DNA of 64,000 nucleotides, from NCBI RefSeq assembly GCF_002176815.1, contig NZ_CP021648.1:558001-622000 (forward strand), written 5' to 3'. Below are positions 1 to 64,000 of the stretch, piece after piece. The translations under genes were made by a program, and so were the position numbers. This DNA is from Acidovorax sp. T1 (lineage in GTDB: Bacteria > Pseudomonadota > Gammaproteobacteria > Burkholderiales > Burkholderiaceae_C). The stretch's first letter is position 1. Every line of letters begins with the position of its first letter. A model generated the notes under the pieces. That model was not told where the DNA came from, did no database searches, and worked only from the letters and a program-made list of their open reading frames with translations.

Positions 1-1342
1 GCATTTGGAAGTACCCAGTCACGCTCCTCACCTTCGAATGCATCTACGAGCTTGAAAGTCTTGCCAATTGCATACGAAAGGCCATTTTGGAGTGAATTAG
101 GCAATCTCTCTGTAGATGCAGTAGCTCCGAACGTCTGGCGGCCATTGACATAGATATGATAAATAAATGGGCGGCCTGCAGTGTATTCATAAGCCCCATG
201 AATTGGCTGAAGTTTCTGGGTGGCCAAACGTTATCTACCCTGACTTCCTTGCGCTTTAAATGTGAATTACTGCCGAATTTCGAAAGGGATAGTTCGAAGG
301 GTAGACTGCCAATTTCAACACCCTTACTATCCGTCCACTTGAAGTTCTGTAGAAATTTTTCAACTTGGTGCAAATACTGGTGATACTTTTTCAGTTGAGA
401 AAATTCATGTTCTAGATTCGAGAACATCGAATAAACGAAGTCGGCGGCGGTAAGAATACTTCCGGAAAGCTCTTGAGTTAGCCAAAGGCTACACGTTCCC
501 ATGTGCGCTATAAAATCATCCGGCAGCGGCAAATGAGGGTGACTTATTTTTTCTGCCTCTACCTTTTCAGCCGATCCTGCTACAGCGGTAGGTTTATTCA
601 GATGCGGCTTGCTTAGGGGCGCGTCATGCCAAAAGCCGAGATCCCTAAATTTTTTCATTCGCTTAATTTCAGTGAGCAGGCATCCTCGCGCAGATGAACT
701 AAAGGTCTGAAGATTGAATGGAGTATATCCTTCAAAATATTTTATGGGTTTTGAAGATTCGATACCAAAAAACAATGATTTCTGGGAACTTCGACTTGCT
801 ATGAGATGGCGGGTGATGCTGTCAGCTAGCAACGCCGGCAAATGTTGGTAGGCGATTATAATTAGGGTTGTAACGTCAAGGGGCGCTCCGTTCCCACGAT
901 TCCCCAGTCCTGATGGCCCGATTCTGCAAAGAACCAGATATTTTTTAAGAAACAGTACGGCCCCGATGAGTATCTGGAATGCGAATGCATAACCCCCCTG
1001 TGCCCTATTAATTTGGTATCTTTTTGCGGAATCCGCATTAGAAAACAAACTAAAGTGAGCTTTATGTTCGACTGGAATATAACTTAGGATCCGTCGCCAT
1101 AAGTCAATTCTTCTGAGACCCTCTTGAATAAATGGTGCCCAATGAGCCGGAGTCTCCCAAATTCCGAAGGTGTTGCCATGCATCAGAATAGATTGCAGTT
1201 CAACAATCTCAGATACGCCCAAATGTTGGATGCTTTGGAGATCAGTGGCTCTCAATGCATCGTCACAGGTAGAGGTCAGGAGTGAAGGCTCTAAATTCAT
1301 CGCTAATTTTGTAGGAGATGAATTTTTACTGGCTGATCGCAT
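1..1342 (-). pseudogene. Tyrosine recombinase C of a three-recombinase element, frameshifted and cut by the window edge
   Basis: This is the last of three recombinase genes on the minus strand and starts 19 bases after recombinase B ends. The open frame runs for 432 codons and stops at 44. Near its end (about residues 400-415) is MAARRSELLHLQRDC, which fits box I of tyrosine recombinases with its catalytic arginine. Just after this the frame closes, while the next frame continues with SYAIGKTFKLVDAF and then GEERDWVLP up to base 1, as expected for the following part of such a recombinase. Adding one base to the T-run at 85-88 would join the two frames. The C-terminal catalytic part lies outside the window. 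The frameshift could be real decay or a homopolymer sequencing error. The low GC matches the rest of the island. Confidence 0.7.
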
Positions 1343-1361
1343 TTTGCTTTACTCCAGTTAT

Positions 1362-2381
1362 CTAAAGGCCGTCAAATTCGATAGCGCGGTGCTTGTTTTT
1401 GCTAATCAGATCAATCCACTTTTCGATTTCGGTATCGGCTTTTTCGCTGTCGTAGAACTTAAGAATTTCCTCTGTATTATTCAGTTCTTCATCGAAGGAC
1501 GAATTCAGGAATAATGCAATTGACATTCTGCTCTTTATATATCGGAGCTCCGCAACTCGCTTTGCGAGGCCTTGAATACTTTCTGGAAAGACAACCGCAT
1601 GCTCACAGAGCGTGCAACGTTGAACGGGGCAAAGTGTATTTCCGTCAGCGGTGAAATTTGGAGCAACGGTCTTTGGAGGTTGGGTGGGATTTTTGCAGCC
1701 GATATCAAGTCGGCTCCGCAAAAGCATGCGATACGAATTAAGCCTAAGCCGCTCATCGTCGCTTGGTTGCCCGTCGCGTGCCCATTTCGCTAGCACTGAT
1801 GGTTCAACTCTTTTTGAAATCTTAATTTCATGCCAGAGCGAGTCGCTAAATTTGCTATACAGCTTGTCTGCCTGCTCGTTAATAATATTGTTGTCCAAAT
1901 ATACTTGAGTACTTTTAAGGCTCCGATGACCAAGCGCTTTCATGACATGCAAAACCAGGCCGCCGCTACCACTGTATACGGATGCCGCGAATGCATCTCG
2001 AAAATCACTGCCATTTATTCTGTGAATTTTCATGTCTTCGGGCTGCATTTGATTTATATCTTGAACTAATTCTTCAAGAAATGTGCTTCCACCAGATTTT
2101 CCACTGCTGATTGCCGAGGCCTCGTTCAGCCACTGAATAGATTGAGAATGACGAGTGACAAAAAGCCAAGGTGATGCAATACCTAAACGAAGTTTCTGAG
2201 TTTGAAGGCGAAGGCTATGAAGGGTCTCCGGGGATTTATTAGAAAAACCTAATTCATTTATTCTGCGCTCAAGCAAATTGAGCTCATTTTTTAGTTTGTT
2301 CCGAAGAGGCTCCGTACGTCGAATGAGTTCACTGATGATGCCGCCAGGAGAGCCTTGAGTCTTGAAAAGACCTTCGGCCCC
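1362..2381 (-). pseudogene. Tyrosine recombinase B, C-terminal part (separated by IS21 insertion)
   Basis: About 339 codons follow the IS21 element. They carry the C-terminal catalytic boxes of a tyrosine recombinase: HRINGSDFRDAFAAS (an H-x-x-R-like box II) and ALGHRSLKSTQVYLDN (GH…Y, with the tyrosine nucleophile). After the tyrosine comes a tail of roughly 160 residues with a Cys cluster, CPVQRCTLCEH, which suggests a zinc-binding extension. The N-terminal part of the same gene lies at 4987-6009. Joining 4987 to 2381 keeps the frame and gives about 680 residues. The fragment has no start of its own; the frame open at its beginning comes from IS sequence. Confidence 0.8.
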
Positions 2382-2428
2382 GATGGCCAGGTCAAATTCC
2401 CCCACCCTTGGCCACCCCAAATTCCCCC
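2382..2428. repeat. Left terminal repeats of the IS21 element
   Basis: Two copies of a module of the form TGGCCA…CAAATTCCCCC lie in tandem (from 2384 and from about 2410). They are inverted relative to the right end. In IS21 elements such repeats are the IstA binding sites. Confidence 0.85.
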
Positions 2429-2444
2429 AGGCAGGACGGTCGGA

Positions 2445-3209
2445 TTATGACGACTCGGGCGTGATGGCGATGCGTGCGGCAGCCTCCTTGAGGCGGTAGC
2501 TCTTGCCCTCGAACTCCAGCATTGCGCAGCGGTGCATGAGGCGGTCCAGGATGGTGGTGGCCATGGTGGCGTCGCCCAGATATTTGCCCCAGTCCTGCAC
2601 CACGCGGTTGGATGTGATGACGATGGAGCGGCGCAGCTTGTAGCGCTGGTGCACGATGGCCTGCAGCACCTCGGCTGCGTGCTCGCTGATGCGTCTGGCC
2701 AGGAACAGGTCATCGAGGATGATCAGGTCCGGTGAGACCCAGTCCTTGAGCAGCTCGGTGCGCTCTGAGTCGCTGGCCAACGCGTAGCGAGCAAACTCGG
2801 TGTCGGCTTCCAGGTAACGCGCGTCGTATCCCTGCAGCGTGGCCTGGTAGGCCACGGCCTTGGCCACATGGCTCTTGCCGGTACCGGGCTTGCCGATGAT
2901 CAGCGCATTGGCGCCCTCGCCGATGAACTTCAGGGTATGCAACTCGAAGCAGGCGCTGCGCGGCAGCTTCGGGTTGAAACGCCAGTCGAAGTCAGCCAGC
3001 GAGGGCCGCTCATCCAGGCCCGAGCGCTTGAAGCGGCGCTCGGTCAGACGCGAGCGCCGGCGGTCCAGTTCGTCTTGCAGCATGGCCCCAAAGGTCTCCA
3101 GGAAGGGCTCCTGCGCGGCCTGGGCCTGCATCACGCGGGTGGACAGGGTCTCGGCAATGCCGGACAGACGCAGCTCGCGCAGCGCGCGTTCGATCTCGAT
3201 CATGTTCAT
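2445..3209 (-). CDS. istB: IS21 helper ATPase IstB
   Basis: This AAA+ ATPase of 254 residues assists the IstA transposase in target selection and strand transfer. Walker A is IIGKPGTGKSH (about residue 105) and Walker B is LIILDDLF (about residue 165); length and layout are normal for IstB. The start ATG overlaps the istA stop in an ATGA arrangement, which implies translational coupling. An in-frame ATG two codons later is an alternative start. The gene looks intact, so the element may still be active. Confidence 0.95.
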   Translation of the reverse strand: MNMIEIERALRELRLSGIAETLSTRVMQAQAAQEPFLETFGAMLQDELDRRRSRLTERRFKRSGLDERPSLADFDWRFNPKLPRSACFELHTLKFIGEGANALIIGKPGTGKSHVAKAVAYQATLQGYDARYLEADTEFARYALASDSERTELLKDWVSPDLIILDDLFLARRISEHAAEVLQAIVHQRYKLRRSIVITSNRVVQDWGKYLGDATMATTILDRLMHRCAMLEFEGKSYRLKEAAARIAITPESS

Positions 3210-4846
3210 GGCTGAATTCCAGGTGCGTTGTTGGTGTTGTTGGTGGTGGTGTTCGCCGTGGCGGACTCGAGCGTGCTCGTGGCTGTGACGGCCGCAGCGT
3301 GCGCGAACAGATCGGCGTACTCATCGGCGTCGCGGATGAGCTCGTGCTGCTGGGTCAGCGTGCGCCCGCCGCCGGCGGGCGCACCGCTGGACTGGGTCTC
3401 GATGGCGTTGAGCGCCTGGGCAAAGATGGCCTCGGTCAAAGCCAGCACGCGCTTGTAGCTGTAAATCCCCTGCTCCAGGGCCTGTGCGCAGGCGGTGTCG
3501 ACGCAGTGCGCTGGGTATCGCCTGGCCAGGCTGACGATGCCCCAGAGCTTGCGCTGGCCCACCCGACCCTCGATGGCAAAGAGCAGCTCACACAGCCGTT
3601 TGGCGTGCTCACCGATCTCGCCAGCCTGACGCAGGATCAGACGGGTCTCGCGCGAAGGATTGAATACCCGCTCCTCCATGGGCAGCACCACCGTGCCGGG
3701 GCGCTCGGCTTTGGCGTGGGTGCGCAGCAAGGCGCCGGTTTGCAGATCGCGGATCTCGATGCGCTGGGCATAGATGCGCACCAGCATCTTGGAGCCGATG
3801 TTCGCCGGGCGAGCGGCGTAGCTGCTGTGATCCACCCGCACGCAGCTGTCGTCGCAGACGGTGCGCACCGCCTCCTCGAAATACTGCATGCCCAGGAGCG
3901 GCAGAGGTTTGAGGTGGCTGCGCTCCTCCTCGAACATGGCCTGCACCTGGCGCCGCTCGGTGCCGTGGATGCGCTTGGCTGCCCAGCTCTTCTCCCAGTG
4001 CGCCAGGAACTCGTTCTGGGCCTCGATGGACTCAAAGCGCCGGCCCTTCAAGGCCGTGGCCTGGGTGTGGCCAATGGCATGCTCCACCGTGCCCTTGCGG
4101 TTGGGGTCTCGCACCCGCGCCGGGTCGGCCACCACGCCATAGTGCGCCAGGGTGGCGGCGTAGACTTTGTTGAGTTCGGGCTCGTACAGGTCGGGCTTGA
4201 AGACGCCTTCCTTCAGATTGTCCAGAACCACGTACTGCGGGCAGCCACCGAAGTACCGCAGAGCCTGCTCGTGCAACTCGGCCCAGATTTGCTGGCTGGA
4301 CTTCCAGACCACGCAGCGGAAACTGGCGCGCGAGTAGCGCAGCGTGGCCACGAACAGGCGGGGCTTGCGGTACCGCTCGCTGCCCGGCACGCGGGTGGGC
4401 GCGCCCTCGCCGTAGTCCACCTGCATCTCCTCCCCAGGCAGAAAGGACAGGCGGTCGAACTGCTCGGGCTCCTTGTGGCGCAGCTTTGCACAGAAGCGTT
4501 TGACCGAGTTGTACTGACCAGTAAATCCGTGCTGGTCGACCAGGTCCTGGAAGATGGCCATGGCGTTGCGCTTCAGACGCAACTGGGCTTCGATGAACTC
4601 GCGCCAGGGTTCGCACAGGGAGGTGGCCACCGGCACAGCAGCCGGTGGCCAGGGTGGGGGAATTTGCTGGGCCGAGCCGGTGGCCACCCCGGGGGAATTT
4701 GACTGCAGTTGCTCCAGCCAGCGTTGGTGATAGCTCCTGACCGTCTTGCGGTCGATGCCCGTGATGCGGGCGATCTCGCGTTGCGATGTATTGCGCTCCA
4801 GCAGTGTCTCTATGGTGGCGCGTTGGTTGGACTTCAAGACATTCAC
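3206..4846 (-). CDS. istA: IS21 transposase IstA (DDE type)
   Basis: This is the transposase of the element. The N-terminus holds a helix-turn-helix (SQREIARITGIDRKTVRSY). The catalytic acidic residues of the RNase H-like core are visible as MQVDYGEG (D), VVLDNLKEG (D) and KGTVEHAIGH (E). The frame is open back to 4879, but an AAGGAG ribosome site at about 4846-4851 makes a GTG at 4846 or a TTG at 4837 (8 bases from the site) the likely start, giving about 543-546 residues. The region coding for about residues 50-70 contains two copies of the terminal repeat module. No damage is seen. Confidence 0.93.
   Translation of the reverse strand: MNVLKSNQRATIETLLERNTSQREIARITGIDRKTVRSYHQRWLEQLQSNSPGVATGSAQQIPPPWPPAAVPVATSLCEPWREFIEAQLRLKRNAMAIFQDLVDQHGFTGQYNSVKRFCAKLRHKEPEQFDRLSFLPGEEMQVDYGEGAPTRVPGSERYRKPRLFVATLRYSRASFRCVVWKSSQQIWAELHEQALRYFGGCPQYVVLDNLKEGVFKPDLYEPELNKVYAATLAHYGVVADPARVRDPNRKGTVEHAIGHTQATALKGRRFESIEAQNEFLAHWEKSWAAKRIHGTERRQVQAMFEEERSHLKPLPLLGMQYFEEAVRTVCDDSCVRVDHSSYAARPANIGSKMLVRIYAQRIEIRDLQTGALLRTHAKAERPGTVVLPMEERVFNPSRETRLILRQAGEIGEHAKRLCELLFAIEGRVGQRKLWGIVSLARRYPAHCVDTACAQALEQGIYSYKRVLALTEAIFAQALNAIETQSSGAPAGGGRTLTQQHELIRDADEYADLFAHAAAVTATSTLESATANTTTNNTNNAPGIQP
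4646..4701. repeat. Two internal copies of the IS21 terminal-repeat module inside istA
   Basis: TGGCCA, four bases, then GGGGGAATTTG occurs at 4646-4666 and again at 4681-4701. The same order with a five-base spacer is found at the right end (from about 4955). The copies lie in the istA coding region about 285 bases from the end. Confidence 0.7.
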
Positions 4847-4940
4847 TCCTTGGCCTTCCCTCGAGGAAGACCGGATCAATGTCCTGCCAACAGGTGCCGA
4901 CGGCGCCGGCGTTTAACCCCTATCCCCGATCAGTTCAGGT

Positions 4941-4986
4941 GGGGGAGTTTGAGGTGGCCATAGACGGGGGAATTTGGGTGGCCATC
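4941..4986. repeat. Right terminal repeats of the IS21 element
   Basis: Two tandem modules, GGGGGAGTTTGAGGTGGCCA and then GGGGGAATTTGGGTGGCCA, end at about 4984-4986. They mirror the left end. Confidence 0.85.
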
Positions 4987-6009
4987 AGGGTCGGAGATCT
5001 GGTGTGTTTTAGCACGATGTTTAAAGCCTCGTAAAATGTATCGCTTGGGGTCTTTAGGGTGCGGCTCGATTAAATCGTCGTTTACATCTAAGGAAAGCAA
5101 TACCGCCGCATTCCAACCGCTTTGTAGTTGGCACAGATGGAAGGCAACTCGTACAGACTGTGCGTTCGGATAAAAACCCGCTAGCATATCTGCTAGATTG
5201 AGCTCCTGCGAATGGAAATCACGAGCCTTGATGGGATTTTCGCCATCGAAAAAGCTGGGTCGAGGATGATCGTATGCAATTGCAGCATCCTGCAAAAAAC
5301 GATAGTTTTTAATTAGGCGGTGTTCCTCTTCAGAGGATGGATTCCCTCCAGAAGTTAGCCGGTCGGCCCTCTGCCAAGTATCTAAAGTCTTAAACCACCG
5401 TGCCTTGAGTGTTAACCGAATTTTGTCGACCTGCCATGGAGCAGGTATGTGACGCGGTTTCGGTTCGGTCCTCGGGCGTATCCAATGAAGCTGAGGCAGT
5501 CCGTCTGCTGTGAGCCTTGCATTTGCCACGCGGACGAAGACACCGAATACGCCTGTTGCCATGCCTCCATCTATGGCCGTTTGTCGGTGTATGAACTTAA
5601 TATCTGCTACGGTAGATACTATAAATTTTTTAGACCCTGAGCTTCTCAATTCAACTAGATCAAAAACTCGCCACCACTCTCGAAGAGATTTTATGTATGT
5701 AGAGACGAGACTTGGAGATCGGTACTCTAGGAAGCTGGCAATGATTGGAGCAAGCTCAAGGATGAGCTGAGGGCGGCCGGAAAAAGGTCCTGCCCATCTC
5801 CCAGAAGCGCGGCGAGATGATTCACCCGTGCCAAAGACAGTTAAATTGACAAGGACTGAGCTGTTATCTGTGTGGCCCTTGGTCCAGAAAATGAGGGGGC
5901 TTTGAATCGAAGTGGTCGCTACAGGAATTTCTTGGCCATGAGAGTTCTTGCCTGTAGCGTCTGGGCTAAGGCGGTTTTTGTTGTTGTTTCGAATTCCCAT
6001 GGGTAACAA
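4987..6009 (-). pseudogene. Tyrosine recombinase B, N-terminal part (interrupted by IS21)
   Basis: These are 341 codons from the ATG at 6009, eight bases after the stop of recombinase A. It has the N-terminal SAM-like DNA-binding region of a phage-type integrase (about residues 85-200) and the start of the catalytic domain, VAFHLCQLQSGWNAAVLLSLD. That stretch aligns in style with box I, but the usual arginine is not in its normal place (GWN instead of GLR). IS21 enters after ISDP. Without the IS the reading frame would run on into the fragment at 1362-2381. Low GC and codon use differ from the chromosome to the right. Confidence 0.78.
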
Positions 6010-6017
6010 TATAATTT

Positions 6018-7433
6018 TTAGTCATCGGTCATATTTGGGTCGTAGAGGGTTTGGGTAGTAGTTAGACCGACGCCCAGCATGTCGCTTATCCAAGTTAGAT
6101 AGATATGCGTGGTGCTTTCATGTGAATGACCGAGTTGCGGTTGAATACGTAATCGGATTATGTCCACGGCTGCAGAACTAAGCACTGACGCCAAAACGTT
6201 AGGATTCGTCTGGCGAAAGTGATCGTGCCTTTTAATTTCTTCCCAAAGAACAGAGCATGCCCACCAATCGCGCCCAAGGTGAGGGCTCCAGCCCTTAAAC
6301 GGTAGGGGAACACTGGTCCATGCCCTATAGAGATTTTTGCCAGTAATGCGCGAACCAGTCGACTCGTTCAAGAACAGGTGAACTGAAGCATCACGAAGAG
6401 CTCGTTGCTCCGAAGCAGTTTGTCCCTGTCGAAGCAAAATGCGAAGGGCTTGCAGCCGCCGTTTAGCTCTATAAATATGCATTCGATCAGCAATTGTCTT
6501 TGGAATCCAAATTGACCTCGCGGGGCCTATTTTGTCTTCGTGATCAACGCCGTAGCTTGGACCTTTGGTGCCAAATTTAATCTTGATGCGTACTGCTTGT
6601 TCACTTATTGGTGCATCCAGTCGATTCACATGCCAGTCGTCTGGATCGAGCGGTAGAGTGTCAATGCGGAAACATGAAACTTCTTCGCGGCGTAATCCTG
6701 TACAAAGGACTGTTTCGCACATTAATCCGATTGTTTGGCCCGCGGACGCGTAGATAGAATTCAGCCAATCTTTCACCTGTTTATCTGTTGGCATCTGAAG
6801 GTGCCTTTTGTCCTGTCGGACCTTTCCCGCACGTATTGCCACATCCCTAAGGATGTGACCCTTGGAATTATTCGCGGTTGCCCCTTTAACTTTAATGTTG
6901 AAGAGTGGTATTTCGAACGGTGCGCGGAATCCCTTGTCACTCATCCACGTGAGGAAATCACATGCTTGCTGTACTCTAAGATTTATGGTGCGTCCGCTCA
7001 GTCGGCGATTGTCTCTCGACCAAGTGCCTGTAAGCATCTCGCTTTGATATCGACCGTGAACATGATCATGATATTTACAGGTGTCAATATCAATGCCTCG
7101 TACGTCAGTCCATTCAAGAAAATTTACCAGCCAAAATGCATAATTCTTCAGTGTTGTTTCGTTTGGCCTTCCTGAAGGGTAAGAGGAAACTTTGGAGTGC
7201 GGGTGCCAAACTCCAAGGCCTCGATCAATTAAATACTGACTCCCAAGTCTATGGTAACCGGGTCTTGAATCGAAAATGCAAGGGATGCGCGCAACTTTCC
7301 CAAACCCTTTGCGTTCGGTAATATCCGGTGCACCAAAAAATACAGTGAAGCCCATGGAGAGGGTGTGTTGAGTAAGCGGATTCCGCTTCGCCGAAGAATG
7401 GAGAAATTCTATGGGAAAAATTCGAAAGAACAA
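6018..7433 (-). CDS. Tyrosine recombinase A (site-specific integrase), first of the trio
   Basis: A 471-residue site-specific recombinase. The catalytic set is complete: ETVLCTGLRREEVSCFR (Arg I), a Lys-containing strand (RIKIKFGTKG), WSPHLGRDWWAC (His-x-x-Arg) and QLGHSHESTTHIYLTW (His and the nucleophilic Tyr). The N-terminal third forms the core-binding domain (NYAFWLVNFLEW region). The start at 7433 is a TTG; the ATG at 7355 is a plausible alternative and neither has a clear ribosome site. The gene stands at the edge of the island and leads the A-B-C row with gaps of 8 and 19 bases, so the three are probably one transcript. It is the only intact recombinase of the set. Confidence 0.85.
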   Translation of the reverse strand: MFFRIFPIEFLHSSAKRNPLTQHTLSMGFTVFFGAPDITERKGFGKVARIPCIFDSRPGYHRLGSQYLIDRGLGVWHPHSKVSSYPSGRPNETTLKNYAFWLVNFLEWTDVRGIDIDTCKYHDHVHGRYQSEMLTGTWSRDNRRLSGRTINLRVQQACDFLTWMSDKGFRAPFEIPLFNIKVKGATANNSKGHILRDVAIRAGKVRQDKRHLQMPTDKQVKDWLNSIYASAGQTIGLMCETVLCTGLRREEVSCFRIDTLPLDPDDWHVNRLDAPISEQAVRIKIKFGTKGPSYGVDHEDKIGPARSIWIPKTIADRMHIYRAKRRLQALRILLRQGQTASEQRALRDASVHLFLNESTGSRITGKNLYRAWTSVPLPFKGWSPHLGRDWWACSVLWEEIKRHDHFRQTNPNVLASVLSSAAVDIIRLRIQPQLGHSHESTTHIYLTWISDMLGVGLTTTQTLYDPNMTDD

Positions 7434-7477
7434 ACCAAATGGAGAAATTTTATAGACCGTTAGATTTTTCCTGATCG

Positions 7478-7561
7478 TTTCAATAGTTTGGCGAAACTAT
7501 AAAAATCATTGCGTTTCACTAATTAAAGCAAATCGAGATTTGCGCGCATTTCAATAGTTTG
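7478..7561. repeat. Possible recombination site: direct repeats and palindromes beside recombinase A
   Basis: The gene-free stretch 7434-7726 begins with AT-rich DNA. TTTCAATAGTTTG occurs twice in direct orientation (7478-7490 and 7549-7561). The first copy is half of a palindrome, ATAGTTT-GGCG-AAACTAT (7483-7500). A second palindrome, GCAAAT-CGAG-ATTTGC, lies at 7528-7543. Short inverted arms around a small spacer are the usual form of a tyrosine recombinase crossover site. No experimental support can be read from the sequence. I see nothing else recognisable from 7562 to 7726. Confidence 0.4.
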
Positions 7562-7726
7562 AAGGCGCAGTAAGTTCATCTAAGAGGAGACGAGCAACGG
7601 AGTTTGATCGCTTACGTCCAAACCTAGACGAACCTTCCTCGGCCAGGGTGCCCAGCGCACCCAATTGCACCGGACGCGAGCTGAAATAGTTCTACGACAA
7701 GGCAGCTCGGCGCTCGGTCAGAAGGC

Positions 7727-8310
7727 TAAGGAAGGCGTGCAAAACCTCGGGTATCACGCCAGCGCAGCCCGGTAGTGCGCTTGGAGTCGCCTTATGCCCA
7801 AGCTATCGGCTCATTTGCATTCGTCTCGCTGGGTTTGCAGGCCCGTTTGGGCCTTGCCGGCGCCAGTTCGGCCCCCGCAGGCGCACCAATCCCTGCAGTT
7901 CCATGATGCGCGTTCTGGCATCCACAGACCGCCCCGCGCAAACAGCATCATTAGGCGCGCCGTGCTCGCGGTAGCGCACCATGGCGTAGCCGTACTGCCG
8001 CTTGATCACCCTAGCCGGGTCCACTTTGGCTGTGTAGCCCATCCAAACCTGCAAAGCGTCGGTATAGGGCCCGCTCGTGCAGTTCTTCTTCCATGGCCGG
8101 ATCACTCAGGTTCCACAAGGCCAAACGGAGCAATGAGGGCCACAAGCGCTGCCCGCGGCACGACCTGGTTCATCTCTTCGAGGAAGACTTCCTGCGCGTC
8201 TTCTTGAACAAAGGGTCCAGACCTGGGGCTATTTGATCCATGGCGCCATTCTCTTGGATGCTTGGCGCTGAGGAAGGTCAGGCGGGGGAGGTTTTGCAGA
8301 GTTCGCTAAG
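7727..8310 (-). mobile_element. Decayed IS5-family element with transposase remnant
   Basis: On the minus strand from an ATG at 8241, pieces in different frames resemble an IS5-type transposase: QEVFLEEMNQVVPRAALVAL, then WNLSDPAMEEELHERALYRR, then QYGYAMVRYREHGAPND (the C-terminal part, about 7950-8010). At least one frameshift and an internal deletion separate them. The ends are marked by an exact 11-base inverted repeat, TGCAAAACCTC at 7738-7748 and its complement at 8288-8298. At about 0.6 kb the element is half the usual size and cannot be active. Confidence 0.65.
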
Positions 8311-8428
8311 GGAATCCCCAACACGCGAAATGCCAGGGATCCTATTGGAGCACTCGCAGGCTTGTCAGCCGTTGGGAGCTACAAAGACTTGCCCCAACCA
8401 AGAGTTGGGAGCGAGAACGGCACCTCGT

Positions 8429-9241
8429 CTAATGGATGAGGTGCGGGGCTATAACGTAAAACTTCACGCCGTGGTAGGCCCGGCTGGGCTCGACCATCTC
8501 GGGGAAGTTGCCGTTGTCCCAGGGGAACTTGCCGCCTTCCACCACCACGCCGCCCATGGTGGTGCCATGGCCGCCGATGTACTTGGTGGCGCTGTGCACC
8601 ACGATGTCGGCGCCAAACTGCAGCGGGTTGCACAGGTAGGGGCTGGCCACGGTGTTGTCGATGATGAGCGGCACGCCGTGCGCGTGCGCCACCTCGGCAA
8701 TCGCGGCGATGTCCAGCACGTTGACCAGCGGGTTGCCGATGGTTTCGCCATATACCGCGCGGGTGTTCGGGCGCATGGCGCGGGCAAAGTTTTCGGGGTC
8801 GGCCGGGTCCACGAACGTGGTCTCGATGCCCAGCCGGCTGAACCCGACGCCGAGTTGCCCCACCGTGCCGCCATACAGCGTGCTCGCCGCCACGATGTGG
8901 TCGCCGGTTTTCAAAATGGCCAGCAGCGCCGCCATCTGCGCGGCCATGCCGCTGGCGCAGGCCAGGGCGGCGCGGCCGTTTTCGAGGCTGGCGATGCGCT
9001 CCTCGAACACCGCCACCGTGGGGTTGCTGATGCGGCTGTACACATTCCCAAAGGTCTGCAGGTTGAACAGGCTGCTGGCGTGCTCGGCGTCGTCAAACAC
9101 AAAGCTGGTGGTCTGGTGGATGGGCGTGGCGCGCGCGCCGGTCACGGGGTCGGGCTGTGCGCCCGCGTGGATGGCGCGGGTGCCAAAGCCGTAGGCATGG
9201 TCGGCGCCGGAAGAAGGGTGATGGGCCATGGTGTTGTGCAT
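8429..9241 (-). pseudogene. metY: O-acetylhomoserine sulfhydrylase (MetY-type), 3'-truncated
   Basis: The family makes homocysteine from O-acetylhomoserine and sulfide in the cytoplasm, using pyridoxal phosphate. The N-terminal two thirds is typical: GFGTRAIHAGAQPDP, YSRISNPTVAVFEER, and the PLP lysine in VVHSATKYIGGHGT. Homology stops after YHGVKFY (about position 8455), followed by eight foreign residues and a stop. The protein is therefore about 270 residues instead of roughly 430 and lacks the C-terminal domain. The break coincides with the edge of the mobile region, so an insertion or an IS-mediated deletion removed the 3' part. The fragment is unlikely to work. Confidence 0.88.
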
Positions 9242-9250
9242 GAAAAGTGC

Positions 9251-9287
9251 CTCCAGCGCTTTCTGGTCAAGCGCTGGAAGCTATCAA
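9251..9287 (+). repeat. Dispersed palindromic repeat, copy 1
   Basis: CCAGCGCTTTCTGGTCAAGC followed by GCTGGAAGCTATCAA matches the window-wide repeat (AGCGCTT…AAGCGCT, then AGCTATCAA). It lies between metY and the CoA-binding gene and supplies the stop codon of the latter. Confidence 0.75.
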
Positions 9288-9799
9288 TAAGGGAGTTGCC
9301 GCAGCCGCTTGGCGGTGATCACGCCGGTGTTCACGCCCATCCAGCCCAGGCCGCCGAACAGCCGCGCGTGCTCAATTTTTACGCAGCGGTTCTGGATGGC
9401 CTGCAAGCCCGCGTCCTCGGCGCGCTGGGCGGCGTCCTCGTTGACCACGCCCAGCTGCAGCCACAGGCAGCTGGCGCCGATGGCGATGGCCTCCTCGGCC
9501 AGCGGAGGGATGTCTTCGCTTTTGCGAAAGCAGTCCACCATGTCGATGCGCCCGCCCTGGCGGGCGATGGCCTGCGAGGCGTCGGACAGGCTGGCGAAGC
9601 AGGTCTCGCCCAGAATGCTGCCGCCGCCCTGCGCCACCACTGGGTTCACCGGCACGATGCGGTAGCCGTGCGCCTGCATGTACTTGGCGGCAAAGAAACT
9701 GGGGCGGTGCCACTGCGGCGACAGGCCCACCACCGCAATGGTGCGGCAGCGGCCCAGCACGTCGCGCAGGGTGCTGATGGTGTCGGGGGTGCGGCTCAT
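9284..9799 (-). CDS. CoA-binding domain protein (YccU-like)
   Basis: A cytoplasmic protein of about 171 residues with a Rossmann-type CoA-binding fold. The N-terminal glycine motif is IAVVGLSPQWHRPSF, followed by VPVNPV and the typical end of the family, LQLGVVNEDAAQRAEDAGL and NRCVKIEH. No enzymatic function is established for this family. The frame is open to 9817; the ATG at 9799 (MSRTPD) is preferred because family members begin close to it. The stop codon falls inside a copy of the dispersed repeat. It lies downstream of the DsbD gene on the same strand, 67 bases away, so cotranscription is possible. Confidence 0.82.
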   Translation of the reverse strand: MSRTPDTISTLRDVLGRCRTIAVVGLSPQWHRPSFFAAKYMQAHGYRIVPVNPVVAQGGGSILGETCFASLSDASQAIARQGGRIDMVDCFRKSEDIPPLAEEAIAIGASCLWLQLGVVNEDAAQRAEDAGLQAIQNRCVKIEHARLFGGLGWMGVNTGVITAKRLRQLPY

Positions 9800-9866
9800 G
9801 CGGGGCAGTGTACGCAAGCGCGTCTGCCCCCGCCCGCCCCGCGCCGCAGGCCGGATGCGTTGGCGG

Positions 9867-12110
9867 CTACAGCGTCGCCAGCGCTTGCCGCACCTCGGCC
9901 ACGCTGAGGATCTCGGTCAGCACCACCGGCGCCTTGCCCGGGGCGTAGAGCACATACACCGGCACGCCGCTGCGGCCGAGCTGGGTGAGGGCGGCGGTGA
10001 TGGCGGGGTCGCGGCGCGTCCAGTCGGCGCGCAGCAGGGCCACCTTGCGGTCGGCAAAATCGGCCAGCACGTTGCTGTCGACCAGCGTGGTGCGCTTGTT
10101 GTATTGGCAGGTCACGCACCAGGCGGCGGTGAAATCCACAAACACCGGCTGGCCAGCGGCCATCAGCGCGGCCGCGCGGTCTGCGGACCAGGGCTGCCAG
10201 GCATTGGTGGCGGCGGGGGCGTCGGAGGCAATCGGGGTGGCGCTCTCCACCGGTTTGGTGACATTCTGGCCGATAGCGCTGATCAGCCAAGCGCCACCAG
10301 CTATCAAAACAGAAGCAATCACCACCCGGGTGCGGCCGCGCAGCGTGAGCGACCACACCAGCGCGCTGCCGGCCACCAGCAGCGCCAGCAGCGCGCCCGC
10401 GCCGTCGATGCCGCTTTGCTGGCCCAGCACCCACACCAGCCATACCACCGTGGCGAACATGGGAAACGCCATGGCGCGCCGGAAGGTGTCCATCCACGGG
10501 CCGGGCCGGGGCAGCCAGCCCACCACGGCGGGCACCAGGCTGGCAGCAAGGTAGGGCAGGGCCATGCCCAGGCCCAGCGCGGCAAACACGGCCAGCGCCT
10601 GCGCGGCGGGCATGTCCACGGCAAAGCCCAGCGAGGCACCCATGAACGGTGCCGTGCACGGCGAGGCAATGGCCACGGCCAGCACGCCCGACAAAAACGC
10701 ATCGCCCACCGGGTGGCGCGCCTGCAGCGTGGCCAGGCGCCCCGGCACGAACTGGCCAAACTCGAACAGACCCGCCAGGTTGAGCCCGATCAGCGTGAAC
10801 AGCCCGGCCAACAGCGCCACCACGGCGGGCGACTGCAGCTGAAACCCCCAGCCCAGCTGCTCACCCGCCGCGCGCAGGCCCAGCAGCAGGCCGCCCAGCG
10901 CCAGAAACGACAGCACCACACCTGCCGTGTAGGCGGCACCGGCCAGGCGCTGCGCGCGCCGGTTGCTGCCGTGCTGCGCAAAGCCCAGCACCTTGATGGC
11001 CAGCACCGGAAACACGCAGGGCATGAGGTTGAGCAGCAGGCCGCCCAGCAGCCCGCCGGCCAGCGCCGCCAGCAGCGTGCCCAGCGGGGCGCTGGTGGGG
11101 GCGGAAGGCGCGGACTGGGCCTGGTTGGCCGCCAGCGCCGCCGCGAGGGCGGGCGACACGCTGGCGCGCGGGGCGGCGGCCCAGGTGCCGCTCACGCTGG
11201 CCACGGTGCGCCAGGCGTGGGGCGCTTGCTGGTCTGCGGGGCGCTGGTCGAGTGCCAGCACCAGCGGCAGGCTGGCGGGCGTGTCGCCGCGCTGGGGCGA
11301 CAGCGGCAGGTCGGCGGTCCAGACATCGCCGTTCCAGGCCTGCGTCCAGTCCTTGCCGGGCACGGCGGCGGGGATCAGCACCTCGGGTGTTTCGGAAAAC
11401 AGGGCCAGCGTTTGGCCGCGTGCGGCAGCGGGCAGCCCGCGCACGGTCAGTTGCAGGCGCTCGCCCTGTACCCGCACCTGGCTGCCCTGGCCGTCGCCCG
11501 CCAGCGCCAGCGGCTGGTCGGCCTGGCTCTGGGCGAAGGCAGCGGCGTGCAGCGCGGTGGAGCCACGCACCGGCAGTTGCAGCGCAAATTCGCCTTCTTC
11601 GGGAATGCACTCGACGCGGCACACCAGCCAGGTGGCGCGCAGGCGCACAGCCAGCGTGCCGTTGCCTGCCAGCGGCGCCTGGAAGTCGGGGCCCACCTGC
11701 ACCGGCACGGGCAGCAGCACCTGGCCTTCGTAGCCATGGTTGGCCAGGGTGCCGATGCGGATGGTGTGGGGCACGGGCCAGGCGATGTCGCCAGCGGTCA
11801 GGCCGGCGGGCAGCGTCCAGGTCAGCTCGGTGGGCAGGCCCGAGTCGCCGGGGTTTTTCCAGTAGGTGTGCCACTCGGGCTGGTGGGTGATTTGCAGGCC
11901 CAGCCACAGCGGCTGGCCAGGGCCCACGCCCTCGGGCGCGTGCGCGACGAGTTCGGCGCGCACACGGGGCGTGGTGACCACGCTGCCGGCACTGGTGCTG
12001 GTGCTGGCCCCCGGTTTTTGGTTGAATTGGGCGCTGGCGCCCGTCCATGAAGCGCTAGCAGCTATTAAAAGCAGAGCGAAAAAGAGGCGCGAGAGCAGAC
12101 GATAAGACAT
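9867..12110 (-). CDS. Thiol:disulfide interchange protein, DsbD/ScsB type
   Basis: This inner-membrane protein passes electrons from cytoplasmic thioredoxin to periplasmic thiols. From the ATG at 12110 it has 747 residues: a signal peptide (LFFALLLIAASAS), a periplasmic N-domain with WLVCRVECIP (C164, C168), about eight membrane helices with the redox pair NLMPCVFPVL and IASPCTAPF, a last helix around residues 596-615, and a C-terminal thioredoxin fold with AAWCVTCQYNKR. This large N-domain is more like ScsB than E. coli DsbD. Two copies of the dispersed repeat lie in the coding sequence: a half copy in the signal peptide and a full copy coding for the last helix. Confidence 0.88.
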   Translation of the reverse strand: MSYRLLSRLFFALLLIAASASWTGASAQFNQKPGASTSTSAGSVVTTPRVRAELVAHAPEGVGPGQPLWLGLQITHQPEWHTYWKNPGDSGLPTELTWTLPAGLTAGDIAWPVPHTIRIGTLANHGYEGQVLLPVPVQVGPDFQAPLAGNGTLAVRLRATWLVCRVECIPEEGEFALQLPVRGSTALHAAAFAQSQADQPLALAGDGQGSQVRVQGERLQLTVRGLPAAARGQTLALFSETPEVLIPAAVPGKDWTQAWNGDVWTADLPLSPQRGDTPASLPLVLALDQRPADQQAPHAWRTVASVSGTWAAAPRASVSPALAAALAANQAQSAPSAPTSAPLGTLLAALAGGLLGGLLLNLMPCVFPVLAIKVLGFAQHGSNRRAQRLAGAAYTAGVVLSFLALGGLLLGLRAAGEQLGWGFQLQSPAVVALLAGLFTLIGLNLAGLFEFGQFVPGRLATLQARHPVGDAFLSGVLAVAIASPCTAPFMGASLGFAVDMPAAQALAVFAALGLGMALPYLAASLVPAVVGWLPRPGPWMDTFRRAMAFPMFATVVWLVWVLGQQSGIDGAGALLALLVAGSALVWSLTLRGRTRVVIASVLIAGGAWLISAIGQNVTKPVESATPIASDAPAATNAWQPWSADRAAALMAAGQPVFVDFTAAWCVTCQYNKRTTLVDSNVLADFADRKVALLRADWTRRDPAITAALTQLGRSGVPVYVLYAPGKAPVVLTEILSVAEVRQALATL
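10273..10313 (+). repeat. Dispersed palindromic repeat, copy 2, inside the DsbD gene
   Basis: ATAGCGCTGATCAGCCAAGC then GCCACCAGCTATCAAAAC. On the coding strand it is read in frame as SVLIAGGAWLISAI and forms a membrane helix (about residues 600-613). Confidence 0.65.
12049..12070 (+). repeat. Dispersed palindromic repeat, half copy in the DsbD signal peptide
   Basis: GAAGCGCTAGCAGCTATTAAAA is the right half of the repeat. It is read on the minus strand as the hydrophobic core LLIAASAS. Confidence 0.5.
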
Positions 12111-12223
12111 GGTTGCAGGGTGTGAGCGCTTGCGCAGCGGTTGGTTCCGGTGCTCCGGTGCGCTTTGGCAGGCCACGCCGGGCGTTGGGCACCCTGCGCG
12201 TGGCGCGGCCAGATGTGTCACCG

Positions 12224-15200
12224 CTATTGTGTCGCCAGGTTGAGCTGGGCCTGGGGCGTCCATTTGTCGTCCGCCCCGGTGGTTTTGGGTGCGGCCAGGA
12301 ACAGGCGCTCGTCGGGCAGCTTTTGCTCGGCCAGATAGGCCTTGACGGCCTGGCCGCGGTGCGTGGCCAGCTCGGTGGCCAGGTCTTCGGTGGCGGCGGG
12401 CAGGTGGGCCAGCAGCAGTGCCTCCATCTCGGGCACGGGCAGGTCCTTGGCCATGCCCACCAGGTTGCGCGGCTTGGGCATGTCGGCGCGGCGGTACACC
12501 TCCTTGAGCAGAGCCGGGTATTCGGCGGCCTGCACAGGGGTGGTGTCGGCAGGGGTTGCACGGCGCTTGGCGGCGCGCACCAGCTCTTGCAGGCGCTCGC
12601 GCTGGATGGCGTCGCGCTCGCGCTCCAGACTGGCCGTGCCGGTCACGGTGATCTTGAGCGCGGGCCGCTCGGTCAGCGCCTTGGCCACCTTGTCCAGGCC
12701 CTGCCGGGCCTCGGGCGTGAGGGTGGCGCTGCCCGGGGCAAAGGCCACGGTGCTCAGTTCGTCACCGCCGCCAAAAGCGCGGGCCAGCAGGCTGAACGGG
12801 GCGGTAATGGCCTTGCCGATCAGGTTGACGATGATCTTGAAGATGACGGGGCCGATGCGAAATTGCGGGTCGTTCAGCGAGCCGCTGATGGGCAGGTCGA
12901 GGTCGATCACGCCTCGGCTGTCAGACAGCAGGGCCACGGCCAGCTTCACCGGCAGGCTGTTGGGGGCGCCCTCCACGGGGTCGCCGAACGTGAGCTGGTT
13001 GAGCACCAGCTTGTTGCTGGCCGTGAGCTGGCCGTTGGGCAGCACCTTGTAAGAGACATCCATGCTGAGCTTGCCGCGCTCGATGCCGTGGCCCGCGTAT
13101 TTCACCGAATAGGGCGTGAGCGGCGGCAATTCGAGGTCGCGCACCTTGCCCTGGATATCGAGCGCCAGCGGCTTGGCCAGCGGGTTGAGCTTGCCGGTGA
13201 TTTCCAGCGACGCCGAGCCTTCGGCGCGGCCGCGCAGTTCCAGGTCGGCCAGCACGGGCTCGCCGCCCGGCGGCTGGGACGAGAACGCGCTGAGCTTGCC
13301 GGTCAGCTCGGTCAGGTCGGCCGAATAGTTGGGCTTGATGAAGTAGTCCGAGAACAGCACCTTGCCGTTGACCAGGCTCACCGGGCCGAACACCACCACC
13401 GGCGCCAGCGGGTCGGGCGGCAGGGGGGCGCTGGCCGATGCGGTGGCGGTGGCTGTGTTTGCGGGCGTGTCGGGGGGCGTATCAGGGGCAGCGGCCACGG
13501 GGGCGGGTGGCGCGGGCGTGGCGGTGGGCGCCTGGTTGTTGACCTCGGCCGGGCTTTTGGCGATGTCGCTCAGGTTGATCCGGCCGTTTTCGTTGATGGC
13601 GATGCGCGCATAAAAGTCGGCCAGGCTGGTTTCCTTCACCTCCACGCGGGGGGCGGTGTTGGGCGCCAGGGCCACGGAGAGGCCGCGCAGGCCCAGGCTC
13701 TTCCAGGCCAGCAGTTCCTCGCCCACCTGCTCGGCGGTCTTGGGCGTGGCGGCGGCCGTGCTGTTGGCGCGCAGCGCGTCGATGGCGGCATCGCCGTTCA
13801 GGCGCAGCGTGGTCCCGCGCGGGCTTTGGGACATCGCCACCTGGCCGCGAAAGCCCACGTCGGCGCGCAGCAGTTCGATGGCGAAGCGGTCTGCCAGGTA
13901 GCCGTCGAGGGCGTGCAGGGGCAGGCGGCTGGCCTCCAGGCGGCCTTGCGTGGCAAAGGGCTGGGGCGTGAGCGTGCCCCGGTAGTCCAGCTTGCCGGCG
14001 TTGCCCCCGAATTCGAGTTTGCCGGCGTTGCCCCGGCGTGCAGCCACCTGGGCCGACAGGTGGAACGCTTCGGGCTTGCGGCCGTCCGGGGCCAGGTTGC
14101 GGGCCTGCAGGCTCAGCGCCGACAGGTTCAGCGCCACGGGGCGGGGCTGGGCGCGGTCGGCAAAGGCCACGCTGCCCTGGTCCACGTTCAGCTCGCCCAG
14201 GCGCACGCGCCAGGCGGGCGCTGCCGCCGTGGTGCTGCTGGCGGGCTTGGTGGCAGGCGTGGTGGCGGGTGCGGCCTTGAGCCAGCGCTCGAACATCCAG
14301 CGGCCGTCGGCGGCGCGCTCCACCGTGGCCTGGGGCTGGGTGATGCTCAGGCGCGCTATGTCCACGGTGCGGGTGTCCAGATTCAGCTTCAGGCCGTCCA
14401 GGCCCAGCTTGCCCACGCTGGCCAGCGCGGTCTTGCCCTGTTGCAGCGCCAGTTGCTCCAGCGCCAGGGGGCCTGCGGAGAGGGTGATACCCGTGGCGCC
14501 TGCCTTGGCGGCGTCGCCAGCGGGGGCTTGCCACTGCACGGCCATCTCGCCGCTGACCTGGCCGGTCAGCGCGGGCTCCAGCGTCTGCGCCAGGTAGGGC
14601 GCGGCCAGTTGCAGGGGCAGGGCCTGGGCCGACAGGTTCACCTCGGCGGCGCGGTCGGTGGCCTGGCCCTTGAAGGCCAGGGTGTTGCCCTGCGGGCTTT
14701 GCGTGCTGCCCCGCAGGCTCTGCGTGCTGCTTTGCACGCCCAGCGCGCCCGTGAAGGTGAGCGGCGCCTTGAACGGAAACGCCACATCGGCCACATCCAG
14801 CGTGAAGTCGGTGGCCTGCAGCGCGGCGGCGGGCCGGGTGCTCTGGTCGGTCCAGCGCAGCTGGCCGTGGCGCACGGCGGCCTGCGCCACGGCCACGGTC
14901 CAGCCGGGGGGGGCGGCGGGTGGAGTTGCGCTGCTGGCGGGGGGCTGGGCGGCTGGTGCGGCAGGCGGTGTGGGTTTGGCGGTGGGGGATGCCGCCGGTG
15001 CGGCCAGTTGTGCGAGGTTGATCTCGCCTTTGGCATTGCGCGTGGCCGTCACGATGGGCGATGCCAGCTCCACGCGGGCCAGGCGCACCACCTGGTCGAG
15101 CGGTCGCACATCGGCCATGTCCACCGTGAGGCGCTCGTAGGACAGCAGGGGTTGCTGGTGGCGATCGGTGATCTGCACCTTGCGCGTCTGCACCTGGCCC

Positions 15201-16036
15201 GACAGCGTCACGGCCAGGCGGGGTGCCTGCTCGAACGCCACCTTCAGGTCCAGGTCGAGGACGGCGCCCTGCACGCGCACCGGCAGGCTGGCGGGCAGGT
15301 AGGGCAAATAGGGTGCCAGATCCAGCCCCTCCCACTTCACCGTGGCGTCGCCCTTGCCGGTTTGGGTAAACGGCGTGGCCTGCGCCGACGAGTCAAACCG
15401 GCTGCCGTCCACTTCGAAAGACAGGTGCGGCTCGACCTGGATCTCGCGCTGTGCGGGCAGGGTGCTGATGAAGGGCACTTTGAGGGCCAGCTGGCGCACG
15501 GCGTGGGTTTTGTCCACCGTGCGGTCGTCAAAGTCGATGGCGCCGCCGGTCAGCGTGAGGTTGTGCAGCGCCAGCCGGGCGGGGCCGCTGGCGGGTTTGT
15601 CGGTGGGGGCGGTGAGCCGGGCCAGGATGTCGTCCACGTCGTAGTGGCCGTCGGCCAGGTGCGTAAGCCGCAGATGGGGCGCGTCGATCGCGAGGGCGTC
15701 CACCACCGGCGCCAGGCGCAGCAGTGACTGCAGCTCGGCATCGGCATAGATGCGCGCAATGCTCAGCTGCGGCGGGCCGCCCTGGGCGCCGCCGATGGCG
15801 ATGTCGCGCAGGGTGACTTCCAGCGTCCAGGGCTTGAACTCGATGGCCCCCACGGTGACGGGGCGGCCCAGCTGTTCGCTGGCGATGCGCTCCAGCGGGC
15901 CCTTGACCAGCGCCGGCACCGACAGCCAGCTCAGCAGCCACAGCAGCAACAGCGCCAGCAAGGCCCACAGGCCCCGGCGAACCCAACGGTGGTGGCGTAA
16001 TGTGGCGAGCGACGTGAGGGCAAGGGGCTGGGGCAT
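12224..16036 (-). CDS. DUF748 (AsmA-like) protein with OmpA-like C-terminus
   Basis: A very large envelope protein of 1270 residues from the ATG at 16036. One membrane helix near the N-terminus (GLWALLALLLLWLLSWLSV) anchors it, with the rest in the periplasm. The body repeats the AsmA/DUF748 pattern of long beta-rich segments (for example AIEFKPWTLEVTLRDIAIGG near the start and GKLSMDVSYKVLPNGQLTA near residue 1000), separated by Pro/Ala-rich linkers. The last 200 residues carry an OmpA-like fold (FAPGSATLTPEARQGLDKVA). AsmA-like proteins are thought to move phospholipid between membranes; that role is inferred here from family alone. It is divergent from the creatininase gene across 106 bases. 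Confidence 0.85.
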   Translation of the reverse strand: MPQPLALTSLATLRHHRWVRRGLWALLALLLLWLLSWLSVPALVKGPLERIASEQLGRPVTVGAIEFKPWTLEVTLRDIAIGGAQGGPPQLSIARIYADAELQSLLRLAPVVDALAIDAPHLRLTHLADGHYDVDDILARLTAPTDKPASGPARLALHNLTLTGGAIDFDDRTVDKTHAVRQLALKVPFISTLPAQREIQVEPHLSFEVDGSRFDSSAQATPFTQTGKGDATVKWEGLDLAPYLPYLPASLPVRVQGAVLDLDLKVAFEQAPRLAVTLSGQVQTRKVQITDRHQQPLLSYERLTVDMADVRPLDQVVRLARVELASPIVTATRNAKGEINLAQLAAPAASPTAKPTPPAAPAAQPPASSATPPAAPPGWTVAVAQAAVRHGQLRWTDQSTRPAAALQATDFTLDVADVAFPFKAPLTFTGALGVQSSTQSLRGSTQSPQGNTLAFKGQATDRAAEVNLSAQALPLQLAAPYLAQTLEPALTGQVSGEMAVQWQAPAGDAAKAGATGITLSAGPLALEQLALQQGKTALASVGKLGLDGLKLNLDTRTVDIARLSITQPQATVERAADGRWMFERWLKAAPATTPATKPASSTTAAAPAWRVRLGELNVDQGSVAFADRAQPRPVALNLSALSLQARNLAPDGRKPEAFHLSAQVAARRGNAGKLEFGGNAGKLDYRGTLTPQPFATQGRLEASRLPLHALDGYLADRFAIELLRADVGFRGQVAMSQSPRGTTLRLNGDAAIDALRANSTAAATPKTAEQVGEELLAWKSLGLRGLSVALAPNTAPRVEVKETSLADFYARIAINENGRINLSDIAKSPAEVNNQAPTATPAPPAPVAAAPDTPPDTPANTATATASASAPLPPDPLAPVVVFGPVSLVNGKVLFSDYFIKPNYSADLTELTGKLSAFSSQPPGGEPVLADLELRGRAEGSASLEITGKLNPLAKPLALDIQGKVRDLELPPLTPYSVKYAGHGIERGKLSMDVSYKVLPNGQLTASNKLVLNQLTFGDPVEGAPNSLPVKLAVALLSDSRGVIDLDLPISGSLNDPQFRIGPVIFKIIVNLIGKAITAPFSLLARAFGGGDELSTVAFAPGSATLTPEARQGLDKVAKALTERPALKITVTGTASLERERDAIQRERLQELVRAAKRRATPADTTPVQAAEYPALLKEVYRRADMPKPRNLVGMAKDLPVPEMEALLLAHLPAATEDLATELATHRGQAVKAYLAEQKLPDERLFLAAPKTTGADDKWTPQAQLNLATQ

Positions 16037-16142
16037 GGGGCTGTCGGGCAATGTGGAGCGAAAGGGGGCGCAAAGCCCGTCGGACCGGCGGCGCGGGCTT
16101 TGCACAGGCCGGATTATCCGCGCGTGCCGCTGCTCCACTACC

Positions 16143-17009
16143 ATGGCAGGCATGACCGCCGCTGCCACCCCACCCCTGCCGTCGCGCCTCTGGGCCGACC
16201 TTTCCACCCGCGATTTCACCCGGCTGCTTGCCAGCGGCCAGGCCCGGCAGACGGTGGCCGTGCTGCCCGTGGCGGCCATCGAGCAGCATGGGCCGCACCT
16301 GCCGCTGTCGGTGGACGCCACGCTGCTGCAGGGCGTGATCGACGCCGCCCTGCCGCTGCTGCCGGCTGCGCTGCCCGCGCTGTTCCTGCCGCCGCAGGTG
16401 GTGGGCCTGAGCCCTGAGCACATCCGTTTTCCGGGCACGCTCACGCTGTCGCCGGCCACGGTGATCGCGCTGTGGACCGAGATTGGCGAATGCGTGGCGC
16501 GCGCCGGGGTGAAAAAGCTGTTGCTGTTCAACGGCCATGGCGGCCAGGTCAGCGTGATGGACATCGTGGCGCGCGAATTGCGCACGCGCTGCGGTCTGCT
16601 GGTGTACAGCGCCAGCTGGTTCAGCCTGCCGCTGCCCGATGCGGTGGCCGGCCAGTTCAGCGCCGAGGAGCACCGCTTTGGCATCCATGCGGGCGAGATC
16701 GAGACCTCGATGATGCTGCACCTGGCGCCCGCCACGGTGCACATGGAGCACGCGCGCGATTTCCGCTCCACCTCGCAGGACCGCGCCGAGCGCTACGCCA
16801 TCCTGGGCAACGGCAAAAGCGCCAAGCTGGGCTGGCAGATGCAGGACTACCACGTCGCTGGCGCGGTGGGCAATGCAGCCGCCGCCACGGCCGACAAGGG
16901 CCGCGCGGTGGTGGACGCCGCCGCGCAGCAACTGGTGCGGCTGCTGCAGGAACTGCACGATTTGCCGCTGACCACCCTGGTGGAGGGCCCTGGGGGCCTG
17001 GCCGAATAG
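16143..17009 (+). CDS. Creatininase family amidohydrolase
   Basis: About 288 residues. The metal-binding motifs of the creatinine amidohydrolase family are present: VAAIEQHGPHLPLSVD (Glu, His, Asp), LLFNGHGGQ and GIHAGEIETSMML (His and Glu). The family hydrolyses cyclic amides or formamides, such as creatinine or steps in cofactor synthesis; the substrate cannot be told from the sequence. The frame is open further upstream, but ATG 16143 or ATG 16152 fits the family. It is a single gene, convergent with the VWA gene. Confidence 0.85.
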   Translation: MAGMTAAATPPLPSRLWADLSTRDFTRLLASGQARQTVAVLPVAAIEQHGPHLPLSVDATLLQGVIDAALPLLPAALPALFLPPQVVGLSPEHIRFPGTLTLSPATVIALWTEIGECVARAGVKKLLLFNGHGGQVSVMDIVARELRTRCGLLVYSASWFSLPLPDAVAGQFSAEEHRFGIHAGEIETSMMLHLAPATVHMEHARDFRSTSQDRAERYAILGNGKSAKLGWQMQDYHVAGAVGNAAAATADKGRAVVDAAAQQLVRLLQELHDLPLTTLVEGPGGLAE

Positions 17010-17032
17010 TGGGGTTTGGGTGTTTTGGGTGC

Positions 17033-17084
17033 TTTTGGCCTCTAGCGCTTATCCAGCCAGCGCAAGCAGCTCTTGTTTTGATAG
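17033..17084 (+). repeat. Dispersed palindromic repeat, copy 3
   Basis: TCTAGCGCTTATCCAGCCAG then CGCAAGCAGCTCTTGTTTTG and ATAG lie between two convergent genes. The right half of the palindrome is degenerate. Confidence 0.65.
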
Positions 17085-17091
17085 TGGCTGA

Positions 17092-18135
17092 CTACATTAC
17101 CCGCCCGAACCACCACACCGACAACCCGGCGGCCAGCACCGCCAGCGCGGCGCCCGCCAGCGCCAGCAGGGCCGAGATTTCGGTTTCGCGTTTTTCCACC
17201 GTGAGGCGCGAACTCAGCGTTTCATACACCTTCTTCAGGTCGGCGGCCGTGGCGGCGTGGAAATATTCGGCCTGGGTGCGCAAGGCCACGGCCTTGAGGG
17301 TTTCTTCATCGAGCCGCACGCGCATCGACCAGCCCTCGAAACCAATGGTTTCGCCCTGCACCGTGCCCACGCCCACGGTGTACACGCGCACGCCCCGGTC
17401 GGCGGCCCACTGGGCGGCTTCGAGTGGATCGACGCCGGTGGTGCGCTGGCCGTCGGTCAGCATGATGATGGCGGCCGAGTTGTAGGAGCCGGGGGCCACC
17501 GGCGTGAAGGTCTTGACCGGATCCTGCTTGGTGACCTCGTCGAGCGAGCGCGCGCGCATGGCCTGGCGCCCGCCCAGGGCCGCGATGTCGATGCCCGCAT
17601 CGGGGAACAGCGTGGCCAGCGCCAGCATGATGCCGTTGCCCGTGGCCGTGCCGCGCTGCAGCTGAAAGCTGTCGATCGCCTTGACGAGGTCTTCATGGCT
17701 CTGGGTGGGCAGTTGCGCCAGCTGCGCGCTGCCCGCAAACGCCACGATGCCCACGCGCACATGGCGCGGCAGCTCGGCGATGAAGGCCTTGGCGGCGTTT
17801 TGCGCGGCGGTGATGCGGTCGGGCTCCACGTCGGCGGCGCGCATGCTGCCCGATACATCCATGGCCAGCATGATGGTCTGCTGCTCCGAGGGCAGCGTGA
17901 TGACGGCCAGCGGGCGCGCCGCCGCCAGCAGCAGGGCCACCAGCGCCAGCAGAAAGAGCGCGGGCGGGATATGGCGGCGCAGGCGCTGGCCGGGGCCGAG
18001 CGCCGCGCGCACCAGCCCGAGGCTGGGGTAGTTCAGCGCCTGCTGCTTGCGCCGGTGCAGCAGCCAGGCATACAGCGCCACCAGCAGCGGCACCGCCAGC
18101 AGCAGCCAGAGCAGGGTGGGCCAGAGAAAAACCAT
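17092..18135 (-). CDS. VWA-domain membrane protein (BatA-like)
   Basis: 347 residues. Two membrane helices at the N-terminus (LWPTLLWLLLAVPLLVALYA and an ALFLLALVALLLAAARP segment) and one at the C-terminus flank a periplasmic von Willebrand A domain. The metal-ion site is DVSGSMR (about residue 93), with further site residues around IMLTDGQRTTG. It is the last gene of an operon with moxR and a DUF58 gene, the classical MoxR-AAA/VWA arrangement, in which the ATPase and VWA proteins act together, probably in chaperone-like or envelope roles. The start is the ATG at 18135. Confidence 0.9.
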   Translation of the reverse strand: MVFLWPTLLWLLLAVPLLVALYAWLLHRRKQQALNYPSLGLVRAALGPGQRLRRHIPPALFLLALVALLLAAARPLAVITLPSEQQTIMLAMDVSGSMRAADVEPDRITAAQNAAKAFIAELPRHVRVGIVAFAGSAQLAQLPTQSHEDLVKAIDSFQLQRGTATGNGIMLALATLFPDAGIDIAALGGRQAMRARSLDEVTKQDPVKTFTPVAPGSYNSAAIIMLTDGQRTTGVDPLEAAQWAADRGVRVYTVGVGTVQGETIGFEGWSMRVRLDEETLKAVALRTQAEYFHAATAADLKKVYETLSSRLTVEKRETEISALLALAGAALAVLAAGLSVWWFGRVM

Positions 18136-18162
18136 GGTCGGGTGTCCTTGGGTTTGTCGATG

Positions 18163-19179
18163 TCAGGCAGCGGCTTGCCCGGCCGGCACGGTGATGGCGC
18201 GGGGGCTGGGTTTGAAAGCGCGCAGCCGCGGGCCGGCGCGGCGCTGGCGCAGGTCCATGAAGCGCAGCAGGGCGTCGATCAGGTCGTCATCGGTGCGCAG
18301 CTCCAGCGTGTCGGCGCCCGCCGCGGCCAGGCCGGTGCGCAGGGTGGCCTCGCGCTCGGCGGCCAGGCGGGCAAAGCGCTGGCGGAAGGCCTTGTCGTGC
18401 GTGTCGACCTGCAGTTGTTCGCCGGTTTCGGCGTCGCGCAATAGCACCAGGCCCAGGTCGGGCAGTTCGAGTTCGAGCGGGTCGAACAGGCGCACGGCCA
18501 CCACGTCGTGGCGCAGCGCCAGCTGGGCCAGCGGCTTTTCCCAGCCGGGCGCGCTGATGAAGTCCGACACCACGAACACCGTCGAGCGCCGGCGAATGCC
18601 GCCCAGCCCTGCCTGCAGCAGCAAGCCCAGCTGCGTGCCGCCTGCAGGCTGGCCGGTGGCGGGCTGCAGCAACTGGTGCATGAGCTGCAATACCTGCGTG
18701 CGGCTGCTGCGCGGGGGCAGCACGGCATCCACCCCGCGCACGCCGCCGCGGCCAGTGCCATACAGCAGGGCGCCCACGCGGTTGCCGTGGCGGGTGAGCA
18801 GGCGCGCCAGCACGGCCACAAAGCCGGTGAGGATGTCGCGCTTGGCGTGGCCCTGCGGGCCAAAGTGGATGGAGGGGCTCAGGTCCAGCAGAAACCAGGC
18901 CGACATTTCGCGGTCTTCGGTGAACACGCGCACATGGGGCGTGTTCAGGCGGGCCGTGACGTTCCAGTCGATGTGGCGCACATCGTCGTGGGGCTGGTAC
19001 TCGCGCAGGTCGGCCAGATCCAGCCCGCTGCCGCGCACCAGGGTGCGGTAGTCGCCCTGCAGCAGGCCGTCGAGCCGCCGGATGACATGCCACTCCAGGT
19101 GCCGCAGCAGGCGGTCGGCCTGGCCAGGCACGCTGGGCAGGGGTTGCCCGGTGGCGGGTTCAGGCGGCTTTTTGCTCAT
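18163..19179 (-). CDS. DUF58 domain protein
   Basis: 338 residues from the ATG at 19179; it overlaps the end of moxR by 20 bases. It has the DUF58 signature GDYRTLVRGSGLDLADLREY, then HDDVRHIDWNVTARL, then a degenerate VWA-like fold beginning FLLDLSPSIHFG. Its position between moxR and the VWA gene is the standard one. Function in the complex is unknown. The frame extends upstream to 19254, but those residues have no family match and lie within moxR. Confidence 0.9.
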   Translation of the reverse strand: MSKKPPEPATGQPLPSVPGQADRLLRHLEWHVIRRLDGLLQGDYRTLVRGSGLDLADLREYQPHDDVRHIDWNVTARLNTPHVRVFTEDREMSAWFLLDLSPSIHFGPQGHAKRDILTGFVAVLARLLTRHGNRVGALLYGTGRGGVRGVDAVLPPRSSRTQVLQLMHQLLQPATGQPAGGTQLGLLLQAGLGGIRRRSTVFVVSDFISAPGWEKPLAQLALRHDVVAVRLFDPLELELPDLGLVLLRDAETGEQLQVDTHDKAFRQRFARLAAEREATLRTGLAAAGADTLELRTDDDLIDALLRFMDLRQRRAGPRLRAFKPSPRAITVPAGQAAA

Positions 19180-20200
19180 GGTGAGGGCCCGAGCCGTTTT
19201 GCAGGTGCTGCAATGGCCGTGCAGGCGCCGGTATCCTGGCCATGATGCGGGCAATCAGCGCATCGGCATCCAGCCCGTCCGACAGCGCCTCGTACGACAG
19301 CGACAGCCGGTGGCGCAGCACGTCAGCTGCCAGGTCGGTCATGTCTTCGGGCAGCACGTAGGCGCGTCCGCGCAGCATGGCCAGGGCCTGCGCGCCTTCG
19401 GCCAGGCAGATGGTGGCGCGCGGGCTGGCGCCGCAGGCAATGAACTGCGCAATGTCGCTGATGCCGTGCTGTGCGGGCGCCCGCGTGGCCGCCACCAGCT
19501 GCACCGCATATTGCAGCAGCGACGGGTCCACATACACGCTGCGGCACTCGGCCTGCAGGGCCGACAGCTGCGCCGTGGTGGCCACGGGCAGCACCTGCAC
19601 GGGCGCATCGAGCGCGCGCTGGGCAATCACGAACTCTTCTTCCTCGGTGGGGTAGTCGAGCAGCACCTTCATCATGAAGCGGTCCACCTGCGCTTCGGGC
19701 AGGGCGTAGGTGCCTTCGGTCTCGATGGGGTTTTGCGTGGCCATCACCAGAAAGGGCTCGGGCACCTTGTGGGTCTCGCCGGCAATCGTGACCTGGCGCT
19801 CCTGCATCACCTCCAGCAGGGCGCTTTGCACCTTGGCGGGGGCGCGGTTGATTTCGTCAGCCAGCAGCAGGTGGGTGAACACCGGGCCCAGCGATGTGCT
19901 GAACTCGCCCGTCTTCTGGTTGTACATGCGCGTGCCCACCAGGTCGGCGGGCACCAGATCGGGCGTGAACTGGATGCGCTTGAAGCTGCCCTGGATGGTG
20001 CTGGCCAGCGTCTTGACGGTAAGCGTCTTGGCCAGGCCGGGCACGCCTTCGACCAGCAGATGGCCCTGGGCCAGCATGGCGACCATCACGCGTTCGAGAA
20101 AGCGGTCTTGCCCGACCACGACGCGCTTGACCTCGTAGAGCACCTGCTCCATCAGCGTGGCGGTGGATGCGGCAGCAGGGGGTGTTGCGGTGGGTGTCAT
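19160..20200 (-). CDS. MoxR-family AAA+ ATPase
   Basis: 346 residues. Walker A is GVPGLAKT (about residue 55), Walker B LLLADEINRAP (about residue 115), and sensor region ATQNPIETEGTYALPEAQVDRF. MoxR ATPases act as chaperones for assembly or activation of partner complexes, usually with the VWA proteins encoded next to them. The start ATG follows the upstream protease gene by 26 bases, so protease, moxR, DUF58 and VWA are probably one operon. Confidence 0.93.
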   Translation of the reverse strand: MTPTATPPAAASTATLMEQVLYEVKRVVVGQDRFLERVMVAMLAQGHLLVEGVPGLAKTLTVKTLASTIQGSFKRIQFTPDLVPADLVGTRMYNQKTGEFSTSLGPVFTHLLLADEINRAPAKVQSALLEVMQERQVTIAGETHKVPEPFLVMATQNPIETEGTYALPEAQVDRFMMKVLLDYPTEEEEFVIAQRALDAPVQVLPVATTAQLSALQAECRSVYVDPSLLQYAVQLVAATRAPAQHGISDIAQFIACGASPRATICLAEGAQALAMLRGRAYVLPEDMTDLAADVLRHRLSLSYEALSDGLDADALIARIMARIPAPARPLQHLQNGSGPHHEQKAA

Positions 20201-20226
20201 GGCGTCCTTGCAGAAACGGGTGGAAA

Positions 20227-21168
20227 CTAAAACGGCGGCATGCCCACGGCTGCAGCGGCGTTTTCAATGGGCACGGCAAAGCCGATGCCGATGAAGGTGC
20301 GGGCCTCGGTGGGGTTGAGGATGGCGGTGACGATACCCACCACCTCGCCGTCCATGGTGACCAGCGGGCCGCCCGAGTTGCCGGGGTTGGCTGCCGCGTC
20401 GAACTGGATCAGGTTGGTCAGCGGTCGATTGCCTTCGGGCGATTCGAATTCCCGGTCCAGGCCCGACACCACGCCCGCCGACACCGACGGCCCGATGCCG
20501 AAGGGAAACCCGATGGCCACCACCTGGTCTCCCGCCCGCAGGTCTTGCGTGGAGCGCAGGGTCGCGGCGGCCAGGTCGTCGGGCACCTTGTGGGCCTGCA
20601 GCACGGCCAGGTCGTTTTCGGGCTGGGCGCCGGTGACGCTGGCGGTGGTCTCCAGCCCGTCGTGGAAGGTGATGGTGATGCGGCTGGCGCCCTGCACCAC
20701 ATGCAGGTTGGTGAGGATGATTCCCGAATCCACAATCACCACGCCGGTGCCCACACCGCGCTCGATCTCGGCCTTGCCGTTCTTGCTGCGCATGTAGCCC
20801 ACCACGCGCACCACCGACGGCGCCACGGCCTCCACCGCTGCTGCGGCGGGCGATGGCAAGGTGGTGGTTTCCAGGGTGCGCAGCACGGCGGCGTCGATGT
20901 CGTCCTGCGTGATGCGGCGCGGCGCCGCGCCCGGGTGCAGCCACAGGCTGGCCAGCAGCAGCGCGGTGAGCACCACCACGGCCGCCCACAGGGCGCGCAG
21001 GCGGTTGCGCTGGGCGGTGGTGGCTGTGGATGGTGCGGAAGCTTGCGCCAGCGATGGCGACGGCTCCGGCGTGCTTGCGGATTCGGCCGCCGGTTCTGCC
21101 GGGCGCCGGGTGGGGCGGGAACTGCTGTAGAGGGCGGGCCGGGGCATCCTGTCACCTTCTGGTTCCAT
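20227..21168 (-). CDS. Membrane-anchored trypsin-like serine protease (S1C, HtrA/Deg-like) without visible PDZ domain
   Basis: About 313 residues. A Pro/Ser-rich cytoplasmic head precedes one helix (WAAVVVLTALLLASLWL), then a periplasmic protease domain with the triad His in ILTNLHVVQG, Asp in ENDLAVLQA and Ser in ANPGNSGGPLV. It stops soon after the protease domain, so no PDZ domain is present, unlike DegP or DegS. The frame is open to 21273; ATG 21168 has AGGA at a good distance, and ATG 21138 with AGAAGG is an alternative. It is first in the moxR operon. Confidence 0.85.
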   Translation of the reverse strand: MEPEGDRMPRPALYSSSRPTRRPAEPAAESASTPEPSPSLAQASAPSTATTAQRNRLRALWAAVVVLTALLLASLWLHPGAAPRRITQDDIDAAVLRTLETTTLPSPAAAAVEAVAPSVVRVVGYMRSKNGKAEIERGVGTGVVIVDSGIILTNLHVVQGASRITITFHDGLETTASVTGAQPENDLAVLQAHKVPDDLAAATLRSTQDLRAGDQVVAIGFPFGIGPSVSAGVVSGLDREFESPEGNRPLTNLIQFDAAANPGNSGGPLVTMDGEVVGIVTAILNPTEARTFIGIGFAVPIENAAAAVGMPPF

Positions 21169-21380
21169 GGCCATTTCCTGTCCCGGCGCGCATGCGCATG
21201 GGGCTGCGGGCGCCGCGCCGGTGCTGGCGCGCGGGGGTGAGGAAAAGGCATGTCGCGCCAGGGCGTGGCGCACGGTTTTGACAGTAGCACGGATCGCTCA
21301 TTTGTGCACCCGCTGTCTGCCATGGCGCGCTGGGCGCGCCGGCCGCTGTGGGGCGGGCGCGGGTGCGGCATCATGGCGGC

Positions 21381-22211
21381 ATGCCTTTTTTTATCGACAC
21401 GCATTGCCACCTGGACGCCGCCGAGTTCGCCGCCGACCGCGACGCCGTGCGCCAGCAGGCCGCTGCCGCGGGCGTGGCGCATTGCGTGATTCCGGCGGTG
21501 GAGCGCGCCAACTGGGACGCCGTGCGCCAGCTGGCGCACCGCCATGGCGACAGCTACGCCCTGGGCATTCACCCGCTGTACACCGCGCGGGCGGCCGATG
21601 CCGACCTGGCGCTGCTGGCCCAGGCGCTGGAGCAGCACCGCCACGACCCGCGCCTGGTGGCCATCGGCGAAATCGGGCTGGATTTTTTTGCCGATGGCCT
21701 TGACCCCGCGCGGCAGGAGCAGTTCTACCGCGCGCAGCTGCAGCTGGCGCGCCGCTTCGATCTGCCGGTGATCCTGCATGTGCGCCGCTCGGCCGACAAG
21801 CTGCTCAAGGGCCTGCGCGACACAGCCGTGCCTGGCGGCATCGCCCACGCCTTCAATGGCAGCCTGCAGCAGGCCCAGGCGTTCATCGCGCTCGGCTTCA
21901 AGCTGGGGTTTGGCGGCGCGGTGACTTATGACCGGGCGCTGCAGTTGCGCCGGCTGGCGGCCGCGCTGCCCGAGTCGGCCCTGGTGCTGGAAACCGACGC
22001 GCCCGATATCCCGCCGCACTGGCTTTACGCCACTGCGGCGCAGCGCGCTGCCGGGCAGCCGCAGGGGCGCAACGCCCCGGCCGAGCTGCCGCGCATCGCC
22101 GCGGTGGTGGCGGGCCTGCGCGGCCTGCCGTTGGCGGCACTGGCGCGCGGCACCACCGCCAATGCCTGCGCGGCGCTGCCGCGGCTGGCCGGGCGGGTGC
22201 AGGAAGTTTGA
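21381..22211 (+). CDS. TatD-family metal-dependent DNase
   Basis: 276 residues. TatD amidohydrolase fold with metal ligands FIDTHCHLD at the start, AIGEIGLDFF, LPVILHVRRS, a His in GGIAHAFNGS and LETDAPDIPP. These enzymes are 3'-5' exonucleases or deoxyribonucleases of the cytoplasm. The start is ATG 21381 (MPFFIDTH), as is usual for the family. It is followed by a copy of the dispersed repeat and then a DNA glycosylase gene, so DNA repair genes are neighbours. Confidence 0.92.
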   Translation: MPFFIDTHCHLDAAEFAADRDAVRQQAAAAGVAHCVIPAVERANWDAVRQLAHRHGDSYALGIHPLYTARAADADLALLAQALEQHRHDPRLVAIGEIGLDFFADGLDPARQEQFYRAQLQLARRFDLPVILHVRRSADKLLKGLRDTAVPGGIAHAFNGSLQQAQAFIALGFKLGFGGAVTYDRALQLRRLAAALPESALVLETDAPDIPPHWLYATAAQRAAGQPQGRNAPAELPRIAAVVAGLRGLPLAALARGTTANACAALPRLAGRVQEV

Positions 22212-22219
22212 GGTGTTTT

Positions 22220-22269
22220 TGGCCGCTGGCGCTTTCCAGATAAGCGCTGGTAGCTATTTATTTGATAGT
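22220..22269 (+). repeat. Dispersed palindromic repeat, copy 4
   Basis: GGCCGCTGGCGCTTTCCAGA then TAAGCGCTGGTAGCTATTTA and TTTGATAG. It lies in the gap between tatD and the glycosylase gene. Confidence 0.75.
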
Positions 22270-22308
22270 GACCGAGGTGTGTGTTGGATTTCAGGCCAGA
22301 ATGGGCGC

Positions 22309-22884
22309 ATGAAGGAAAACAAGGCGGCTGTGGGCCGGCCCACCCGACCCCGCGATGTGCACAGCCCGCTCCAGCCGCCCGGCGGCGAGCGCCTGACGGG
22401 GCTGGCGCCCGTGGTGTCCGAACGCACGGTGGTGCTGGTGCTGGGCAGCTTTCCGGGCGCGGCCTCGCTGCGGGCGGGGCAATACTATGCGCACCCGCAA
22501 AACCATTTCTGGCGCATCCTGCAGGCGCTCTGGCCGCAGCACCCGCTGCCCGGCGCAGCGCACTATGGCGAGCGCTGCGACTGGCTGCTGGCGCGCGGGC
22601 TGGGCCTGTGGGACGTGTACGCCAGCTGTGAGCGGGTGGGCAGCCTGGACACCCGCATCCGCAATGCGCAGGTCAACGACTTTGCCAGCCTGCGCGCGCG
22701 CTGCCCCCGGCTGGCGGCCATCGCCCACAATGGCGGGGAAAGCTTCAAGCATGCGCGCAGCACGGCCTTGCTGGGGGTGGCGGTGCACCGGCTGCCTTCC
22801 ACCAGCCCGGCCAATGCGTCGTGGAGTTTTGAACGTAAATTGAACGCCTGGGCCGAACTGCTGGCCCGGCATGGATTGGTGTGA
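22309..22884 (+). CDS. DNA-deoxyinosine glycosylase (uracil-DNA glycosylase superfamily)
   Basis: 191 residues. The superfamily active-site strand is seen in VLVLGSFPGAASLRAGQYYA, then HPQNHFWRIL, and the C-terminal motif in VHRLPSTSPANASW. This fits the hypoxanthine/deoxyinosine glycosylase branch, which removes deaminated adenine from DNA and starts base-excision repair. The ATG at 22309 is the first that leaves the family N-terminus intact. The stop is directly followed by the ATG of the next gene, so the two are translated together. Confidence 0.85.
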   Translation: MKENKAAVGRPTRPRDVHSPLQPPGGERLTGLAPVVSERTVVLVLGSFPGAASLRAGQYYAHPQNHFWRILQALWPQHPLPGAAHYGERCDWLLARGLGLWDVYASCERVGSLDTRIRNAQVNDFASLRARCPRLAAIAHNGGESFKHARSTALLGVAVHRLPSTSPANASWSFERKLNAWAELLARHGLV

Positions 22885-23649
22885 ATGGCCCGCAATAAAA
22901 AGACCGAAGTTGAACTGCCCGAAGTGAGCGTCTCTGACGATGGCGAGGTGCGCCACCTGCACCTGGGCACGCCCTGGATCCAGGGCTCCATGCGCGTGGC
23001 CGAGCCGTTCGAGATCGAGTTGCAGTATGTGCAGCGCATGATGGCCTGGCTGCTGTTTGTTGAGCCCGCCAGTGTCACCAAGCGCCACGCCATGCAGTTG
23101 GGGCTGGGGGCCGGGGCCATCACCAAGTTTTGCCACAAGAAACTGCGCCTGTGCACCACCGCCATCGAGCTCAACCCGCAGGTGCTGGCGGTGTGCCGCC
23201 AGTGGTTCAAGCTGCCGCCCGATGGCCCCAAGCTGCGCGTGGTGCTGGCCGATGCGGCCGAGGAAATCCGCAACCCGATGTGGCTGGGCACCGTGGACGC
23301 CCTGGCGGTCGATCTGTACGACCACGAAGCCGCGGCGCCGGTGCTAGACAGCCCCGCTTTTTATGCCGACTGCCGCGCGTTGCTGACCGAGGACGGCTGC
23401 ATGACCGTGAACCTGTTTGGCCGGGCGTCGAGCTTCGAGCGCAGCCTCAAGAGCATGGCCAGCGCCTTTGGCGAAGACGCCCTGTGGGCCTTCAAGCCCA
23501 CCCGCGAGGGCAACACCGTGGTGCTGGCGCAGCGCACGCCCAGCCGGCCCAAGCGCACCGAGCTGGCCGCGCGGGCCGAGGCCATCCAGGCGCGCTGGGA
23601 CATCCCTTCGGCCAAATGGCTGCGCGTGTTCAAACCCGTGGCGGGCTGA
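22885..23649 (+). CDS. Spermidine synthase-like, SAM-binding Rossmann protein
   Basis: 254 residues, starting at the base after the previous stop. It has a class I methyltransferase/aminopropyltransferase fold: AMQLGLGAGAITKFCHKK (glycine loop), TTAIELNPQVLAV (acidic residue for the nucleoside), DALAVDLYD. The N-terminal beta domain and tyrosine motif of true spermidine synthases are reduced, so polyamine synthesis is not certain. Members of this type are often annotated as spermine/spermidine synthase-like. Its coupling to the glycosylase gene is positional only. Confidence 0.75.
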   Translation: MARNKKTEVELPEVSVSDDGEVRHLHLGTPWIQGSMRVAEPFEIELQYVQRMMAWLLFVEPASVTKRHAMQLGLGAGAITKFCHKKLRLCTTAIELNPQVLAVCRQWFKLPPDGPKLRVVLADAAEEIRNPMWLGTVDALAVDLYDHEAAAPVLDSPAFYADCRALLTEDGCMTVNLFGRASSFERSLKSMASAFGEDALWAFKPTREGNTVVLAQRTPSRPKRTELAARAEAIQARWDIPSAKWLRVFKPVAG

Positions 23650-23696
23650 CCGTCCGCCGCTCCGCCTCGCCATTGAACTGAACACCGAAGCCCCTG

Positions 23697-25490
23697 ATGA
23701 AAACCTTCACCGAATTCCCCGCGCCCGCTGCGCCTGCGGCCCATGCGGGTCCGCTGGACTGGCGCAGCATGGTGGGCTGGCTGCGCTCCGATGGCGTGAT
23801 CTCGCCGCAAGAGGCGCACCGCACCATCGCCCGCTGCTCGCAGGCCGAAAGCTCGCAGCATCCGCTGGTGCGGCTGGCCAGCGTCGCCATGGCGCGCGCC
23901 AGCGATGGCAAGCCGCTCGATATTGAATCGCTGACCGAATACCTGGCCCAGCGCGCCGGGCTGCACTACCTGCGCATCGATCCGCTCAAGGTGGACGTGG
24001 GCCGCGTGGCCGACACCATGAGCGCCTCGTATGCCGAGCGGCACAAGGTGCTGCCGGTGCAGGTGACGGCCAAGGAGGTGGTGGTGGCCACGGCCGAGCC
24101 CTTCATCGACGACTGGGTGGCCGAGGTGGAGCGCCAGTCGCGCCGCACGGTGCGCCGGGTGGTGGCCAACCCGCAGGATATTCACCGCTTCACGGCCGAG
24201 TTTTTTGCGCTGGCCAAATCGGTGCGGGCGGCGCAGAAGGCGGGCGGCAACTCGGGGGGCAGCAGCTTTGAGCAGCTGGTGGAGCTGGGCCAAAGCAACA
24301 AGCAGCTCGATGCCAACGACCAGGGCGTCGTGAAGGTGGTGGACTGGCTGTGGCAATACGCGTTTGATCAGCGCGCCAGCGACATCCACCTGGAGCCGCG
24401 CCGCGAGCAGGGCGTGATCCGCTTTCGCATCGATGGCGTGCTGCACCCGGTCTACCAGATGCCCATGGGCGTGCACAACGCCATGGTGTCGCGCATCAAG
24501 CTGCTGGGCCGCATCGACGTGGTGGAAAAGCGCCGCCCGCAGGACGGCCGCATCAAGACCCGCAACCAGCGCGGCGACGAGGTGGAAATGCGCCTGTCCA
24601 CGCTGCCCACGGCGTTTGGCGAGAAGATGGTGATGCGGATTTTTGACCCCGACAACACCGTCAAGGATCTCGACGCGCTGGGCTTCGCACCGCACGACGC
24701 GCAGCGCTGGGAGCAGCTCGTCAAGCGCCCGCACGGCATCATCCTGGTGACCGGGCCCACCGGCTCGGGCAAGACCACCACGCTGTACGCCACCTTGAAG
24801 CGCGTGGCCACCGAAGAGGTGAACGTGAGCACCGTGGAAGACCCGATCGAAATGATCGAGCCCAGCTTCAACCAGACGCAGGTGCAGCCGCAGCTCGACT
24901 TCAACTTCGCCGAAGGCCTGCGCGCCCTGATGCGCCAAGACCCGGACATCATCATGGTGGGCGAAATCCGCGATCTGGAAACCGCCGAGATGGCTATCCA
25001 GGCCGCGCTCACGGGCCACCTGGTGTTCTCGACGCTGCACACCAACGATGCACCCTCGGCCATCACCCGCATGATGGAGCTGGGCGTGCCGTCGTATCTG
25101 ATCAACGCCACGCTGCTGGGCGTGCTGGCCCAGCGGCTGGTGCGCACGCTGTGCAAACAGTGCAAGCAGCCCGATACGTTGGCCACCCCCGAGGCGCTGG
25201 TCGAGGTGGTCAAGCCCTGGAAGATCACGGGCGCCTACCAGCCCTACAAGTCTGTGGGTTGCGTGGATTGCCGCATGGGGGGCTTTCTGGGGCGCATGGG
25301 GCTTTACGAACTGCTGACGGTGAGCGAGGCGCTCAAGGACAAGATCACCCAGGCGCCTTCGATCGAGGTGCTGCGCCGCCAGGCGGTGGCCGACGGCATG
25401 CGCCCCTTGCGCCTGGCCGGCGCCCTGCGGGTGGCCGAAGGGCTGACCACGCTGGACGAGGTGATTGCGGCGACGCCGCCGCTCGATTGA
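23697..25490 (+). CDS. GspE/PilB-type secretion ATPase, standing alone
   Basis: 597 residues. An N-terminal GspE domain (about residues 30-160) is followed by the ATPase core: DIHLEPRREQGVIRFRIDG, Walker A VTGPTGSGKTTTLYATL (about residue 352), Asp box STVEDPIEM, Walker B DIIMVGEIRD, His box TGHLVFSTLHTNDA, and a zinc-binding site CKQCKQ…CVDC. Such hexamers power type II secretion or type IV pilus extension in the cytoplasm. No gspF, pilC or pseudopilin gene is next to it. No damage is seen. Confidence 0.9.
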   Translation: MKTFTEFPAPAAPAAHAGPLDWRSMVGWLRSDGVISPQEAHRTIARCSQAESSQHPLVRLASVAMARASDGKPLDIESLTEYLAQRAGLHYLRIDPLKVDVGRVADTMSASYAERHKVLPVQVTAKEVVVATAEPFIDDWVAEVERQSRRTVRRVVANPQDIHRFTAEFFALAKSVRAAQKAGGNSGGSSFEQLVELGQSNKQLDANDQGVVKVVDWLWQYAFDQRASDIHLEPRREQGVIRFRIDGVLHPVYQMPMGVHNAMVSRIKLLGRIDVVEKRRPQDGRIKTRNQRGDEVEMRLSTLPTAFGEKMVMRIFDPDNTVKDLDALGFAPHDAQRWEQLVKRPHGIILVTGPTGSGKTTTLYATLKRVATEEVNVSTVEDPIEMIEPSFNQTQVQPQLDFNFAEGLRALMRQDPDIIMVGEIRDLETAEMAIQAALTGHLVFSTLHTNDAPSAITRMMELGVPSYLINATLLGVLAQRLVRTLCKQCKQPDTLATPEALVEVVKPWKITGAYQPYKSVGCVDCRMGGFLGRMGLYELLTVSEALKDKITQAPSIEVLRRQAVADGMRPLRLAGALRVAEGLTTLDEVIAATPPLD

Positions 25491-25634
25491 TCAAGTCGGG
25501 GTAAACCCGCACTCACCCAGGGCGCCGCACCGCAGCGGGCGGCGATTGTGACGGGATGTAGGTGGAATCCACATCGCTATGCGCCCACATTCCCCGCACA
25601 ATCCCGTGGTTGAGATTCCGCCAAGGAGACATTC

Positions 25635-26123
25635 GTGAAAATCAAGAGTCAAAAAGACTTTTTTGCCGGCCTCATGTTCATGGGCGTCGGCGTGGCCTTC
25701 GCCTGGGGCGCCACAACTTACAACGTCGGCACCGGCGCCCGCATGGGACCGGGCTATTTCCCCCTGTTGCTGGGTATTTTGCTGGCCATCATCGGCGGCG
25801 TTATTACGTTCAAGGCCACCGTGGTGGAAACCGTGGACGGTGAAAAGATCGGCAAATGGGCCTGGAAGCCGCTGTTCTTCATTCTGGCCGCCAACTTTGC
25901 CTTCGGCATTTTGCTGGCCGGCCTGCCCAGCCTGGGTATTCCCGCCATGGGCCTGATCGTCGGCATCTATGCGCTGACCTTCATTGCCAGCCTGGCAGGC
26001 AACGAGTTCCATGCGAAGTCGGTGTTTGTACTTGCCACGGTGCTCGCCGTGGGCAGCTATGTGGCATTCGTCTGGGCGCTGAAGCTTCAGTTCCCGGTGT
26101 GGCCCAGTTTTATTTCCGGTTAA
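25635..26123 (+). CDS. tctB: Tripartite tricarboxylate transporter, small membrane subunit TctB
   Basis: 162 residues from a GTG start with AAGGAGA eight bases before it. Four hydrophobic segments are visible (FFAGLMFMGVGVAFAWG, FPLLLGILLAIIGGVI, PLFFILAANFAFGILLAG, ALTFIASLAG and the last helix), with the typical MGPGYFPLLLG motif of TctB. It works in the inner membrane with TctA and a periplasmic receptor of the Bug family. tctA follows after 18 bases. No receptor gene stands with the pair. Confidence 0.9.
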   Translation: MKIKSQKDFFAGLMFMGVGVAFAWGATTYNVGTGARMGPGYFPLLLGILLAIIGGVITFKATVVETVDGEKIGKWAWKPLFFILAANFAFGILLAGLPSLGIPAMGLIVGIYALTFIASLAGNEFHAKSVFVLATVLAVGSYVAFVWALKLQFPVWPSFISG

Positions 26124-26141
26124 GGCAGGAGCACCCACACT

Positions 26142-27653
26142 ATGGAATTGTTTGACAACCTGGCGCTCGGCTTCGGCGTCGCCTTCACGTTTCAGAACCT
26201 CGTTTACTGCTTTGTCGGCTGCCTTTTGGGCACGCTGATCGGCGTGCTGCCTGGCATTGGCCCCGTGGCCACCATCGCCATGCTGCTGCCCGCCACCTAC
26301 GCGCTGCCGCCCGTGGCGGCGCTGATCATGCTGGCCGGCATCTATTACGGCGCGCAATACGGGGGCTCCACCACCGCCATTTTGGTGAATCTGCCGGGCG
26401 AATCGTCCTCGGTGGTGACCGTGATCGACGGCTACCAGATGGCGCGCAAGGGCCGGGCAGGGCCCGCGCTGGCGGCGGCTGGCCTGGGCTCGTTCTTCGC
26501 CGGTTGCGTGGGCACGCTGATCCTGGCGGCGTTTGCGCCACCGCTGACCGAAGTGGCCTTCAAGTTCGGCCCTGCTGAATACTTCTCGCTGATGACCCTG
26601 GGCCTGATCGGCGCCGTGGTGCTGGCCTCGGGCTCGCTGCTCAAGGCCGTGGGCATGATCGTGCTGGGTCTGCTGATTGGTCTGGTGGGTACCGACGTGA
26701 ACTCGGGCGTGGCCCGCTTCAGCTTTGACATTCCCGAGCTGACCGACGGCATCGGCTTCGTGACCATCGCCATGGGCGTGTTCGGTTATGGCGAAATCAT
26801 TGCCAACCTCTCGCGCCCCGAAGACGAGCGCGAGGTGTTCACGGCCAAGGTCGAGGGGCTGTTCCCCACGGCCCAGGACTTCAAGCGCATGTTCCCCGCG
26901 GTGCTGCGTGGCACGGCCCTGGGCTCTGCCCTGGGCATCCTGCCCGGCGGCGGTGCCTTGCTGTCGGCTTTTGCTGCCTACACCATTGAGAAGAAAACCA
27001 AGCTGCACCCCGGCGAAGTGCCCTTTGGCCAGGGCAACATCCGCGGCGTGGCTGCGCCTGAGGCTGCCAACAACGCGGGTTCGCAAACCTCGTTCATCCC
27101 GCTGCTGACGCTGGGCATTCCGCCCAACGCCGTGATGGCGCTGATGGTGGGTGCGATGACCATCCACAACATTCAGCCGGGTCCCCAGGTGATGACCAGC
27201 AACCCCGAGCTGTTCTGGGGCCTGATCGCCTCGATGTGGATCGGCAATGCCATGCTGGTGATCCTGAATCTGCCGCTGATCGGCATCTGGATCAAGCTGC
27301 TCACGGTGCCCTACCGCTGGCTGTACCCGTCCATCGTGCTGTTCTGCGCGGTGGGTGTGTATTCCACCAACAACAACACCTTTGACGTCTGGATGGTGGG
27401 TATCTTTGGTCTGATTGGCTACATCTTCCACAAGCTGGGCACCGAGCCTGCGCCCTTGCTGCTCGGCTTGATCCTGGGCCCGATGATGGAAGAAAACCTG
27501 CGCCGTGCGCTGCTGCTGTCGCGCGGCGACTGGAGCGTGTTTGTCACGCGTCCGCTGTCGGCCGGCCTGCTGGCGGCTGCTGCCCTGCTGCTCGTCATCG
27601 TGCTGCTGCCCGCCGTGAAGAACAAGCGCGAAGAGGCCTTCGTCGAAGACTGA
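26142..27653 (+). CDS. tctA: Tripartite tricarboxylate transporter, large membrane subunit TctA
   Basis: 503 residues with about 12 membrane helices. Family signatures include GVLPGIGPVATIAMLLP near the N-terminus, YYGAQYGGSTTAILVNLPGE, and the repeated half GILPGGGALLSAFAAYTIEK. It is the permease that imports carboxylates using an ion gradient once a Bug receptor delivers them. The strong terminator at about 27.7 kb ends the tctBA transcript. Substrate is unknown. Confidence 0.93.
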   Translation: MELFDNLALGFGVAFTFQNLVYCFVGCLLGTLIGVLPGIGPVATIAMLLPATYALPPVAALIMLAGIYYGAQYGGSTTAILVNLPGESSSVVTVIDGYQMARKGRAGPALAAAGLGSFFAGCVGTLILAAFAPPLTEVAFKFGPAEYFSLMTLGLIGAVVLASGSLLKAVGMIVLGLLIGLVGTDVNSGVARFSFDIPELTDGIGFVTIAMGVFGYGEIIANLSRPEDEREVFTAKVEGLFPTAQDFKRMFPAVLRGTALGSALGILPGGGALLSAFAAYTIEKKTKLHPGEVPFGQGNIRGVAAPEAANNAGSQTSFIPLLTLGIPPNAVMALMVGAMTIHNIQPGPQVMTSNPELFWGLIASMWIGNAMLVILNLPLIGIWIKLLTVPYRWLYPSIVLFCAVGVYSTNNNTFDVWMVGIFGLIGYIFHKLGTEPAPLLLGLILGPMMEENLRRALLLSRGDWSVFVTRPLSAGLLAAAALLLVIVLLPAVKNKREEAFVED

Positions 27654-27701
27654 GCCCCTTACCCCGTTCGCCGGTCCCGCAGCGCGGGCCCCGGCTGCAA
27701 G

Positions 27702-27733
27702 CACAGCGGCACCTTCGGGTGCCGTTGCTTTTT
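27702..27733 (+). terminator. Rho-independent terminator of tctBA
   Basis: The stem CGGCACC / GGTGCCG (27707-27713 and 27718-27724) around a TTCG loop is followed by a T-run at 27729-27733. This is a textbook terminator 50-80 bases after the tctA stop. Confidence 0.88.
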
Positions 27734-27793
27734 GGGGCGGTGACTCGGTGGAAAGGGCGAAGGCCCGGTACACAATGGCGCACCGAGGACCGC

Positions 27794-29089
27794 ATGCAAC
27801 CACCCAACCGCCCCACGCAGCACCCGCACCGGGTCATGCTGCACAACGAGATCCACGCCCGCCCGCCCGAGGCCCTGGCAGCACCGCTGGCCATTGCCCA
27901 CATCGTCATGCTGGCCGATGCGGCGGGCCGCGAAGCCAGCCGCGCCCATGTGGCGGCACTGCTGCGCGACCACCACATGGCGCTGCCCGATGCCCAGACC
28001 ACCCACTTGCGGATGGACCTGGGTGCTTTTCGGCTGCGCTGGGAGCTGCACACCGAGTTCGTCACCTGGACCTTCATGGTCCCGGCGTCCGCCGAGGCCT
28101 TTGGCGAGCGCGAGCCCACCAGCGCCATCGATGTGGTTCCACACGAATGGCTGGCCGCCCTGCCGGGCCATTGCCTGTGCAGCCTGAACCTGTGGGTGCT
28201 GCCCACGCAGCAGTTTGGCTCGGGCTCGCTGGTCAAGCATGTGCTGCACGAGGACACGCTGGTGGCCTCCACCGTGGCCGACGGGCATGGCGAGCTGTAC
28301 ACCGACTTTGCCATCCACGCCGATGGCTTCTCGCGCATGGTGCTGCTGGCGGGCGGCATGGCGCCGCGCCGCCTGGGCCGCCTGGTGCAGCGCCTGCTGG
28401 AGATCGAAACCTACCGCATGGCCGCCCTGCTGGGCCTGCCCGCCGCACGCGAGGCCACCACGGTGCTGGCCTTTGCCGAGCGCGAGCTGGCCGCGCTGGC
28501 CGATGCCATCCGCACCGCCAACCGCGATGCCGAGCCCGCGCTGCTCGACCGCCTGACCCGCCTGGCCGGGCAGGTGGAAAGCCAGTACGCAGCCACGCAC
28601 TCACGCTTTTCGGCCAGCAGCGCCTATTTTGAGCTGGTGGACCGCCGCATTCAGGACATCGCCGAATCGCGCCTGGCGGGCATGCAGACCATCCGCGAGT
28701 TCATGGACCGGCGCCTGACGCCCGCGCGCAGCACCTGCGAGTGGGCCACGCGGCGCCAGGATGCGCTGTCGCAGCGCGTCTCGCGCATGAGCAACCTGCT
28801 GCGCACGCGCGTCGAGATCGAGCAGCAGCAAAGCAGCCAGGCCCTGCTGGCCACCATGAACCAGCGCCAGGATCTGCAGCTGCAACTGCAGTCCACGGTG
28901 GAAGGCCTGTCGGTGGCGGCCATCACCTACTACATCGTCGGGCTGGTGAGCTACCTGGCCAAGGGCGCGCAAAAGCTGGGCTGGCCGCTGTCGTCCGAGA
29001 CCACGGCGGCCGTGGCGATTCCGGTGGTGGCGGTGGGCGTGTGGTGGTCGCTGCGGCGGCTGCACCACCGGGTGTTCCATGCCCATTGA
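27794..29089 (+). CDS. DUF3422 family protein with C-terminal membrane helices
   Basis: 431 residues from the ATG at 27794. The start MLHNEIHARPPEAL is the DUF3422 hallmark. A mostly helical cytoplasmic body (coiled-coil tendency around residues 240-370, with RRIQDIAESRLAGMQTIREF) leads to two C-terminal hydrophobic segments (AAITYYIVGLVSYLAKG and AAVAIPVVAVGVWWSL), so it is probably an inner-membrane protein. The function of the family is unknown. It is a single gene after the tctBA terminator. Confidence 0.85.
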   Translation: MQPPNRPTQHPHRVMLHNEIHARPPEALAAPLAIAHIVMLADAAGREASRAHVAALLRDHHMALPDAQTTHLRMDLGAFRLRWELHTEFVTWTFMVPASAEAFGEREPTSAIDVVPHEWLAALPGHCLCSLNLWVLPTQQFGSGSLVKHVLHEDTLVASTVADGHGELYTDFAIHADGFSRMVLLAGGMAPRRLGRLVQRLLEIETYRMAALLGLPAAREATTVLAFAERELAALADAIRTANRDAEPALLDRLTRLAGQVESQYAATHSRFSASSAYFELVDRRIQDIAESRLAGMQTIREFMDRRLTPARSTCEWATRRQDALSQRVSRMSNLLRTRVEIEQQQSSQALLATMNQRQDLQLQLQSTVEGLSVAAITYYIVGLVSYLAKGAQKLGWPLSSETTAAVAIPVVAVGVWWSLRRLHHRVFHAH

Positions 29090-29241
29090 GGCCCAGCGTG
29101 CCCTGGGCGTGCCGCCGATAATGGCCCCATGCCATCCGGCGACTGTCCTTGTATGCGGGCATCCGCTCGGTGGGCGGTGCAGGCCCTTGGGGGAGCGCGC
29201 TGCCGGTTTTTGAATGCGTTTGCGTGAGTTTTAAGTAAAAA

Positions 29242-29290
29242 GTGCCTACAGCCCTATCCCAGCCATCGCAAGCAGCTAGAAAAAATGTAG
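29242..29290 (+). repeat. Dispersed palindromic repeat, degenerate copy 5, at the start of an EamA gene
   Basis: GTGCCTACAGCCCTATCCCA then GCCATCGCAAGCAGCTAGAA resembles copy 3 (CCAGCCAGCGCAAGCAGCT) with the first arm decayed. It codes for the first 16 residues of the exporter gene if the GTG start is right. Confidence 0.45.
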
Positions 29291-30159
29291 CAACCGGCCT
29301 CTTGCTGGCGCTGTTCGGCGCCATCGCCTTCAGCGGCAAGGCCATCATCGTCAAGCTGGCCTACCGCCATGGCGTGGACGCGGTCACGCTCATCATGTAC
29401 CGCATGCTGTTCGCGCTGCCCATTTTTGCCGTCATGGCGTGGTGGGCCAGCCGGGGCAAGCCGCCTTTGTTGCGCCGCGACTGGCTGGGCGTGGCGGGCC
29501 TGGGCGTCACCGGCTACTACCTGGCCAGTTTTCTCGACTTTGCCGGGCTGGCCTACATCAGCGCCAGCCTGGAGCGGCTCATCCTGTACCTCAACCCCAC
29601 GCTGGTGATGATGCTCGGCTGGCTGCTGTATGGCCGCCGCATCCGCTGGGGCCAGGCGCTGGGCATGGCCATCAGCTACTGCGGCGTGGTGCTGGTGTTT
29701 GGCCTGGAGGCCCAACTGCAGGGCGCCGATGCGGCCTGGGGCACGCTGCTGGTGTTCTTGAGCGCCGTGAGCTATGCCATCTACCTTGTTTACAGCGGCG
29801 AGATGGTGCAGCGCATCGGCGCGCTGCGGCTGGTGGGCCTGGCCACCACGGTGGCCTGCCTGTGCTGCCTGCTGCAGTTCGTGCTGCTGCGGCCCCTGAG
29901 CGCTGCGGTGGTGGCGCCGGAGGTGATTTGGCTGTCGGTGCTCAACGCCACGCTGTGCACGGCGGCGCCGGTGCTGATGGTGATGATGGCCATCGAGCGC
30001 ATTGGCGCCGGCATGACTGCGCAGACCGGCATGGTGGGCCCGCTGTCCACCATCTTCATGGGGGTGTGGATTCTGGGCGAGCCCTTCACGCTGTGGGTGG
30101 CTGCGGGCACCGCGCTGGTGATGGCCGGCATCTTTGTGTTCACGCGCATGTCGCGCTGA
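29242..30159 (+). CDS. EamA/DMT-family transporter
   Basis: 305 residues with ten membrane helices in two EamA halves (the first begins LLLALFGAIAFSGKAIIVKL; the second begins WGTLLVFLSAVSYAIYLV). Members export or exchange small metabolites across the inner membrane; substrate unknown. The GTG at 29242 is the first start in frame but has no clear ribosome site. The first 17 residues come from a repeat copy, so the true start may differ. Confidence 0.82.
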   Translation: MPTALSQPSQAARKNVATGLLLALFGAIAFSGKAIIVKLAYRHGVDAVTLIMYRMLFALPIFAVMAWWASRGKPPLLRRDWLGVAGLGVTGYYLASFLDFAGLAYISASLERLILYLNPTLVMMLGWLLYGRRIRWGQALGMAISYCGVVLVFGLEAQLQGADAAWGTLLVFLSAVSYAIYLVYSGEMVQRIGALRLVGLATTVACLCCLLQFVLLRPLSAAVVAPEVIWLSVLNATLCTAAPVLMVMMAIERIGAGMTAQTGMVGPLSTIFMGVWILGEPFTLWVAAGTALVMAGIFVFTRMSR

Positions 30160-30248
30160 GGCGACGCGGGGGGTGCCCGACCGGGCTGCCAAGCCCCACT
30201 TATGATTTGAAACGGCTGCGTGTTGCAGCCAGTCATCGGGAGTTTTTT

Positions 30249-31079
30249 ATGGATATGGGTATCGCGGGCAAGTGGGCGCTGGTGTGTGGCGCCAGCAAAG
30301 GGTTGGGGTTTGGCTGCGCGCAGGCGCTGGTGCGCGAAGGGGTGAACGTGGTCATCAACGCGCGCAATGCCGATGCGCTGCAGTTGGCCGCTTCCAAATT
30401 AATAGCTGTTAGCGCAGACGCAGCAAGCGCAAGAGGTCAAAATGGCATAAAACCCATGGTACTGGCGGTGCCTGCCGACATCACCACCCCCGAAGGCCGG
30501 GCCGCCGTGTTTGCGGTGCCCGGCGGGCCGGGGCGCGACTTCGACATCGTGGTGACCAACGCGGGCGGACCGCCTACCGGCGACTTTCGCGACTGGGACC
30601 GCGACGCCTGGATCAAGGCGGTGGACGCCAACATGCTCACGCCCATCGAGCTCATCAAGGCCACGGTGGACGGCATGGCCGCGCGGGGCTTTGGCCGCAT
30701 CGTCAACATCACCTCCAGCGCGGTGAAGGCGCCGATTGACATCCTGGGCCTGTCCAATGGCGCGCGCAGCGGGCTCACCGGCTTTGTCGCCGGCGCCGCG
30801 CGCAGCAAGCTGGCGGCGCAGGGCGTGACCCTGAACAACCTGCTGCCCGGCAAGTTCGACACCGACCGCCTCGCCACCACGCTGGGCGCTGCGGCCACCA
30901 AGTCCGGCAAAAGCCTGGACGACGTGCGCCGCGCCCAGCAGGCGCAGATTCCGGCTGGCCGATTTGGCACCCCCGAAGAATTCGGCGCCATCTGCGCATT
31001 TTTGTGCAGCGTGCATGCGGGTTACATGACGGGCCAGAACCTGCTGGCCGACGGCGGCGCCTACCCTGGCACGTTCTGA
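30249..31079 (+). CDS. SDR-family oxidoreductase with atypical active site and repeat-coded insert
   Basis: 276 residues. The Rossmann motif is CGASKGLGFGCA (residues 13-24) and VVTNAGGPP is the NAG motif. The catalytic Ser is in NITSSAVK, but the expected YxxxK is replaced by LSNGARSGLTG, a pattern known from a 3-oxoacyl-ACP-reductase-like SDR branch lacking the full tetrad. Residues 50-66 (KLIAVSADAASARGQNG) are coded by a copy of the dispersed repeat in frame and enlarge the loop after the second strand. The start is ATG 30249. Substrate unknown. Confidence 0.85.
   Translation: MDMGIAGKWALVCGASKGLGFGCAQALVREGVNVVINARNADALQLAASKLIAVSADAASARGQNGIKPMVLAVPADITTPEGRAAVFAVPGGPGRDFDIVVTNAGGPPTGDFRDWDRDAWIKAVDANMLTPIELIKATVDGMAARGFGRIVNITSSAVKAPIDILGLSNGARSGLTGFVAGAARSKLAAQGVTLNNLLPGKFDTDRLATTLGAAATKSGKSLDDVRRAQQAQIPAGRFGTPEEFGAICAFLCSVHAGYMTGQNLLADGGAYPGTF
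30395..30445 (-). repeat. Dispersed palindromic repeat, copy 6, in frame in an SDR gene
   Basis: AAATTAATAGCTGTTAGCGC then AGACGCAGCAAGCGCAAGAG and GTCAAAATG: the repeat in reverse orientation. It keeps the reading frame and adds about 17 residues. Confidence 0.72.
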
Positions 31080-31098
31080 CAGCGTTGGGGGTGCTTTG

Positions 31099-31150
31099 TT
31101 TTTGATAGCTGCTTGCGCTTGCCCACAAAGCGCTGGCGGCTGTTTTTATT
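31099..31150 (-). repeat. Dispersed palindromic repeat, copy 7
   Basis: TTTTTGATAGCTGCTTGCGC then TTGCCCACAAAGCGCTGGCG lies between two convergent genes, in reverse orientation. Confidence 0.75.
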
Positions 31151-31159
31151 CAAAACCCT

Positions 31160-32059
31160 TCAGCGCCGCGACGACACCACAATCCCGCCCACGATCAGCG
31201 CAAACGCCACGGCGTGGTAGCCGCTGGGTGTCTCGCCCAGAAACGCGGCCGACAACAAGGCTGCAAACAGCGGCGTCAGGTTGGTAAAGAACCCGGCCAC
31301 TGCCGGCCCGGCCCGCTGCACGCCAATGCCCCAGCAGCGGTAGGCCGCCAGCGCCGGGCCGATGGCGATGAACAGCAGCGCCGCCGCCAGCGGCCAGCCC
31401 CATGCGATGTGCGTGTGCCCCGTGGCCCACTCGGCGCTGGCAAAGGCGCCCGACCAGGCCAGGCCAAACACCATCTGCCCGGTCAGGAAGGCCGCCCAGT
31501 CGCCGCGCAGGCTGGCGGGCTCGGTGGTGCGCACCAGCAGCCAGCTGTAGAACGACCACGCAATGGTGGCCAGCAGCATGAACAAGTCGCCCACCACCAG
31601 GCGCAACGCCAGCAGCTGGCTCCACTCACCGCGGCTGAGCACGGTGAGCACGCCCGCCATCGACAGGGTCGCGCCCGCCAGCTGCTGGCGGGTGACGGCC
31701 ACGCCAAAAAACAGCGCGCCCACCGCCAGCATCCACACCGGCATGCTGGAGCCCACCAGCGTCACGTTGATCGGTGTGGAGGTCTGCAGCGCCAGGTATT
31801 GCAGCGCGTTGTACAGGCCCACGCCCAGCAGCCCCAGCAGGGCAAAGCGCCGCCAGTGCGGCCACAGCGGGCTGCTTGGGCGCAGCACACGGTGCGTGAG
31901 CGGCAGCAGCAGCGCCAGGGCCAGCACCCAGCGCAAAAAGTTCAGGGTGATGGGCGGCACCAGGTCGTGCACCATGCGGCCCACCACGGCATTGCCGGCC
32001 CACAGCAGCGGCGCCGTCACCAGCAGCGCCGCGGTGCCGGGCGTCAGTCGTTGTGTCAT
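31160..32059 (-). CDS. EamA/DMT-family transporter
   Basis: 299 residues with ten membrane helices in two EamA repeats (TAALLVTAPLLWAGNAVVGR at the N-terminus; the second half begins GDLFMLLATIAWSFYSWLLV). It is an inner-membrane carrier of unknown substrate. It is divergent from the quinone oxidoreductase gene across 93 bases, and the start is ATG 32059. It is not closely similar to the EamA protein at 29242, so it is not a recent duplicate. Confidence 0.88.
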   Translation of the reverse strand: MTQRLTPGTAALLVTAPLLWAGNAVVGRMVHDLVPPITLNFLRWVLALALLLPLTHRVLRPSSPLWPHWRRFALLGLLGVGLYNALQYLALQTSTPINVTLVGSSMPVWMLAVGALFFGVAVTRQQLAGATLSMAGVLTVLSRGEWSQLLALRLVVGDLFMLLATIAWSFYSWLLVRTTEPASLRGDWAAFLTGQMVFGLAWSGAFASAEWATGHTHIAWGWPLAAALLFIAIGPALAAYRCWGIGVQRAGPAVAGFFTNLTPLFAALLSAAFLGETPSGYHAVAFALIVGGIVVSSRR

Positions 32060-32152
32060 GCCGCCACTGTAACGGCGCTGCGGCGGGCAAGGCTTGCAGA
32101 TTCATGGCAGGATGGCGCCCACTTTTCAAACCCATTACAGGAGACCGTTTTC

Positions 32153-33136
32153 ATGAGCCTTGCCGTCCAGATCCGCCAGCATGGCGGCCCCGAAGAACTC
32201 CACCTGGTTGACGTGGCCGTGGGGGAGCCCGGTCCGGGCGAAATCCGCATCCGCCACCATGCCATCGGCCTGAACTTCATCGACGTGTACCACCGCACGG
32301 GCCTGTACCCTTTGAGCATGCCCGCCACCATCGGCATGGAGGCCGCCGGCGTGGTCGAAGCCGTGGGCGAGGGCGTCACCCACCTGAAGGTGGGCGACCG
32401 CGCCGCCTATGCCAGCCAGCCCCCCGGCGCCTATTGCGAAGTGCGCGTGATGCCCGCCCAATGCGTGTGCCAGCTGCCCGACGCCATCAGCTTCGAGACC
32501 GGCGCGGCCATGATGCTCAAGGGCCTGACGGCGCAATACCTGCTGAAAAAGACGCTGCCCGTGCAAGGCCTGCAGGCTGGTGACTTTGTGCTGTTCCATG
32601 CCGCCGCCGGTGGCGTGGGCCTGATCGCCTGCCAGTGGGCCCGCGCCCTGGGCCTGCAGCTGATTGCCACCGCCGGCACCGATGCCAAGTGCCAGCTGGC
32701 GCTGGCCAATGGCGCGGCCCACGCCATCAATTACGCCACCGAAGACTTTGCCGCGCGCGTGAAAGAGATCACGGGTGGCAAGGGCGTGAAGGTGGTGTAC
32801 GACTCGGTGGGCAAGGACACCTGGGACAAGTCGCTAGCGTGCCTGCGGCCGTTTGGCCTGATGGCCAGCTTTGGCAATGCCTCCGGCCCGGTGCCGCCGT
32901 TCGCGCCGGGCTCGCTGGGCGCCAAGGGCTCGCTCTACGTCACGCGCCAGACGCTGTTCACCCACATCGCCACGCGCGAAGGCACGCAGGCCATGGCCGA
33001 CGACCTGTTCGCCGTGGTGGCCAGTGGCCAGGTCAAGATCCACATCGACCAGCGCTACCCGCTGGCCCAAGTGCAGCAGGCGCACCGTGACCTGGAAGCG
33101 CGCAAGACCACCGGCTCCACCATCCTCACGCTGTGA
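32153..33136 (+). CDS. qor: NADPH:quinone oxidoreductase (zeta-crystallin type MDR)
   Basis: 327 residues. The family is a zinc-free medium-chain dehydrogenase: NFIDVYHRTGLYP and IGMEAAGVVEAVGEGV in the catalytic domain, then the NADPH motif FHAAAGGVGLIACQWA (about residues 143-160) and VYDSVGKDT. It reduces quinones by one electron using NADPH in the cytoplasm. CAGGAGA precedes the ATG at 32153. The stop overlaps the GTG start of the Nudix gene. Confidence 0.9.
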   Translation: MSLAVQIRQHGGPEELHLVDVAVGEPGPGEIRIRHHAIGLNFIDVYHRTGLYPLSMPATIGMEAAGVVEAVGEGVTHLKVGDRAAYASQPPGAYCEVRVMPAQCVCQLPDAISFETGAAMMLKGLTAQYLLKKTLPVQGLQAGDFVLFHAAAGGVGLIACQWARALGLQLIATAGTDAKCQLALANGAAHAINYATEDFAARVKEITGGKGVKVVYDSVGKDTWDKSLACLRPFGLMASFGNASGPVPPFAPGSLGAKGSLYVTRQTLFTHIATREGTQAMADDLFAVVASGQVKIHIDQRYPLAQVQQAHRDLEARKTTGSTILTL

Positions 33137-33963
33137 CGCGGGCCGCCGCAGCATCTGCCACCGACTGGCTGGCCGCAGCCCGTGCGGCCGCCCGCCAGCC
33201 GCCCGTGCAAGCGCGCCAGCCGCTGTGGGTGGCGGGGCAGGCCGTGGGTTCGGTGGCGGCTGGGGTTTTGAGTCCAATCGACCTCTGGCGCTTATCTGAT
33301 AAGCGCTACCAGCTACTGAATCAGGAGCAATCGGGCGGACCGGTGTGGCACCTCGATGTGCCGCCCGACGCGGTCACACCCGCGCTGAACCTGCTGGCGC
33401 AGGCCCTGCGCGCCCAGGGCCAGTGCGGCCCCTGGCGCGACGAGCAACTGGCGGTGTGCAACGCCCAGGGCGAGCGGTTGGGCACCATCGAGCGCGGCGC
33501 CGTGCGCGTGCTGGGCATCGCCACGCGGGCCGTGCACCTGGTGGGCCGGGCGCCCGATGGCCGCATGTGGGTGCAGCAGCGCTCCCGTACCAAGCCCAAC
33601 AACCCGGGCATGTGGGACACGCTGATGGGCGGCATGGTCTCGGCCGCCGACACCCTGACGCAGGCGCTGGCGCGCGAAACCTGGGAGGAGGCGGGCTTGC
33701 GCTTGCCGCAGTTGCACGGCCCTGAACACGGCGGGCAGGTGGATTTCAGCCGCCCCAGCCGCGAGGGCGGCGGCGTGGGTTACATGGTTGAGCGCATCGA
33801 CTGGTTTCGCTGCACCGTGCCCGGCGGGCTGGAACCCCGCAACCAGGATGGCGAGGTGGAGCGCTTCGAGCTGTGGAGCCTGGCGCAGGTGCAAGAACGC
33901 ATGGCCGCGGGCGACTTCACGCTGGAGGCCGCGCTGGTGCTGGGCGCTTGCTTGGGTCTTTGA
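33133..33963 (+). CDS. DUF4743/Nudix hydrolase with repeat-coded segment
   Basis: 276 residues from GTG 33133, which overlaps the qor stop (GTGA). A DUF4743 N-terminal domain leads to a Nudix domain of the isopentenyl-diphosphate isomerase/thiamine-related type: GGMVSAADTLTQALARETWE then EAGL, the Nudix box with Asp in place of the first Glu. The metal-binding REx2EE part is intact. Such enzymes hydrolyse nucleoside or thiamine diphosphates; the substrate is not known here. Residues 50-62 (DLWRLSDKRYQLL) come from a dispersed repeat read in frame. Confidence 0.85.
   Translation: MTRAAAASATDWLAAARAAARQPPVQARQPLWVAGQAVGSVAAGVLSPIDLWRLSDKRYQLLNQEQSGGPVWHLDVPPDAVTPALNLLAQALRAQGQCGPWRDEQLAVCNAQGERLGTIERGAVRVLGIATRAVHLVGRAPDGRMWVQQRSRTKPNNPGMWDTLMGGMVSAADTLTQALARETWEEAGLRLPQLHGPEHGGQVDFSRPSREGGGVGYMVERIDWFRCTVPGGLEPRNQDGEVERFELWSLAQVQERMAAGDFTLEAALVLGACLGL
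33281..33318 (+). repeat. Dispersed palindromic repeat, copy 8, in frame in the Nudix gene
   Basis: ACCTCTGGCGCTTATCTGAT then AAGCGCTACCAGCTACTG has both arms of the palindrome complete and is open in the reading frame. Confidence 0.8.
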
Positions 33964-34006
33964 GAAGCCGTCTGCGGCAGGGCATCCTACTGCGCGGATC
34001 CGCCTT

Positions 34007-34678
34007 TCAGGCGTGCGTCACCCAGTCGGCATGCTCGCGCCCGTTCAGGTGCGGCAGGGTGTTGAAGGTCTGCAGCATCAGCCGCTTGGGCGACACGCTG
34101 AACTCCGTCACGGCGCTGTTGCGGATGCGCATGTTCAGCGCAATGGTCACCTCGGGCGCCGTGCCCAGCACCTCGCCCACCGCCGCCGCAATGGGGCCGC
34201 CGCTGCTCACCAGCAGCACGTTGTGCCCCGCGTGCTGGTGGCGCACATGGTCGAGTGCGGCGCGCACGCCGCCCGCAAACGCATCCCAGCTGGGCATGCC
34301 CTGCGGGCTGATCACGCCCGCCATCCATTGCGCCAGCGCGTCGCACAGCAGGCGGAAGTGCTGGCGGTAACGTTCGGGCGTATCGGGTTTGGGCAGTGGC
34401 TGGGGGTGGATGGCGCGGATGAGCGCCAGGCTGTCGTATTCGTTGAGGCCGGGCATCTGCAGCGGCTCGGGGGTGATCTGCAGGCCTTCGGCAATGCCTT
34501 CGAGCGTTTGCGTGTGGCGCCGCAGGGTGCCGGTGAGGATGGCGTCAAACGCCTGGCCCTGTGCGCGCCAGTGCTCGCCCAGGCGCACCGCCTGCTGGCG
34601 CCCGCGCGGGCTGAGTTGGTCGTAATCGTCCGCACCAAACGAGGCCTGGCCATGGCGCACAAGGTAAAGGGTTCCCAT
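34007..34678 (-). CDS. Histidine phosphatase family protein
   Basis: 223 residues. The phosphoglycerate-mutase-like active site is at the N-terminus, LYLVRHGQASFG, with the second His in LLVSSGGPIAA altered: the usual SHGG is SSGG, so the second catalytic His is missing. Other family marks are SPRGRQQAVRLGEHW and TGTLRRHTQTLEGI. It may act on a phosphomonoester or phosphoprotein, or be partly inactive. The start is ATG 34678. It is divergent from the IclR gene. Confidence 0.82.
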   Translation of the reverse strand: MGTLYLVRHGQASFGADDYDQLSPRGRQQAVRLGEHWRAQGQAFDAILTGTLRRHTQTLEGIAEGLQITPEPLQMPGLNEYDSLALIRAIHPQPLPKPDTPERYRQHFRLLCDALAQWMAGVISPQGMPSWDAFAGGVRAALDHVRHQHAGHNVLLVSSGGPIAAAVGEVLGTAPEVTIALNMRIRNSAVTEFSVSPKRLMLQTFNTLPHLNGREHADWVTHA

Positions 34679-34795
34679 GGCGCGATTGTGGCTTGCACAG
34701 GGCCTGCGCCCTTGTCGCTGGTGCGACTTGTGCTATCAAATAGTGAGCAAATTGACGCCGTGCGCTGGTGTGGCGGCCACCATCCCGTGGGTGGC

Positions 34796-34805
34796 TGAAA
34801 TTTCA
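34796..34805. promoter_or_regulatory. Possible IclR-type operator palindrome
   Basis: TGAAATTTCA is a perfect 10-base palindrome 93 bases before the iclR-type gene, in the AT-rich part of the gap 34679-34897. IclR proteins usually bind palindromes near their own promoter. It is a short site and could be chance. Confidence 0.3.
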
Positions 34806-34897
34806 TTCAATAAAACTTGATCGCCGTGTTTTGACTATGGGATGGTGTGGCTCTAAATTGCGTGAACTGTCTTGATGGTTTCACCGAAAGAAACTCC

Positions 34898-35737
34898 ATG
34901 TCCACTTCAACCCGCCCCAAGGCGGTCATCACCCATGAACGAGGTGCCACCTCGTCGGTGGAGCGTGCCTTGCGCGTGCTGCGCGTCATGTCCGAAGGCG
35001 GCAGCCTGCGCCTGACCGACATTGCGTCGGCGGCAGACCTGGACAAAGCCACGGCGCTGCGGTTGCTCGACGTGATGGCACGCGAGGGTTTTGTGAAGCG
35101 CGATGCGCAAAGCAAGCAGTTCACGCTGGGGCCCGAGCTCACGGTGCTGGGCGCTGCGGCGCTGCGGCGCTTTGACCCGCGCCCTCTGGCACGGCCCAGC
35201 CTGATGCGCCTGGCGGGCGTGTTCCAGGACACCGTGGTGCTCTCGATTCGCAGCGGTGTGGAGTCACTGTGCATTGACGTGGAGGAGGGCACCTACCCCA
35301 TCCGCGCCAACTACCTCACCGTGGGCAGCCGCCGGCCACTGGGCGTGGGTGCGGGCAGTCTGGCGTTGCTTGCCGCGATGCCCGATGACGAGCGCGAGGC
35401 GGCGCTGGAGACGCTGTTGGGCCAGCTCGATCGCTACCCGCGCATCACCCCCGCGCTCCTGCGCGAACGCATCGACCAGGCGCGTGAGCGCGGTTTTGTT
35501 GTGCTGCTCGATGTGGTGGTCGAGCGCATGGGCGGCATTGGCGTTGCCATCCTCGACCCCGAGGGCCGCCCCGTGGCGGCACTGAGTATTGCAGCGCTGA
35601 ACGAGCGCATCCTCACGCGCGAGCCGGCGCTGGCGCAGGCGCTGCTGCACGAGGCCACGGTCTGCCAGGTGCGCTGGGCCGAAGCCACGCGCGCCGACCG
35701 CCGACCTGCATCCCCCATCAAGGAGACATGTAAATGA
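34898..35737 (+). CDS. IclR-family transcriptional regulator
   Basis: 279 residues from ATG 34898. The N-terminal winged helix-turn-helix is SSVERALRVLRVM…LRLTDIASAADLDKATALRL (about residues 20-60). The effector domain contains the IclR pattern RSGVESLCID, SRRPLGVGAGSLALLA and RERGFVV. It probably regulates the genes that follow; its stop overlaps the start of the thiolase-like gene (ATGA), so it is the first gene of that operon. Effector unknown. Confidence 0.9.
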   Translation: MSTSTRPKAVITHERGATSSVERALRVLRVMSEGGSLRLTDIASAADLDKATALRLLDVMAREGFVKRDAQSKQFTLGPELTVLGAAALRRFDPRPLARPSLMRLAGVFQDTVVLSIRSGVESLCIDVEEGTYPIRANYLTVGSRRPLGVGAGSLALLAAMPDDEREAALETLLGQLDRYPRITPALLRERIDQARERGFVVLLDVVVERMGGIGVAILDPEGRPVAALSIAALNERILTREPALAQALLHEATVCQVRWAEATRADRRPASPIKETCK

Positions 35738-36888
35738 CGACAGCTTTGCGGTCCGCCTACCTGCGCGGCGCAGGCGGCACGCCTTTCGGGCGCCACGAGG
35801 GGCGCAGCGCGCTCGATCTGATGGACGCGGCCGCTGCGCAGGCCATCGAGAGCAGTGGCCTGCGGCGCCATCAGATCGACGGCGTGCTGTGCGGCTACGC
35901 CACCACGCTGCCGCACCTGATGCTGTCCACGCTGCTCTGCGAACGCCTGGCGCTGCGGCCTCACTATGCACACGGGTTGCAGTTGGGCGGCGCCTCGGGC
36001 GCCGCGATGCTGATGGCGGCGCGCGAGCTGGTGCGTTCGGGCCGCTGCCGCAATGTGCTGGTGGTGGGGGGCGAAAACCGCCTGACGGGCCAGTCACGCG
36101 ACAGCTCCATCCAGACCCTGGCACAGGTGGGGGATGCCGATTACGAGGTGCCCAACGGCGCGTCGGTGCCCGCGTATTACGCGCTGATGGCCTCGCAGTA
36201 CATGCACCGCACGGGTGTCACGTCGCAGGATCTGGCCGAATTTGCCGTGCTCATGCGCGCCAACGCGGCCCACCACCCGGACGCGCACCTGCGCACGCCC
36301 ATCACGCTGCAGGAGGTGCTGGCCGCCAAGCCGATTGCCCGGCCGCTGTCGCTGCTGGACTGTTGCCCGATCTCGGACGGGGCCATGGCGCTCGTCGTGT
36401 CGGCAGAGCCTGCAGCGCAGGGCGCGGTCGCCATGGTGGGCGTCGGCCAGGCACACCGCCACCAGCACCTCACGGCGATGGACGATGTGATGCAGTGCGG
36501 CGCTGCCGAGGCGGCGCAACGCGCCTTTGACGAGGCCGGACTGGGCCTGGACGACGTGGACTACCTGGGCATCTACGACTCGTTCACCATCACTCTGGCC
36601 ATGCTGCTCGAAGAGATTGGCTTCGCCCCCCGCGGCGGGGCCGCCCAACGCGCCCGTGCGGGCGACTTTGCACCCACCGGTGTGTTGCCCCTCAACACGC
36701 ACGGCGGCCTGCTGTCGTTTGGCCACTGCGGTGTGGCCGGCGGCCTGGCGCACGCGGTGGAAACCTGGCGTCAGATGACCGGCCAGGCCGGCGCACGCCA
36801 GATCGCGCCGCCGCGCACGGCCTTCATCCATGCCGACGGGGGCGTGATGTCGTCCCATGTCAGCCTGATCCTTTCGCGCGAGGACTGA
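35734..36888 (+). CDS. Thiolase-fold protein lacking the nucleophilic Cys (possible acyl-CoA aldolase)
   Basis: 384 residues of the thiolase/SCP2-type fold. At the place of the active-site cysteine the sequence reads LQLGGASGAAM (residues 82-92), without Cys. Later motifs are kept: GIYDSFTIT (Tyr281), NTHGGLLSFGHCGVAGG (His323, His331, Cys332). The next gene is a DUF35 protein. In steroid side-chain breakdown a Cys-less thiolase-like protein (Ltp2) works with a DUF35 partner as a retro-aldolase, so that is the best model here. A plain thiolase is less likely because of the missing Cys. Operon with the IclR gene. Confidence 0.8.
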   Translation: MTTALRSAYLRGAGGTPFGRHEGRSALDLMDAAAAQAIESSGLRRHQIDGVLCGYATTLPHLMLSTLLCERLALRPHYAHGLQLGGASGAAMLMAARELVRSGRCRNVLVVGGENRLTGQSRDSSIQTLAQVGDADYEVPNGASVPAYYALMASQYMHRTGVTSQDLAEFAVLMRANAAHHPDAHLRTPITLQEVLAAKPIARPLSLLDCCPISDGAMALVVSAEPAAQGAVAMVGVGQAHRHQHLTAMDDVMQCGAAEAAQRAFDEAGLGLDDVDYLGIYDSFTITLAMLLEEIGFAPRGGAAQRARAGDFAPTGVLPLNTHGGLLSFGHCGVAGGLAHAVETWRQMTGQAGARQIAPPRTAFIHADGGVMSSHVSLILSRED

Positions 36889-36891
36889 GCC

Positions 36892-37284
36892 ATGAGTGCC
36901 CCCGAAACCACCGCCGCGCGGCCCCTGGCCGCCCCTTTCACCGAAGGCCTGCGCGAGGGCCTGCTGCGCTACCAGCAATGCGCCCACTGCGGCGGCGCGC
37001 AGACGCTGGCACGGTATGCCTGCCAACACTGCGGCGAGCGCGGTGGATTGCACTGGCGCGACGCTGCGGGCGCGGCCACGGTGTGCGCCGTCACCGAGGT
37101 GGCGCGCGCTCCGTCCGACGAATTCCGTGCGTTGGTACCGTACACGCTGGTGATCGTGCAGCTCGACGAAGGGCCGCGCCTCATGGCACATGCCGTGCCA
37201 GGCGTGCGCATTGGCGACCGCGTGCATGCGGGCTTCTTCGAGCACCAGGGGCGCACGCTGGTGCGTTTTGCACCAGTGCCCTAG
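36892..37284 (+). CDS. DUF35 OB-fold protein with zinc ribbon
   Basis: 130 residues. A zinc ribbon (YQQCAHCGG…YACQHCGERG, about residues 29-50) leads to an OB fold (ATVCAVTEVARAPSDEF, PYTLVIVQLDEGPRLMAH). DUF35 proteins bind and support thiolase-like enzymes and can bind acyl-CoA. It starts three bases after the stop of the thiolase-like gene, which supports a two-subunit enzyme. The gene is intact. Confidence 0.88.
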   Translation: MSAPETTAARPLAAPFTEGLREGLLRYQQCAHCGGAQTLARYACQHCGERGGLHWRDAAGAATVCAVTEVARAPSDEFRALVPYTLVIVQLDEGPRLMAHAVPGVRIGDRVHAGFFEHQGRTLVRFAPVP

Positions 37285-37342
37285 AACTTTTTGATTTCGC
37301 GTTCTTGGATCGGCATTCGTAATAAACCAATACAGGAGACAT

Positions 37343-37489
37343 ATCGAGAGCCCCGACATCCGCCAGCGCTTTGACGCCCAGGGGTTTGCCGCGGCCTGGA
37401 GCGCGCCGGTGGTCTATGGCGCCTTCCTGCAGGCCGAGGTTGACAAGTGGGCCAAGGTGGTGAAGACCTCCGGCGCCAAGATCGACTGA
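37343..37489 (+). pseudogene. Relic of a Bug/TctC-type solute receptor: only the last ~48 codons
   Basis: ESPDIRQRFDAQGFAAAWSA then VVYGAFLQAEVDKWAKVVKT and SGAKID is the standard C-terminus of Bug (TctC) receptors, whose full length is about 320 residues. A good ribosome site, ACAGGAGA at about 37332-37339, stands directly before the fragment, but no ATG follows. An internal deletion therefore fused the leader of the gene to its last codons. The gap 37285-37565 holds nothing else. The original gene probably served uptake of the substrate handled by this cluster. Confidence 0.78.
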
Positions 37490-37565
37490 GCCAGCACGCC
37501 TTCATCCACCTCGTTCATTCCATCCACCTTCATTCTCTGGCGCGTTGCCCGCGCCGGTTCTCACC

Positions 37566-39680
37566 ATGACTGATCTTCTTACTTCTGCGCTGCAGCCGCG
37601 CTCGGTTGCCATCATTGGCGCCTCGGACAATATCCACAAGATCGGCGGGCGGCCTATCTATTACATGCAGCGCCATGGTTTTCAAGGCGCCATCTATCCG
37701 GTCAATCCGGCGCGCGAGGAGATCCAGGGCTACAAGAGCTATGCCTCGCTGTCGGCCCTGCCGGAAGTTCCGGATCTGGCGCTGGTGGTGGTGGGGGGTG
37801 ACAAGACCGTGGCGGCCGTGGAGGAGTGCGCGGTACGCGGCGTGAAGTCGGCCGTCATCATCGCTTCGGGTTTTGGCGAAACGGGCCCGGAGGGAATGGA
37901 GCTGCAGCGCCACATGGTGGCCCAGGCGCGCGCTGCAGGCATGCGGCTGTATGGCCCCAATACGCAGGGGCTGGCCAACTTTGGCACCGGCGCCATCGCG
38001 GGCTTTTCCACCATGTTCATCGAAGTGCCGCCCATGGACGGCCCCATCGGCATCGTGAGCCAGAGCGGCGGCATGAGCGCCATGACCTACGGCCTGCTGC
38101 GCGGGCGTGGCCTGGGCGTGCGGCACGTACACGCCACGGGCAATGAGGCCGACGTGACTGCGGGCGAGCTGGCGCTGGCGGTGGCGCACGACCCTGAAGT
38201 GCGTTTGCTGCTGCTGTACCTGGAAAGCATCGCCAACCCCGAGATGCTGGCCGCCGCGGCCGCCCATGCGCGCGAACGCGACCTGCCCATCATTGCCATC
38301 AAGGCGGGGCGTTCGGCGCTGGGGCAGAAGGCCGCGTCCTCGCACACGGGCTCGCTGGCGAACGAGGACCGCACGGTGGATGCGTTCTTTCGCCACCACG
38401 GCATCTGGCGCGTGCGCGACCCGCATGAGCAGGCGCGCGCGGCGCAGGCCTACCTCAAGGGCTGGCGCCCCGAGGGCAGGCGCCTGGTGATCATCAGCAA
38501 CTCGGGCGCCAGCTGTGTGATGGGCGCCGATGCGGCAGAAGACGAAGGTCTGCCCCTGGCGGAGCTGTCGCAGCAAACGCAGGCCGCTGTGGCATCCCAG
38601 TTGCCGGGTTTTGCCACGGCCAGCAATCCCATCGATGTCACCGCGGCGCTGCTGAGCGACAGTGGCCTGTTCGGCAAGGTGCTGCCGGAGGTGGCGCAAG
38701 ACCCGGCGGCCGATCTTTTCTTTATCAATATTCCGGTGGCCGGCGCGGGCTACGACGTGCAGGCCTTTGCGCGCGATGCCGCAGCGTTCGAGGCCACCAC
38801 GGGCAAGCCCGTGGCCGTGGCTGCCTGGCAGGAGAGCGTGGCCGAGCCGTTTCGCGCGCAGGGAATTCCCACTTTCCCCAACGAGGGCGAGGCACTGGGT
38901 GTGCTGGCACAGGTCGCGAACCATACGGCGTTGATGCGTCGGCAACGCGTGGCATGGCCCGCGCTGCCCGAGGTGGCCCTTCCGACGGGCGCGCAGGGCT
39001 TCCTCAACGAGGCCGACAGCCTGGCGCTGCTGGCGCGCCATGGCGTGCCTACCGTCCCGATGTACCTGTGCCGCTCGGCGCAGGAGGCGCGGGTGGCGTT
39101 CGACGCCGTCGGTGCGCCCGCTGTGGTCAAGGCCTGTTCTGCCGAGGTGCCGCACAAGACCGAACATGGTCTGGTGGCGCTGGGCGTGGCCACATCCGAG
39201 CAGACGGGTGCGCTGTACGAACGCTTTGACGCGAAGATGACGGAGATGGGCGTGGCGCGCGACGGCGTGATCGTGGCCGCCACCCGCAAGGGCCGCCACG
39301 AATTCATGGTGGGCGCGCGCATCGACCCGGTCTTTGGCCCGGTGGTCGTGGTGGGCGATGGCGGCAAGAACGTTGAGGCGCTCAAGGATTGCGCCGTGCT
39401 GTTGCCGCCCTTCAGCCAGGAAGAGGTGGTTCGCGCCCTGGGCACCCTGCGCATCGCTCCGCTGCTGGGGGGCGTGCGTGGCGATCCGCCACTGGACGTG
39501 CAGGCGCTGGCCGATATTGCGGTGGCCGTAGGGAAGGTGATTGCCGGGGCCGGCGGTGCCATCGCCTCCGTCGACCTCAACCCGGTGATGGTGGGCGCCG
39601 CCGGTGACGGCGCCATCGTGGTGGACGCGCTGGTGGAATGCGCTGTCCCCACGCCGGCCGGCCGCGCGCAGCCCGCTTGA
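37566..39680 (+). CDS. Acyl-CoA synthetase, NDP/ADP-forming (fused alpha and beta domains)
   Basis: 704 residues from ATG 37566. The order is: CoA-binding domain (SVAIIGASDNIHKIGGR, about 12-130); succinyl-CoA-synthetase-like ligase domains, with GIVSQSGGMSAM and the phospho-histidine in AASSHTGSLANEDRT (about residue 258); then an ATP-grasp domain (from about 480: VVKACSAEVPHKTEHG, ending IASVDLNPVMVG). It activates a carboxylic acid to its CoA ester with ATP to ADP, reversibly. Within this cluster it is the candidate activating enzyme. The stop is followed by a dispersed repeat. Confidence 0.88.
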   Translation: MTDLLTSALQPRSVAIIGASDNIHKIGGRPIYYMQRHGFQGAIYPVNPAREEIQGYKSYASLSALPEVPDLALVVVGGDKTVAAVEECAVRGVKSAVIIASGFGETGPEGMELQRHMVAQARAAGMRLYGPNTQGLANFGTGAIAGFSTMFIEVPPMDGPIGIVSQSGGMSAMTYGLLRGRGLGVRHVHATGNEADVTAGELALAVAHDPEVRLLLLYLESIANPEMLAAAAAHARERDLPIIAIKAGRSALGQKAASSHTGSLANEDRTVDAFFRHHGIWRVRDPHEQARAAQAYLKGWRPEGRRLVIISNSGASCVMGADAAEDEGLPLAELSQQTQAAVASQLPGFATASNPIDVTAALLSDSGLFGKVLPEVAQDPAADLFFINIPVAGAGYDVQAFARDAAAFEATTGKPVAVAAWQESVAEPFRAQGIPTFPNEGEALGVLAQVANHTALMRRQRVAWPALPEVALPTGAQGFLNEADSLALLARHGVPTVPMYLCRSAQEARVAFDAVGAPAVVKACSAEVPHKTEHGLVALGVATSEQTGALYERFDAKMTEMGVARDGVIVAATRKGRHEFMVGARIDPVFGPVVVVGDGGKNVEALKDCAVLLPPFSQEEVVRALGTLRIAPLLGGVRGDPPLDVQALADIAVAVGKVIAGAGGAIASVDLNPVMVGAAGDGAIVVDALVECAVPTPAGRAQPA

Positions 39681-39693
39681 GGCCACAGCTCGT

Positions 39694-39758
39694 GGCATTT
39701 TGCTATTGAATAAGTAGCTGCATGCGCTTACAGGATAAGCGCTAGAGGCCAAAATGCC
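39694..39758 (-). repeat. Dispersed palindromic repeat, copy 9, with outer inverted arms
   Basis: The core is TGCGCTTACAGGATAAGCGC followed by TAGAGG (reverse orientation, with TAGCTG before it). GGCATTTTG at the left and CAAAATGCC at the right form a further inverted pair around the whole unit. It is the most complete copy in the window and lies between convergent genes. Confidence 0.85.
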
Positions 39759-39788
39759 TTGAAGTATTGGGTGGGAGCCAGGGGCCGC

Positions 39789-40496
39789 TCAATCCGGCGC
39801 GCCACCGGGTGCGAGCGCACCCATGTTGCGCAGGATTTCCGCGCGCACGTTGCGCACATGGTTCACGCCTGCCGCATCCGCAGCCTCTTCATCGGCGTCC
39901 GTCACGGCGCGGCCCATGGCCACATAGTCCCGCAGGCGCAGCTTTTGCAGCGCGGCGAAGCGGTGCTGGGCATAGACGATGGGCATCTGGATCGAAGGGA
40001 ACAGCCGCCGGAGTTCCAGGCTGCCGCTGGCTTCGAGCAGGGCGCGGTAGAAGTTGCGCCGGGCGCGGCCGAAGGCATCGCCGTCGCCCTCGTCTTCGGC
40101 GGCGCGCAGTTGGTCGAGCGCCGCGCCGATGGGCTGCGATGCTTTTCCCGCCTGGATGCCGCGTGCGGCAGAGCGCGCCAGCAGCCCGGTCATGCGTTCG
40201 GCCACGTCGAGCACGTCCAGGGTCTGCTGCGCCGACAGGGATTTGATGGCCACCCCGCGGTGGCGAAAGGTGTCCACGATGCCGTCCGCCGCAAGCCGTT
40301 GCAGCGCCTCGCGCACCGAGTTGCGGCCGACACCGAACTGCTGGGCCAGGTCCACCTCGACCAGCCGCTGGCCCGGCGCGAAACGCTGTGCTTCCAGGCC
40401 GTTGACCACGCCATAGAACACCACATCGGAGGCGCTGCGGGCATCGCCGGCATTGGCCGCAGAAAGAGCGTTCTCGGGGTGTTCGGAAGGGTTCAT
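39789..40496 (-). CDS. GntR-family (FadR/FCD) transcriptional regulator
   Basis: 235 residues. The winged helix is in RLVEVDLAQQFGVGRNSVRE then ALQRLAADGIV (about residues 45-80), followed by an all-helical FCD effector domain with the metal/ligand Asp-His pattern (FYRALLEASGSLELRRLF). It is divergent from the acyl-CoA dehydrogenase gene over 129 bases. Repeated GTCC boxes in that gap are the likely operator. It probably represses the dehydrogenase-SDR-kinase operon until an acid or CoA intermediate binds. Confidence 0.88.
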   Translation of the reverse strand: MNPSEHPENALSAANAGDARSASDVVFYGVVNGLEAQRFAPGQRLVEVDLAQQFGVGRNSVREALQRLAADGIVDTFRHRGVAIKSLSAQQTLDVLDVAERMTGLLARSAARGIQAGKASQPIGAALDQLRAAEDEGDGDAFGRARRNFYRALLEASGSLELRRLFPSIQMPIVYAQHRFAALQKLRLRDYVAMGRAVTDADEEAADAAGVNHVRNVRAEILRNMGALAPGGAPD

Positions 40497-40539
40497 CGCG
40501 GAAATTATAGGGAGGCTCTGAAGTTGCCAACCAAATATT

Positions 40540-40568
40540 GGACAATATCGTCCTAATATATCGTCCTA
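40540..40568. promoter_or_regulatory. Likely operator of the GntR regulator
   Basis: ATCGTCCTA occurs twice 13 bases apart (40547-40555 and 40560-40568). The first is also half of the palindrome GGAC-AATATC-GTCC (40540-40553). The site lies in the AT-rich middle of the divergent gap, about 60-85 bases before the acyl-CoA dehydrogenase start. Confidence 0.55.
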
Positions 40569-40625
40569 CAATAAATCGAAAAATCAGACGTTTTCACGAC
40601 CCACCCCACCCGAAGGAGAAGCTCC

Positions 40626-41813
40626 ATGGACTTCGATTTGCCACCTGAGATCAAGGAACTGCGGGACAAGACGCGGCAGTTCATTGCCGAACAGATCATC
40701 CCGCTCGAAAACGACGAACGCCAGTCCTCCCACGGCCCCAGCGAGGCGCTGCGCCGCGAGCTGGTGGCGCGCGCCCGCGCCGCCGGCCTGCTCACGCCCC
40801 ACGCTTCGAAGGAAATGGGTGGCCTGGGCCTGAGCCATGTGGCCAAGGCCGCAGTGTTCGAGGAAGCGGGCTATTCGTGGCTGGGCCCCACGGCACTCAA
40901 CATTCACGCACCCGACGAAGGCAACATCCACCTGATGGAAGAAGTGGCCACGCCGGCGCAGAAAGAGCGCTGGCTGCGCCCCCAGGTGGCCGGTCACATC
41001 CGCTCGTGTTTTGCCATGACCGAGCCCTCGCCCGGCGCGGGTGCCGACCCCTCCATGCTGGCCACCACGGCGGTGCGTGATGGCGATGACTACCTCATCA
41101 ATGGACTCAAATGGTTCATCACCGGTGCCGAGGGCGCCGACTATGCCATCGTGATGGCGCGCATGGAAGACGGCTCGGCCACCATGTTCCTCACCGACAT
41201 GGACCGCCCCGGCATCACGCTCGAGCGCAGCATGGATGCCATGGACAGCTGCTTTACCGGCGGGCATGGCGTGCTGCGTTTTGACAACCTGCGCATACCC
41301 GCCGCTGACGTGCTGGGCGAGATCGGCAAGGGCTTTCGCTACGCACAGGTGCGCCTGGCGCCAGCGCGCCTGACGCACTGCATGCGCTGGCTGGGCCAGG
41401 CACGCCGCGCCCATGATGCGGCCCTTGCCTACACGCGCCGCCGGCAAGCCTTTGGCAAACCGCTGGCCGAGCACGAAGGCGTGGGCTTCATGCTGGCAGA
41501 CAACGACATGGACCTGCACACCGCACGCCTGCATATCTGGCACACCGCATGGCTGCTGGACCGGGGTGAGAAATGCAACTTTGAATCGAGCCGCGCCAAG
41601 GTGGTGTGCTCGGAGGCCGAGTGGCGCGTGGTCGACCGCAGCGTGCAGATGCTCGGTGGTTCGGGCGTCACGTCCGAGTCTCCGGTGATGCGCATCTTTA
41701 CGGACATGCGGGCCTTTCGCATCTATGACGGCCCCAGCGAAGTACATCGCTGGAGCATGGCGCGCAAGCTGGTGCACCTGGCAGAGAAGGCCGAGGCAGG
41801 GGAGCAGGCATGA
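40626..41813 (+). CDS. Acyl-CoA dehydrogenase
   Basis: 395 residues. The FAD-dependent acyl-CoA dehydrogenase fold shows CFAMTEPSPGAGADPSMLAT (substrate and flavin loop), GLKWFITGAEGADYAIVMAR, YTRRRQAFGKPLAEHEGVGF and the C-terminal QMLGGSGVTSESPVMRIFTD then MRAFRIYDGPSEVHRWSMAR. It resembles the ACAD10/11 branch more than short-chain enzymes. GAAGGAGAAG precedes the ATG. It forms a tight operon with an SDR and an APH-type kinase (overlaps of four bases each). In that combination it may process 4-phosphoacyl-CoA, as LvaC does in levulinate catabolism. Confidence 0.88.
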   Translation: MDFDLPPEIKELRDKTRQFIAEQIIPLENDERQSSHGPSEALRRELVARARAAGLLTPHASKEMGGLGLSHVAKAAVFEEAGYSWLGPTALNIHAPDEGNIHLMEEVATPAQKERWLRPQVAGHIRSCFAMTEPSPGAGADPSMLATTAVRDGDDYLINGLKWFITGAEGADYAIVMARMEDGSATMFLTDMDRPGITLERSMDAMDSCFTGGHGVLRFDNLRIPAADVLGEIGKGFRYAQVRLAPARLTHCMRWLGQARRAHDAALAYTRRRQAFGKPLAEHEGVGFMLADNDMDLHTARLHIWHTAWLLDRGEKCNFESSRAKVVCSEAEWRVVDRSVQMLGGSGVTSESPVMRIFTDMRAFRIYDGPSEVHRWSMARKLVHLAEKAEAGEQA

Positions 41814-42583
41814 GCGCGGCCATCGATCGTTTTCGCCTGGATGGCCGCGTGGTGCTGGTCACGGGCGCGTCCAGCGGGCTGGGCACGCACTTCGCCCGCT
41901 TGCTCGCACAAGCCGGCGCGCGCGTGGCCGTGGCGGCACGCCGAGCGGACAAGCTGCAGTCGGTGGTGGACAGCATCACCCAGGACGGCGGCCAGGCGCG
42001 GGCCGTGTCGATCGATGTCTCCGACGCGGCCAGCGTGCGCGCCTGCTTTGATGCGCTGGCCAGCTTGGGTGCCCCTGACGTCGTGGTGAACAACGCCGGG
42101 GTCACCGTCACGCGGCCGCTGCTCGAGCAGACCGAAGAAGATTTTGACCATGTGCTGGACACCAACCTCAAGGGTTGCTGGCTGGTGGCCACCGAGGCCG
42201 CGCGGCGCATGGTGGCGGCCGGACGCGGCGGCAGCATCGTCAACGTGGCGTCCATCCTGGGCGAGCGCGTGGCCGGTGGCGTGGCGCCGTATGCCATCTC
42301 CAAGGCCGGCGTGGTGCAGGCCACCAAGGCCATGGCGCTGGAACTGGCGCGCCACCGCATCCGCGTGAACGCGCTGCTGCCGGGCTATGTGGTGACCGAC
42401 CTGAACCGCGAGTTCCTGACCAGCGACGCGGGCGACAAGCTGCGCAACCGCATCCCGAGCCGGCGCTTTGGCGAGTTGAACGACCTGGACGGTCCGCTGC
42501 TGCTATTGGCATCGGACGCTGGCGCCGCGATGTCGGGCGCCACGGTGGCCGTGGACGGCGCACACCTGGTGAGTTCGCTATGA
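41810..42583 (+). CDS. SDR-family oxidoreductase (acyl-CoA cluster)
   Basis: 257 residues, complete classical SDR: VLVTGASSGLGTHFARL (NAD(P) motif), VNNAGVT, catalytic Ser in NVASILGE, and YAISKAGVVQ (Tyr and Lys). The substrate is probably a hydroxy- or oxoacyl-CoA, inferred from its place between an acyl-CoA dehydrogenase and a kinase gene. The start overlaps the dehydrogenase stop (ATGA), and its own stop overlaps the kinase start. Confidence 0.88.
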   Translation: MSAAIDRFRLDGRVVLVTGASSGLGTHFARLLAQAGARVAVAARRADKLQSVVDSITQDGGQARAVSIDVSDAASVRACFDALASLGAPDVVVNNAGVTVTRPLLEQTEEDFDHVLDTNLKGCWLVATEAARRMVAAGRGGSIVNVASILGERVAGGVAPYAISKAGVVQATKAMALELARHRIRVNALLPGYVVTDLNREFLTSDAGDKLRNRIPSRRFGELNDLDGPLLLLASDAGAAMSGATVAVDGAHLVSSL

Positions 42584-43611
42584 GCGCCGGCGCCGCAACA
42601 CTGCCCCTGGGGCCGCTCGCCGACTACCTGCGCGCGCAGGGCCTCGCGGGCAACGAAGCGATCCAGGCAGCCCCGCTGTCGGGGGGGCAGTCGAACCCCA
42701 CCTTTCGTGTCACGGCCGGTGAACACGCCTACGTGGTGCGCAAGAAGCCGGCCGGTGTTCTGGCACCGTCGGCGCATGCCATTGACCGCGAATACCGCGT
42801 CATGCGGGCGTTACAGGAAACCGATGTGCCGGTGCCGCGCATGCGGGCCTACTGTGAGGACGCGTCCATCGTCGGCACACCGTTCTACGTGATGGATTTC
42901 CTGCCGGGCCGCGTGTTCATGGACCCGGCCCTGCCGGACAGCACCCCCGCAGAGCGCGGCGCACTCTACCGCGAGATGGGGCGCGTGATGGCCGCGCTGC
43001 ACAGCGTGGACCATGTGGCCGTGGGCCTGGCGGACTACGGCCGCACGGGGCGATATGTTGAACGCCAGATCGACCGCTGGTCGCGCCAATGCCGTGCGCT
43101 GACGGTGCCGCTGGACCCGGCCATGCACCGGCTGATGGACTGGCTGCCCGCACAGGTGCCCGCTGCGGACGAAACCACGCTGGTGCACGGCGACTACCGC
43201 ATCGACAACCTGGTGTTCCACCCCACCGAGCCGCGCGTGATCGGCGTGCTCGACTGGGAGCTGTCCACATTGGGCGACCCGCTGGCCGACCTGGCCTACC
43301 ACTGCATGGCCTGGAACGTGCCGCCCGCCCTGTGGCGCGGCATCGGCGGGCTGGACCTGCCCGCGCTGGGCATTCCTACCGAGGCGCAGTACCTGGCCGA
43401 CTACCGTGCAGCCACGGGGCGCGATGCGCAGGGCCACTGGTCGTTCTACATGGCCTACAACCTGTTTCGCATGGCGGCCATCCTCTACGGCATTGCACAG
43501 CGCGCAGCCGATGGAAGTGCGGCGTCGGCCGATGCCGAGGAAACCGGGCGCAAGGCCGGCCCGCTGGCACTGCTGGGCTGGGAGTGGGCGCAGCGCCACA
43601 CAGCGCGGTAG
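42580..43611 (+). CDS. APH-fold phosphotransferase (LvaA/ACAD11-kinase-like)
   Basis: 343 residues of the aminoglycoside phosphotransferase/choline kinase fold. ATP-binding Lys is in AYVVRKKPAG; the catalytic loop is LVHGDYRIDNLVF; the metal Asp is in IGVLDWELSTLGDP. In levulinate catabolism a kinase of this type phosphorylates 4-hydroxyacyl-CoA, and in animals the same domain is fused to ACAD10/11. The tight operon with acyl-CoA dehydrogenase and SDR argues for the same job rather than antibiotic resistance. No homologue of the small partner LvaB was recognised. Confidence 0.83.
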   Translation: MSAGAATLPLGPLADYLRAQGLAGNEAIQAAPLSGGQSNPTFRVTAGEHAYVVRKKPAGVLAPSAHAIDREYRVMRALQETDVPVPRMRAYCEDASIVGTPFYVMDFLPGRVFMDPALPDSTPAERGALYREMGRVMAALHSVDHVAVGLADYGRTGRYVERQIDRWSRQCRALTVPLDPAMHRLMDWLPAQVPAADETTLVHGDYRIDNLVFHPTEPRVIGVLDWELSTLGDPLADLAYHCMAWNVPPALWRGIGGLDLPALGIPTEAQYLADYRAATGRDAQGHWSFYMAYNLFRMAAILYGIAQRAADGSAASADAEETGRKAGPLALLGWEWAQRHTAR

Positions 43612-43625
43612 CGCAGGGGCCCGCA

Positions 43626-43652
43626 GCCCGCGCGCATTCAGCGTGCGCGGGC
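43626..43652. terminator. Possible bidirectional terminator hairpin
   Basis: GCCCGCGC at 43626-43633 pairs with GCGCGGGC at 43645-43652 between two convergent genes. There is no clear T-run, and it overlaps the end of the minus-strand gene, so termination is only a guess. Confidence 0.35.
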
Positions 43653-44759
43653 CTCGTCGGCACTGGGCAGCAGCCGGTGCCGCTGCAACTGGCCGAACCA
43701 CTTGCGGAACATGTCCTCGGTGTCCATGCAGGCCGCAAAACCTGCCTGGCGGATCTTCACCGAGCTCATGATCACGGGCGGCAGGGGCCCGGTCTTGCCA
43801 TGGTTCATCTGGAAGTCGGCGTAGGTGGCGCCCTGGCCGATGAAGGCCGCCAGCGCGCGCGGGGCGGCCAGCTGGTATTTGTTGACGATTCGCTCCCACG
43901 CTTTTTGCTGGCCCGGCAGGGTGGTGCCCAGGGATTGCGGCTCGGGGTCGCCCACGGGCATGCCCAGCACCTCGGCGATGGTGGGCCAGACGTTCTGCCA
44001 GACGAACACGTCGCCGTTCTCCAGGTTGAAGGTTTCGTTGCGTGCGTTGGGCGCGTCTGCAGCCCAGGCGCAGGCCTGGGCGATCAGGTCGGCGTCGATG
44101 GCCTGGTTCACGCGCGCGGGGCCGCCGGGGTAGGCCAGGGGCAAGCCCTGCTCGTGGCGCAGCCAGGCATAGACGCCGATGGCCGGGATCGGGTTCATGT
44201 GGCTGCCCAGGGCGTCGCCAAAGACGATGCGCGGGCGCATGATGGTGAAGTGCCACGCCGCCTTGGCCTGGCGTTCGCGCAGGAAGTCTTCCTGCAGCCA
44301 GTAGAAGTTTTCGTGTGCGTCGCGCGGCCAGCGCTCGCGCGCTGGCACCGCGATTTCGGGGTGAATGTGCACGCCGTAGGCCTTGCCGCCTTGCATGATG
44401 GTGACGTGGCGCAGCGCGCCGCCGGGGCGGTCCAGCGGCTCAACCACGTTGCGCAGCATTTGCAGGTTGGTGCGCATCTGGTCCTGATCGCGCCAGCCGC
44501 CGACCAGCCCGCCGGGCTGCTCGTACACCGCGGCATAGACCACATGGGTGATGTCGTCGCGGCCAGCCAGTGCCGCCGCGCAGGCGTTGCTGTCCTGCAG
44601 ATCCAGCTGCAGGGCCTCAGCCCCGGGCGGCGGGGTGATGGGGCGGCGGGCCACGCCGATGGCGCGCCAGCCGGGCAGGCTGGCGAAGTGGCGCAGGCAG
44701 GCCTGGCCCACCACACCGGTGGCGCCCACGATGAGGGCGGTCTTCTCGGGTGTCGTCAT
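43638..44759 (-). CDS. SDR-family NAD-dependent reductase, PRISE-like (5-beta-reductase/iridoid synthase type)
   Basis: 373 residues. The extended SDR shows ALIVGATGVVGQACLRHF at the N-terminus, THVVYAAVYEQPGG, and GKAYGVHIHPEIAVPARERW in the catalytic region (Lys and Tyr in unusual order), a pattern I associate with the PRISE family of enone reductases. The C-terminal part (NKYQLAAPRALAAFIGQGAT and MNHGKTGPLPPVIMSSVK) also fits. Such enzymes reduce activated double bonds using NAD(P)H. The start is ATG 44759. It is 13 bases from the stop of the solute-binding gene, so they share a transcript. Confidence 0.75.
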   Translation of the reverse strand: MTTPEKTALIVGATGVVGQACLRHFASLPGWRAIGVARRPITPPPGAEALQLDLQDSNACAAALAGRDDITHVVYAAVYEQPGGLVGGWRDQDQMRTNLQMLRNVVEPLDRPGGALRHVTIMQGGKAYGVHIHPEIAVPARERWPRDAHENFYWLQEDFLRERQAKAAWHFTIMRPRIVFGDALGSHMNPIPAIGVYAWLRHEQGLPLAYPGGPARVNQAIDADLIAQACAWAADAPNARNETFNLENGDVFVWQNVWPTIAEVLGMPVGDPEPQSLGTTLPGQQKAWERIVNKYQLAAPRALAAFIGQGATYADFQMNHGKTGPLPPVIMSSVKIRQAGFAACMDTEDMFRKWFGQLQRHRLLPSADEARAR

Positions 44760-44772
44760 GGCGAAGGCGCCC

Positions 44773-46029
44773 TCACTTCTTGTTGACCAAGGGGCACTTG
44801 GACTGCGCCAGCGGCAGGAAGGCCTTGTCGCCCGGCACCGTGGCCAAGAGCTTGTAGTAGTCCCAGGGGTACTTGGATTCGGCCTGCGACTTGACCTCGA
44901 ACAGATACATGTCGTGCACCATGCGGCCGTCCTCGCGGATGCGGCCGTTCTTTGCGAAGAAGTCGTTGATCGGCGTGGCCTTCATCTTGGCCATGACCTG
45001 GGCCGTGTCGTCGGTCTTGGCGGCCTGCACGGCCTTGAGGTAGTGCATGGTGGACGAGTAGGCGCCTGCCTGGCTCATGTTGGGCATCTTCTTCATCTTC
45101 TCGAAGTAGCGCTTGGACCAGGCGCGCGTCTCGTCGTTCATGTCCCAGTAAAAGCCTTCGGTGAGCATCAAACCGCCTGCGGTGCGCAGGCCGATGGCGT
45201 GGATGTCGTTGATGTACATGAGCAGGCCGGCCAGGGTTTGCTTGTTTTTTCCCTGCGTCAGGCCGAACTCACGCGCAGCCTTGATGGTGTTGACCGTGTC
45301 GCCACCCGCGTTGGCCAGACCGACGACCTGGGCCTTGCTGTTTTGTGCGCTGATCAGGAAGGAGGCGAAGTCCGTCGCGGCGATGGGGTGCTTGGCGGCT
45401 CCCAGCACCTTGCCGCCCTGGGCCGTGACCACGGCGCTGGCTTGCTCCTGCAGGCTGTGGCCGAAGGCGTAGTCGGCGGTGATGAAAAACCAGTCCTTGC
45501 CGCCGCGCTGGGTGATGGCGCTGGCCGTCACGTTGGCCAGGGCATAGGTGTCGTACACGTAGTGCACGGTGCTGGGCATGCACAGGTCGCCCGTGAGGCG
45601 GTCCAGCCCGGGGCCGTTGAAGACGACGACCTTTTGCTTTTGCTTGGCCACTTCCAGCACTGCCAGTGCGGGCGCGGAGACGGCCACGTCCATGATGGCG
45701 TCCACCTTGCCGGTGTCGAACCATTCGCGTGCCTTGCTGGAGGCGATGTCGGCCTTGTTCTGGTGGTCGGCCACGATGAGCTCGATCTTCTTGCCCAGCA
45801 CCTGGCCGCCAAAGTCGTCGATGGCCATCTGGATGGCCGCCGCGCTGCCTGGGCCGGTGATGTCGGCGAATGGGCCGCTGAGGTCCGTGAGGATGCCCAG
45901 GCGCACGGTGTCGTCGGAAATCTTTGCGTCCTGCGCTGTGACCGCGGTGGTCGCGGCCAGCAGGGCCAGGCTGGTGCACAGCGCGCGGCATGCGCGTGGC
46001 AGGGGGCTGCGGGGGGTGTGGCGGTTCAT
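44773..46029 (-). CDS. ABC transporter substrate-binding protein (branched-chain amino acid/amide type)
   Basis: 418 residues from ATG 46029, with AAGGAGAC before it. A signal peptide (RACRALCTSLALLAATTAVT) ends at about residue 32, then a type I periplasmic binding protein: VRLGILTDLSGPFADITGPG, VELIVADHQNK-like strand (IELIVADHQNKADIA), FFITADYAFGHSLQE. No permease or ATPase genes stand near it, so it must borrow a transporter or act as an orphan receptor. Family members bind acids, amides and aromatic compounds. Confidence 0.9.
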   Translation of the reverse strand: MNRHTPRSPLPRACRALCTSLALLAATTAVTAQDAKISDDTVRLGILTDLSGPFADITGPGSAAAIQMAIDDFGGQVLGKKIELIVADHQNKADIASSKAREWFDTGKVDAIMDVAVSAPALAVLEVAKQKQKVVVFNGPGLDRLTGDLCMPSTVHYVYDTYALANVTASAITQRGGKDWFFITADYAFGHSLQEQASAVVTAQGGKVLGAAKHPIAATDFASFLISAQNSKAQVVGLANAGGDTVNTIKAAREFGLTQGKNKQTLAGLLMYINDIHAIGLRTAGGLMLTEGFYWDMNDETRAWSKRYFEKMKKMPNMSQAGAYSSTMHYLKAVQAAKTDDTAQVMAKMKATPINDFFAKNGRIREDGRMVHDMYLFEVKSQAESKYPWDYYKLLATVPGDKAFLPLAQSKCPLVNKK

Positions 46030-46061
46030 GCTTGTCTCCTTGGGTGTGTGGCTAGCGGGAA

Positions 46062-47150
46062 TCAAATGGTGGCGATGGGCGTGACGGGCGAGCCCACGGC
46101 GCCGGGCAGGCGCAGCGGCGGCGCGGTGAGGAAGAACCGCGTGCGCCCCAGCGCGTGCAGTGCCTCGGCGAGTTCGTCCAGATACCACAGCTCGCCCAGC
46201 GGCAGCCCGAGCTTGAACAGGCAGTGCTCGTGCAGCGGCACCACGGCATAGGGCGAACCGTCCTGCGGCACGCGGGTGGGCGGGTGGCGCTCCACGGCAT
46301 AGTTGTCGGCCACCAGGGCCGCGATGCCGCTGTCAGTGATCCATTGCAGCAAGCGCTGGTCGCTGCCGTCCAGCGCCGCGCAGCTGTGGTGCAGGCGCTC
46401 GGCGTCGGGCTGCCCCTGCATGGACAGCACCACGCCGGCAAAGCCGGTGCGCAGCAGCAGCATGTCTCCCGGCTCCACCGTGGCGCCGCACTGCGCCATG
46501 GCGTGCATGAGCTGTTCGTAGCCGATGTCCTGGAAATCCGTGCCGTACACGCGGGCCAGGTCCACCAGCACGCCGCGGCCCTGCATGCCTTTCCTGGCCA
46601 GGTTTTCCACGCCCAGGGCACGCGCCACGCTGGCGTCGGCGGGCCGACCCGCGCAGCACACGGGGCGGTAGGGGCCGGGCGCGCCCTGCGCGTCGCGCTG
46701 CGGCAGGCCATGGTCAACGGGCCCCAGCACATGTTCGTGGCCCCGGTAGCCGTTGTAATAGGTGGTGCGCAGCTGGCCGTCGCCCTCGGAGTCGAACAGC
46801 GAACCCACATGGGCCAGCGAGTCCCACTGGGTGGAGTACTGCAGCGAGAGCAGCACCTGGTCATCGCTGATCACATCGGTGGCGCCCGCGTACACGTGGC
46901 CCAGCGGGAAGTTGAGGTAGGGCCGGTCGCCATTGCGCGTGGGCGAAAGGCGCGGCGGATGACGCCGCGCGTTGAGTGCATTGCCGCCTGGCAGGTCCAG
47001 CGGCAGCGAGAGGCAAAAACTGCGCCCCTCGCGCACCTCTTGCGCGCCCTTGCGCACCTGTTCGGGGCCAATCAGGTTGGCGCGCCCGAGTTGGTCGTCG
47101 GGCCCGAAGTCGCCCCAGTTCGAGCCTGGTGGGCGTTGTTTCCATCGCAT
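46062..47150 (-). CDS. Cyclase-family hydrolase (kynurenine-formamidase-like)
   Basis: 362 residues. The cyclase fold (PF04199 type) is seen in SFCLSLPLDLPGGNALNARR, QYSTQWDSLAHVGSLFDSEG (where classical members have HxGTHxD; here WDSLAHVG keeps one His), GRGVLVDLARVYG, GDMLLLRTGFAG and LVADNYAVERHP. Members hydrolyse or cyclise amides and lactones with a metal ion. The altered metal motif is usual for a long-chain subgroup of about 350 residues. It begins the minus-strand group with the solute-binding protein (32-base gap). The 215 bases before it, up to the next relic, hold no gene. Confidence 0.8.
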   Translation of the reverse strand: MRWKQRPPGSNWGDFGPDDQLGRANLIGPEQVRKGAQEVREGRSFCLSLPLDLPGGNALNARRHPPRLSPTRNGDRPYLNFPLGHVYAGATDVISDDQVLLSLQYSTQWDSLAHVGSLFDSEGDGQLRTTYYNGYRGHEHVLGPVDHGLPQRDAQGAPGPYRPVCCAGRPADASVARALGVENLARKGMQGRGVLVDLARVYGTDFQDIGYEQLMHAMAQCGATVEPGDMLLLRTGFAGVVLSMQGQPDAERLHHSCAALDGSDQRLLQWITDSGIAALVADNYAVERHPPTRVPQDGSPYAVVPLHEHCLFKLGLPLGELWYLDELAEALHALGRTRFFLTAPPLRLPGAVGSPVTPIATI

Positions 47151-47365
47151 GCTGTTGTCTCCCGCCGCTGTGGATCGCGGATGTGGAGACTATGGTGTTG
47201 GGCGCAGGCGGCCCATGTCAAACCCCGTGGTGAATATTTCGAGGAATGAAATCAAATATCGGGTAAACCCTTCCGTCTGACGCGGCGTTTCGCGCAAATC
47301 AGTGTGCGGATCAGGTGGCGTTGCCAGAGATGGTTTCGTTGAGCAAAACTACCGACCGGGGTGTT

Positions 47366-47552
47366 TCAGGCTGCTGCGGGCGTCTGCGCGAATACGGGTG
47401 CATCCACATTGCCGCCGGTGAGCGCCACGCTCGCTGGTGCTTTGCATGGGCAGGCCCCAGCGGTATTGCGGCGTGGGCGGGAAGTCGCGGCACACCACTG
47501 GCGCGGCGGCTTCGATGTTGGCCAGGGTGGGAAGGAAGAGATATGGTGCCAA
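47366..47552 (-). pseudogene. Relic of a threonine/serine dehydratase: both ends kept, centre deleted
   Basis: From about 47552 the minus strand reads LPTLANIEAAAPVVCRDFPP then TPQYRWGLPMQ, the N-terminus of PLP-dependent threonine dehydratases. At about 47435 this stops, and in a shifted frame SVALTGGNVDAPVFAQTPAA and a stop follow, which matches the C-terminus of the same family. About 270 residues, including the PLP lysine, are missing. It is the second internally deleted gene in this cluster. The start codon is not clear; a repeat copy lies directly upstream. Confidence 0.68.
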
Positions 47553-47555
47553 TTC

Positions 47556-47605
47556 CTGTTTTGATAGCTGCTAACGCTTACTGGGTAAGCGCTACAGGCT
47601 GTTTT
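47556..47605 (-). repeat. Dispersed palindromic repeat, copy 10
   Basis: CTGTTTTGATAGCTGCTAAC then GCTTACTGGGTAAGCGCTAC and AGG: reverse orientation, both arms intact. It lies between the dehydratase relic and the GST gene. Confidence 0.82.
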
Positions 47606-47646
47606 GAAGGGCGGTGGTGCATGGCGGGGCCGCGAAAGGGAAGGAA

Positions 47647-48270
47647 TCAGGACAGCGGCTGGTCCAGCACGCCGCGTGCGCCGGGGCGCTCGCGCAGGGC
47701 CTGGAACCAGCGCTCCAGGTGAGGCCGGGCGGTGCGCTCCTGGGGCAGGCCCCACCAGCGGTGGATTTCGCAGGCGACCGGAATGTCGGCCATGGTGAAG
47801 TGCTCGCCCGCCATGAAGGGCTGGCGCGCCAGATGGGCGTCGAGCAGCGCCAGTAGCGCTTCGGTGGCGGCCACCGAGTGGCGGATGAGCGCCTCGTTGC
47901 GCTGCGCGGCCGGTGTGCGGATCCACTGAATGAAGGCGTCGCGCCCGGCCGGGTTGAGTGCGGTCTGCTGCCAGTCCATCCACTGCTCGGCCACAAACCG
48001 GGCGGGCAGCGCGTCGGGATAGAGCTGGCCGGGTGCATAGCGGGCGCACAGGTAGCGCACGATGGTGTTCGACTCCCACAGCACCACGCCGCCTTCGTCC
48101 TCGATCAGGGGCACCAGGCCGTTGGGGTTGAGGTGCAGGTAATGCGCATCACGCACGATGCCGAACTGACCGCCCGCATCGGTGCGCTGCAAGGGCAGCG
48201 CCAGTTCCTGCGCCGTCCACACCACCTTGCGCACGTTGATGGACGAGAGCCGTCCCCACAGCCGCAGCAT
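47647..48270 (-). CDS. Glutathione S-transferase family protein
   Basis: 207 residues. A thioredoxin-like N-domain with LSSINVRKVVWTAQELAL (the Ser-containing site for glutathione), NPNGLVPLIEDEGGVVLWES (cis-Pro and ES loop), then an all-helical C-domain with FTMADIPVACEIHRWW. It conjugates or carries glutathione in the cytoplasm; substrate unknown. It follows the aminotransferase gene with a gap of two bases, so they form an operon. Confidence 0.88.
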   Translation of the reverse strand: MLRLWGRLSSINVRKVVWTAQELALPLQRTDAGGQFGIVRDAHYLHLNPNGLVPLIEDEGGVVLWESNTIVRYLCARYAPGQLYPDALPARFVAEQWMDWQQTALNPAGRDAFIQWIRTPAAQRNEALIRHSVAATEALLALLDAHLARQPFMAGEHFTMADIPVACEIHRWWGLPQERTARPHLERWFQALRERPGARGVLDQPLS

Positions 48271-48272
48271 GC

Positions 48273-49460
48273 TCAGCCCCTGGCCTGGTGCGCGCGGATG
48301 GCCGCAGCCAGCGCTGCAATGGAGGTGCGGATCTCGTCACTGGTGGCCGTGACATACGACAGGCGCAGCGTGCGCGTGTCGGGGTGTTCGGCATAAAACG
48401 GCGCGCCGGGCACGAAGGCCACGTTGCGGTCCACGGCCTCGGGCAAGAGGGCCTGCGCGTTCACGCCCTCGGGCAGCCGCACCCACAGGAACATGCCGCC
48501 CGCCGGGCGCGTCCACTTCACATCGAGGCCAGCCATCTCGTGCTCGAGCGCGGCCAGCATGGTGTCGCGCTGCTGCTTGTACAGCGCACGGATCGTGGGC
48601 ACATGGCGGTCGAGGAAACCGTCCTTGATCACCTCGGCCACCACGCGCTGGTTGAAGCCGGGCGTGTGCAGGTCGGCCGCCTGCTTGGCCTGCAGCAGCT
48701 TGGGATAGATGGCCTGGGGCGCCACGATGTAACCGATGCGCAGGCCCGGGGCCAGCACCTTGGAGAACGAGCCCATGTAGATGCAGCCGTCGGGGTTGCG
48801 CGCCGTCAGGGGCGCGGGTGGGGCTTCGCCAAACCACAGGTCGCCATAGGGGTTGTCTTCGATCAGCGGAATGTTCAGCTCGGCCGCCTTGGCCACCAGC
48901 GCAGCGCGGCGCGCCTCGGTCATGGTGCGGCCCGTGGGGTTCTGGAAGTTGGGCAGCACATAGGCCAGGCGGGCCTTGTCGGCGCCGCTGCCGGCCTGGG
49001 CGGCAAAGTCGTCCACCAGAATGCCGTCGTCGTCGCTGGCCACGCTCACGGCCATCGGTTCTTGCGGCGCAAAGGCCTGCAGCGCGCCCAGGTAGGTGGG
49101 CGTTTCCACCAGCATGCGGCTGTTTTTGTCGAGAAACACCTTGCCGATCAGGTCCAGCGCCTGCTGCGAGCCGGTGGTGATCAGCACCTGGTCCGGGTCC
49201 ACGGCCCAGGGCAGCATGTCGGCCACGGCCTGGCGCAGCGGGGCGTAGCCCTCGCTGGTGGCATATTGCAGGGCGGCGGCGCCGTCGCGCGCCATCACGG
49301 TGTTGCAGGCGGCGGTGAATTCTTCGAGGGGGAACGCCTTGGGCGAGGGCAGGCCGCCGGCCAGGCTGATGATGCCGGGCTTGTCGGTCAGTTTGAGGAT
49401 CTCGCGGATCGCGGAAGGGTTCATCTTGGCGGCGCGTGCGGCCAGGGTCCAGTTCGTCAT
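48273..49460 (-). CDS. PLP-dependent aminotransferase, class I/II (2-aminoadipate/MocR-aminotransferase type)
   Basis: 395 residues. Fold type I marks: ITTGSQQALDLIGKVFL, NFQNPTGRTMTEARR (substrate/PLP Asn), EDNPYGDLWF and the PLP lysine in IYMGSFSKVLAPGLRIGYIV. There is no N-terminal winged helix, so it is an enzyme and not a MocR regulator. Likely amino-acid transaminase, for example for aminoadipate, kynurenine or branched or aromatic amino acids. First gene of a two-gene operon with GST. The 178 bases before it carry nothing recognisable. Confidence 0.88.
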   Translation of the reverse strand: MTNWTLAARAAKMNPSAIREILKLTDKPGIISLAGGLPSPKAFPLEEFTAACNTVMARDGAAALQYATSEGYAPLRQAVADMLPWAVDPDQVLITTGSQQALDLIGKVFLDKNSRMLVETPTYLGALQAFAPQEPMAVSVASDDDGILVDDFAAQAGSGADKARLAYVLPNFQNPTGRTMTEARRAALVAKAAELNIPLIEDNPYGDLWFGEAPPAPLTARNPDGCIYMGSFSKVLAPGLRIGYIVAPQAIYPKLLQAKQAADLHTPGFNQRVVAEVIKDGFLDRHVPTIRALYKQQRDTMLAALEHEMAGLDVKWTRPAGGMFLWVRLPEGVNAQALLPEAVDRNVAFVPGAPFYAEHPDTRTLRLSYVTATSDEIRTSIAALAAAIRAHQARG

Positions 49461-49638
49461 GCAGTCATCTCCAGTGGGCGCCCGGCAGGGGCGCGCTTGT
49501 CATCCGATAAAAAGTGCCGCTGTGCGGCGGTGCAGGAGCCTGCGGGTGGGCGATGGGCTCGCACTTTAACCCGCCGGGTCCGCCCTGTGCGCAGCGCCAT
49601 TCGCCATGTGGCCGTGGGTGTGTGGCGGGGTGTCATCA

Positions 49639-50568
49639 TCATCCCGGACGGGGCGGTGCGCGCACCGGCATGCGGCGGCCCAGCAATACGGTGGCCATCA
49701 CGGCCAGGCCAAAGCCCACGCTCGCCGCGTCCAGGCCCTCGCCCAGCAGGGGCACGGCAAACAGCATGCCCAGAAAGGGTTGCACCAGTTGCACCTGGCT
49801 CACGCGCACCGTGCCGCCCAGCGCCAGGCCCCGGTACCAGGCAAAGAAGCCCAGCCACATCGAAAACACCGACACATAGGCAAAGCCAGCCCAGGCCTGC
49901 GCGGGCAGGGGCACGGCGGGCCACGACAGCGCCGCCAGCGGCACCGTGACCGGCAGCGAGATCACCAGCGCCCAGCAGATCACGAACTCGGCCCGCATGT
50001 GCTGCGACAGCCGCGCGCCAAAGCCATAGCCCACGGCCGCGCACAGCATGGCGCCCAGCAGCAGTACATCGGCCGGGTGCAGCGCCAGCCCGGCACTGCC
50101 CGAATGCAGCACGGCAAAAGTCACCACCAGACCCGTGCCCAGCACCGCGCAGGCCCAGAAGGCTGGCGACGGGCGCTGGCGGTGCAGCAGCGCTCCCACG
50201 GCTGCGGTGGCCAGCGGCAGCACGCCCACGATTACGCTGGCGTGCACGGCGCTGACGTGGCGCATCGCCACCGACGTCAGCAGCGGAAAGCCAAACACCA
50301 CACCGAGCGCTGTCAGCACCAGTGGCCGGGCGTCGGAGCGCTGCGGCAGCGGTGCCCGCAGGGCCAGCAGCAGCGCCCCCGACAGCAGCCCGGCCAGGGC
50401 CGCGCGCCCCATGGCGATGAACAGGCCCGACATCAGCGGGGCATCGGGCGTGCCCACGGCCAGGCGGGTCATGGGCAGGGTCAGGGCAAAAATGGTGACG
50501 CCGAGCAGGCCCAGGGCCAGCCCGCGGGCCTCGTGCGGGCTGGCAGTGGGCAGGCGCGGCGCGGTCAT
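49639..50568 (-). CDS. EamA/DMT-family transporter, coupled to LysE
   Basis: 309 residues from ATG 50568, whose codon overlaps the lysE stop (ATGA). Ten helices in two EamA halves (GLALGLLGVTIFALTLPMTR; second half begins PADVLLLGAMLCAAVGYGFG). Inner-membrane exporter. Translational coupling to a LysE exporter and divergence from a MocR regulator suggest that the pair is induced by an amino acid or amine and exports it. Confidence 0.88.
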   Translation of the reverse strand: MTAPRLPTASPHEARGLALGLLGVTIFALTLPMTRLAVGTPDAPLMSGLFIAMGRAALAGLLSGALLLALRAPLPQRSDARPLVLTALGVVFGFPLLTSVAMRHVSAVHASVIVGVLPLATAAVGALLHRQRPSPAFWACAVLGTGLVVTFAVLHSGSAGLALHPADVLLLGAMLCAAVGYGFGARLSQHMRAEFVICWALVISLPVTVPLAALSWPAVPLPAQAWAGFAYVSVFSMWLGFFAWYRGLALGGTVRVSQVQLVQPFLGMLFAVPLLGEGLDAASVGFGLAVMATVLLGRRMPVRAPPRPG

Positions 50569-51164
50569 GTGCGCACCATCCATGCGGCCGTGACGACCAG
50601 CACGCAGCCCATGGCACGGTTGAACCACAGCAGGCGCCGGCCGTGCGCCAGCCAGTGGCGCAGCAGCGCGCCCACCGCGGCATACACAAAATTGCTGCAC
50701 AGCGCAAACAGGGCCATCACCGGCAGCACCACGGCCAGGCGCTGCAGGCTGTCTTCGCGCCCGATGATCCAGCCCGCCACGATGGTCAGCGACAGCAGCC
50801 AGGCCTTGATGTTCACGAACTGCAGCGCCGCCCCTTGCCAGAAACCCACGTCCATGCGGGCGGCGTCGGCCTCGCCGAGCTGGCCGCTCTGGCTGAGCTT
50901 CCAGGCCAGCCACACCAGATAGGCAATGCCCACGGCCTTGATGCCCCAGCGCAGCGCGGGCACCGCCAGCACCGCAGCCCCCAGGCCGCCCGCGCACAGC
51001 AGCAGCAGCGCGCTCCAGCCCACGGGCACGGCGCAGACAAAACGCATCGCGTGGCGCAACCCGCGGTTGGCCGCCAGCGCGGTGGACAGCGTGGTGTTGG
51101 GGCCGGGGCTGAAGCTCATGGCAGTGGCCAGTGCCAGCAGGGCAGTGAATTCAACAGGTGGCAT
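50565..51164 (-). CDS. LysE-family translocator
   Basis: 199 residues, six membrane helices. The typical N-terminal motif ATAMSFSPGPNTTLSTALAA is present, with FWQGAALQFVNIKAWL in the middle. LysE/RhtB proteins export amino acids. The gene is divergent from a MocR-type regulator across 137 bases, a known arrangement, and the EamA gene behind it is coupled. Confidence 0.9.
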   Translation of the reverse strand: MPPVEFTALLALATAMSFSPGPNTTLSTALAANRGLRHAMRFVCAVPVGWSALLLLCAGGLGAAVLAVPALRWGIKAVGIAYLVWLAWKLSQSGQLGEADAARMDVGFWQGAALQFVNIKAWLLSLTIVAGWIIGREDSLQRLAVVLPVMALFALCSNFVYAAVGALLRHWLAHGRRLLWFNRAMGCVLVVTAAWMVRT

Positions 51165-51192
51165 GGCGCTGAAAAGAAAAAGGTAGGCTGTT

Positions 51193-51228
51193 ACTGTAGA
51201 GGCAATTGCAATACAGTGCCGGTACAGT
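51193..51228. promoter_or_regulatory. Likely MocR operator between lysE and the regulator gene
   Basis: ACTGTA at 51193-51198 is inverted relative to TACAGT at 51212-51217, and TACAGT is repeated at 51223-51228, 11 bases further. Such repeated half sites near the divergent promoters are usual for MocR regulators. Confidence 0.5.
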
Positions 51229-51301
51229 TAATCTGACAATCACGCCATCTGTAGTGGTGATTGTTTCAGCACAGTCGGCATTTCTGCACAAGGCCCTTCC
51301 C

Positions 51302-52762
51302 ATGCTTACCCGTTCCAGCAGCCACACACTGACCGAACAGTTGGCCGAGCGTTTTGCCGAGCGCATCCGCTCGCGGCTGCTGCCTGCGGGCACACGCCTG
51401 CCGTCGGTGCGCGAATGCGCGCGCCAGCAGGGCGTGAGCCCCTACACCGTGGTGGCGGCCTACGACCAGTTGCAGGCCCAGGGCTTGGTGGAGGCGCGCA
51501 GTCAACGTGGTTTCTTTGTACGCGATTTTGTGCAAAATGGGGCGCAAGCGCAGGAGGGGCAAGCGCAATCAGCTATACAAAATATAGCAAATGTAGCGCT
51601 CAGGACGGCCACGGGCACCGCGCCTTTGCCATCGGGGTCGCGCATCAACGCCACGGCGCTGATCCGGGGCATGTTCCACCAGGCATCCACCCATCCGCAG
51701 CCGGGCGCCGGCGTGTTTCCGTCGGATTGGCTGGAGGCGGGGTTCATGGCGGCAGCGGTGCGCAAGGTGACCGGCAGCCGCGCGCTGCAAGACGGCTCGC
51801 TGCAGTATGGCGACCCCATGGGCGACCCCGGCCTGCGCCAGGTGCTGGCGCGCAAGCTGGCGGGCTTGGGCATTCCCGCGCGGGCCGGTCAGATCATGAC
51901 CACGGTGGGCGCCACGCACGCGCTCGACATCGTCAGCCGCACCCTGCTGCGGCCCGGCGACCCTGTCATGGTGGAGGAGCCCGGCTGGTCGGTGGAGTTT
52001 GCGCGCCTTGATGCCCTGGGCATGCGCATCCTGCCCGTGCCGCGCCACGCCGATGGCCCCGATCTGGCCGTGATGGCGCGCTATTGCGAGGCCCACGCCC
52101 CCAAGTTGTTCGTCAGCGTGAGCGTGTTCCACAACCCCACGGGTTATTGCCTGTCGCCCGGCAGTGCGCACCAGGTGCTGCAGCTGGCACAGCAGCACAA
52201 CTTTCATGTGGTGGAAGACGACACCTACAGCCACATCGCGCCCGAGCACGCCACGCGGCTCACGGTGCTCGACGGCCTGCGGCGCACCATTTACGTGAGC
52301 GGTTTCGCCAAGATCCTGGCGCCCAACTGGCGCGTGGGCTACCTGGCGGCGCCGCCCGATCTGGTGGAGCGCCTGCTTGACACCAAGCTGCTGTCCACCC
52401 TGACGACGCCGTCCATCCTGGAAAAGGCGCTGGCTCTGTGCATCGACCAAGGGCAGTTGCGCCGCCATGCCGCGCGCATGCGCCTGCGCCTGGCCCAGGC
52501 ACGCGCACGCAGCGTGCAGCTGGCGCTGGACGCCGGCTGCAGCTTTGCGGCCGAGCCGGCGGGGCTGTTTGGCTGGGTGGAGACGGGTGTGGACACTGAC
52601 GTGCTGGCCCAGCGCATGCTGGACGAGGGCTACCTGCTGGCGCCCGGGGCGTTGTTCCACGCCAGCCGGCAACCCTGCACGCTGATGCGCATCAACTTCA
52701 CCACCACGCAGGACGCGGCCTTCTGGCGCGTGTTCCAGCGGGTGGTGGCGCAGAGCCGGTAG
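51302..52762 (+). CDS. MocR-type regulator (GntR winged helix fused to aminotransferase)
   Basis: 486 residues from ATG 51302. Winged helix: TLTEQLAERFAERIRSRLLP then AGTRLPSVRECARQQGVSPY (about residues 9-60). Aminotransferase-like domain: VGATHALDIVSRTLLRPGDP, SVFHNPTGYCLS, EDDTYSHIAPEH, and the PLP lysine in VSGFAKILAPNWRVGYL. MocR proteins sense PLP or amino acids and control transport or synthesis genes. Here the target is probably the divergent lysE-eamA pair and itself. The linker (about residues 81-96, AQAQEGQAQSAIQNIA) is coded by a repeat-like sequence. Confidence 0.9.
   Translation: MLTRSSSHTLTEQLAERFAERIRSRLLPAGTRLPSVRECARQQGVSPYTVVAAYDQLQAQGLVEARSQRGFFVRDFVQNGAQAQEGQAQSAIQNIANVALRTATGTAPLPSGSRINATALIRGMFHQASTHPQPGAGVFPSDWLEAGFMAAAVRKVTGSRALQDGSLQYGDPMGDPGLRQVLARKLAGLGIPARAGQIMTTVGATHALDIVSRTLLRPGDPVMVEEPGWSVEFARLDALGMRILPVPRHADGPDLAVMARYCEAHAPKLFVSVSVFHNPTGYCLSPGSAHQVLQLAQQHNFHVVEDDTYSHIAPEHATRLTVLDGLRRTIYVSGFAKILAPNWRVGYLAAPPDLVERLLDTKLLSTLTTPSILEKALALCIDQGQLRRHAARMRLRLAQARARSVQLALDAGCSFAAEPAGLFGWVETGVDTDVLAQRMLDEGYLLAPGALFHASRQPCTLMRINFTTTQDAAFWRVFQRVVAQSR
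51543..51589 (+). repeat. Dispersed repeat, degenerate copy 11, in the linker of the MocR gene
   Basis: GCGCAAGCGCAGGAGGGGCA then AGCGCAATCAGCTATACAAA and ATATAGC keeps the AGCGC…AGCTAT order with a decayed first arm. It is in frame and codes for a Gln/Ala-rich linker. Confidence 0.45.
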
Positions 52763-52797
52763 CCACGGTGCGCTGCACTGCAACGGGCCGCGCAGGT

Positions 52798-54036
52798 TCA
52801 GGCGGCGGCGGGGCGTTCCACTTCCAGATCGGCCAGCACCCGCAATAGCGCGCGGTTGACTTCCTCCAGATCCATTTCATGGGTTTCGCACAGCTTGCGG
52901 ATCACGCTGGCGTCGTCCGACTCCAGTGCGCGGGCCATCTGCAGGCCCGAGGCATAGGGGCCGGTGCCCAGCACGTCGGCGTCATAGATGCGCTCGGACA
53001 GCGGGATGCGGCGCAGGATGGTGCCCAGGGATTCGCCCATGACATCGTCCAGCTGCGACAGCAGCCCGCACAGGTAGATTTCGCGGCGCAGGTCGTTTTC
53101 CACACCGGCATCCAGCAGATGCGTCATGAGCTGCGCCCGCATCACCATGGCCTCGCGCACGGGCCGCAGGTTCAGGTTGGTGCTGGCGTGGGGCAGCTGA
53201 TCGGACAGCCAGCGCTTGATGGAGCCATAGCCCATCATCACCAGCCCCCGGCGCAACGAATCGATGCCCGTGCGCAGGCCCAGCGCCGCCGAGTTGGTGT
53301 AGACCATGAAGCGGTAGGCCAAGAGCGGGTCTTCGCCCAGGATTTCTTCGAAGGTTTCCAGCGACTGCTCGGCGTCAATCGCCTTCATCAGCTTCACGAT
53401 GACTGCGTGCGAGGGCTGTGGCGACTGGTGCCGCTGGCCGTAAAGCACGTCTTCCACCGGCCAGCCGGCCAGGGCTAGGGCGTTTTGCTGATCGAGGCAA
53501 TGCTCCATGAGCGCGCGGCTGGCGATGTTTTCATACATCTGGCCGGCCAGCACTGGGCTTTTGCTGCGGGTTGCGGGGGCCGGGTCACCGGGGCGGGCGG
53601 GGGTGGTTTGCAGTGCGGCCACGGCGTCTTCGGGGCGCAGCGTCAGCAGGCTGTTGTCAAAGCAGCGCGCCACCTCGGGCTCGGGCAGGCGGGCCATGTC
53701 GCCACGCCATACCAGCTTGAGGCCGCGCTGGTGCGCTGCCTTCACGCGGCTGAAGATGGCGGTGTCCGACAGCCAGTCGCCCCGCACCTCGATCCACGGG
53801 GCGCCGCGCGGCGCTTCATCCAGCAGCGTGCACAGAAGCTGGCGCGTTTGCGCAGACAGCAGCAAAGGCGGCGAGCTGGCAGACCACAGCTCTTGCACCG
53901 TGCGCAGCAGGTGGGCGGCATCCACCACCGCGGCGGCCTCGTTCTGGGCGTAAAGCCGGATGCCCGCGAGTTTGCGGGCCCGGTTCCACAAAGGGCGGTA
54001 GCCAAGAATCAGGCTGCCGAGGACGGATTGGACCAT
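52798..54036 (-). CDS. HDOD-domain signalling protein
   Basis: 412 residues from ATG 54036. The N-terminal half resembles a degenerate EAL-like barrel (GYRPLWNRARKLAGIRLYA start) without the acidic residues needed for c-di-GMP hydrolysis. The HDOD domain starts at about residue 205: IVKLMKAIDAEQSLETFEEI, LRRGLVMMGYGSIKRWLSDQ, and CGLLSQLDDVMGESL. HDOD proteins act in signalling linked to motility, biofilm or division. It follows flgL by 75 bases on the same strand, so it may be the last gene of the flagellar operon. Confidence 0.83.
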   Translation of the reverse strand: MVQSVLGSLILGYRPLWNRARKLAGIRLYAQNEAAAVVDAAHLLRTVQELWSASSPPLLLSAQTRQLLCTLLDEAPRGAPWIEVRGDWLSDTAIFSRVKAAHQRGLKLVWRGDMARLPEPEVARCFDNSLLTLRPEDAVAALQTTPARPGDPAPATRSKSPVLAGQMYENIASRALMEHCLDQQNALALAGWPVEDVLYGQRHQSPQPSHAVIVKLMKAIDAEQSLETFEEILGEDPLLAYRFMVYTNSAALGLRTGIDSLRRGLVMMGYGSIKRWLSDQLPHASTNLNLRPVREAMVMRAQLMTHLLDAGVENDLRREIYLCGLLSQLDDVMGESLGTILRRIPLSERIYDADVLGTGPYASGLQMARALESDDASVIRKLCETHEMDLEEVNRALLRVLADLEVERPAAA

Positions 54037-54111
54037 GGGCGGTGAAGCGATAAGACAGCGGGGCCGGATCCTGGCGACGGGGTGGACCCCCATCGCGCGA
54101 GCAGGTCGTCC

Positions 54112-55335
54112 TTAACTGATGAAGTTGAACAGGGACAGCTTCTGAACCTGGGCATAGGACTTGAGGGCAGCCTCGTATCCCACCTGCTGGTTCTGGAAGT
54201 CCGAAATGCCCTGGATCATATCGAGATCCTCGGCGCGCGAGCGGTCGTCTTCGAGCTGCACGGCGCGGGTGTCCAGGTCGCTTTCAATGCGGTCGGCGCG
54301 ATTAAGCAGATCGCCCGCCAGGCCGCGCGACGCCTGCAGCCGGTTCATGGCGGCATCGATTTCGTTCAACCCCCGGGCGATGCCGTGCGTCAGGATGCCC
54401 GCGTTGGTGCTGCCGTCGGGGTTGTGTGCATCGCGGATGGCGCCAATGGCGTTTTCCAGCACGGCGAACACATTCGAGGGCTGGCTGGGTTTCACGTCAA
54501 AGCTGTCGCCAGCAACGGGGGCGCCGGTGAGCTTCAGCGACATGCCGTCGAAAGCGACGGTGGCGGGTGTGGTGTAGGGCTGGCCCGAGAGCACGGTGGC
54601 CGATGTCGTGGTGTTTGTGACATCGTAGGTGGTCACGCCACCCACCACCGAGAACGTGATGCGGTAGTCGTTGCCGGTCAGTGCCGAAGGATTGGTCACC
54701 TGCCCCACATCGGCCCAGACATTGCCCGTGTTGGCGGCGCTGCGCGCCACCTCGAACACCCCATTGCCCGTGGGCACGCTCATCCAGGCGGCATCGCCAT
54801 CGAGCACCTTGGCAATCTGCGTGTTGCCGCTGGCGTGCTGCCCCGGCAGGCCGGCAAAGTTGACCGTGGTGGCCGTGCCGGTAAAGGGCGCCTCGGCGCT
54901 GCCCAGCGCCTGGAACAGGGGCTGGCCGTTGGCGTCCTGGCGGTTGGCGTAGCCCAGGATCTGGTCGCGCAGGCCCACGAGCTGCTGCACGATGGCGTCG
55001 CGCTCGGTCTGGGTGTACGTGCCGTTTCCGGCGCTCACCACCAGTTCGCGAAAGGCCTGCATGGCGTCTCCTGCCTGGCCCAGGGCGGATTCCGCCAGGG
55101 CCATGGTGTTGCGCTGCATGTCCAGCGCGCGCAGGTCGGCTTCGTTGCGCGCCAGCCGTGTCTGGGCGCGCTCGGCCTGCGCGGCGGCCACCGGGTCGTC
55201 GCTGGCGCGCACCACGCGCTTGCCCGAGGTCAGGTTCTCCTGCAGGTTGGACAGCGACGTCTGGCGCTGGCCAATGTTGCGCAGGGCGTTGTCGTACTGG
55301 TTGGCGGTGCTCACCCGGTATAGAGAGTTGCTCAT
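54112..55335 (-). CDS. flgL: Flagellar hook-filament junction protein FlgL
   Basis: 407 residues. The flagellin-like N-terminus MSNSLYRVSTANQYDNALRN and the heptad-rich C-terminus (ESDLDTRAVQLEDDRSRAED) ending in KSYAQVQKLSLFNFIS are typical of FlgL. It joins hook to filament outside the cell and is exported by the flagellar type III system. The central domain is variable. It starts 20 bases after the flgK stop. Confidence 0.95.
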   Translation of the reverse strand: MSNSLYRVSTANQYDNALRNIGQRQTSLSNLQENLTSGKRVVRASDDPVAAAQAERAQTRLARNEADLRALDMQRNTMALAESALGQAGDAMQAFRELVVSAGNGTYTQTERDAIVQQLVGLRDQILGYANRQDANGQPLFQALGSAEAPFTGTATTVNFAGLPGQHASGNTQIAKVLDGDAAWMSVPTGNGVFEVARSAANTGNVWADVGQVTNPSALTGNDYRITFSVVGGVTTYDVTNTTTSATVLSGQPYTTPATVAFDGMSLKLTGAPVAGDSFDVKPSQPSNVFAVLENAIGAIRDAHNPDGSTNAGILTHGIARGLNEIDAAMNRLQASRGLAGDLLNRADRIESDLDTRAVQLEDDRSRAEDLDMIQGISDFQNQQVGYEAALKSYAQVQKLSLFNFIS

Positions 55336-55355
55336 GACGGACTCCGTTCAGACCT

Positions 55356-57338
55356 TCAGCGGCCCAGCCCCTGGATCAGGGTGTCAAAGATATTCTGCGC
55401 GATCTGGATCAACTTGGCCGAGGCCTGGTAGGCCTGCTGGTACTGGATCAGCCGTGCCGCTTCCTCGTCCAGGTTGACGCCCGAGACGGCCGTGCGGTCG
55501 CGCTCCAGATTGGCCGCGATGGAGGAGGACAGCTCGGCCGCAAACTGCGCGCTTTGCGTGCGCGTGCCCACCTGCGCCATGGCGCTGGCAAAGCCATCGG
55601 ACAGCGTGGCGCCGTCGAACATCGGCACGTCGCGCAGGGCCATCAGTGCGCTGGCGTTGCCGGTGTCGCGTTGGTACCAGTCGCCGTATTGGGGATCGGT
55701 GGCGTTGCCTACTGTGACGGTGTCGTTGTCCTTGGGCGAACCGCTGAGCGTGATTTCCCAGCCGTCGATGGAAATTTTTTCGCCGGAAACATAGTTGCCG
55801 GAAACAATGGTTGGGGGCGCACCGGGAAGCGATGCTGAATATGTGGCAGGCGATCCTGCTTGGAAGGTAATCGTTACAGGACTTCCCGTTGCAGGTTGCG
55901 TGATCGGGCCGGTTGCCTTCAGCGAAACCAACTGAAGCGAACCCATATTCGCTGGTCCCATGGCCGCATTGACCGGATTGGCCGCCGCCAAATTCACTGG
56001 CGAGTACTGCACCGCCTTCAGTTCCGCTGCAGAACCCTGCAGTGGGTTGATCATGAACTGGTCGCCAGCGACTGGAGCGTTGGGTGGGGCTGTCGGGACG
56101 ACGCTTAACCCCTGCGTCGAGAAAAAATCTGCCATCGTCGTCGTGTTCGGCGGAGATGGAGTCGAGTCGTCGAAGCTGAAAACCTTGCCGTCCGATTGGC
56201 GTGTGATCGAACCTGTGTCGGCGGTCGTGAAGCTGATGGTGTAGCTCGATGCCTGCAGCGCCGTGGGGTCCGTCACCGTCAACGCCATAGTGGTGGCAGC
56301 TGTCGAGGTGTTGAAGTTGCTGCGCACCGCATTGCCCAGGCTGATCGGCGCGAACAGGTTTTCCCCTGGCTTGCCATCCAGCGTCAGCCCCAGCTTGTTC
56401 TGCGAATTCATGGTTTCGCTGATAGCCACCGCCATGCGCCCCAGCAGATTGCGCCCCTCGGCCAGGTCGTTGTTCTGAAAGCGCAGCAAGCCTGCCACCT
56501 GGCCGCCGCCGAGCATGCTTTCGTTGAGTTCCACCTTGGTGCTGGAGCCCGGCTGCTGGAAGTTCAGCACCTTCTTGCCGCTGCCCGCGCCAAAGTCGGC
56601 CGGGTCGTCGATCGACAGCGTGGCTGCCTTGCTGCCCAGCACCAGCGGCTGGCTGCCGGCCACGAACACGCTCACGGTGCCGTCATCGGCGGCCACTTGC
56701 GAGGTCTGGATGTGCTGGTTGAGCTCGCGGATCAGCTGGTCGCGCTGGTCTAGCAGGTCGTTGGCGGGCTGGCCGTTGCCCTGGGCGCGGGCAATTTGCT
56801 CGTTCACGCCGGCAATGTTCTTGGCCAGGCTGTTGACCGTGAGCATGCTGCCTTTGAGCTGCTCGGCCACGGTGTAGCCGATTTCGTCCAGGCGCTGCGA
56901 GGCATCGCGCATGCGCGCCGCCGTTTCGTCCATGCGCGTCAGGGCCACGCTGCGCGCGGTGAGGTCGGTGGGGGCGCTCACCACATCCGAAAGCGCGTTC
57001 ATCATGTCGTTGATCGAGGCACCGATGCCGCTGGTGCCGCCGCTGAAAACCTCCTGCAGCTGGCGCAGTCGGTCCATGCGCGCCGTGTCGCCTGCATCCA
57101 CCGCAGAGGCCGCCGTGGCCTGGCGCGTGAGCAGTTCGCTGTGGTTGCGCTGGATGGTCTGCACATCCACGCCCTTGCCGATGTAGCCACCCCCGGTGAA
57201 CTGGCCCTGCACGGTCTGCAGCACCACGGTCTGGCGCGAGTAGCCGGGCGTGCTGACGTTGGCAATGTTGTGGCCTGCGGTCTGCAGGGCCACCTGGTTG
57301 GCCTGCAGGGCGCGGGCGCCGACGTTGAGCAGACTCAT
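55356..57338 (-). CDS. flgK: Flagellar hook-filament junction protein FlgK
   Basis: 660 residues. The N-terminus SLLNVGARALQANQVALQTA and GHNIANVSTPGYSRQTVVLQ is conserved, with the C-terminus ARLIQYQQAYQASAKLIQIA. The middle (about residues 330-570) is a large variable domain of lower GC (for example the region 55.8-56.3 kb), which lies outward in the assembled hook. Exported structural protein. Part of the continuous flg operon. Confidence 0.95.
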   Translation of the reverse strand: MSLLNVGARALQANQVALQTAGHNIANVSTPGYSRQTVVLQTVQGQFTGGGYIGKGVDVQTIQRNHSELLTRQATAASAVDAGDTARMDRLRQLQEVFSGGTSGIGASINDMMNALSDVVSAPTDLTARSVALTRMDETAARMRDASQRLDEIGYTVAEQLKGSMLTVNSLAKNIAGVNEQIARAQGNGQPANDLLDQRDQLIRELNQHIQTSQVAADDGTVSVFVAGSQPLVLGSKAATLSIDDPADFGAGSGKKVLNFQQPGSSTKVELNESMLGGGQVAGLLRFQNNDLAEGRNLLGRMAVAISETMNSQNKLGLTLDGKPGENLFAPISLGNAVRSNFNTSTAATTMALTVTDPTALQASSYTISFTTADTGSITRQSDGKVFSFDDSTPSPPNTTTMADFFSTQGLSVVPTAPPNAPVAGDQFMINPLQGSAAELKAVQYSPVNLAAANPVNAAMGPANMGSLQLVSLKATGPITQPATGSPVTITFQAGSPATYSASLPGAPPTIVSGNYVSGEKISIDGWEITLSGSPKDNDTVTVGNATDPQYGDWYQRDTGNASALMALRDVPMFDGATLSDGFASAMAQVGTRTQSAQFAAELSSSIAANLERDRTAVSGVNLDEEAARLIQYQQAYQASAKLIQIAQNIFDTLIQGLGR

Positions 57339-57363
57339 GGCTTACCTCGGTTCTTCTCGTCCA

Positions 57364-58260
57364 TCACGCCTGGGCACGTTGCACGCGCAGCGCACTGTTG
57401 ATGGCTCCGCTGAGCTTTCTGGCGTATTCGGGGTCAGTGGCGTAACCGGCCTTCTGCAGTTCTGCCGCATAGGCCACGGCCGAGCCGGTCCGGGCGGTGG
57501 CCTGGGCTTTTTCGTAGCGCGGGCTGTCGGTGATCAGGCGGGCGTAGTCGCGAAACGAGTCTTCGTACGAGTCGTAGGCGCGGAACCTTGCGGTCACCTT
57601 CTGGGCCTTGCCGTTGATGTATTCGGTGGTGGTGATCTCGGCCACCTTGCCGGTCCAGCCCTTGCCGGCCTTGATGCCGAACAGGTTGAACGAGTTGGAG
57701 CCGTCCTTGTGTTTGATCTCGCTCTTGCCCCAGCCGGTTTCGTGCCCCGCCTGGCCCAGCATGAAGCTGGCCGGAATGCCGCTGTCTTGCGCCACGCGCT
57801 CGGCGGTGGCGCTGAGCGACTGCACGAAGCCGTCGCGCCCCTTGGGCACCGGGCCCGTGGCCACGGGGGCTGCGCCGCGCGAGGTCACGCCGGGCAGGCT
57901 GAGAGTGGACGGCACGGAGATGCTGGTGTCGGCACCGCCCATCTGGCGCGAAAGCTGGCGCGCAATGGCTTCCGACAGCCCGCCGGGCACGCCCGACATG
58001 TTGACCGACAGCTGCTGGTCCAGCAGGTCGGTGCCCAGGTTGCCCTGGGCGCCGTCCATCAGGCCGGATTTCATGGTGGCTTCGCGCATGCTCTTGATCA
58101 GCTCGCGCATGAACAGCGATTCAAACTGTTTGGCGGCTTCCTTGGCGGCCTGGGGGCTGTTTTGCCCGGCCTCGTATTTCAGGGCGTTGAGCGATCGTGC
58201 ATCGGCCGCCAGCGCATTGGAGGCACTGGAGGTTGTGGAAGTGGGCAGGGTCAGGGCCAT
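57364..58260 (-). CDS. flgJ: Flagellar rod-assembly protein and muramidase FlgJ
   Basis: 298 residues with two domains. The N-terminal rod-capping domain includes QFESLFMRELIKSMREATMK and DLLDQQLSVNMSGVPGGLSE. The C-terminal glucosaminidase (about residues 150-298) holds FMLGQAGHETGWGKSEIKHK, with the catalytic Glu, then FNLFGIKAGKGW and YAARLITDSPRY-like repeats. It opens peptidoglycan for the rod in the periplasm. The two-domain form is normal for beta- and gammaproteobacteria. Confidence 0.94.
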   Translation of the reverse strand: MALTLPTSTTSSASNALAADARSLNALKYEAGQNSPQAAKEAAKQFESLFMRELIKSMREATMKSGLMDGAQGNLGTDLLDQQLSVNMSGVPGGLSEAIARQLSRQMGGADTSISVPSTLSLPGVTSRGAAPVATGPVPKGRDGFVQSLSATAERVAQDSGIPASFMLGQAGHETGWGKSEIKHKDGSNSFNLFGIKAGKGWTGKVAEITTTEYINGKAQKVTARFRAYDSYEDSFRDYARLITDSPRYEKAQATARTGSAVAYAAELQKAGYATDPEYARKLSGAINSALRVQRAQA

Positions 58261-58314
58261 GGTCGCTTCACTCCTTGTGCAGGTCCCGCTGGGCGCTGGT
58301 TGGGCAAGCCATGG

Positions 58315-59457
58315 TCAGATCACTTCCAGCTCGGCGTTCAGGGCGCCGGCCGCCTTGATGGCCTGCAAGATGGCCAGCAGGTCCTGCGGCGTCGCGCCCA
58401 GGGAGTTCAGGGCCTTAACCACATCGGCCAGCTGGGGCGAGGCCGGCATCTGGATGATGTTGCCTGCCTCCTTGTTGATGGTGATGTCGCTCTTTTGCGC
58501 CACGACGGTCACGCCCTGCGACAGGGGGTTGGGCTGGCTGATGACGGGCGTGGAACTGATGGTGATCGACAGGTTGCCGTGCGCGATGGCACAGGGGCCC
58601 AGGGTGACCGACTGGTTGAGCACCACCGATCCTGTGCGGGCATTGATGACCACCTTGGCCGCGGGGGTGGAGTCGGGCAGATGCAGTTCTTCCAGCTCTG
58701 CGATGAAGTTCACGCGTTTGCCCGGGTCTTGCGGTGCGGTCACCTGTACCGTGCGCCCGTCCAGGGCCGTGGCCGTGCCCTGGCCTTGGCGGGCATTGAT
58801 GGCTTGCGCCACCTTGCGCGCGGTCTGGAAATCCACGGCATTCAGGCCCAGGGTGATGGTGTCGCCATCGTGCAGCGGCGTAGGCACGGAGCGCTCGACC
58901 TGCGCGCCCTGCGGGATGCGCCCCGCGCTTAGATGGTTGATCTGCACCTTGCTGCCACCGGCCGATGCGCCGGCGCCGCCCACAATCACGTTGCCCTGCG
59001 CCAGCGCGTAAATTTCGCCGTCCGCGCCCCGCAGCGGCGCGGCGATCAGCGTGCCGCCCTTGAGGGACTTGGCGTTGCCGATGGACGAGACGTTGATGTC
59101 GATCAGCTGCCCCGGCTGCGCAAAGGCCGGCAACTGGGCTGTGATGACCACGGTGGCCACGTTCTTGAGTTGCGGCGCGGTGGCGCCCGGTGGCAGGCTG
59201 ATGCCCATCTGCTGCAAATAGTTGGCCATCGCCTGGGCCGTGAACGGCATCTGCGTGGACTGGTCGCCCGTGCCATCGAGCCCCACCACCAGGCCATAGC
59301 CCGAAAGCTGGTTGCTGCGCACGCCCTGCACCGCCGCCACCTCCTTGAGACGCAAGGCATGGGCTGGCGCCGCCAGCCCCGTGGCAAACAGGGCTAGCGC
59401 CAGCCACAGCGCGCGTGTCTGCAGCCATGCAAAGCGAGGGAGGTGCAAGGTCTTCAT
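58315..59457 (-). CDS. flgI: Flagellar P-ring protein FlgI
   Basis: 380 residues from ATG 59457 (MKTLHLP). A signal peptide ends at about residue 34 (LFATGLAAPAHA-LRLKEVAA). Mature FlgI motifs: QLSGYGLVVGLDGTGDQSTQ, NVATVVITAQLPAFAQPGQ, GVTVVAQKSDITINKEAGN and the C-terminus ADVVKALNSLGATPQDLLAI. It forms the ring around the rod in the peptidoglycan. Its upstream neighbour is the unknown secreted protein and a repeat copy rather than flgH directly. Confidence 0.95.
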   Translation of the reverse strand: MKTLHLPRFAWLQTRALWLALALFATGLAAPAHALRLKEVAAVQGVRSNQLSGYGLVVGLDGTGDQSTQMPFTAQAMANYLQQMGISLPPGATAPQLKNVATVVITAQLPAFAQPGQLIDINVSSIGNAKSLKGGTLIAAPLRGADGEIYALAQGNVIVGGAGASAGGSKVQINHLSAGRIPQGAQVERSVPTPLHDGDTITLGLNAVDFQTARKVAQAINARQGQGTATALDGRTVQVTAPQDPGKRVNFIAELEELHLPDSTPAAKVVINARTGSVVLNQSVTLGPCAIAHGNLSITISSTPVISQPNPLSQGVTVVAQKSDITINKEAGNIIQMPASPQLADVVKALNSLGATPQDLLAILQAIKAAGALNAELEVI

Positions 59458-59585
59458 GACACCCATTGTGGCGTGCCATCCGGCGGGCAAAGAGGGGAAA
59501 AGAGCGTGCTTCTGCCGCCTTATTACCGGTGTTCGCCCCCTGGCTTTCCCGTGCTGCAGTATCCGCAAAAATATGATTCAAATAT

Positions 59586-59630
59586 GGCTCTAGCGCTTTT
59601 CTGTAAAGCGCTGATAGCTATCATTTTTGA
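59586..59630 (+). repeat. Dispersed palindromic repeat, copy 12, inside the flg operon
   Basis: GGCTCTAGCGCTTTTCTGTA then AAGCGCTGATAGCTATCATT lies between the unknown gene and flgI. Both arms of the hairpin (AGCGCTTT / AAAGCGCT) are complete. Confidence 0.82.
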
Positions 59631-59663
59631 TTTAGAATGGGCGGGGCGATTTGTTTTGAAGCG

Positions 59664-60647
59664 CTACCTGCGGACCCTGGCCGCCTTGGTCTCGGTCTGG
59701 GCCGGCTTGCGTATGCAGTAGTAATAGCCATTGGGCACGCTGGCAATGTGGTTGGCGCGCACCTTGTCCGCCTGTGCCTGGGTGGTGTCATACAGGCCCG
59801 ACTGGATGTGGTACACGCCCGTGGGCCGCAGCGCCACGCCGCCGCCATAAAACCCCGATGCTTCGGCTGCTTCCAGCTCGCTCGCCGTGGGCAGGGCCGC
59901 GTCCTGCGACTGGCAGTAGCGCTGCGCCGCCTCGCGGGACACCAGTTGATCGGCATGCCCCGGCGCGGCCATCAGCCATTCCCGCGCGGCCAGCGGGTTC
60001 TGGTGCTGTGAAAAACGCGTGCCCTGGAAGTAATCGAAGATATCGCGCGCCAGCGCATCCGCCAGCGTGGGCGCGGGTGCCGTTACGGTAAAGCTTTGCG
60101 ATGCGCCACTGCCCAGCTTGACCAGCGTGGCGGTGGCCTGCACCAGCGCACCCTCCAGCGGGGTGTAGGTGATGTAGGCCACCAGTGCCACCCGGCTGGC
60201 CTTGGCCCTGAGGGCGCCCAGCGCTTTGGCGTCGGCCGCAGAGGCGCGCTGCAATTCCTCGGGCGTGATGCCGGCAAACTCAAAGCGCAGCTTGGGCGCG
60301 CGGGTGTTGATGCGCCGCGCCTGCCGGTCGAGTTCGCCAATCAGCTGGGTGTTGAGCGTGCGCCCCAGCTGGGCCAGCGCCGTACGCTCGTGGTGGGCCT
60401 GCAGGCTGTCCACGGCCTGCAGGGCGGCAAGCACCGTGGCCGGATCGCCCTTGCCGGCATGCAGGTCTGCAAACACCTTGCGATCGTGCTCGTAATCGCC
60501 CATATCGGAGGCGCGCACCACCGGGATGTTGGGCCAGACCAGAAAGGGCTGCTCCACCGGATCGCGGAAATCGGCCGCGCCCGCCAGGCCGCAGCACAGC
60601 ACCAGGGCCAGGGCAGCAACTGGTTGCCAGAAGCGTTGCAAGGGCAT
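59664..60647 (-). CDS. Uncharacterised secreted protein between flgH and flgI
   Basis: 327 residues. A signal peptide (FWQPVAALALVLCCGLAGAA) ends at about residue 25. The middle (about residues 45-210) is helical and mixed, with FADLHAGKGDPATVLAAL and QATATLVKLGSGASQSFTVT. The last 100 residues resemble the SUMF/DUF1566 type of fold: EAAQRYCQSQDAALPTASEL then a GYYYCIRKP end, with a pair of Cys that may form a disulfide. I do not recognise the protein. It stands 8 bases after the flgH stop and on the same strand, so it is part of the operon and probably acts in the periplasm near the P and L rings. Confidence 0.8.
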   Translation of the reverse strand: MPLQRFWQPVAALALVLCCGLAGAADFRDPVEQPFLVWPNIPVVRASDMGDYEHDRKVFADLHAGKGDPATVLAALQAVDSLQAHHERTALAQLGRTLNTQLIGELDRQARRINTRAPKLRFEFAGITPEELQRASAADAKALGALRAKASRVALVAYITYTPLEGALVQATATLVKLGSGASQSFTVTAPAPTLADALARDIFDYFQGTRFSQHQNPLAAREWLMAAPGHADQLVSREAAQRYCQSQDAALPTASELEAAEASGFYGGGVALRPTGVYHIQSGLYDTTQAQADKVRANHIASVPNGYYYCIRKPAQTETKAARVRR

Positions 60648-60655
60648 GGGGGTGA

Positions 60656-61351
60656 TTAAAACGGCGTGACCGTGTTGAACGCCCGCGCCAGCCAGCCCAT
60701 GGCCTGCGCCTCGGCCTGCTCGCCCAGACCGCGCGAGATCACGCGCACATTAGCAACGTATTGGGATTCGATGATGCTGCCGGGCTGCAGACGGCGCGGA
60801 TCGACGATGCCCGAAAAGCGCAGCACATCCACACTGCGGTTCACGCCCACCTGCTTTTCGCCCGCGATGACCAGGTGCCCGTTGGGCAACACGTCGGAGA
60901 CGATGGCGGTGATGTTGCTCTTGAACTCGTTCTTGCTGGCAGTGTTGCCGCTGCCGTTGAAGTTGTTCGCGTAGTCCGCGCCCACGCTCGAGCGCGCGGC
61001 CAGTTTGCCCGCTGTGGTGGCTGCCAGCAGCGGCAGCGCGGTGATGCCGCCGCTGGCGTCGGCGGCGCGGTTGACGTTGGACTTGGTGTCCTGCTTGGCG
61101 TCGATTTCTTCCTTGATCGTGATCGTCACCATGTCGCCGATCAGGCGTGCGCGCTGGTCCTCAAAAGCGGGCCGAAAGCTGGCGGCGTGAAACAGGCTGC
61201 CGGTGGCGGGGCCCGCAGGCCGGGGCAGGGTTGCCACGGGGGGGGGCGTGGTGGACAGCACGTCCACGGGCGGTGGCGGGTTGATGCCGGCGCAACCCGT
61301 GGCGAGCACGGCGAGAGCGATGCAACCGAGTTGGCGCACAAGGGTGTTCAT
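60656..61351 (-). CDS. flgH: Flagellar L-ring lipoprotein FlgH
   Basis: 231 residues from ATG 61351. The lipobox is LAVLATGC (Cys at about 20), followed by a Pro-rich stretch. FlgH marks: GSLFHAASFRPAFEDQRARL, IGDMVTITIKEEIDAKQDTK, LPNGHLVIAGEKQVGVN and IVDPRRLQPGSIIESQYVAN. It forms the outer-membrane ring. It starts 23 bases after the flgG stop. Confidence 0.95.
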   Translation of the reverse strand: MNTLVRQLGCIALAVLATGCAGINPPPPVDVLSTTPPPVATLPRPAGPATGSLFHAASFRPAFEDQRARLIGDMVTITIKEEIDAKQDTKSNVNRAADASGGITALPLLAATTAGKLAARSSVGADYANNFNGSGNTASKNEFKSNITAIVSDVLPNGHLVIAGEKQVGVNRSVDVLRFSGIVDPRRLQPGSIIESQYVANVRVISRGLGEQAEAQAMGWLARAFNTVTPF

Positions 61352-61374
61352 GGCGGTTCTCCTCGCAGGATGCT

Positions 61375-62148
61375 TCACAGTTGCGACAGCTTGGCCAGCA
61401 TCTGGTCCGAAGTCTGGATGGCCTTGGAGTTCATCTCGTAGGCACGCTGGGTCTGGATCATGCTGACCAGCTCTTCCACCACGTTGACGTTGGAGTTTTC
61501 CAGAAACTTGTGCCGGATTTCCCCGAGCGCGTTGGTCAGCGGATTGCCCACTTCCGGCGCTCCAGAGGCCACGGTTTCGCGGAACAGGTTGTTGCCCATC
61601 GGCTCCATGCCGGCCGGGTTGGCGAAGTTGGCCAGTTGCAGCTGCGGGCCGTTGGTGGTGACGCCGGCCCGTGTGATCGAGACCTGGCCACTGCGGCTGA
61701 TGTCCACCGTGTCGCCCGTCTGCACCGTGATTTGCGGCACCAGCTCATGTCCTTCGGGCGTCACCACGACGCCTGTGGAGCTCAGCGTGAAGTTGCCTGC
61801 CCGGGTATAGGCGGTTGTGCCATCGGGCAACTGGACCTGGAAGAAGCCCTGGCCATTGATGGCCATGTCCAGCGCATTGCCGGTGCTCTGCAAGCCACCT
61901 TGCAGGAAATTGCGCGACACAGAACCCACATTCACGCCCAGCCCCAGGTGCAAGCCTGTGGGCAGTTCGGCGTTTTCGTTGGCTTGCGATCCCACCTGGC
62001 GCTGGTTTTGGTACATCAGGTCTTCGAACACGGCGAAATTGCGCTTGAAACCGGTGGTCGAGACGTTGGCCAGGTTGTGCGAGATGACGTCCAGCTGGGT
62101 TTGCTGGGCGGTCATGCCGGTCTTGGCGATCCACAGTGAATTCATCAT
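61375..62148 (-). CDS. flgG: Flagellar distal rod protein FlgG
   Basis: 257 residues. Conserved ends: NSLWIAKTGMTAQQTQLDVI and SHNLANVSTTGFKRNFAVFE at the N-terminus, and ELVSMIQTQRAYEMNSKAIQ then TSDQMLAKLSQL at the C-terminus. GNALDMAINGQGFFQVQLPD is in the middle. Length is slightly under the usual 260. Exported rod subunit. Confidence 0.95.
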   Translation of the reverse strand: MMNSLWIAKTGMTAQQTQLDVISHNLANVSTTGFKRNFAVFEDLMYQNQRQVGSQANENAELPTGLHLGLGVNVGSVSRNFLQGGLQSTGNALDMAINGQGFFQVQLPDGTTAYTRAGNFTLSSTGVVVTPEGHELVPQITVQTGDTVDISRSGQVSITRAGVTTNGPQLQLANFANPAGMEPMGNNLFRETVASGAPEVGNPLTNALGEIRHKFLENSNVNVVEELVSMIQTQRAYEMNSKAIQTSDQMLAKLSQL

Positions 62149-62179
62149 GGTGGTTTTCCTTTGGTTTCTGGTGCGGCGC

Positions 62180-62920
62180 TTAGCCGTTGAGGCTCAGCAG
62201 CTGGCTGGCGCTCTTGTCGTTGGTTTCGGCGGTCTGCAGCAGCTTCATCTGCTGTTCGAACTGGCGTGCTGCGGCGATCATGCCGACCATGCTTTCGACG
62301 GCGTTCACGTTGGAGCCTTCCAGCGCGCCGGGTTGCATGCGGGCGTTGGGGTCGGCGGGCAGGGCGTCGCCGGCTGCGGCACGGAACATGCCGTCATCGC
62401 CGCGCCGCACCGGGTTGTCGGCCGTGGCCGTGGCCAGCTTGAGGCGGCCCACCGGCGTCGGGGGCTCATTGCCCGTCCTGGCGGTGACCGTGCCATCTGT
62501 GCCCAGCGAAATGGTGGCGTTGGGCGGAATGTCGATGGGCGCGCCGCCGTCCGACAGCACGGGCAGACCGGCCGGTGTGACCAGTTGGCCGGTGTTGGAG
62601 ACTTCGAAACGGCCCGCGCGGGTGTAGGCCTCGGTGCCATCGAGCCCTTGTACGGCAAACCAGGCATTGCCCACGGCCATGGCGTCCAGGTTGCGTCCCG
62701 TGGTCTGGGCCGGCCCGGTCTTGTCCGAGTGGCCGGCGGTGGCTTCGAGCGCGAACACGCGCGTCGTCGAGCCTTCGCCCTGGACGGGCACCGAACGGAA
62801 GGTGGACAGCTCTGCGCGAAAGCCCTGCGTGGACGCATTGGCCAGGTTGTTGGCCAGCACCGCCTGCCGGTGCGCGGCGGCGTTGGCGCCCGTCATGGAG
62901 GTGTAGATGATGTGGTCCAT
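62180..62920 (-). CDS. flgF: Flagellar proximal rod protein FlgF
   Basis: 246 residues. MDHIIYTSMTGANAAAHRQA and VLANNLANASTQGFRAELST at the N-terminus are typical of FlgF, as is the C-terminal MVGMIAAARQFEQQMKLLQT. Exported rod subunit; the gene order E-F-G is the standard one. Gap to flgG is 31 bases. Confidence 0.94.
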   Translation of the reverse strand: MDHIIYTSMTGANAAAHRQAVLANNLANASTQGFRAELSTFRSVPVQGEGSTTRVFALEATAGHSDKTGPAQTTGRNLDAMAVGNAWFAVQGLDGTEAYTRAGRFEVSNTGQLVTPAGLPVLSDGGAPIDIPPNATISLGTDGTVTARTGNEPPTPVGRLKLATATADNPVRRGDDGMFRAAAGDALPADPNARMQPGALEGSNVNAVESMVGMIAAARQFEQQMKLLQTAETNDKSASQLLSLNG

Positions 62921-62953
62921 TGCAGTGCTCCGGGTTCAGTGGTACTGCGTGGG

Positions 62954-64000
62954 TCAGCGCAGGTTCACCAGGGTGGACATCACCTGGTCTTGCGTCTTGA
63001 TCGTCTGGGCGTTGGCCTGGTAGGCGCGCTGGGCGGTCATCATGTTGACCAGCTCGGCCGTCAGGTCGACGTTGGAGTCTTCGAGCGCACCCGAACGCAG
63101 CGCGCCAAAGTTGCCGTCACCCGGCTTGCCCAGCACGGCCGCGCCGGAGTCAAACGATTCCACCCAGTTGTTTCCGCCCACGGCCAGCAGGCCCTGCGGG
63201 TTGCGGAAGTTGGCCAGCGCCACCTGCGCCTCGGCACGGGTCACGCCATTGGAGTAGGCGGCCATGACCATGCCGTTGTTGGCGATGCTGATGCTCGTGA
63301 GGTCGCCCGAGGCATAGCCGTCTTGCGAGAGGTCGGCCACGGCGAATTCGCTGCCGAGCTGGGTGACGGTCGAGAGATCAATGGTCACATCCCACGGCGC
63401 GGGTGGATTGTTGGGGTTGACCGCGGACGGATCGACGTTCACCGTCAGGGGTGAGGGTGTGGAACTGACGTACTTGCCATTGCCGTCAAAGGTGATGGTG
63501 CCCCGGGGGGCAGCAGTGGTGTCGAGCGTGTCATACACATTCCACTGGTTGGCGTCGGCCTTTTGAAAATAGATGCTGACTGGCACAGGCACGCCTTGTG
63601 TGTCATACACGTTGATGGAGGTGCCGTAGGTGGAACGATCCGCAGGGGCGACGGCGGCAACGGCTGGCGGGCCTACTTTTGCAGGGTTGCCAGTAGCGCG
63701 TGCGTCCAGGTTGAGCACCGCAGTGATGCCGGCGGTGGCTTTAGCCTCGATGGGTGCGCCCGTCGGGAAACTTAGCGGTTGCGCCTCGGAGGTGCTGAGC
63801 CCCGTAGCAGGATCGATCTTGAAGCCCATCACCTGCGCACCACCGGTGGTAACCAGATCACCCGTCTTGTCTATTTTGAAGTTGCCGGCGCGCGTGTAGG
63901 CGGCCGAGCCATCGGGCTGCTGCACCTTGAAAAAGCCGTTGCCGTTGATCGCCACATCGAGGTTGTTGCCCGACACGGTGACATTGCCCTGTGAGAACTG
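62954..64000 (-). CDS. flgE: Flagellar hook protein FlgE, 5' end outside the window
   Basis: About 349 codons of the C-terminal part; the first 60-70 codons are missing because the window ends. The frame is open to base 64000 (QFSQGNVTVSGNNLDVAING), so the ATG at 63976 is not the start. Further marks are GFFKVQQPDGSAAYTRAGNF, a variable middle (about 63.3-63.7 kb), and the C-terminus ELVNMMTAQRAYQANAQTIK. It builds the hook and is the first complete-operon gene visible here. Confidence 0.94.
   Translation of the reverse strand, partial: QFSQGNVTVSGNNLDVAINGNGFFKVQQPDGSAAYTRAGNFKIDKTGDLVTTGGAQVMGFKIDPATGLSTSEAQPLSFPTGAPIEAKATAGITAVLNLDARATGNPAKVGPPAVAAVAPADRSTYGTSINVYDTQGVPVPVSIYFQKADANQWNVYDTLDTTAAPRGTITFDGNGKYVSSTPSPLTVNVDPSAVNPNNPPAPWDVTIDLSTVTQLGSEFAVADLSQDGYASGDLTSISIANNGMVMAAYSNGVTRAEAQVALANFRNPQGLLAVGGNNWVESFDSGAAVLGKPGDGNFGALRSGALEDSNVDLTAELVNMMTAQRAYQANAQTIKTQDQVMSTLVNLR

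Follow-up and report, generated by a model that had tools for sequence, protein, structure and literature searches.

Some sequences that recur along a chromosome stand both between genes and within them, which raises the question of whether they were inserted there or arose in place. The 64-kb stretch analysed here (the window) poses it through 13 dispersed copies of a short palindromic repeat, which a first-pass annotation had reported in both orientations.

A 66-bp palindromic family of the main chromosome

We built a profile model of 68 positions, seeded with 31 copies (27 of 30 loci fetched with the 13-mer GCAGCTATCAAAA, and 4 window references). Unfiltered, its search of the window returned 13 non-overlapping copies at the annotated places and in both orientations, with E-values from 1.9e-20 to 2e-8; of the remaining 11 of 24 rows, nine were these palindromes read from the other strand and two were weak matches (E 0.52 and 0.56). 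Six of these copies had been in the seed (17.0, 22.2, 33.3 and 39.7 kb, L004 at 31.1 kb and L005 at 47.5 kb), and the seven others (9.2, 10.3, 12.0, 29.2, 30.4, 51.5 and 59.6 kb) score E 1.8e-17 to 2e-8 independently.

9232..9299, + strand: copy where two leftward ORFs meet, reaching into the called end of each (53.4 bits, E 7.5e-15); at the same place in relative G155, none in relative G153
10252..10319, + strand: copy inside a DsbD-type ORF, between transmembrane and thioredoxin-like domains (51.5 bits); relative G155 has no match, with a length change of -3 bp
12013..12080, + strand: copy towards the N-terminus of the DsbD-type ORF, over the signal peptide as judged by eye (61.6 bits); motif here too in G155 and G085
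17021..17088, + strand: copy filling a convergent intergenic region (54.9 bits, seed copy)
22205..22272, + strand: copy behind a rightward ORF, whose stop it overlaps (56.1 bits, seed copy); sub-threshold Pfam PF06231 match
29227..29294, + strand: copy around the uncertain start of an EamA-type transporter ORF, 29242-30159 (33.5 bits, E 2e-8); Pfam EamA from residue 18
30387..30454, - strand: copy inside a short-chain dehydrogenase ORF, about residues 77-99 (36.9 bits); Pfam adh_short 38-239, reading from 30159
31090..31157, - strand: copy filling a convergent intergenic region (70.8 bits, best in the window; seed copy L004)
33264..33331, + strand: copy in the N-terminal part of a NUDIX ORF, 33133-33963 (63.2 bits, seed copy); same-length copy in G167
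39699..39766, - strand: convergent intergenic copy bearing an outer GGCATTTTG/CAAAATGCC pair (58.9 bits, seed copy)
47549..47616, - strand: intergenic copy (52.5 bits, seed copy L005)
51524..51591, + strand: copy in the interdomain linker of a MocR-type regulator ORF, 51206-52762, about residues 107-129 (41.1 bits); Pfam GntR 42-105, Aminotran_1_2 186-502
59569..59641, + strand: intergenic copy (39.1 bits); G155 has one close to the same position

The AGCGCTT/AAGCGCT core of the annotation was retained, with its loop of 4-8 bases becoming 7 in the consensus and the unit corrected to about 66 bp. The firmest consensus positions are the central dyad GCGCTT-N7-AAGCGC and a box AGCTAT, the stem being flanked by GGCCTCT and AGCAGCTAT; GC content is 44% over the 68 positions, and copies are mostly single. 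The outer inverted pair is a feature of the 39.7-kb copy; in a 30-copy profile the matching left positions are mostly A (about 77%). Helical phasing of the A/T tracts, visible by eye, was rejected as non-significant (p = 0.19; strongest period 7.9).

Beyond the window, the 13-mer occurs 39 times in the genome and its reversed control not at all, in agreement with the annotation: the repeat is real, dispersed and palindromic at its core. After removal of overlapping opposite-strand readings, matches spanning at most 50 bp and the L101 copy, 138 copies were counted in 824 kb, which extrapolates to about 700 per chromosome. The whole-genome model search scores up to 150 candidates per genome, so that 150 is a minimum; its best 150 matches and all 39 13-mers lie on contig C1. 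Contigs C2-C4 hold one copy in 255.5 kb where about 40 were expected (P about 1e-16), which supports the earlier view of a repeat native to the host chromosome. We infer that C2-C4 are acquired DNA, and their depletion may merely reflect its recent arrival. The absence of copies from the 8.4-kb low-GC island, on which that view had been based, agrees with it but is weak by itself (1.3 copies expected, P0 = 0.27).

Of 150 genomes in the host's family, 51 contain the 13-mer, with Acidovorax and Comamonas among the named hosts. Among 47 genomes of the genus, 6 hold 0-2 occurrences and 41 hold 3-53, so that the distribution within the genus is all-or-none by species. As the annotation had supposed, no published name for the repeat was found in the open-access literature searched, and Rfam gave no match at gathering score within the window. 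An exact 21-mer of the motif was found in 6 viral contigs, and the consensus matches one of 50,697 phage records.

Appearance within genes and the question of insertion

In a 444-kb sample, trimmed from 98 to 78 rows by removing overlapping opposite-strand readings and matches of at most 50 bp, 21 copies lie in convergent, 37 in co-directional and 3 in divergent gaps, against 8.1, 39.8 and 13.1 expected from gap length; 14 lie inside genes and 3 at stretch ends. The motif is thus enriched behind stop codons and between convergent genes. That about half of the copies lie in genes, as first annotated, holds roughly for the window (5 of 13, perhaps 6) but not for the sample, whose 14 of 78 is a lower bound, since the home-made gene caller shortens genes at their starts and placed just one of the 13 window copies within a gene.

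Insertion of the unit into a gene would add about 22 residues, and compared with solved homologues none of seven intragenic copies does so. No extra residues were found at the motif in MutS (solved homologues are 1-2 longer), a methylcrotonyl-CoA-type carboxylase or a DnaE-type polymerase, one or none in a HIBCH-type hydrolase, 4 in TruB, 10 in YihE and 8 in a MurU-type enzyme (with 4 more just beyond). Moreover, MutS (L116:11962), TruB (L111:6799) and the hydrolase (L111:10781) have the same length in the motif-free relative G153, which shows no model match over 88 kb. We therefore dropped the proposed analogy with Rickettsia palindromic elements, which also stand in frame within functional genes but are described, in the text available, as insertions of about 150 bp (PMC10969869); the motif-bearing genes tested hold no whole-unit insertion.

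Alleles with the motif were also compared with alleles lacking a model match, decayed copies being counted as absent, at 10 distinct loci (51 comparisons; flank gaps above 60 bp or site gaps above 400 bp left out). Only the 9.2-kb site changes length by close to a unit (-64, -42); the change is 0 for MutS, TruB and the hydrolase, -3 for the DsbD-type ORF (9867-12263, - strand; Pfam DsbD_TM 400-610, Thioredoxin_7 688-775) and -6 or -7 for the gap between what we take to be guaB and guaA. These two names, like DnaE2 and 'integron integrase', are labels of our own, unassigned by any tool. The MocR-type linker copy at 51.5 kb is present in G167 and has no match in eight other relatives, where the stretch differs by -6 to +34 bp. 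Nine of the 10 loci are without clean insertion, and hence offer no empty site from which a target duplication could be read. Of the two outcomes that the annotation had named as speaking against it, a lack of clean presence or absence of a unit is therefore largely what was found, while a lack of genomic excess clearly is not. Within several genes the motif thus arises in place, apparently by overwriting and without insertion of the whole unit. Few intergenic sites were compared, one of which (9.2 kb) differs by about a unit, and in-place origin is less clear there.

These results bear on the alternative of an old, now mostly immobile REP- or MITE-like repeat, in which insertion would have produced the intergenic copies and replacement the intragenic ones. 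It would account for the sharp unit of about 66 bp, the palindromic core and the hundreds of copies, and for a placement between co-directional and convergent genes like that described for REPs in the accessible text of PMC3733652. One convergent site, occupied only in G155 among the relatives compared, is 37-53 bp longer there than in the host's own genome, G163 and G159, but it is longer still in G158 and G085, both without the copy. Copies also show slight excess likeness (127 compared, three integron cassette copies excluded): mean nearest-neighbour identity is 71.6% against 69.4% for independent columns (sd 0.2), and long-range linkage 73.0 against 67.9 (sd 0.7), which old copying or uneven copy quality could explain. 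The best pair is 81% identical, within the range of column shuffles (average 77%, maximum 82%), showing no recent copying. Together with constant gene length, the missing clean insertions and the near absence from other contigs, this makes the immobile-repeat reading improbable, and the 'small mobile unit' of the annotation was abandoned.

The suggested partner gene did not emerge either. RAYT-type transposase matches (E <= 1e-3) occur in 132 of the 150 family genomes with or without the motif, 43 of them over the cut-off, and motif-bearing G095 has none; the two best scores fall in the motif-rich G015 and G120, the next six in genomes without the 13-mer. None of the eight fetched family RAYT loci (L083-L090) carries a motif copy. 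The repeat that flanks the genome's own RAYT gene is not the motif, of which one weak copy overlaps the 3' end of that gene. RAYT genes do not track the motif, and were ruled out as partner.

A probable signal read as DNA

Across 37 ungapped ortholog pairs at 9 loci, the difference is 7.6% at positions where the consensus reaches 95% or more, a figure biased by the requirement that both members be model matches, compared with 19-24% in the flanks and 25-27% at poorly conserved motif positions. Covariation in the stem was found at none of 12 candidate pairs (none above independence at p<0.05; 74 of 78 copies, those not exactly 68 long or too near a stretch end being excluded). The test thus gave nothing for a hairpin function, and because the stem arms show no covariation we read the signal as DNA rather than RNA. 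An RNA element at gene 3' ends, either a terminator or an mRNA stabiliser, would fit the excess of copies behind stop codons and in convergent gaps, and in the guaB-guaA gap the motif stands where G159 and G167 carry an ordinary hairpin with a T-run. With neither covariation nor, on either consensus strand, a T-run directly behind the hairpin, and with copies within long open genes and in both orientations relative to genes, we regard such an element as very unlikely.

A DNA signal of the chromosome that arises in place is, in our view, probable. In this explanation, about 700 sites would arise and persist through substitutions under selection or biased recombination, mobile-unit insertion would play no part, and a predicted protein would read the motif as double-stranded DNA; reader and selection or drive are inferred. 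Copies would collect behind stop codons and in convergent gaps, since change is tolerated there.

The reader might instead be a chromosome-organising or other nucleoid protein, whose sites help to fold or segregate the chromosome, unrelated to uptake. Consistent with this, the motif is nearly confined to the main chromosome, occurs in both orientations, shows in-place origin and keeps its key positions, and its stem arms do not covary. A replication-oriented, polar signal was ruled out, since 72 of 138 copies lie on the G-rich strand by GC skew and strand bias is absent. Even spacing had seemed present in the first 19 stretches, some picked near known matches, but not in contiguous ones (variance/mean 1.4); spacing is irregular (variance/mean 1.4 in 19 stretches; interval CV 0.93), with pairs less than 500 bp apart weakly under-represented (p = 0.017). 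The sampled stretches L102-L120 were a non-random choice. Six genus relatives are nearly without the motif, and its information content of 67-69 bits (130 of 138 copies, those not exactly 68 long excluded) lies far above the 13.5 bits required to locate 700 sites. Taken together, we consider a nucleoid-protein site unlikely.

For the in-place recognition sequence, the most likely use would be the marking of self DNA, like the uptake sequences of Neisseriaceae and Pasteurellaceae. Self-DNA uptake is our tentative best single guess, because close relatives transform selectively: natural transformation is reported for Acidovorax temperans, A. facilis and Verminephrobacter eiseniae, with pili needed and selective binding in V. 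eiseniae and A. temperans transformed by DNA of its own species only, and the accessible part of that paper names no sequence (PMC4212676). A signal common to Acidovorax does not by itself explain the own-species limit of A. temperans. The full explanation, a recognition sequence of about 66 bp with in-place origin and self-DNA marking as its likeliest use, we put at a probability of roughly 0.4.

DNA uptake sequences (DUS) are described, in the available text of PMC2397512, as present in many copies, also in genes, appearing without insertion of a mobile unit, preferring the core genome and permissive places, scarce in acquired genes and forming inverted pairs near gene ends. The motif resembles them in its hundreds of copies in both orientations, its depletion on C2-C4 and its appearance in genes without unit insertion, but lacks their short core of about 9-12 bp: DUS measure about 10-12 bp (PMC2397512), and the length of the motif is the main objection to an uptake role, since evolving 67-69 bits in place hundreds of times is demanding.

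Other known repeats were compared as well. As described in part of PMC3733652, REP elements are palindromic, abundant, beside gene ends and sometimes in genes including truB and dnaE2. The motif too occupies the TruB gene and a DnaE-type gene (presumably DnaE2), but neither a GTAG nor a CGTC tag stands beside its stem, and it shows no covariation, has no RAYT link and adds no whole-unit length to the genes tested. BRE, which according to the text available of PMC3110155 also occur in Comamonadaceae and other betaproteobacteria and partly in genes, were set aside by description: they are about 90 bp (75-91), average 69% GC in Bordetella and are often tandem. A published precedent for the core of our consensus is GCTTAT(N)5AAGCG, a motif pair from Acidovorax ebreus TPSY that appears among potential novel motifs in PMC5217627 (Table 7); its 114 copies comprise 107 intergenic (44 convergent, 4 divergent, 59 co-directional), 5 in genes and 2 overlapping. 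The available text gives the core pair only, with no unit, family or allele comparison, and a Polaromonas pair in the same study, ATAGCT(N)22CAAAAG, shares one box with the motif but does not fit the consensus.

A protein family and selective DNA uptake

The motif also surfaces in protein annotation. Pfam PF06231 (DUF1010) has 66 positions, of which the motif matches about the first 22, and of its 29 places in the stretches sampled, 24 share bases with a motif copy, without exception on the same strand, although the motif makes up 1.1% of bases there. Only 8 of 95 PF06231 places pass the family cut-off, and at the loose limit 11 of 14 control genomes match too, none over it. Part of this annotated family is thereby explained as translated motif.

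The repeat classes considered do not readily account for a 66-bp sequence whose presence in a gene does not lengthen that gene by 66 bp. In its boldest form, which we find doubtful, the motif would be the missing self-DNA signal of the Comamonadaceae for uptake or discrimination, several times longer than known ones at about 66 bp. Molecular drive would have spread it over about 700 chromosomal sites, where it would have replaced sequence in the gaps behind genes and in those parts of mutS, truB and other genes that tolerate change, and a few species would have lost it altogether. The motif may also tag gene cassettes that once passed through such chromosomes. If it is a recognition signal, it would be an example of a signal reshaping proteins, would predict a reader protein that a comparison of motif-bearing with motif-lacking species can reveal, and would give a handle on an orphan observation, the selective DNA uptake of Acidovorax and Verminephrobacter.

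Copies of the repeat in the genome and its relatives

The first-pass annotation had noted about 13 dispersed copies of a palindromic repeat, and a covariance model of this motif (dyad core GCGCTT-N7-AAGCGC), built from 31 copies, recovered 13 non-overlapping matches at the same places in the window, each with E ≤ 2e-8. Six of these had been part of the model seed, while the seven outside it scored E-values of 1.8e-17 to 2e-8; among the other 11 of the 24 rows in the search, nine were palindromes already counted, read from the opposite strand, and two were weak matches. The unit spans about 66 bp (consensus of sampled copies, GATTTTGAGTCAAATTGGCCTCTAGCGCTTATCCAGCAAGCGCTAGCAGCTATTAAATTAATAGCAAT), beyond which conservation drops to background on either side, and its copies average 44% GC compared to 66% for the window. 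The low-GC stretch at window positions 1-8400 was likewise confirmed (53% GC vs 68% in the remainder).

Counting matches at E ≤ 1e-3, we found 138 copies in 824 kb sampled (740 extrapolated); two contiguous blocks totalling 380 kb, picked regardless of matches, had 60 (697 extrapolated). A search of the 4.42-Mb genome for one exact 13-mer of the motif gave 39 occurrences, against none for its reversed control. All 39 occurrences, as well as the best 150 model matches of the genome, lie on the main chromosome contig, and a model search of 255.5 of the 318.6 kb of the three other contigs returned one copy where 40 were expected. Spacing is irregular, and strand showed no relation to GC skew (72/138). 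Forty kilobases of the chromosome (positions 2360001-2400000) hold no copy, with about six expected, and may be acquired DNA.

Genome scans showed a clear excess over the control. In the family, the 13-mer was present in 51 of 150 genomes (up to 85 copies each) and the control in none. When 229 genomes from the whole class were scanned, no member of another family exceeded two occurrences, similar to the reversed control. Model searches of 15 chosen genomes gave 148-150 matches in ten, close to or at the maximum of 150 scored per genome, 106 in one, three weak ones in another and none in three. Within the genus, the 13-mer occurs 3-53 times in 41 of 47 genomes and 0-2 times in six; one of these motif-poor genomes, G153, had no model match in 88 kb. 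A strict pattern was found at 22 loci, in Acidovorax, Paenacidovorax, Giesbergeria, Simplicispira, Comamonas composti, Extensimonas and one unplaced assembly, which makes Comamonadaceae the very likely origin of the window.

Position relative to genes

Gene context was assigned to 78 copies in 444 kb using a home-made gene caller, which undercounts genes, as the 51.5-kb copy, one of three called divergent, actually sits in a MocR-type ORF. Fourteen copies fell in genes, 37 in co-directional, 21 in convergent and three in divergent gaps, and three at stretch ends; gap length predicts 39.8, 8.1 and 13.1 for the three gap classes, respectively (chi-square p = 7e-7). A 2017 survey, in its data for Acidovorax ebreus, reports the same bias for the core pair (44 convergent, 59 co-directional, 4 divergent; PMC5217627). 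Many copies occupy the entire gap, beginning at or on the stop codon.

ORFs containing motif copies
Called in genes (14 copies): methylcrotonyl-CoA-type carboxylase subunit, ComEC-type protein, TruB, HIBCH-type hydrolase, DNA methylase (two copies), DnaE-type polymerase, DUF1156 protein, MutS, MmeI-type protein (two copies), YihE-type kinase, nucleotidyltransferase, DsbD
Further window copies: MocR-type regulator, NUDIX protein, dehydrogenase, N-terminus of the DsbD ORF

Ten of the 14 run opposite to the gene, seven of them in one shared phase, translated approximately as LIAxSAxxxSARGQ. Judged by eye, the 12-kb copy overlaps an apparent DsbD signal peptide in the source genome and in relatives G155 and G085. 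The stretch with the DUF1156 and MmeI-type genes (L116:1682-17331) has parts without a match in six relatives, yet carries motif copies within genes.

Insertion or formation in place

A small mobile unit akin to Rickettsia palindromic elements, with a RAYT-type transposase or another gene as candidate partner, had been proposed initially. An inserted unit would add about 22 residues, whereas MutS, TruB and the hydrolase are identical in length in motif-bearing relatives and motif-free G153. Compared to solved homologues, the motif region has no extra residues in MutS (homologues are 1-2 longer), carboxylase and polymerase, 0-1 in the hydrolase, four in TruB, eight in the MurU-type enzyme (plus four just beyond) and ten in YihE. 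Clean presence or absence of a unit was largely lacking: over 10 distinct loci and 51 comparisons of alleles with and without a model match, only one locus (9.2 kb) changed in length by about a unit; the remaining intergenic length changes ranged from -53 to +132. One compared gap, which we take to be guaB-guaA, holds the motif in the source genome and G155, a different 67-bp sequence with an ordinary hairpin and T-run in G159 and G167, and is about 720 bp longer in G151, G165 and G153.

Nor did a RAYT gene track the motif: 132 of the 150 family genomes had RAYT-type matches (43 above the curated cut-off) with or without it, and G095 has the motif and no such match. The highest scores came from motif-rich G015 and G120 and the next six from genomes lacking the 13-mer; none of these eight RAYT loci carried a copy. 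RAYT was thus rejected as partner. The source genome's own RAYT gene (L101:2100-2804) has GGGGTCAGACTCCCATTAAT copies on its flanks and one weak motif copy over its 3' end; the AATTGGGGTCAGACTCCCATTAAT repeat at L101:2017-2066 and ~2886-2912 is probably its cognate repeat.

In 37 ungapped ortholog pairs from nine loci, positions of ≥ 95% consensus differed in 7.6% of cases, a figure biased by counting pairs only if both members were model matches, compared to 19-24% in flanks and 25-27% at poorly conserved positions. No two of 127 copies share more than 81% identity, against an average of 77% and a maximum of 82% for the closest pair in column shuffles, and 12 candidate stem pairs matched as often as independent columns would; we therefore infer neither RNA structure nor recent copying. 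Linkage between columns is chiefly among neighbours. Counter to formation in place, two measures slightly exceed shuffles: mean nearest-neighbour identity, at 71.6% vs 69.4% (sd 0.2), and linkage over long range, at 73.0 vs 67.9 (sd 0.7). Copies of differing quality, or copying long ago, could account for this.

Taking these findings together, we consider the motif a DNA signal arising in place, with a probability of roughly three in four. It would form where sequence can change freely, as do uptake sequences at tolerant sites; these are described as preferring core-genome and permissive locations and as missing from recently acquired genes (PMC2397512). Natural transformation is reported for Acidovorax temperans, A. 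facilis and Verminephrobacter eiseniae, in the last requiring type IV pili and involving selective binding, for which the passages concerned name no sequence (PMC4212676). Unlike uptake sequences, the motif is long, its 67-69 bits being five times the need of 700 sites, and this length is the main objection to an uptake reading. As it lacks a short core and an uptake role is proposed by analogy, we do not class it as an uptake sequence. A nucleoid protein site, the next best reading, appears rather unlikely to us.

The motif in DUF1010 cassettes

Of the 29 places where Pfam DUF1010 matches the sampled stretches, 24 overlap a motif copy, in every case on the same strand. An apparent chromosomal integron (~2.243-2.247 Mb of the main contig) comprises:
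L161:2628-7000, apparent integron
L161:2628-3662, tyrosine recombinase (Pfam Phage_integrase)
After the recombinase, apparent array with several DUF1010 ORFs, six 43-nt repeats resembling attC sites and three motif copies

Plasmid records matching the motif query number 1,751, mostly from enterobacteria, and 34 of the 40 matches listed lie in a gene annotated DUF1010. In E. coli plasmid pP11b (L215:1711-2001), as in other plasmid records, a DUF1010 cassette with a motif copy is located between dfrA12 and aadA2. This copy suggests that the DUF1010 cassette originated in a motif-bearing, Comamonadaceae-like chromosome.
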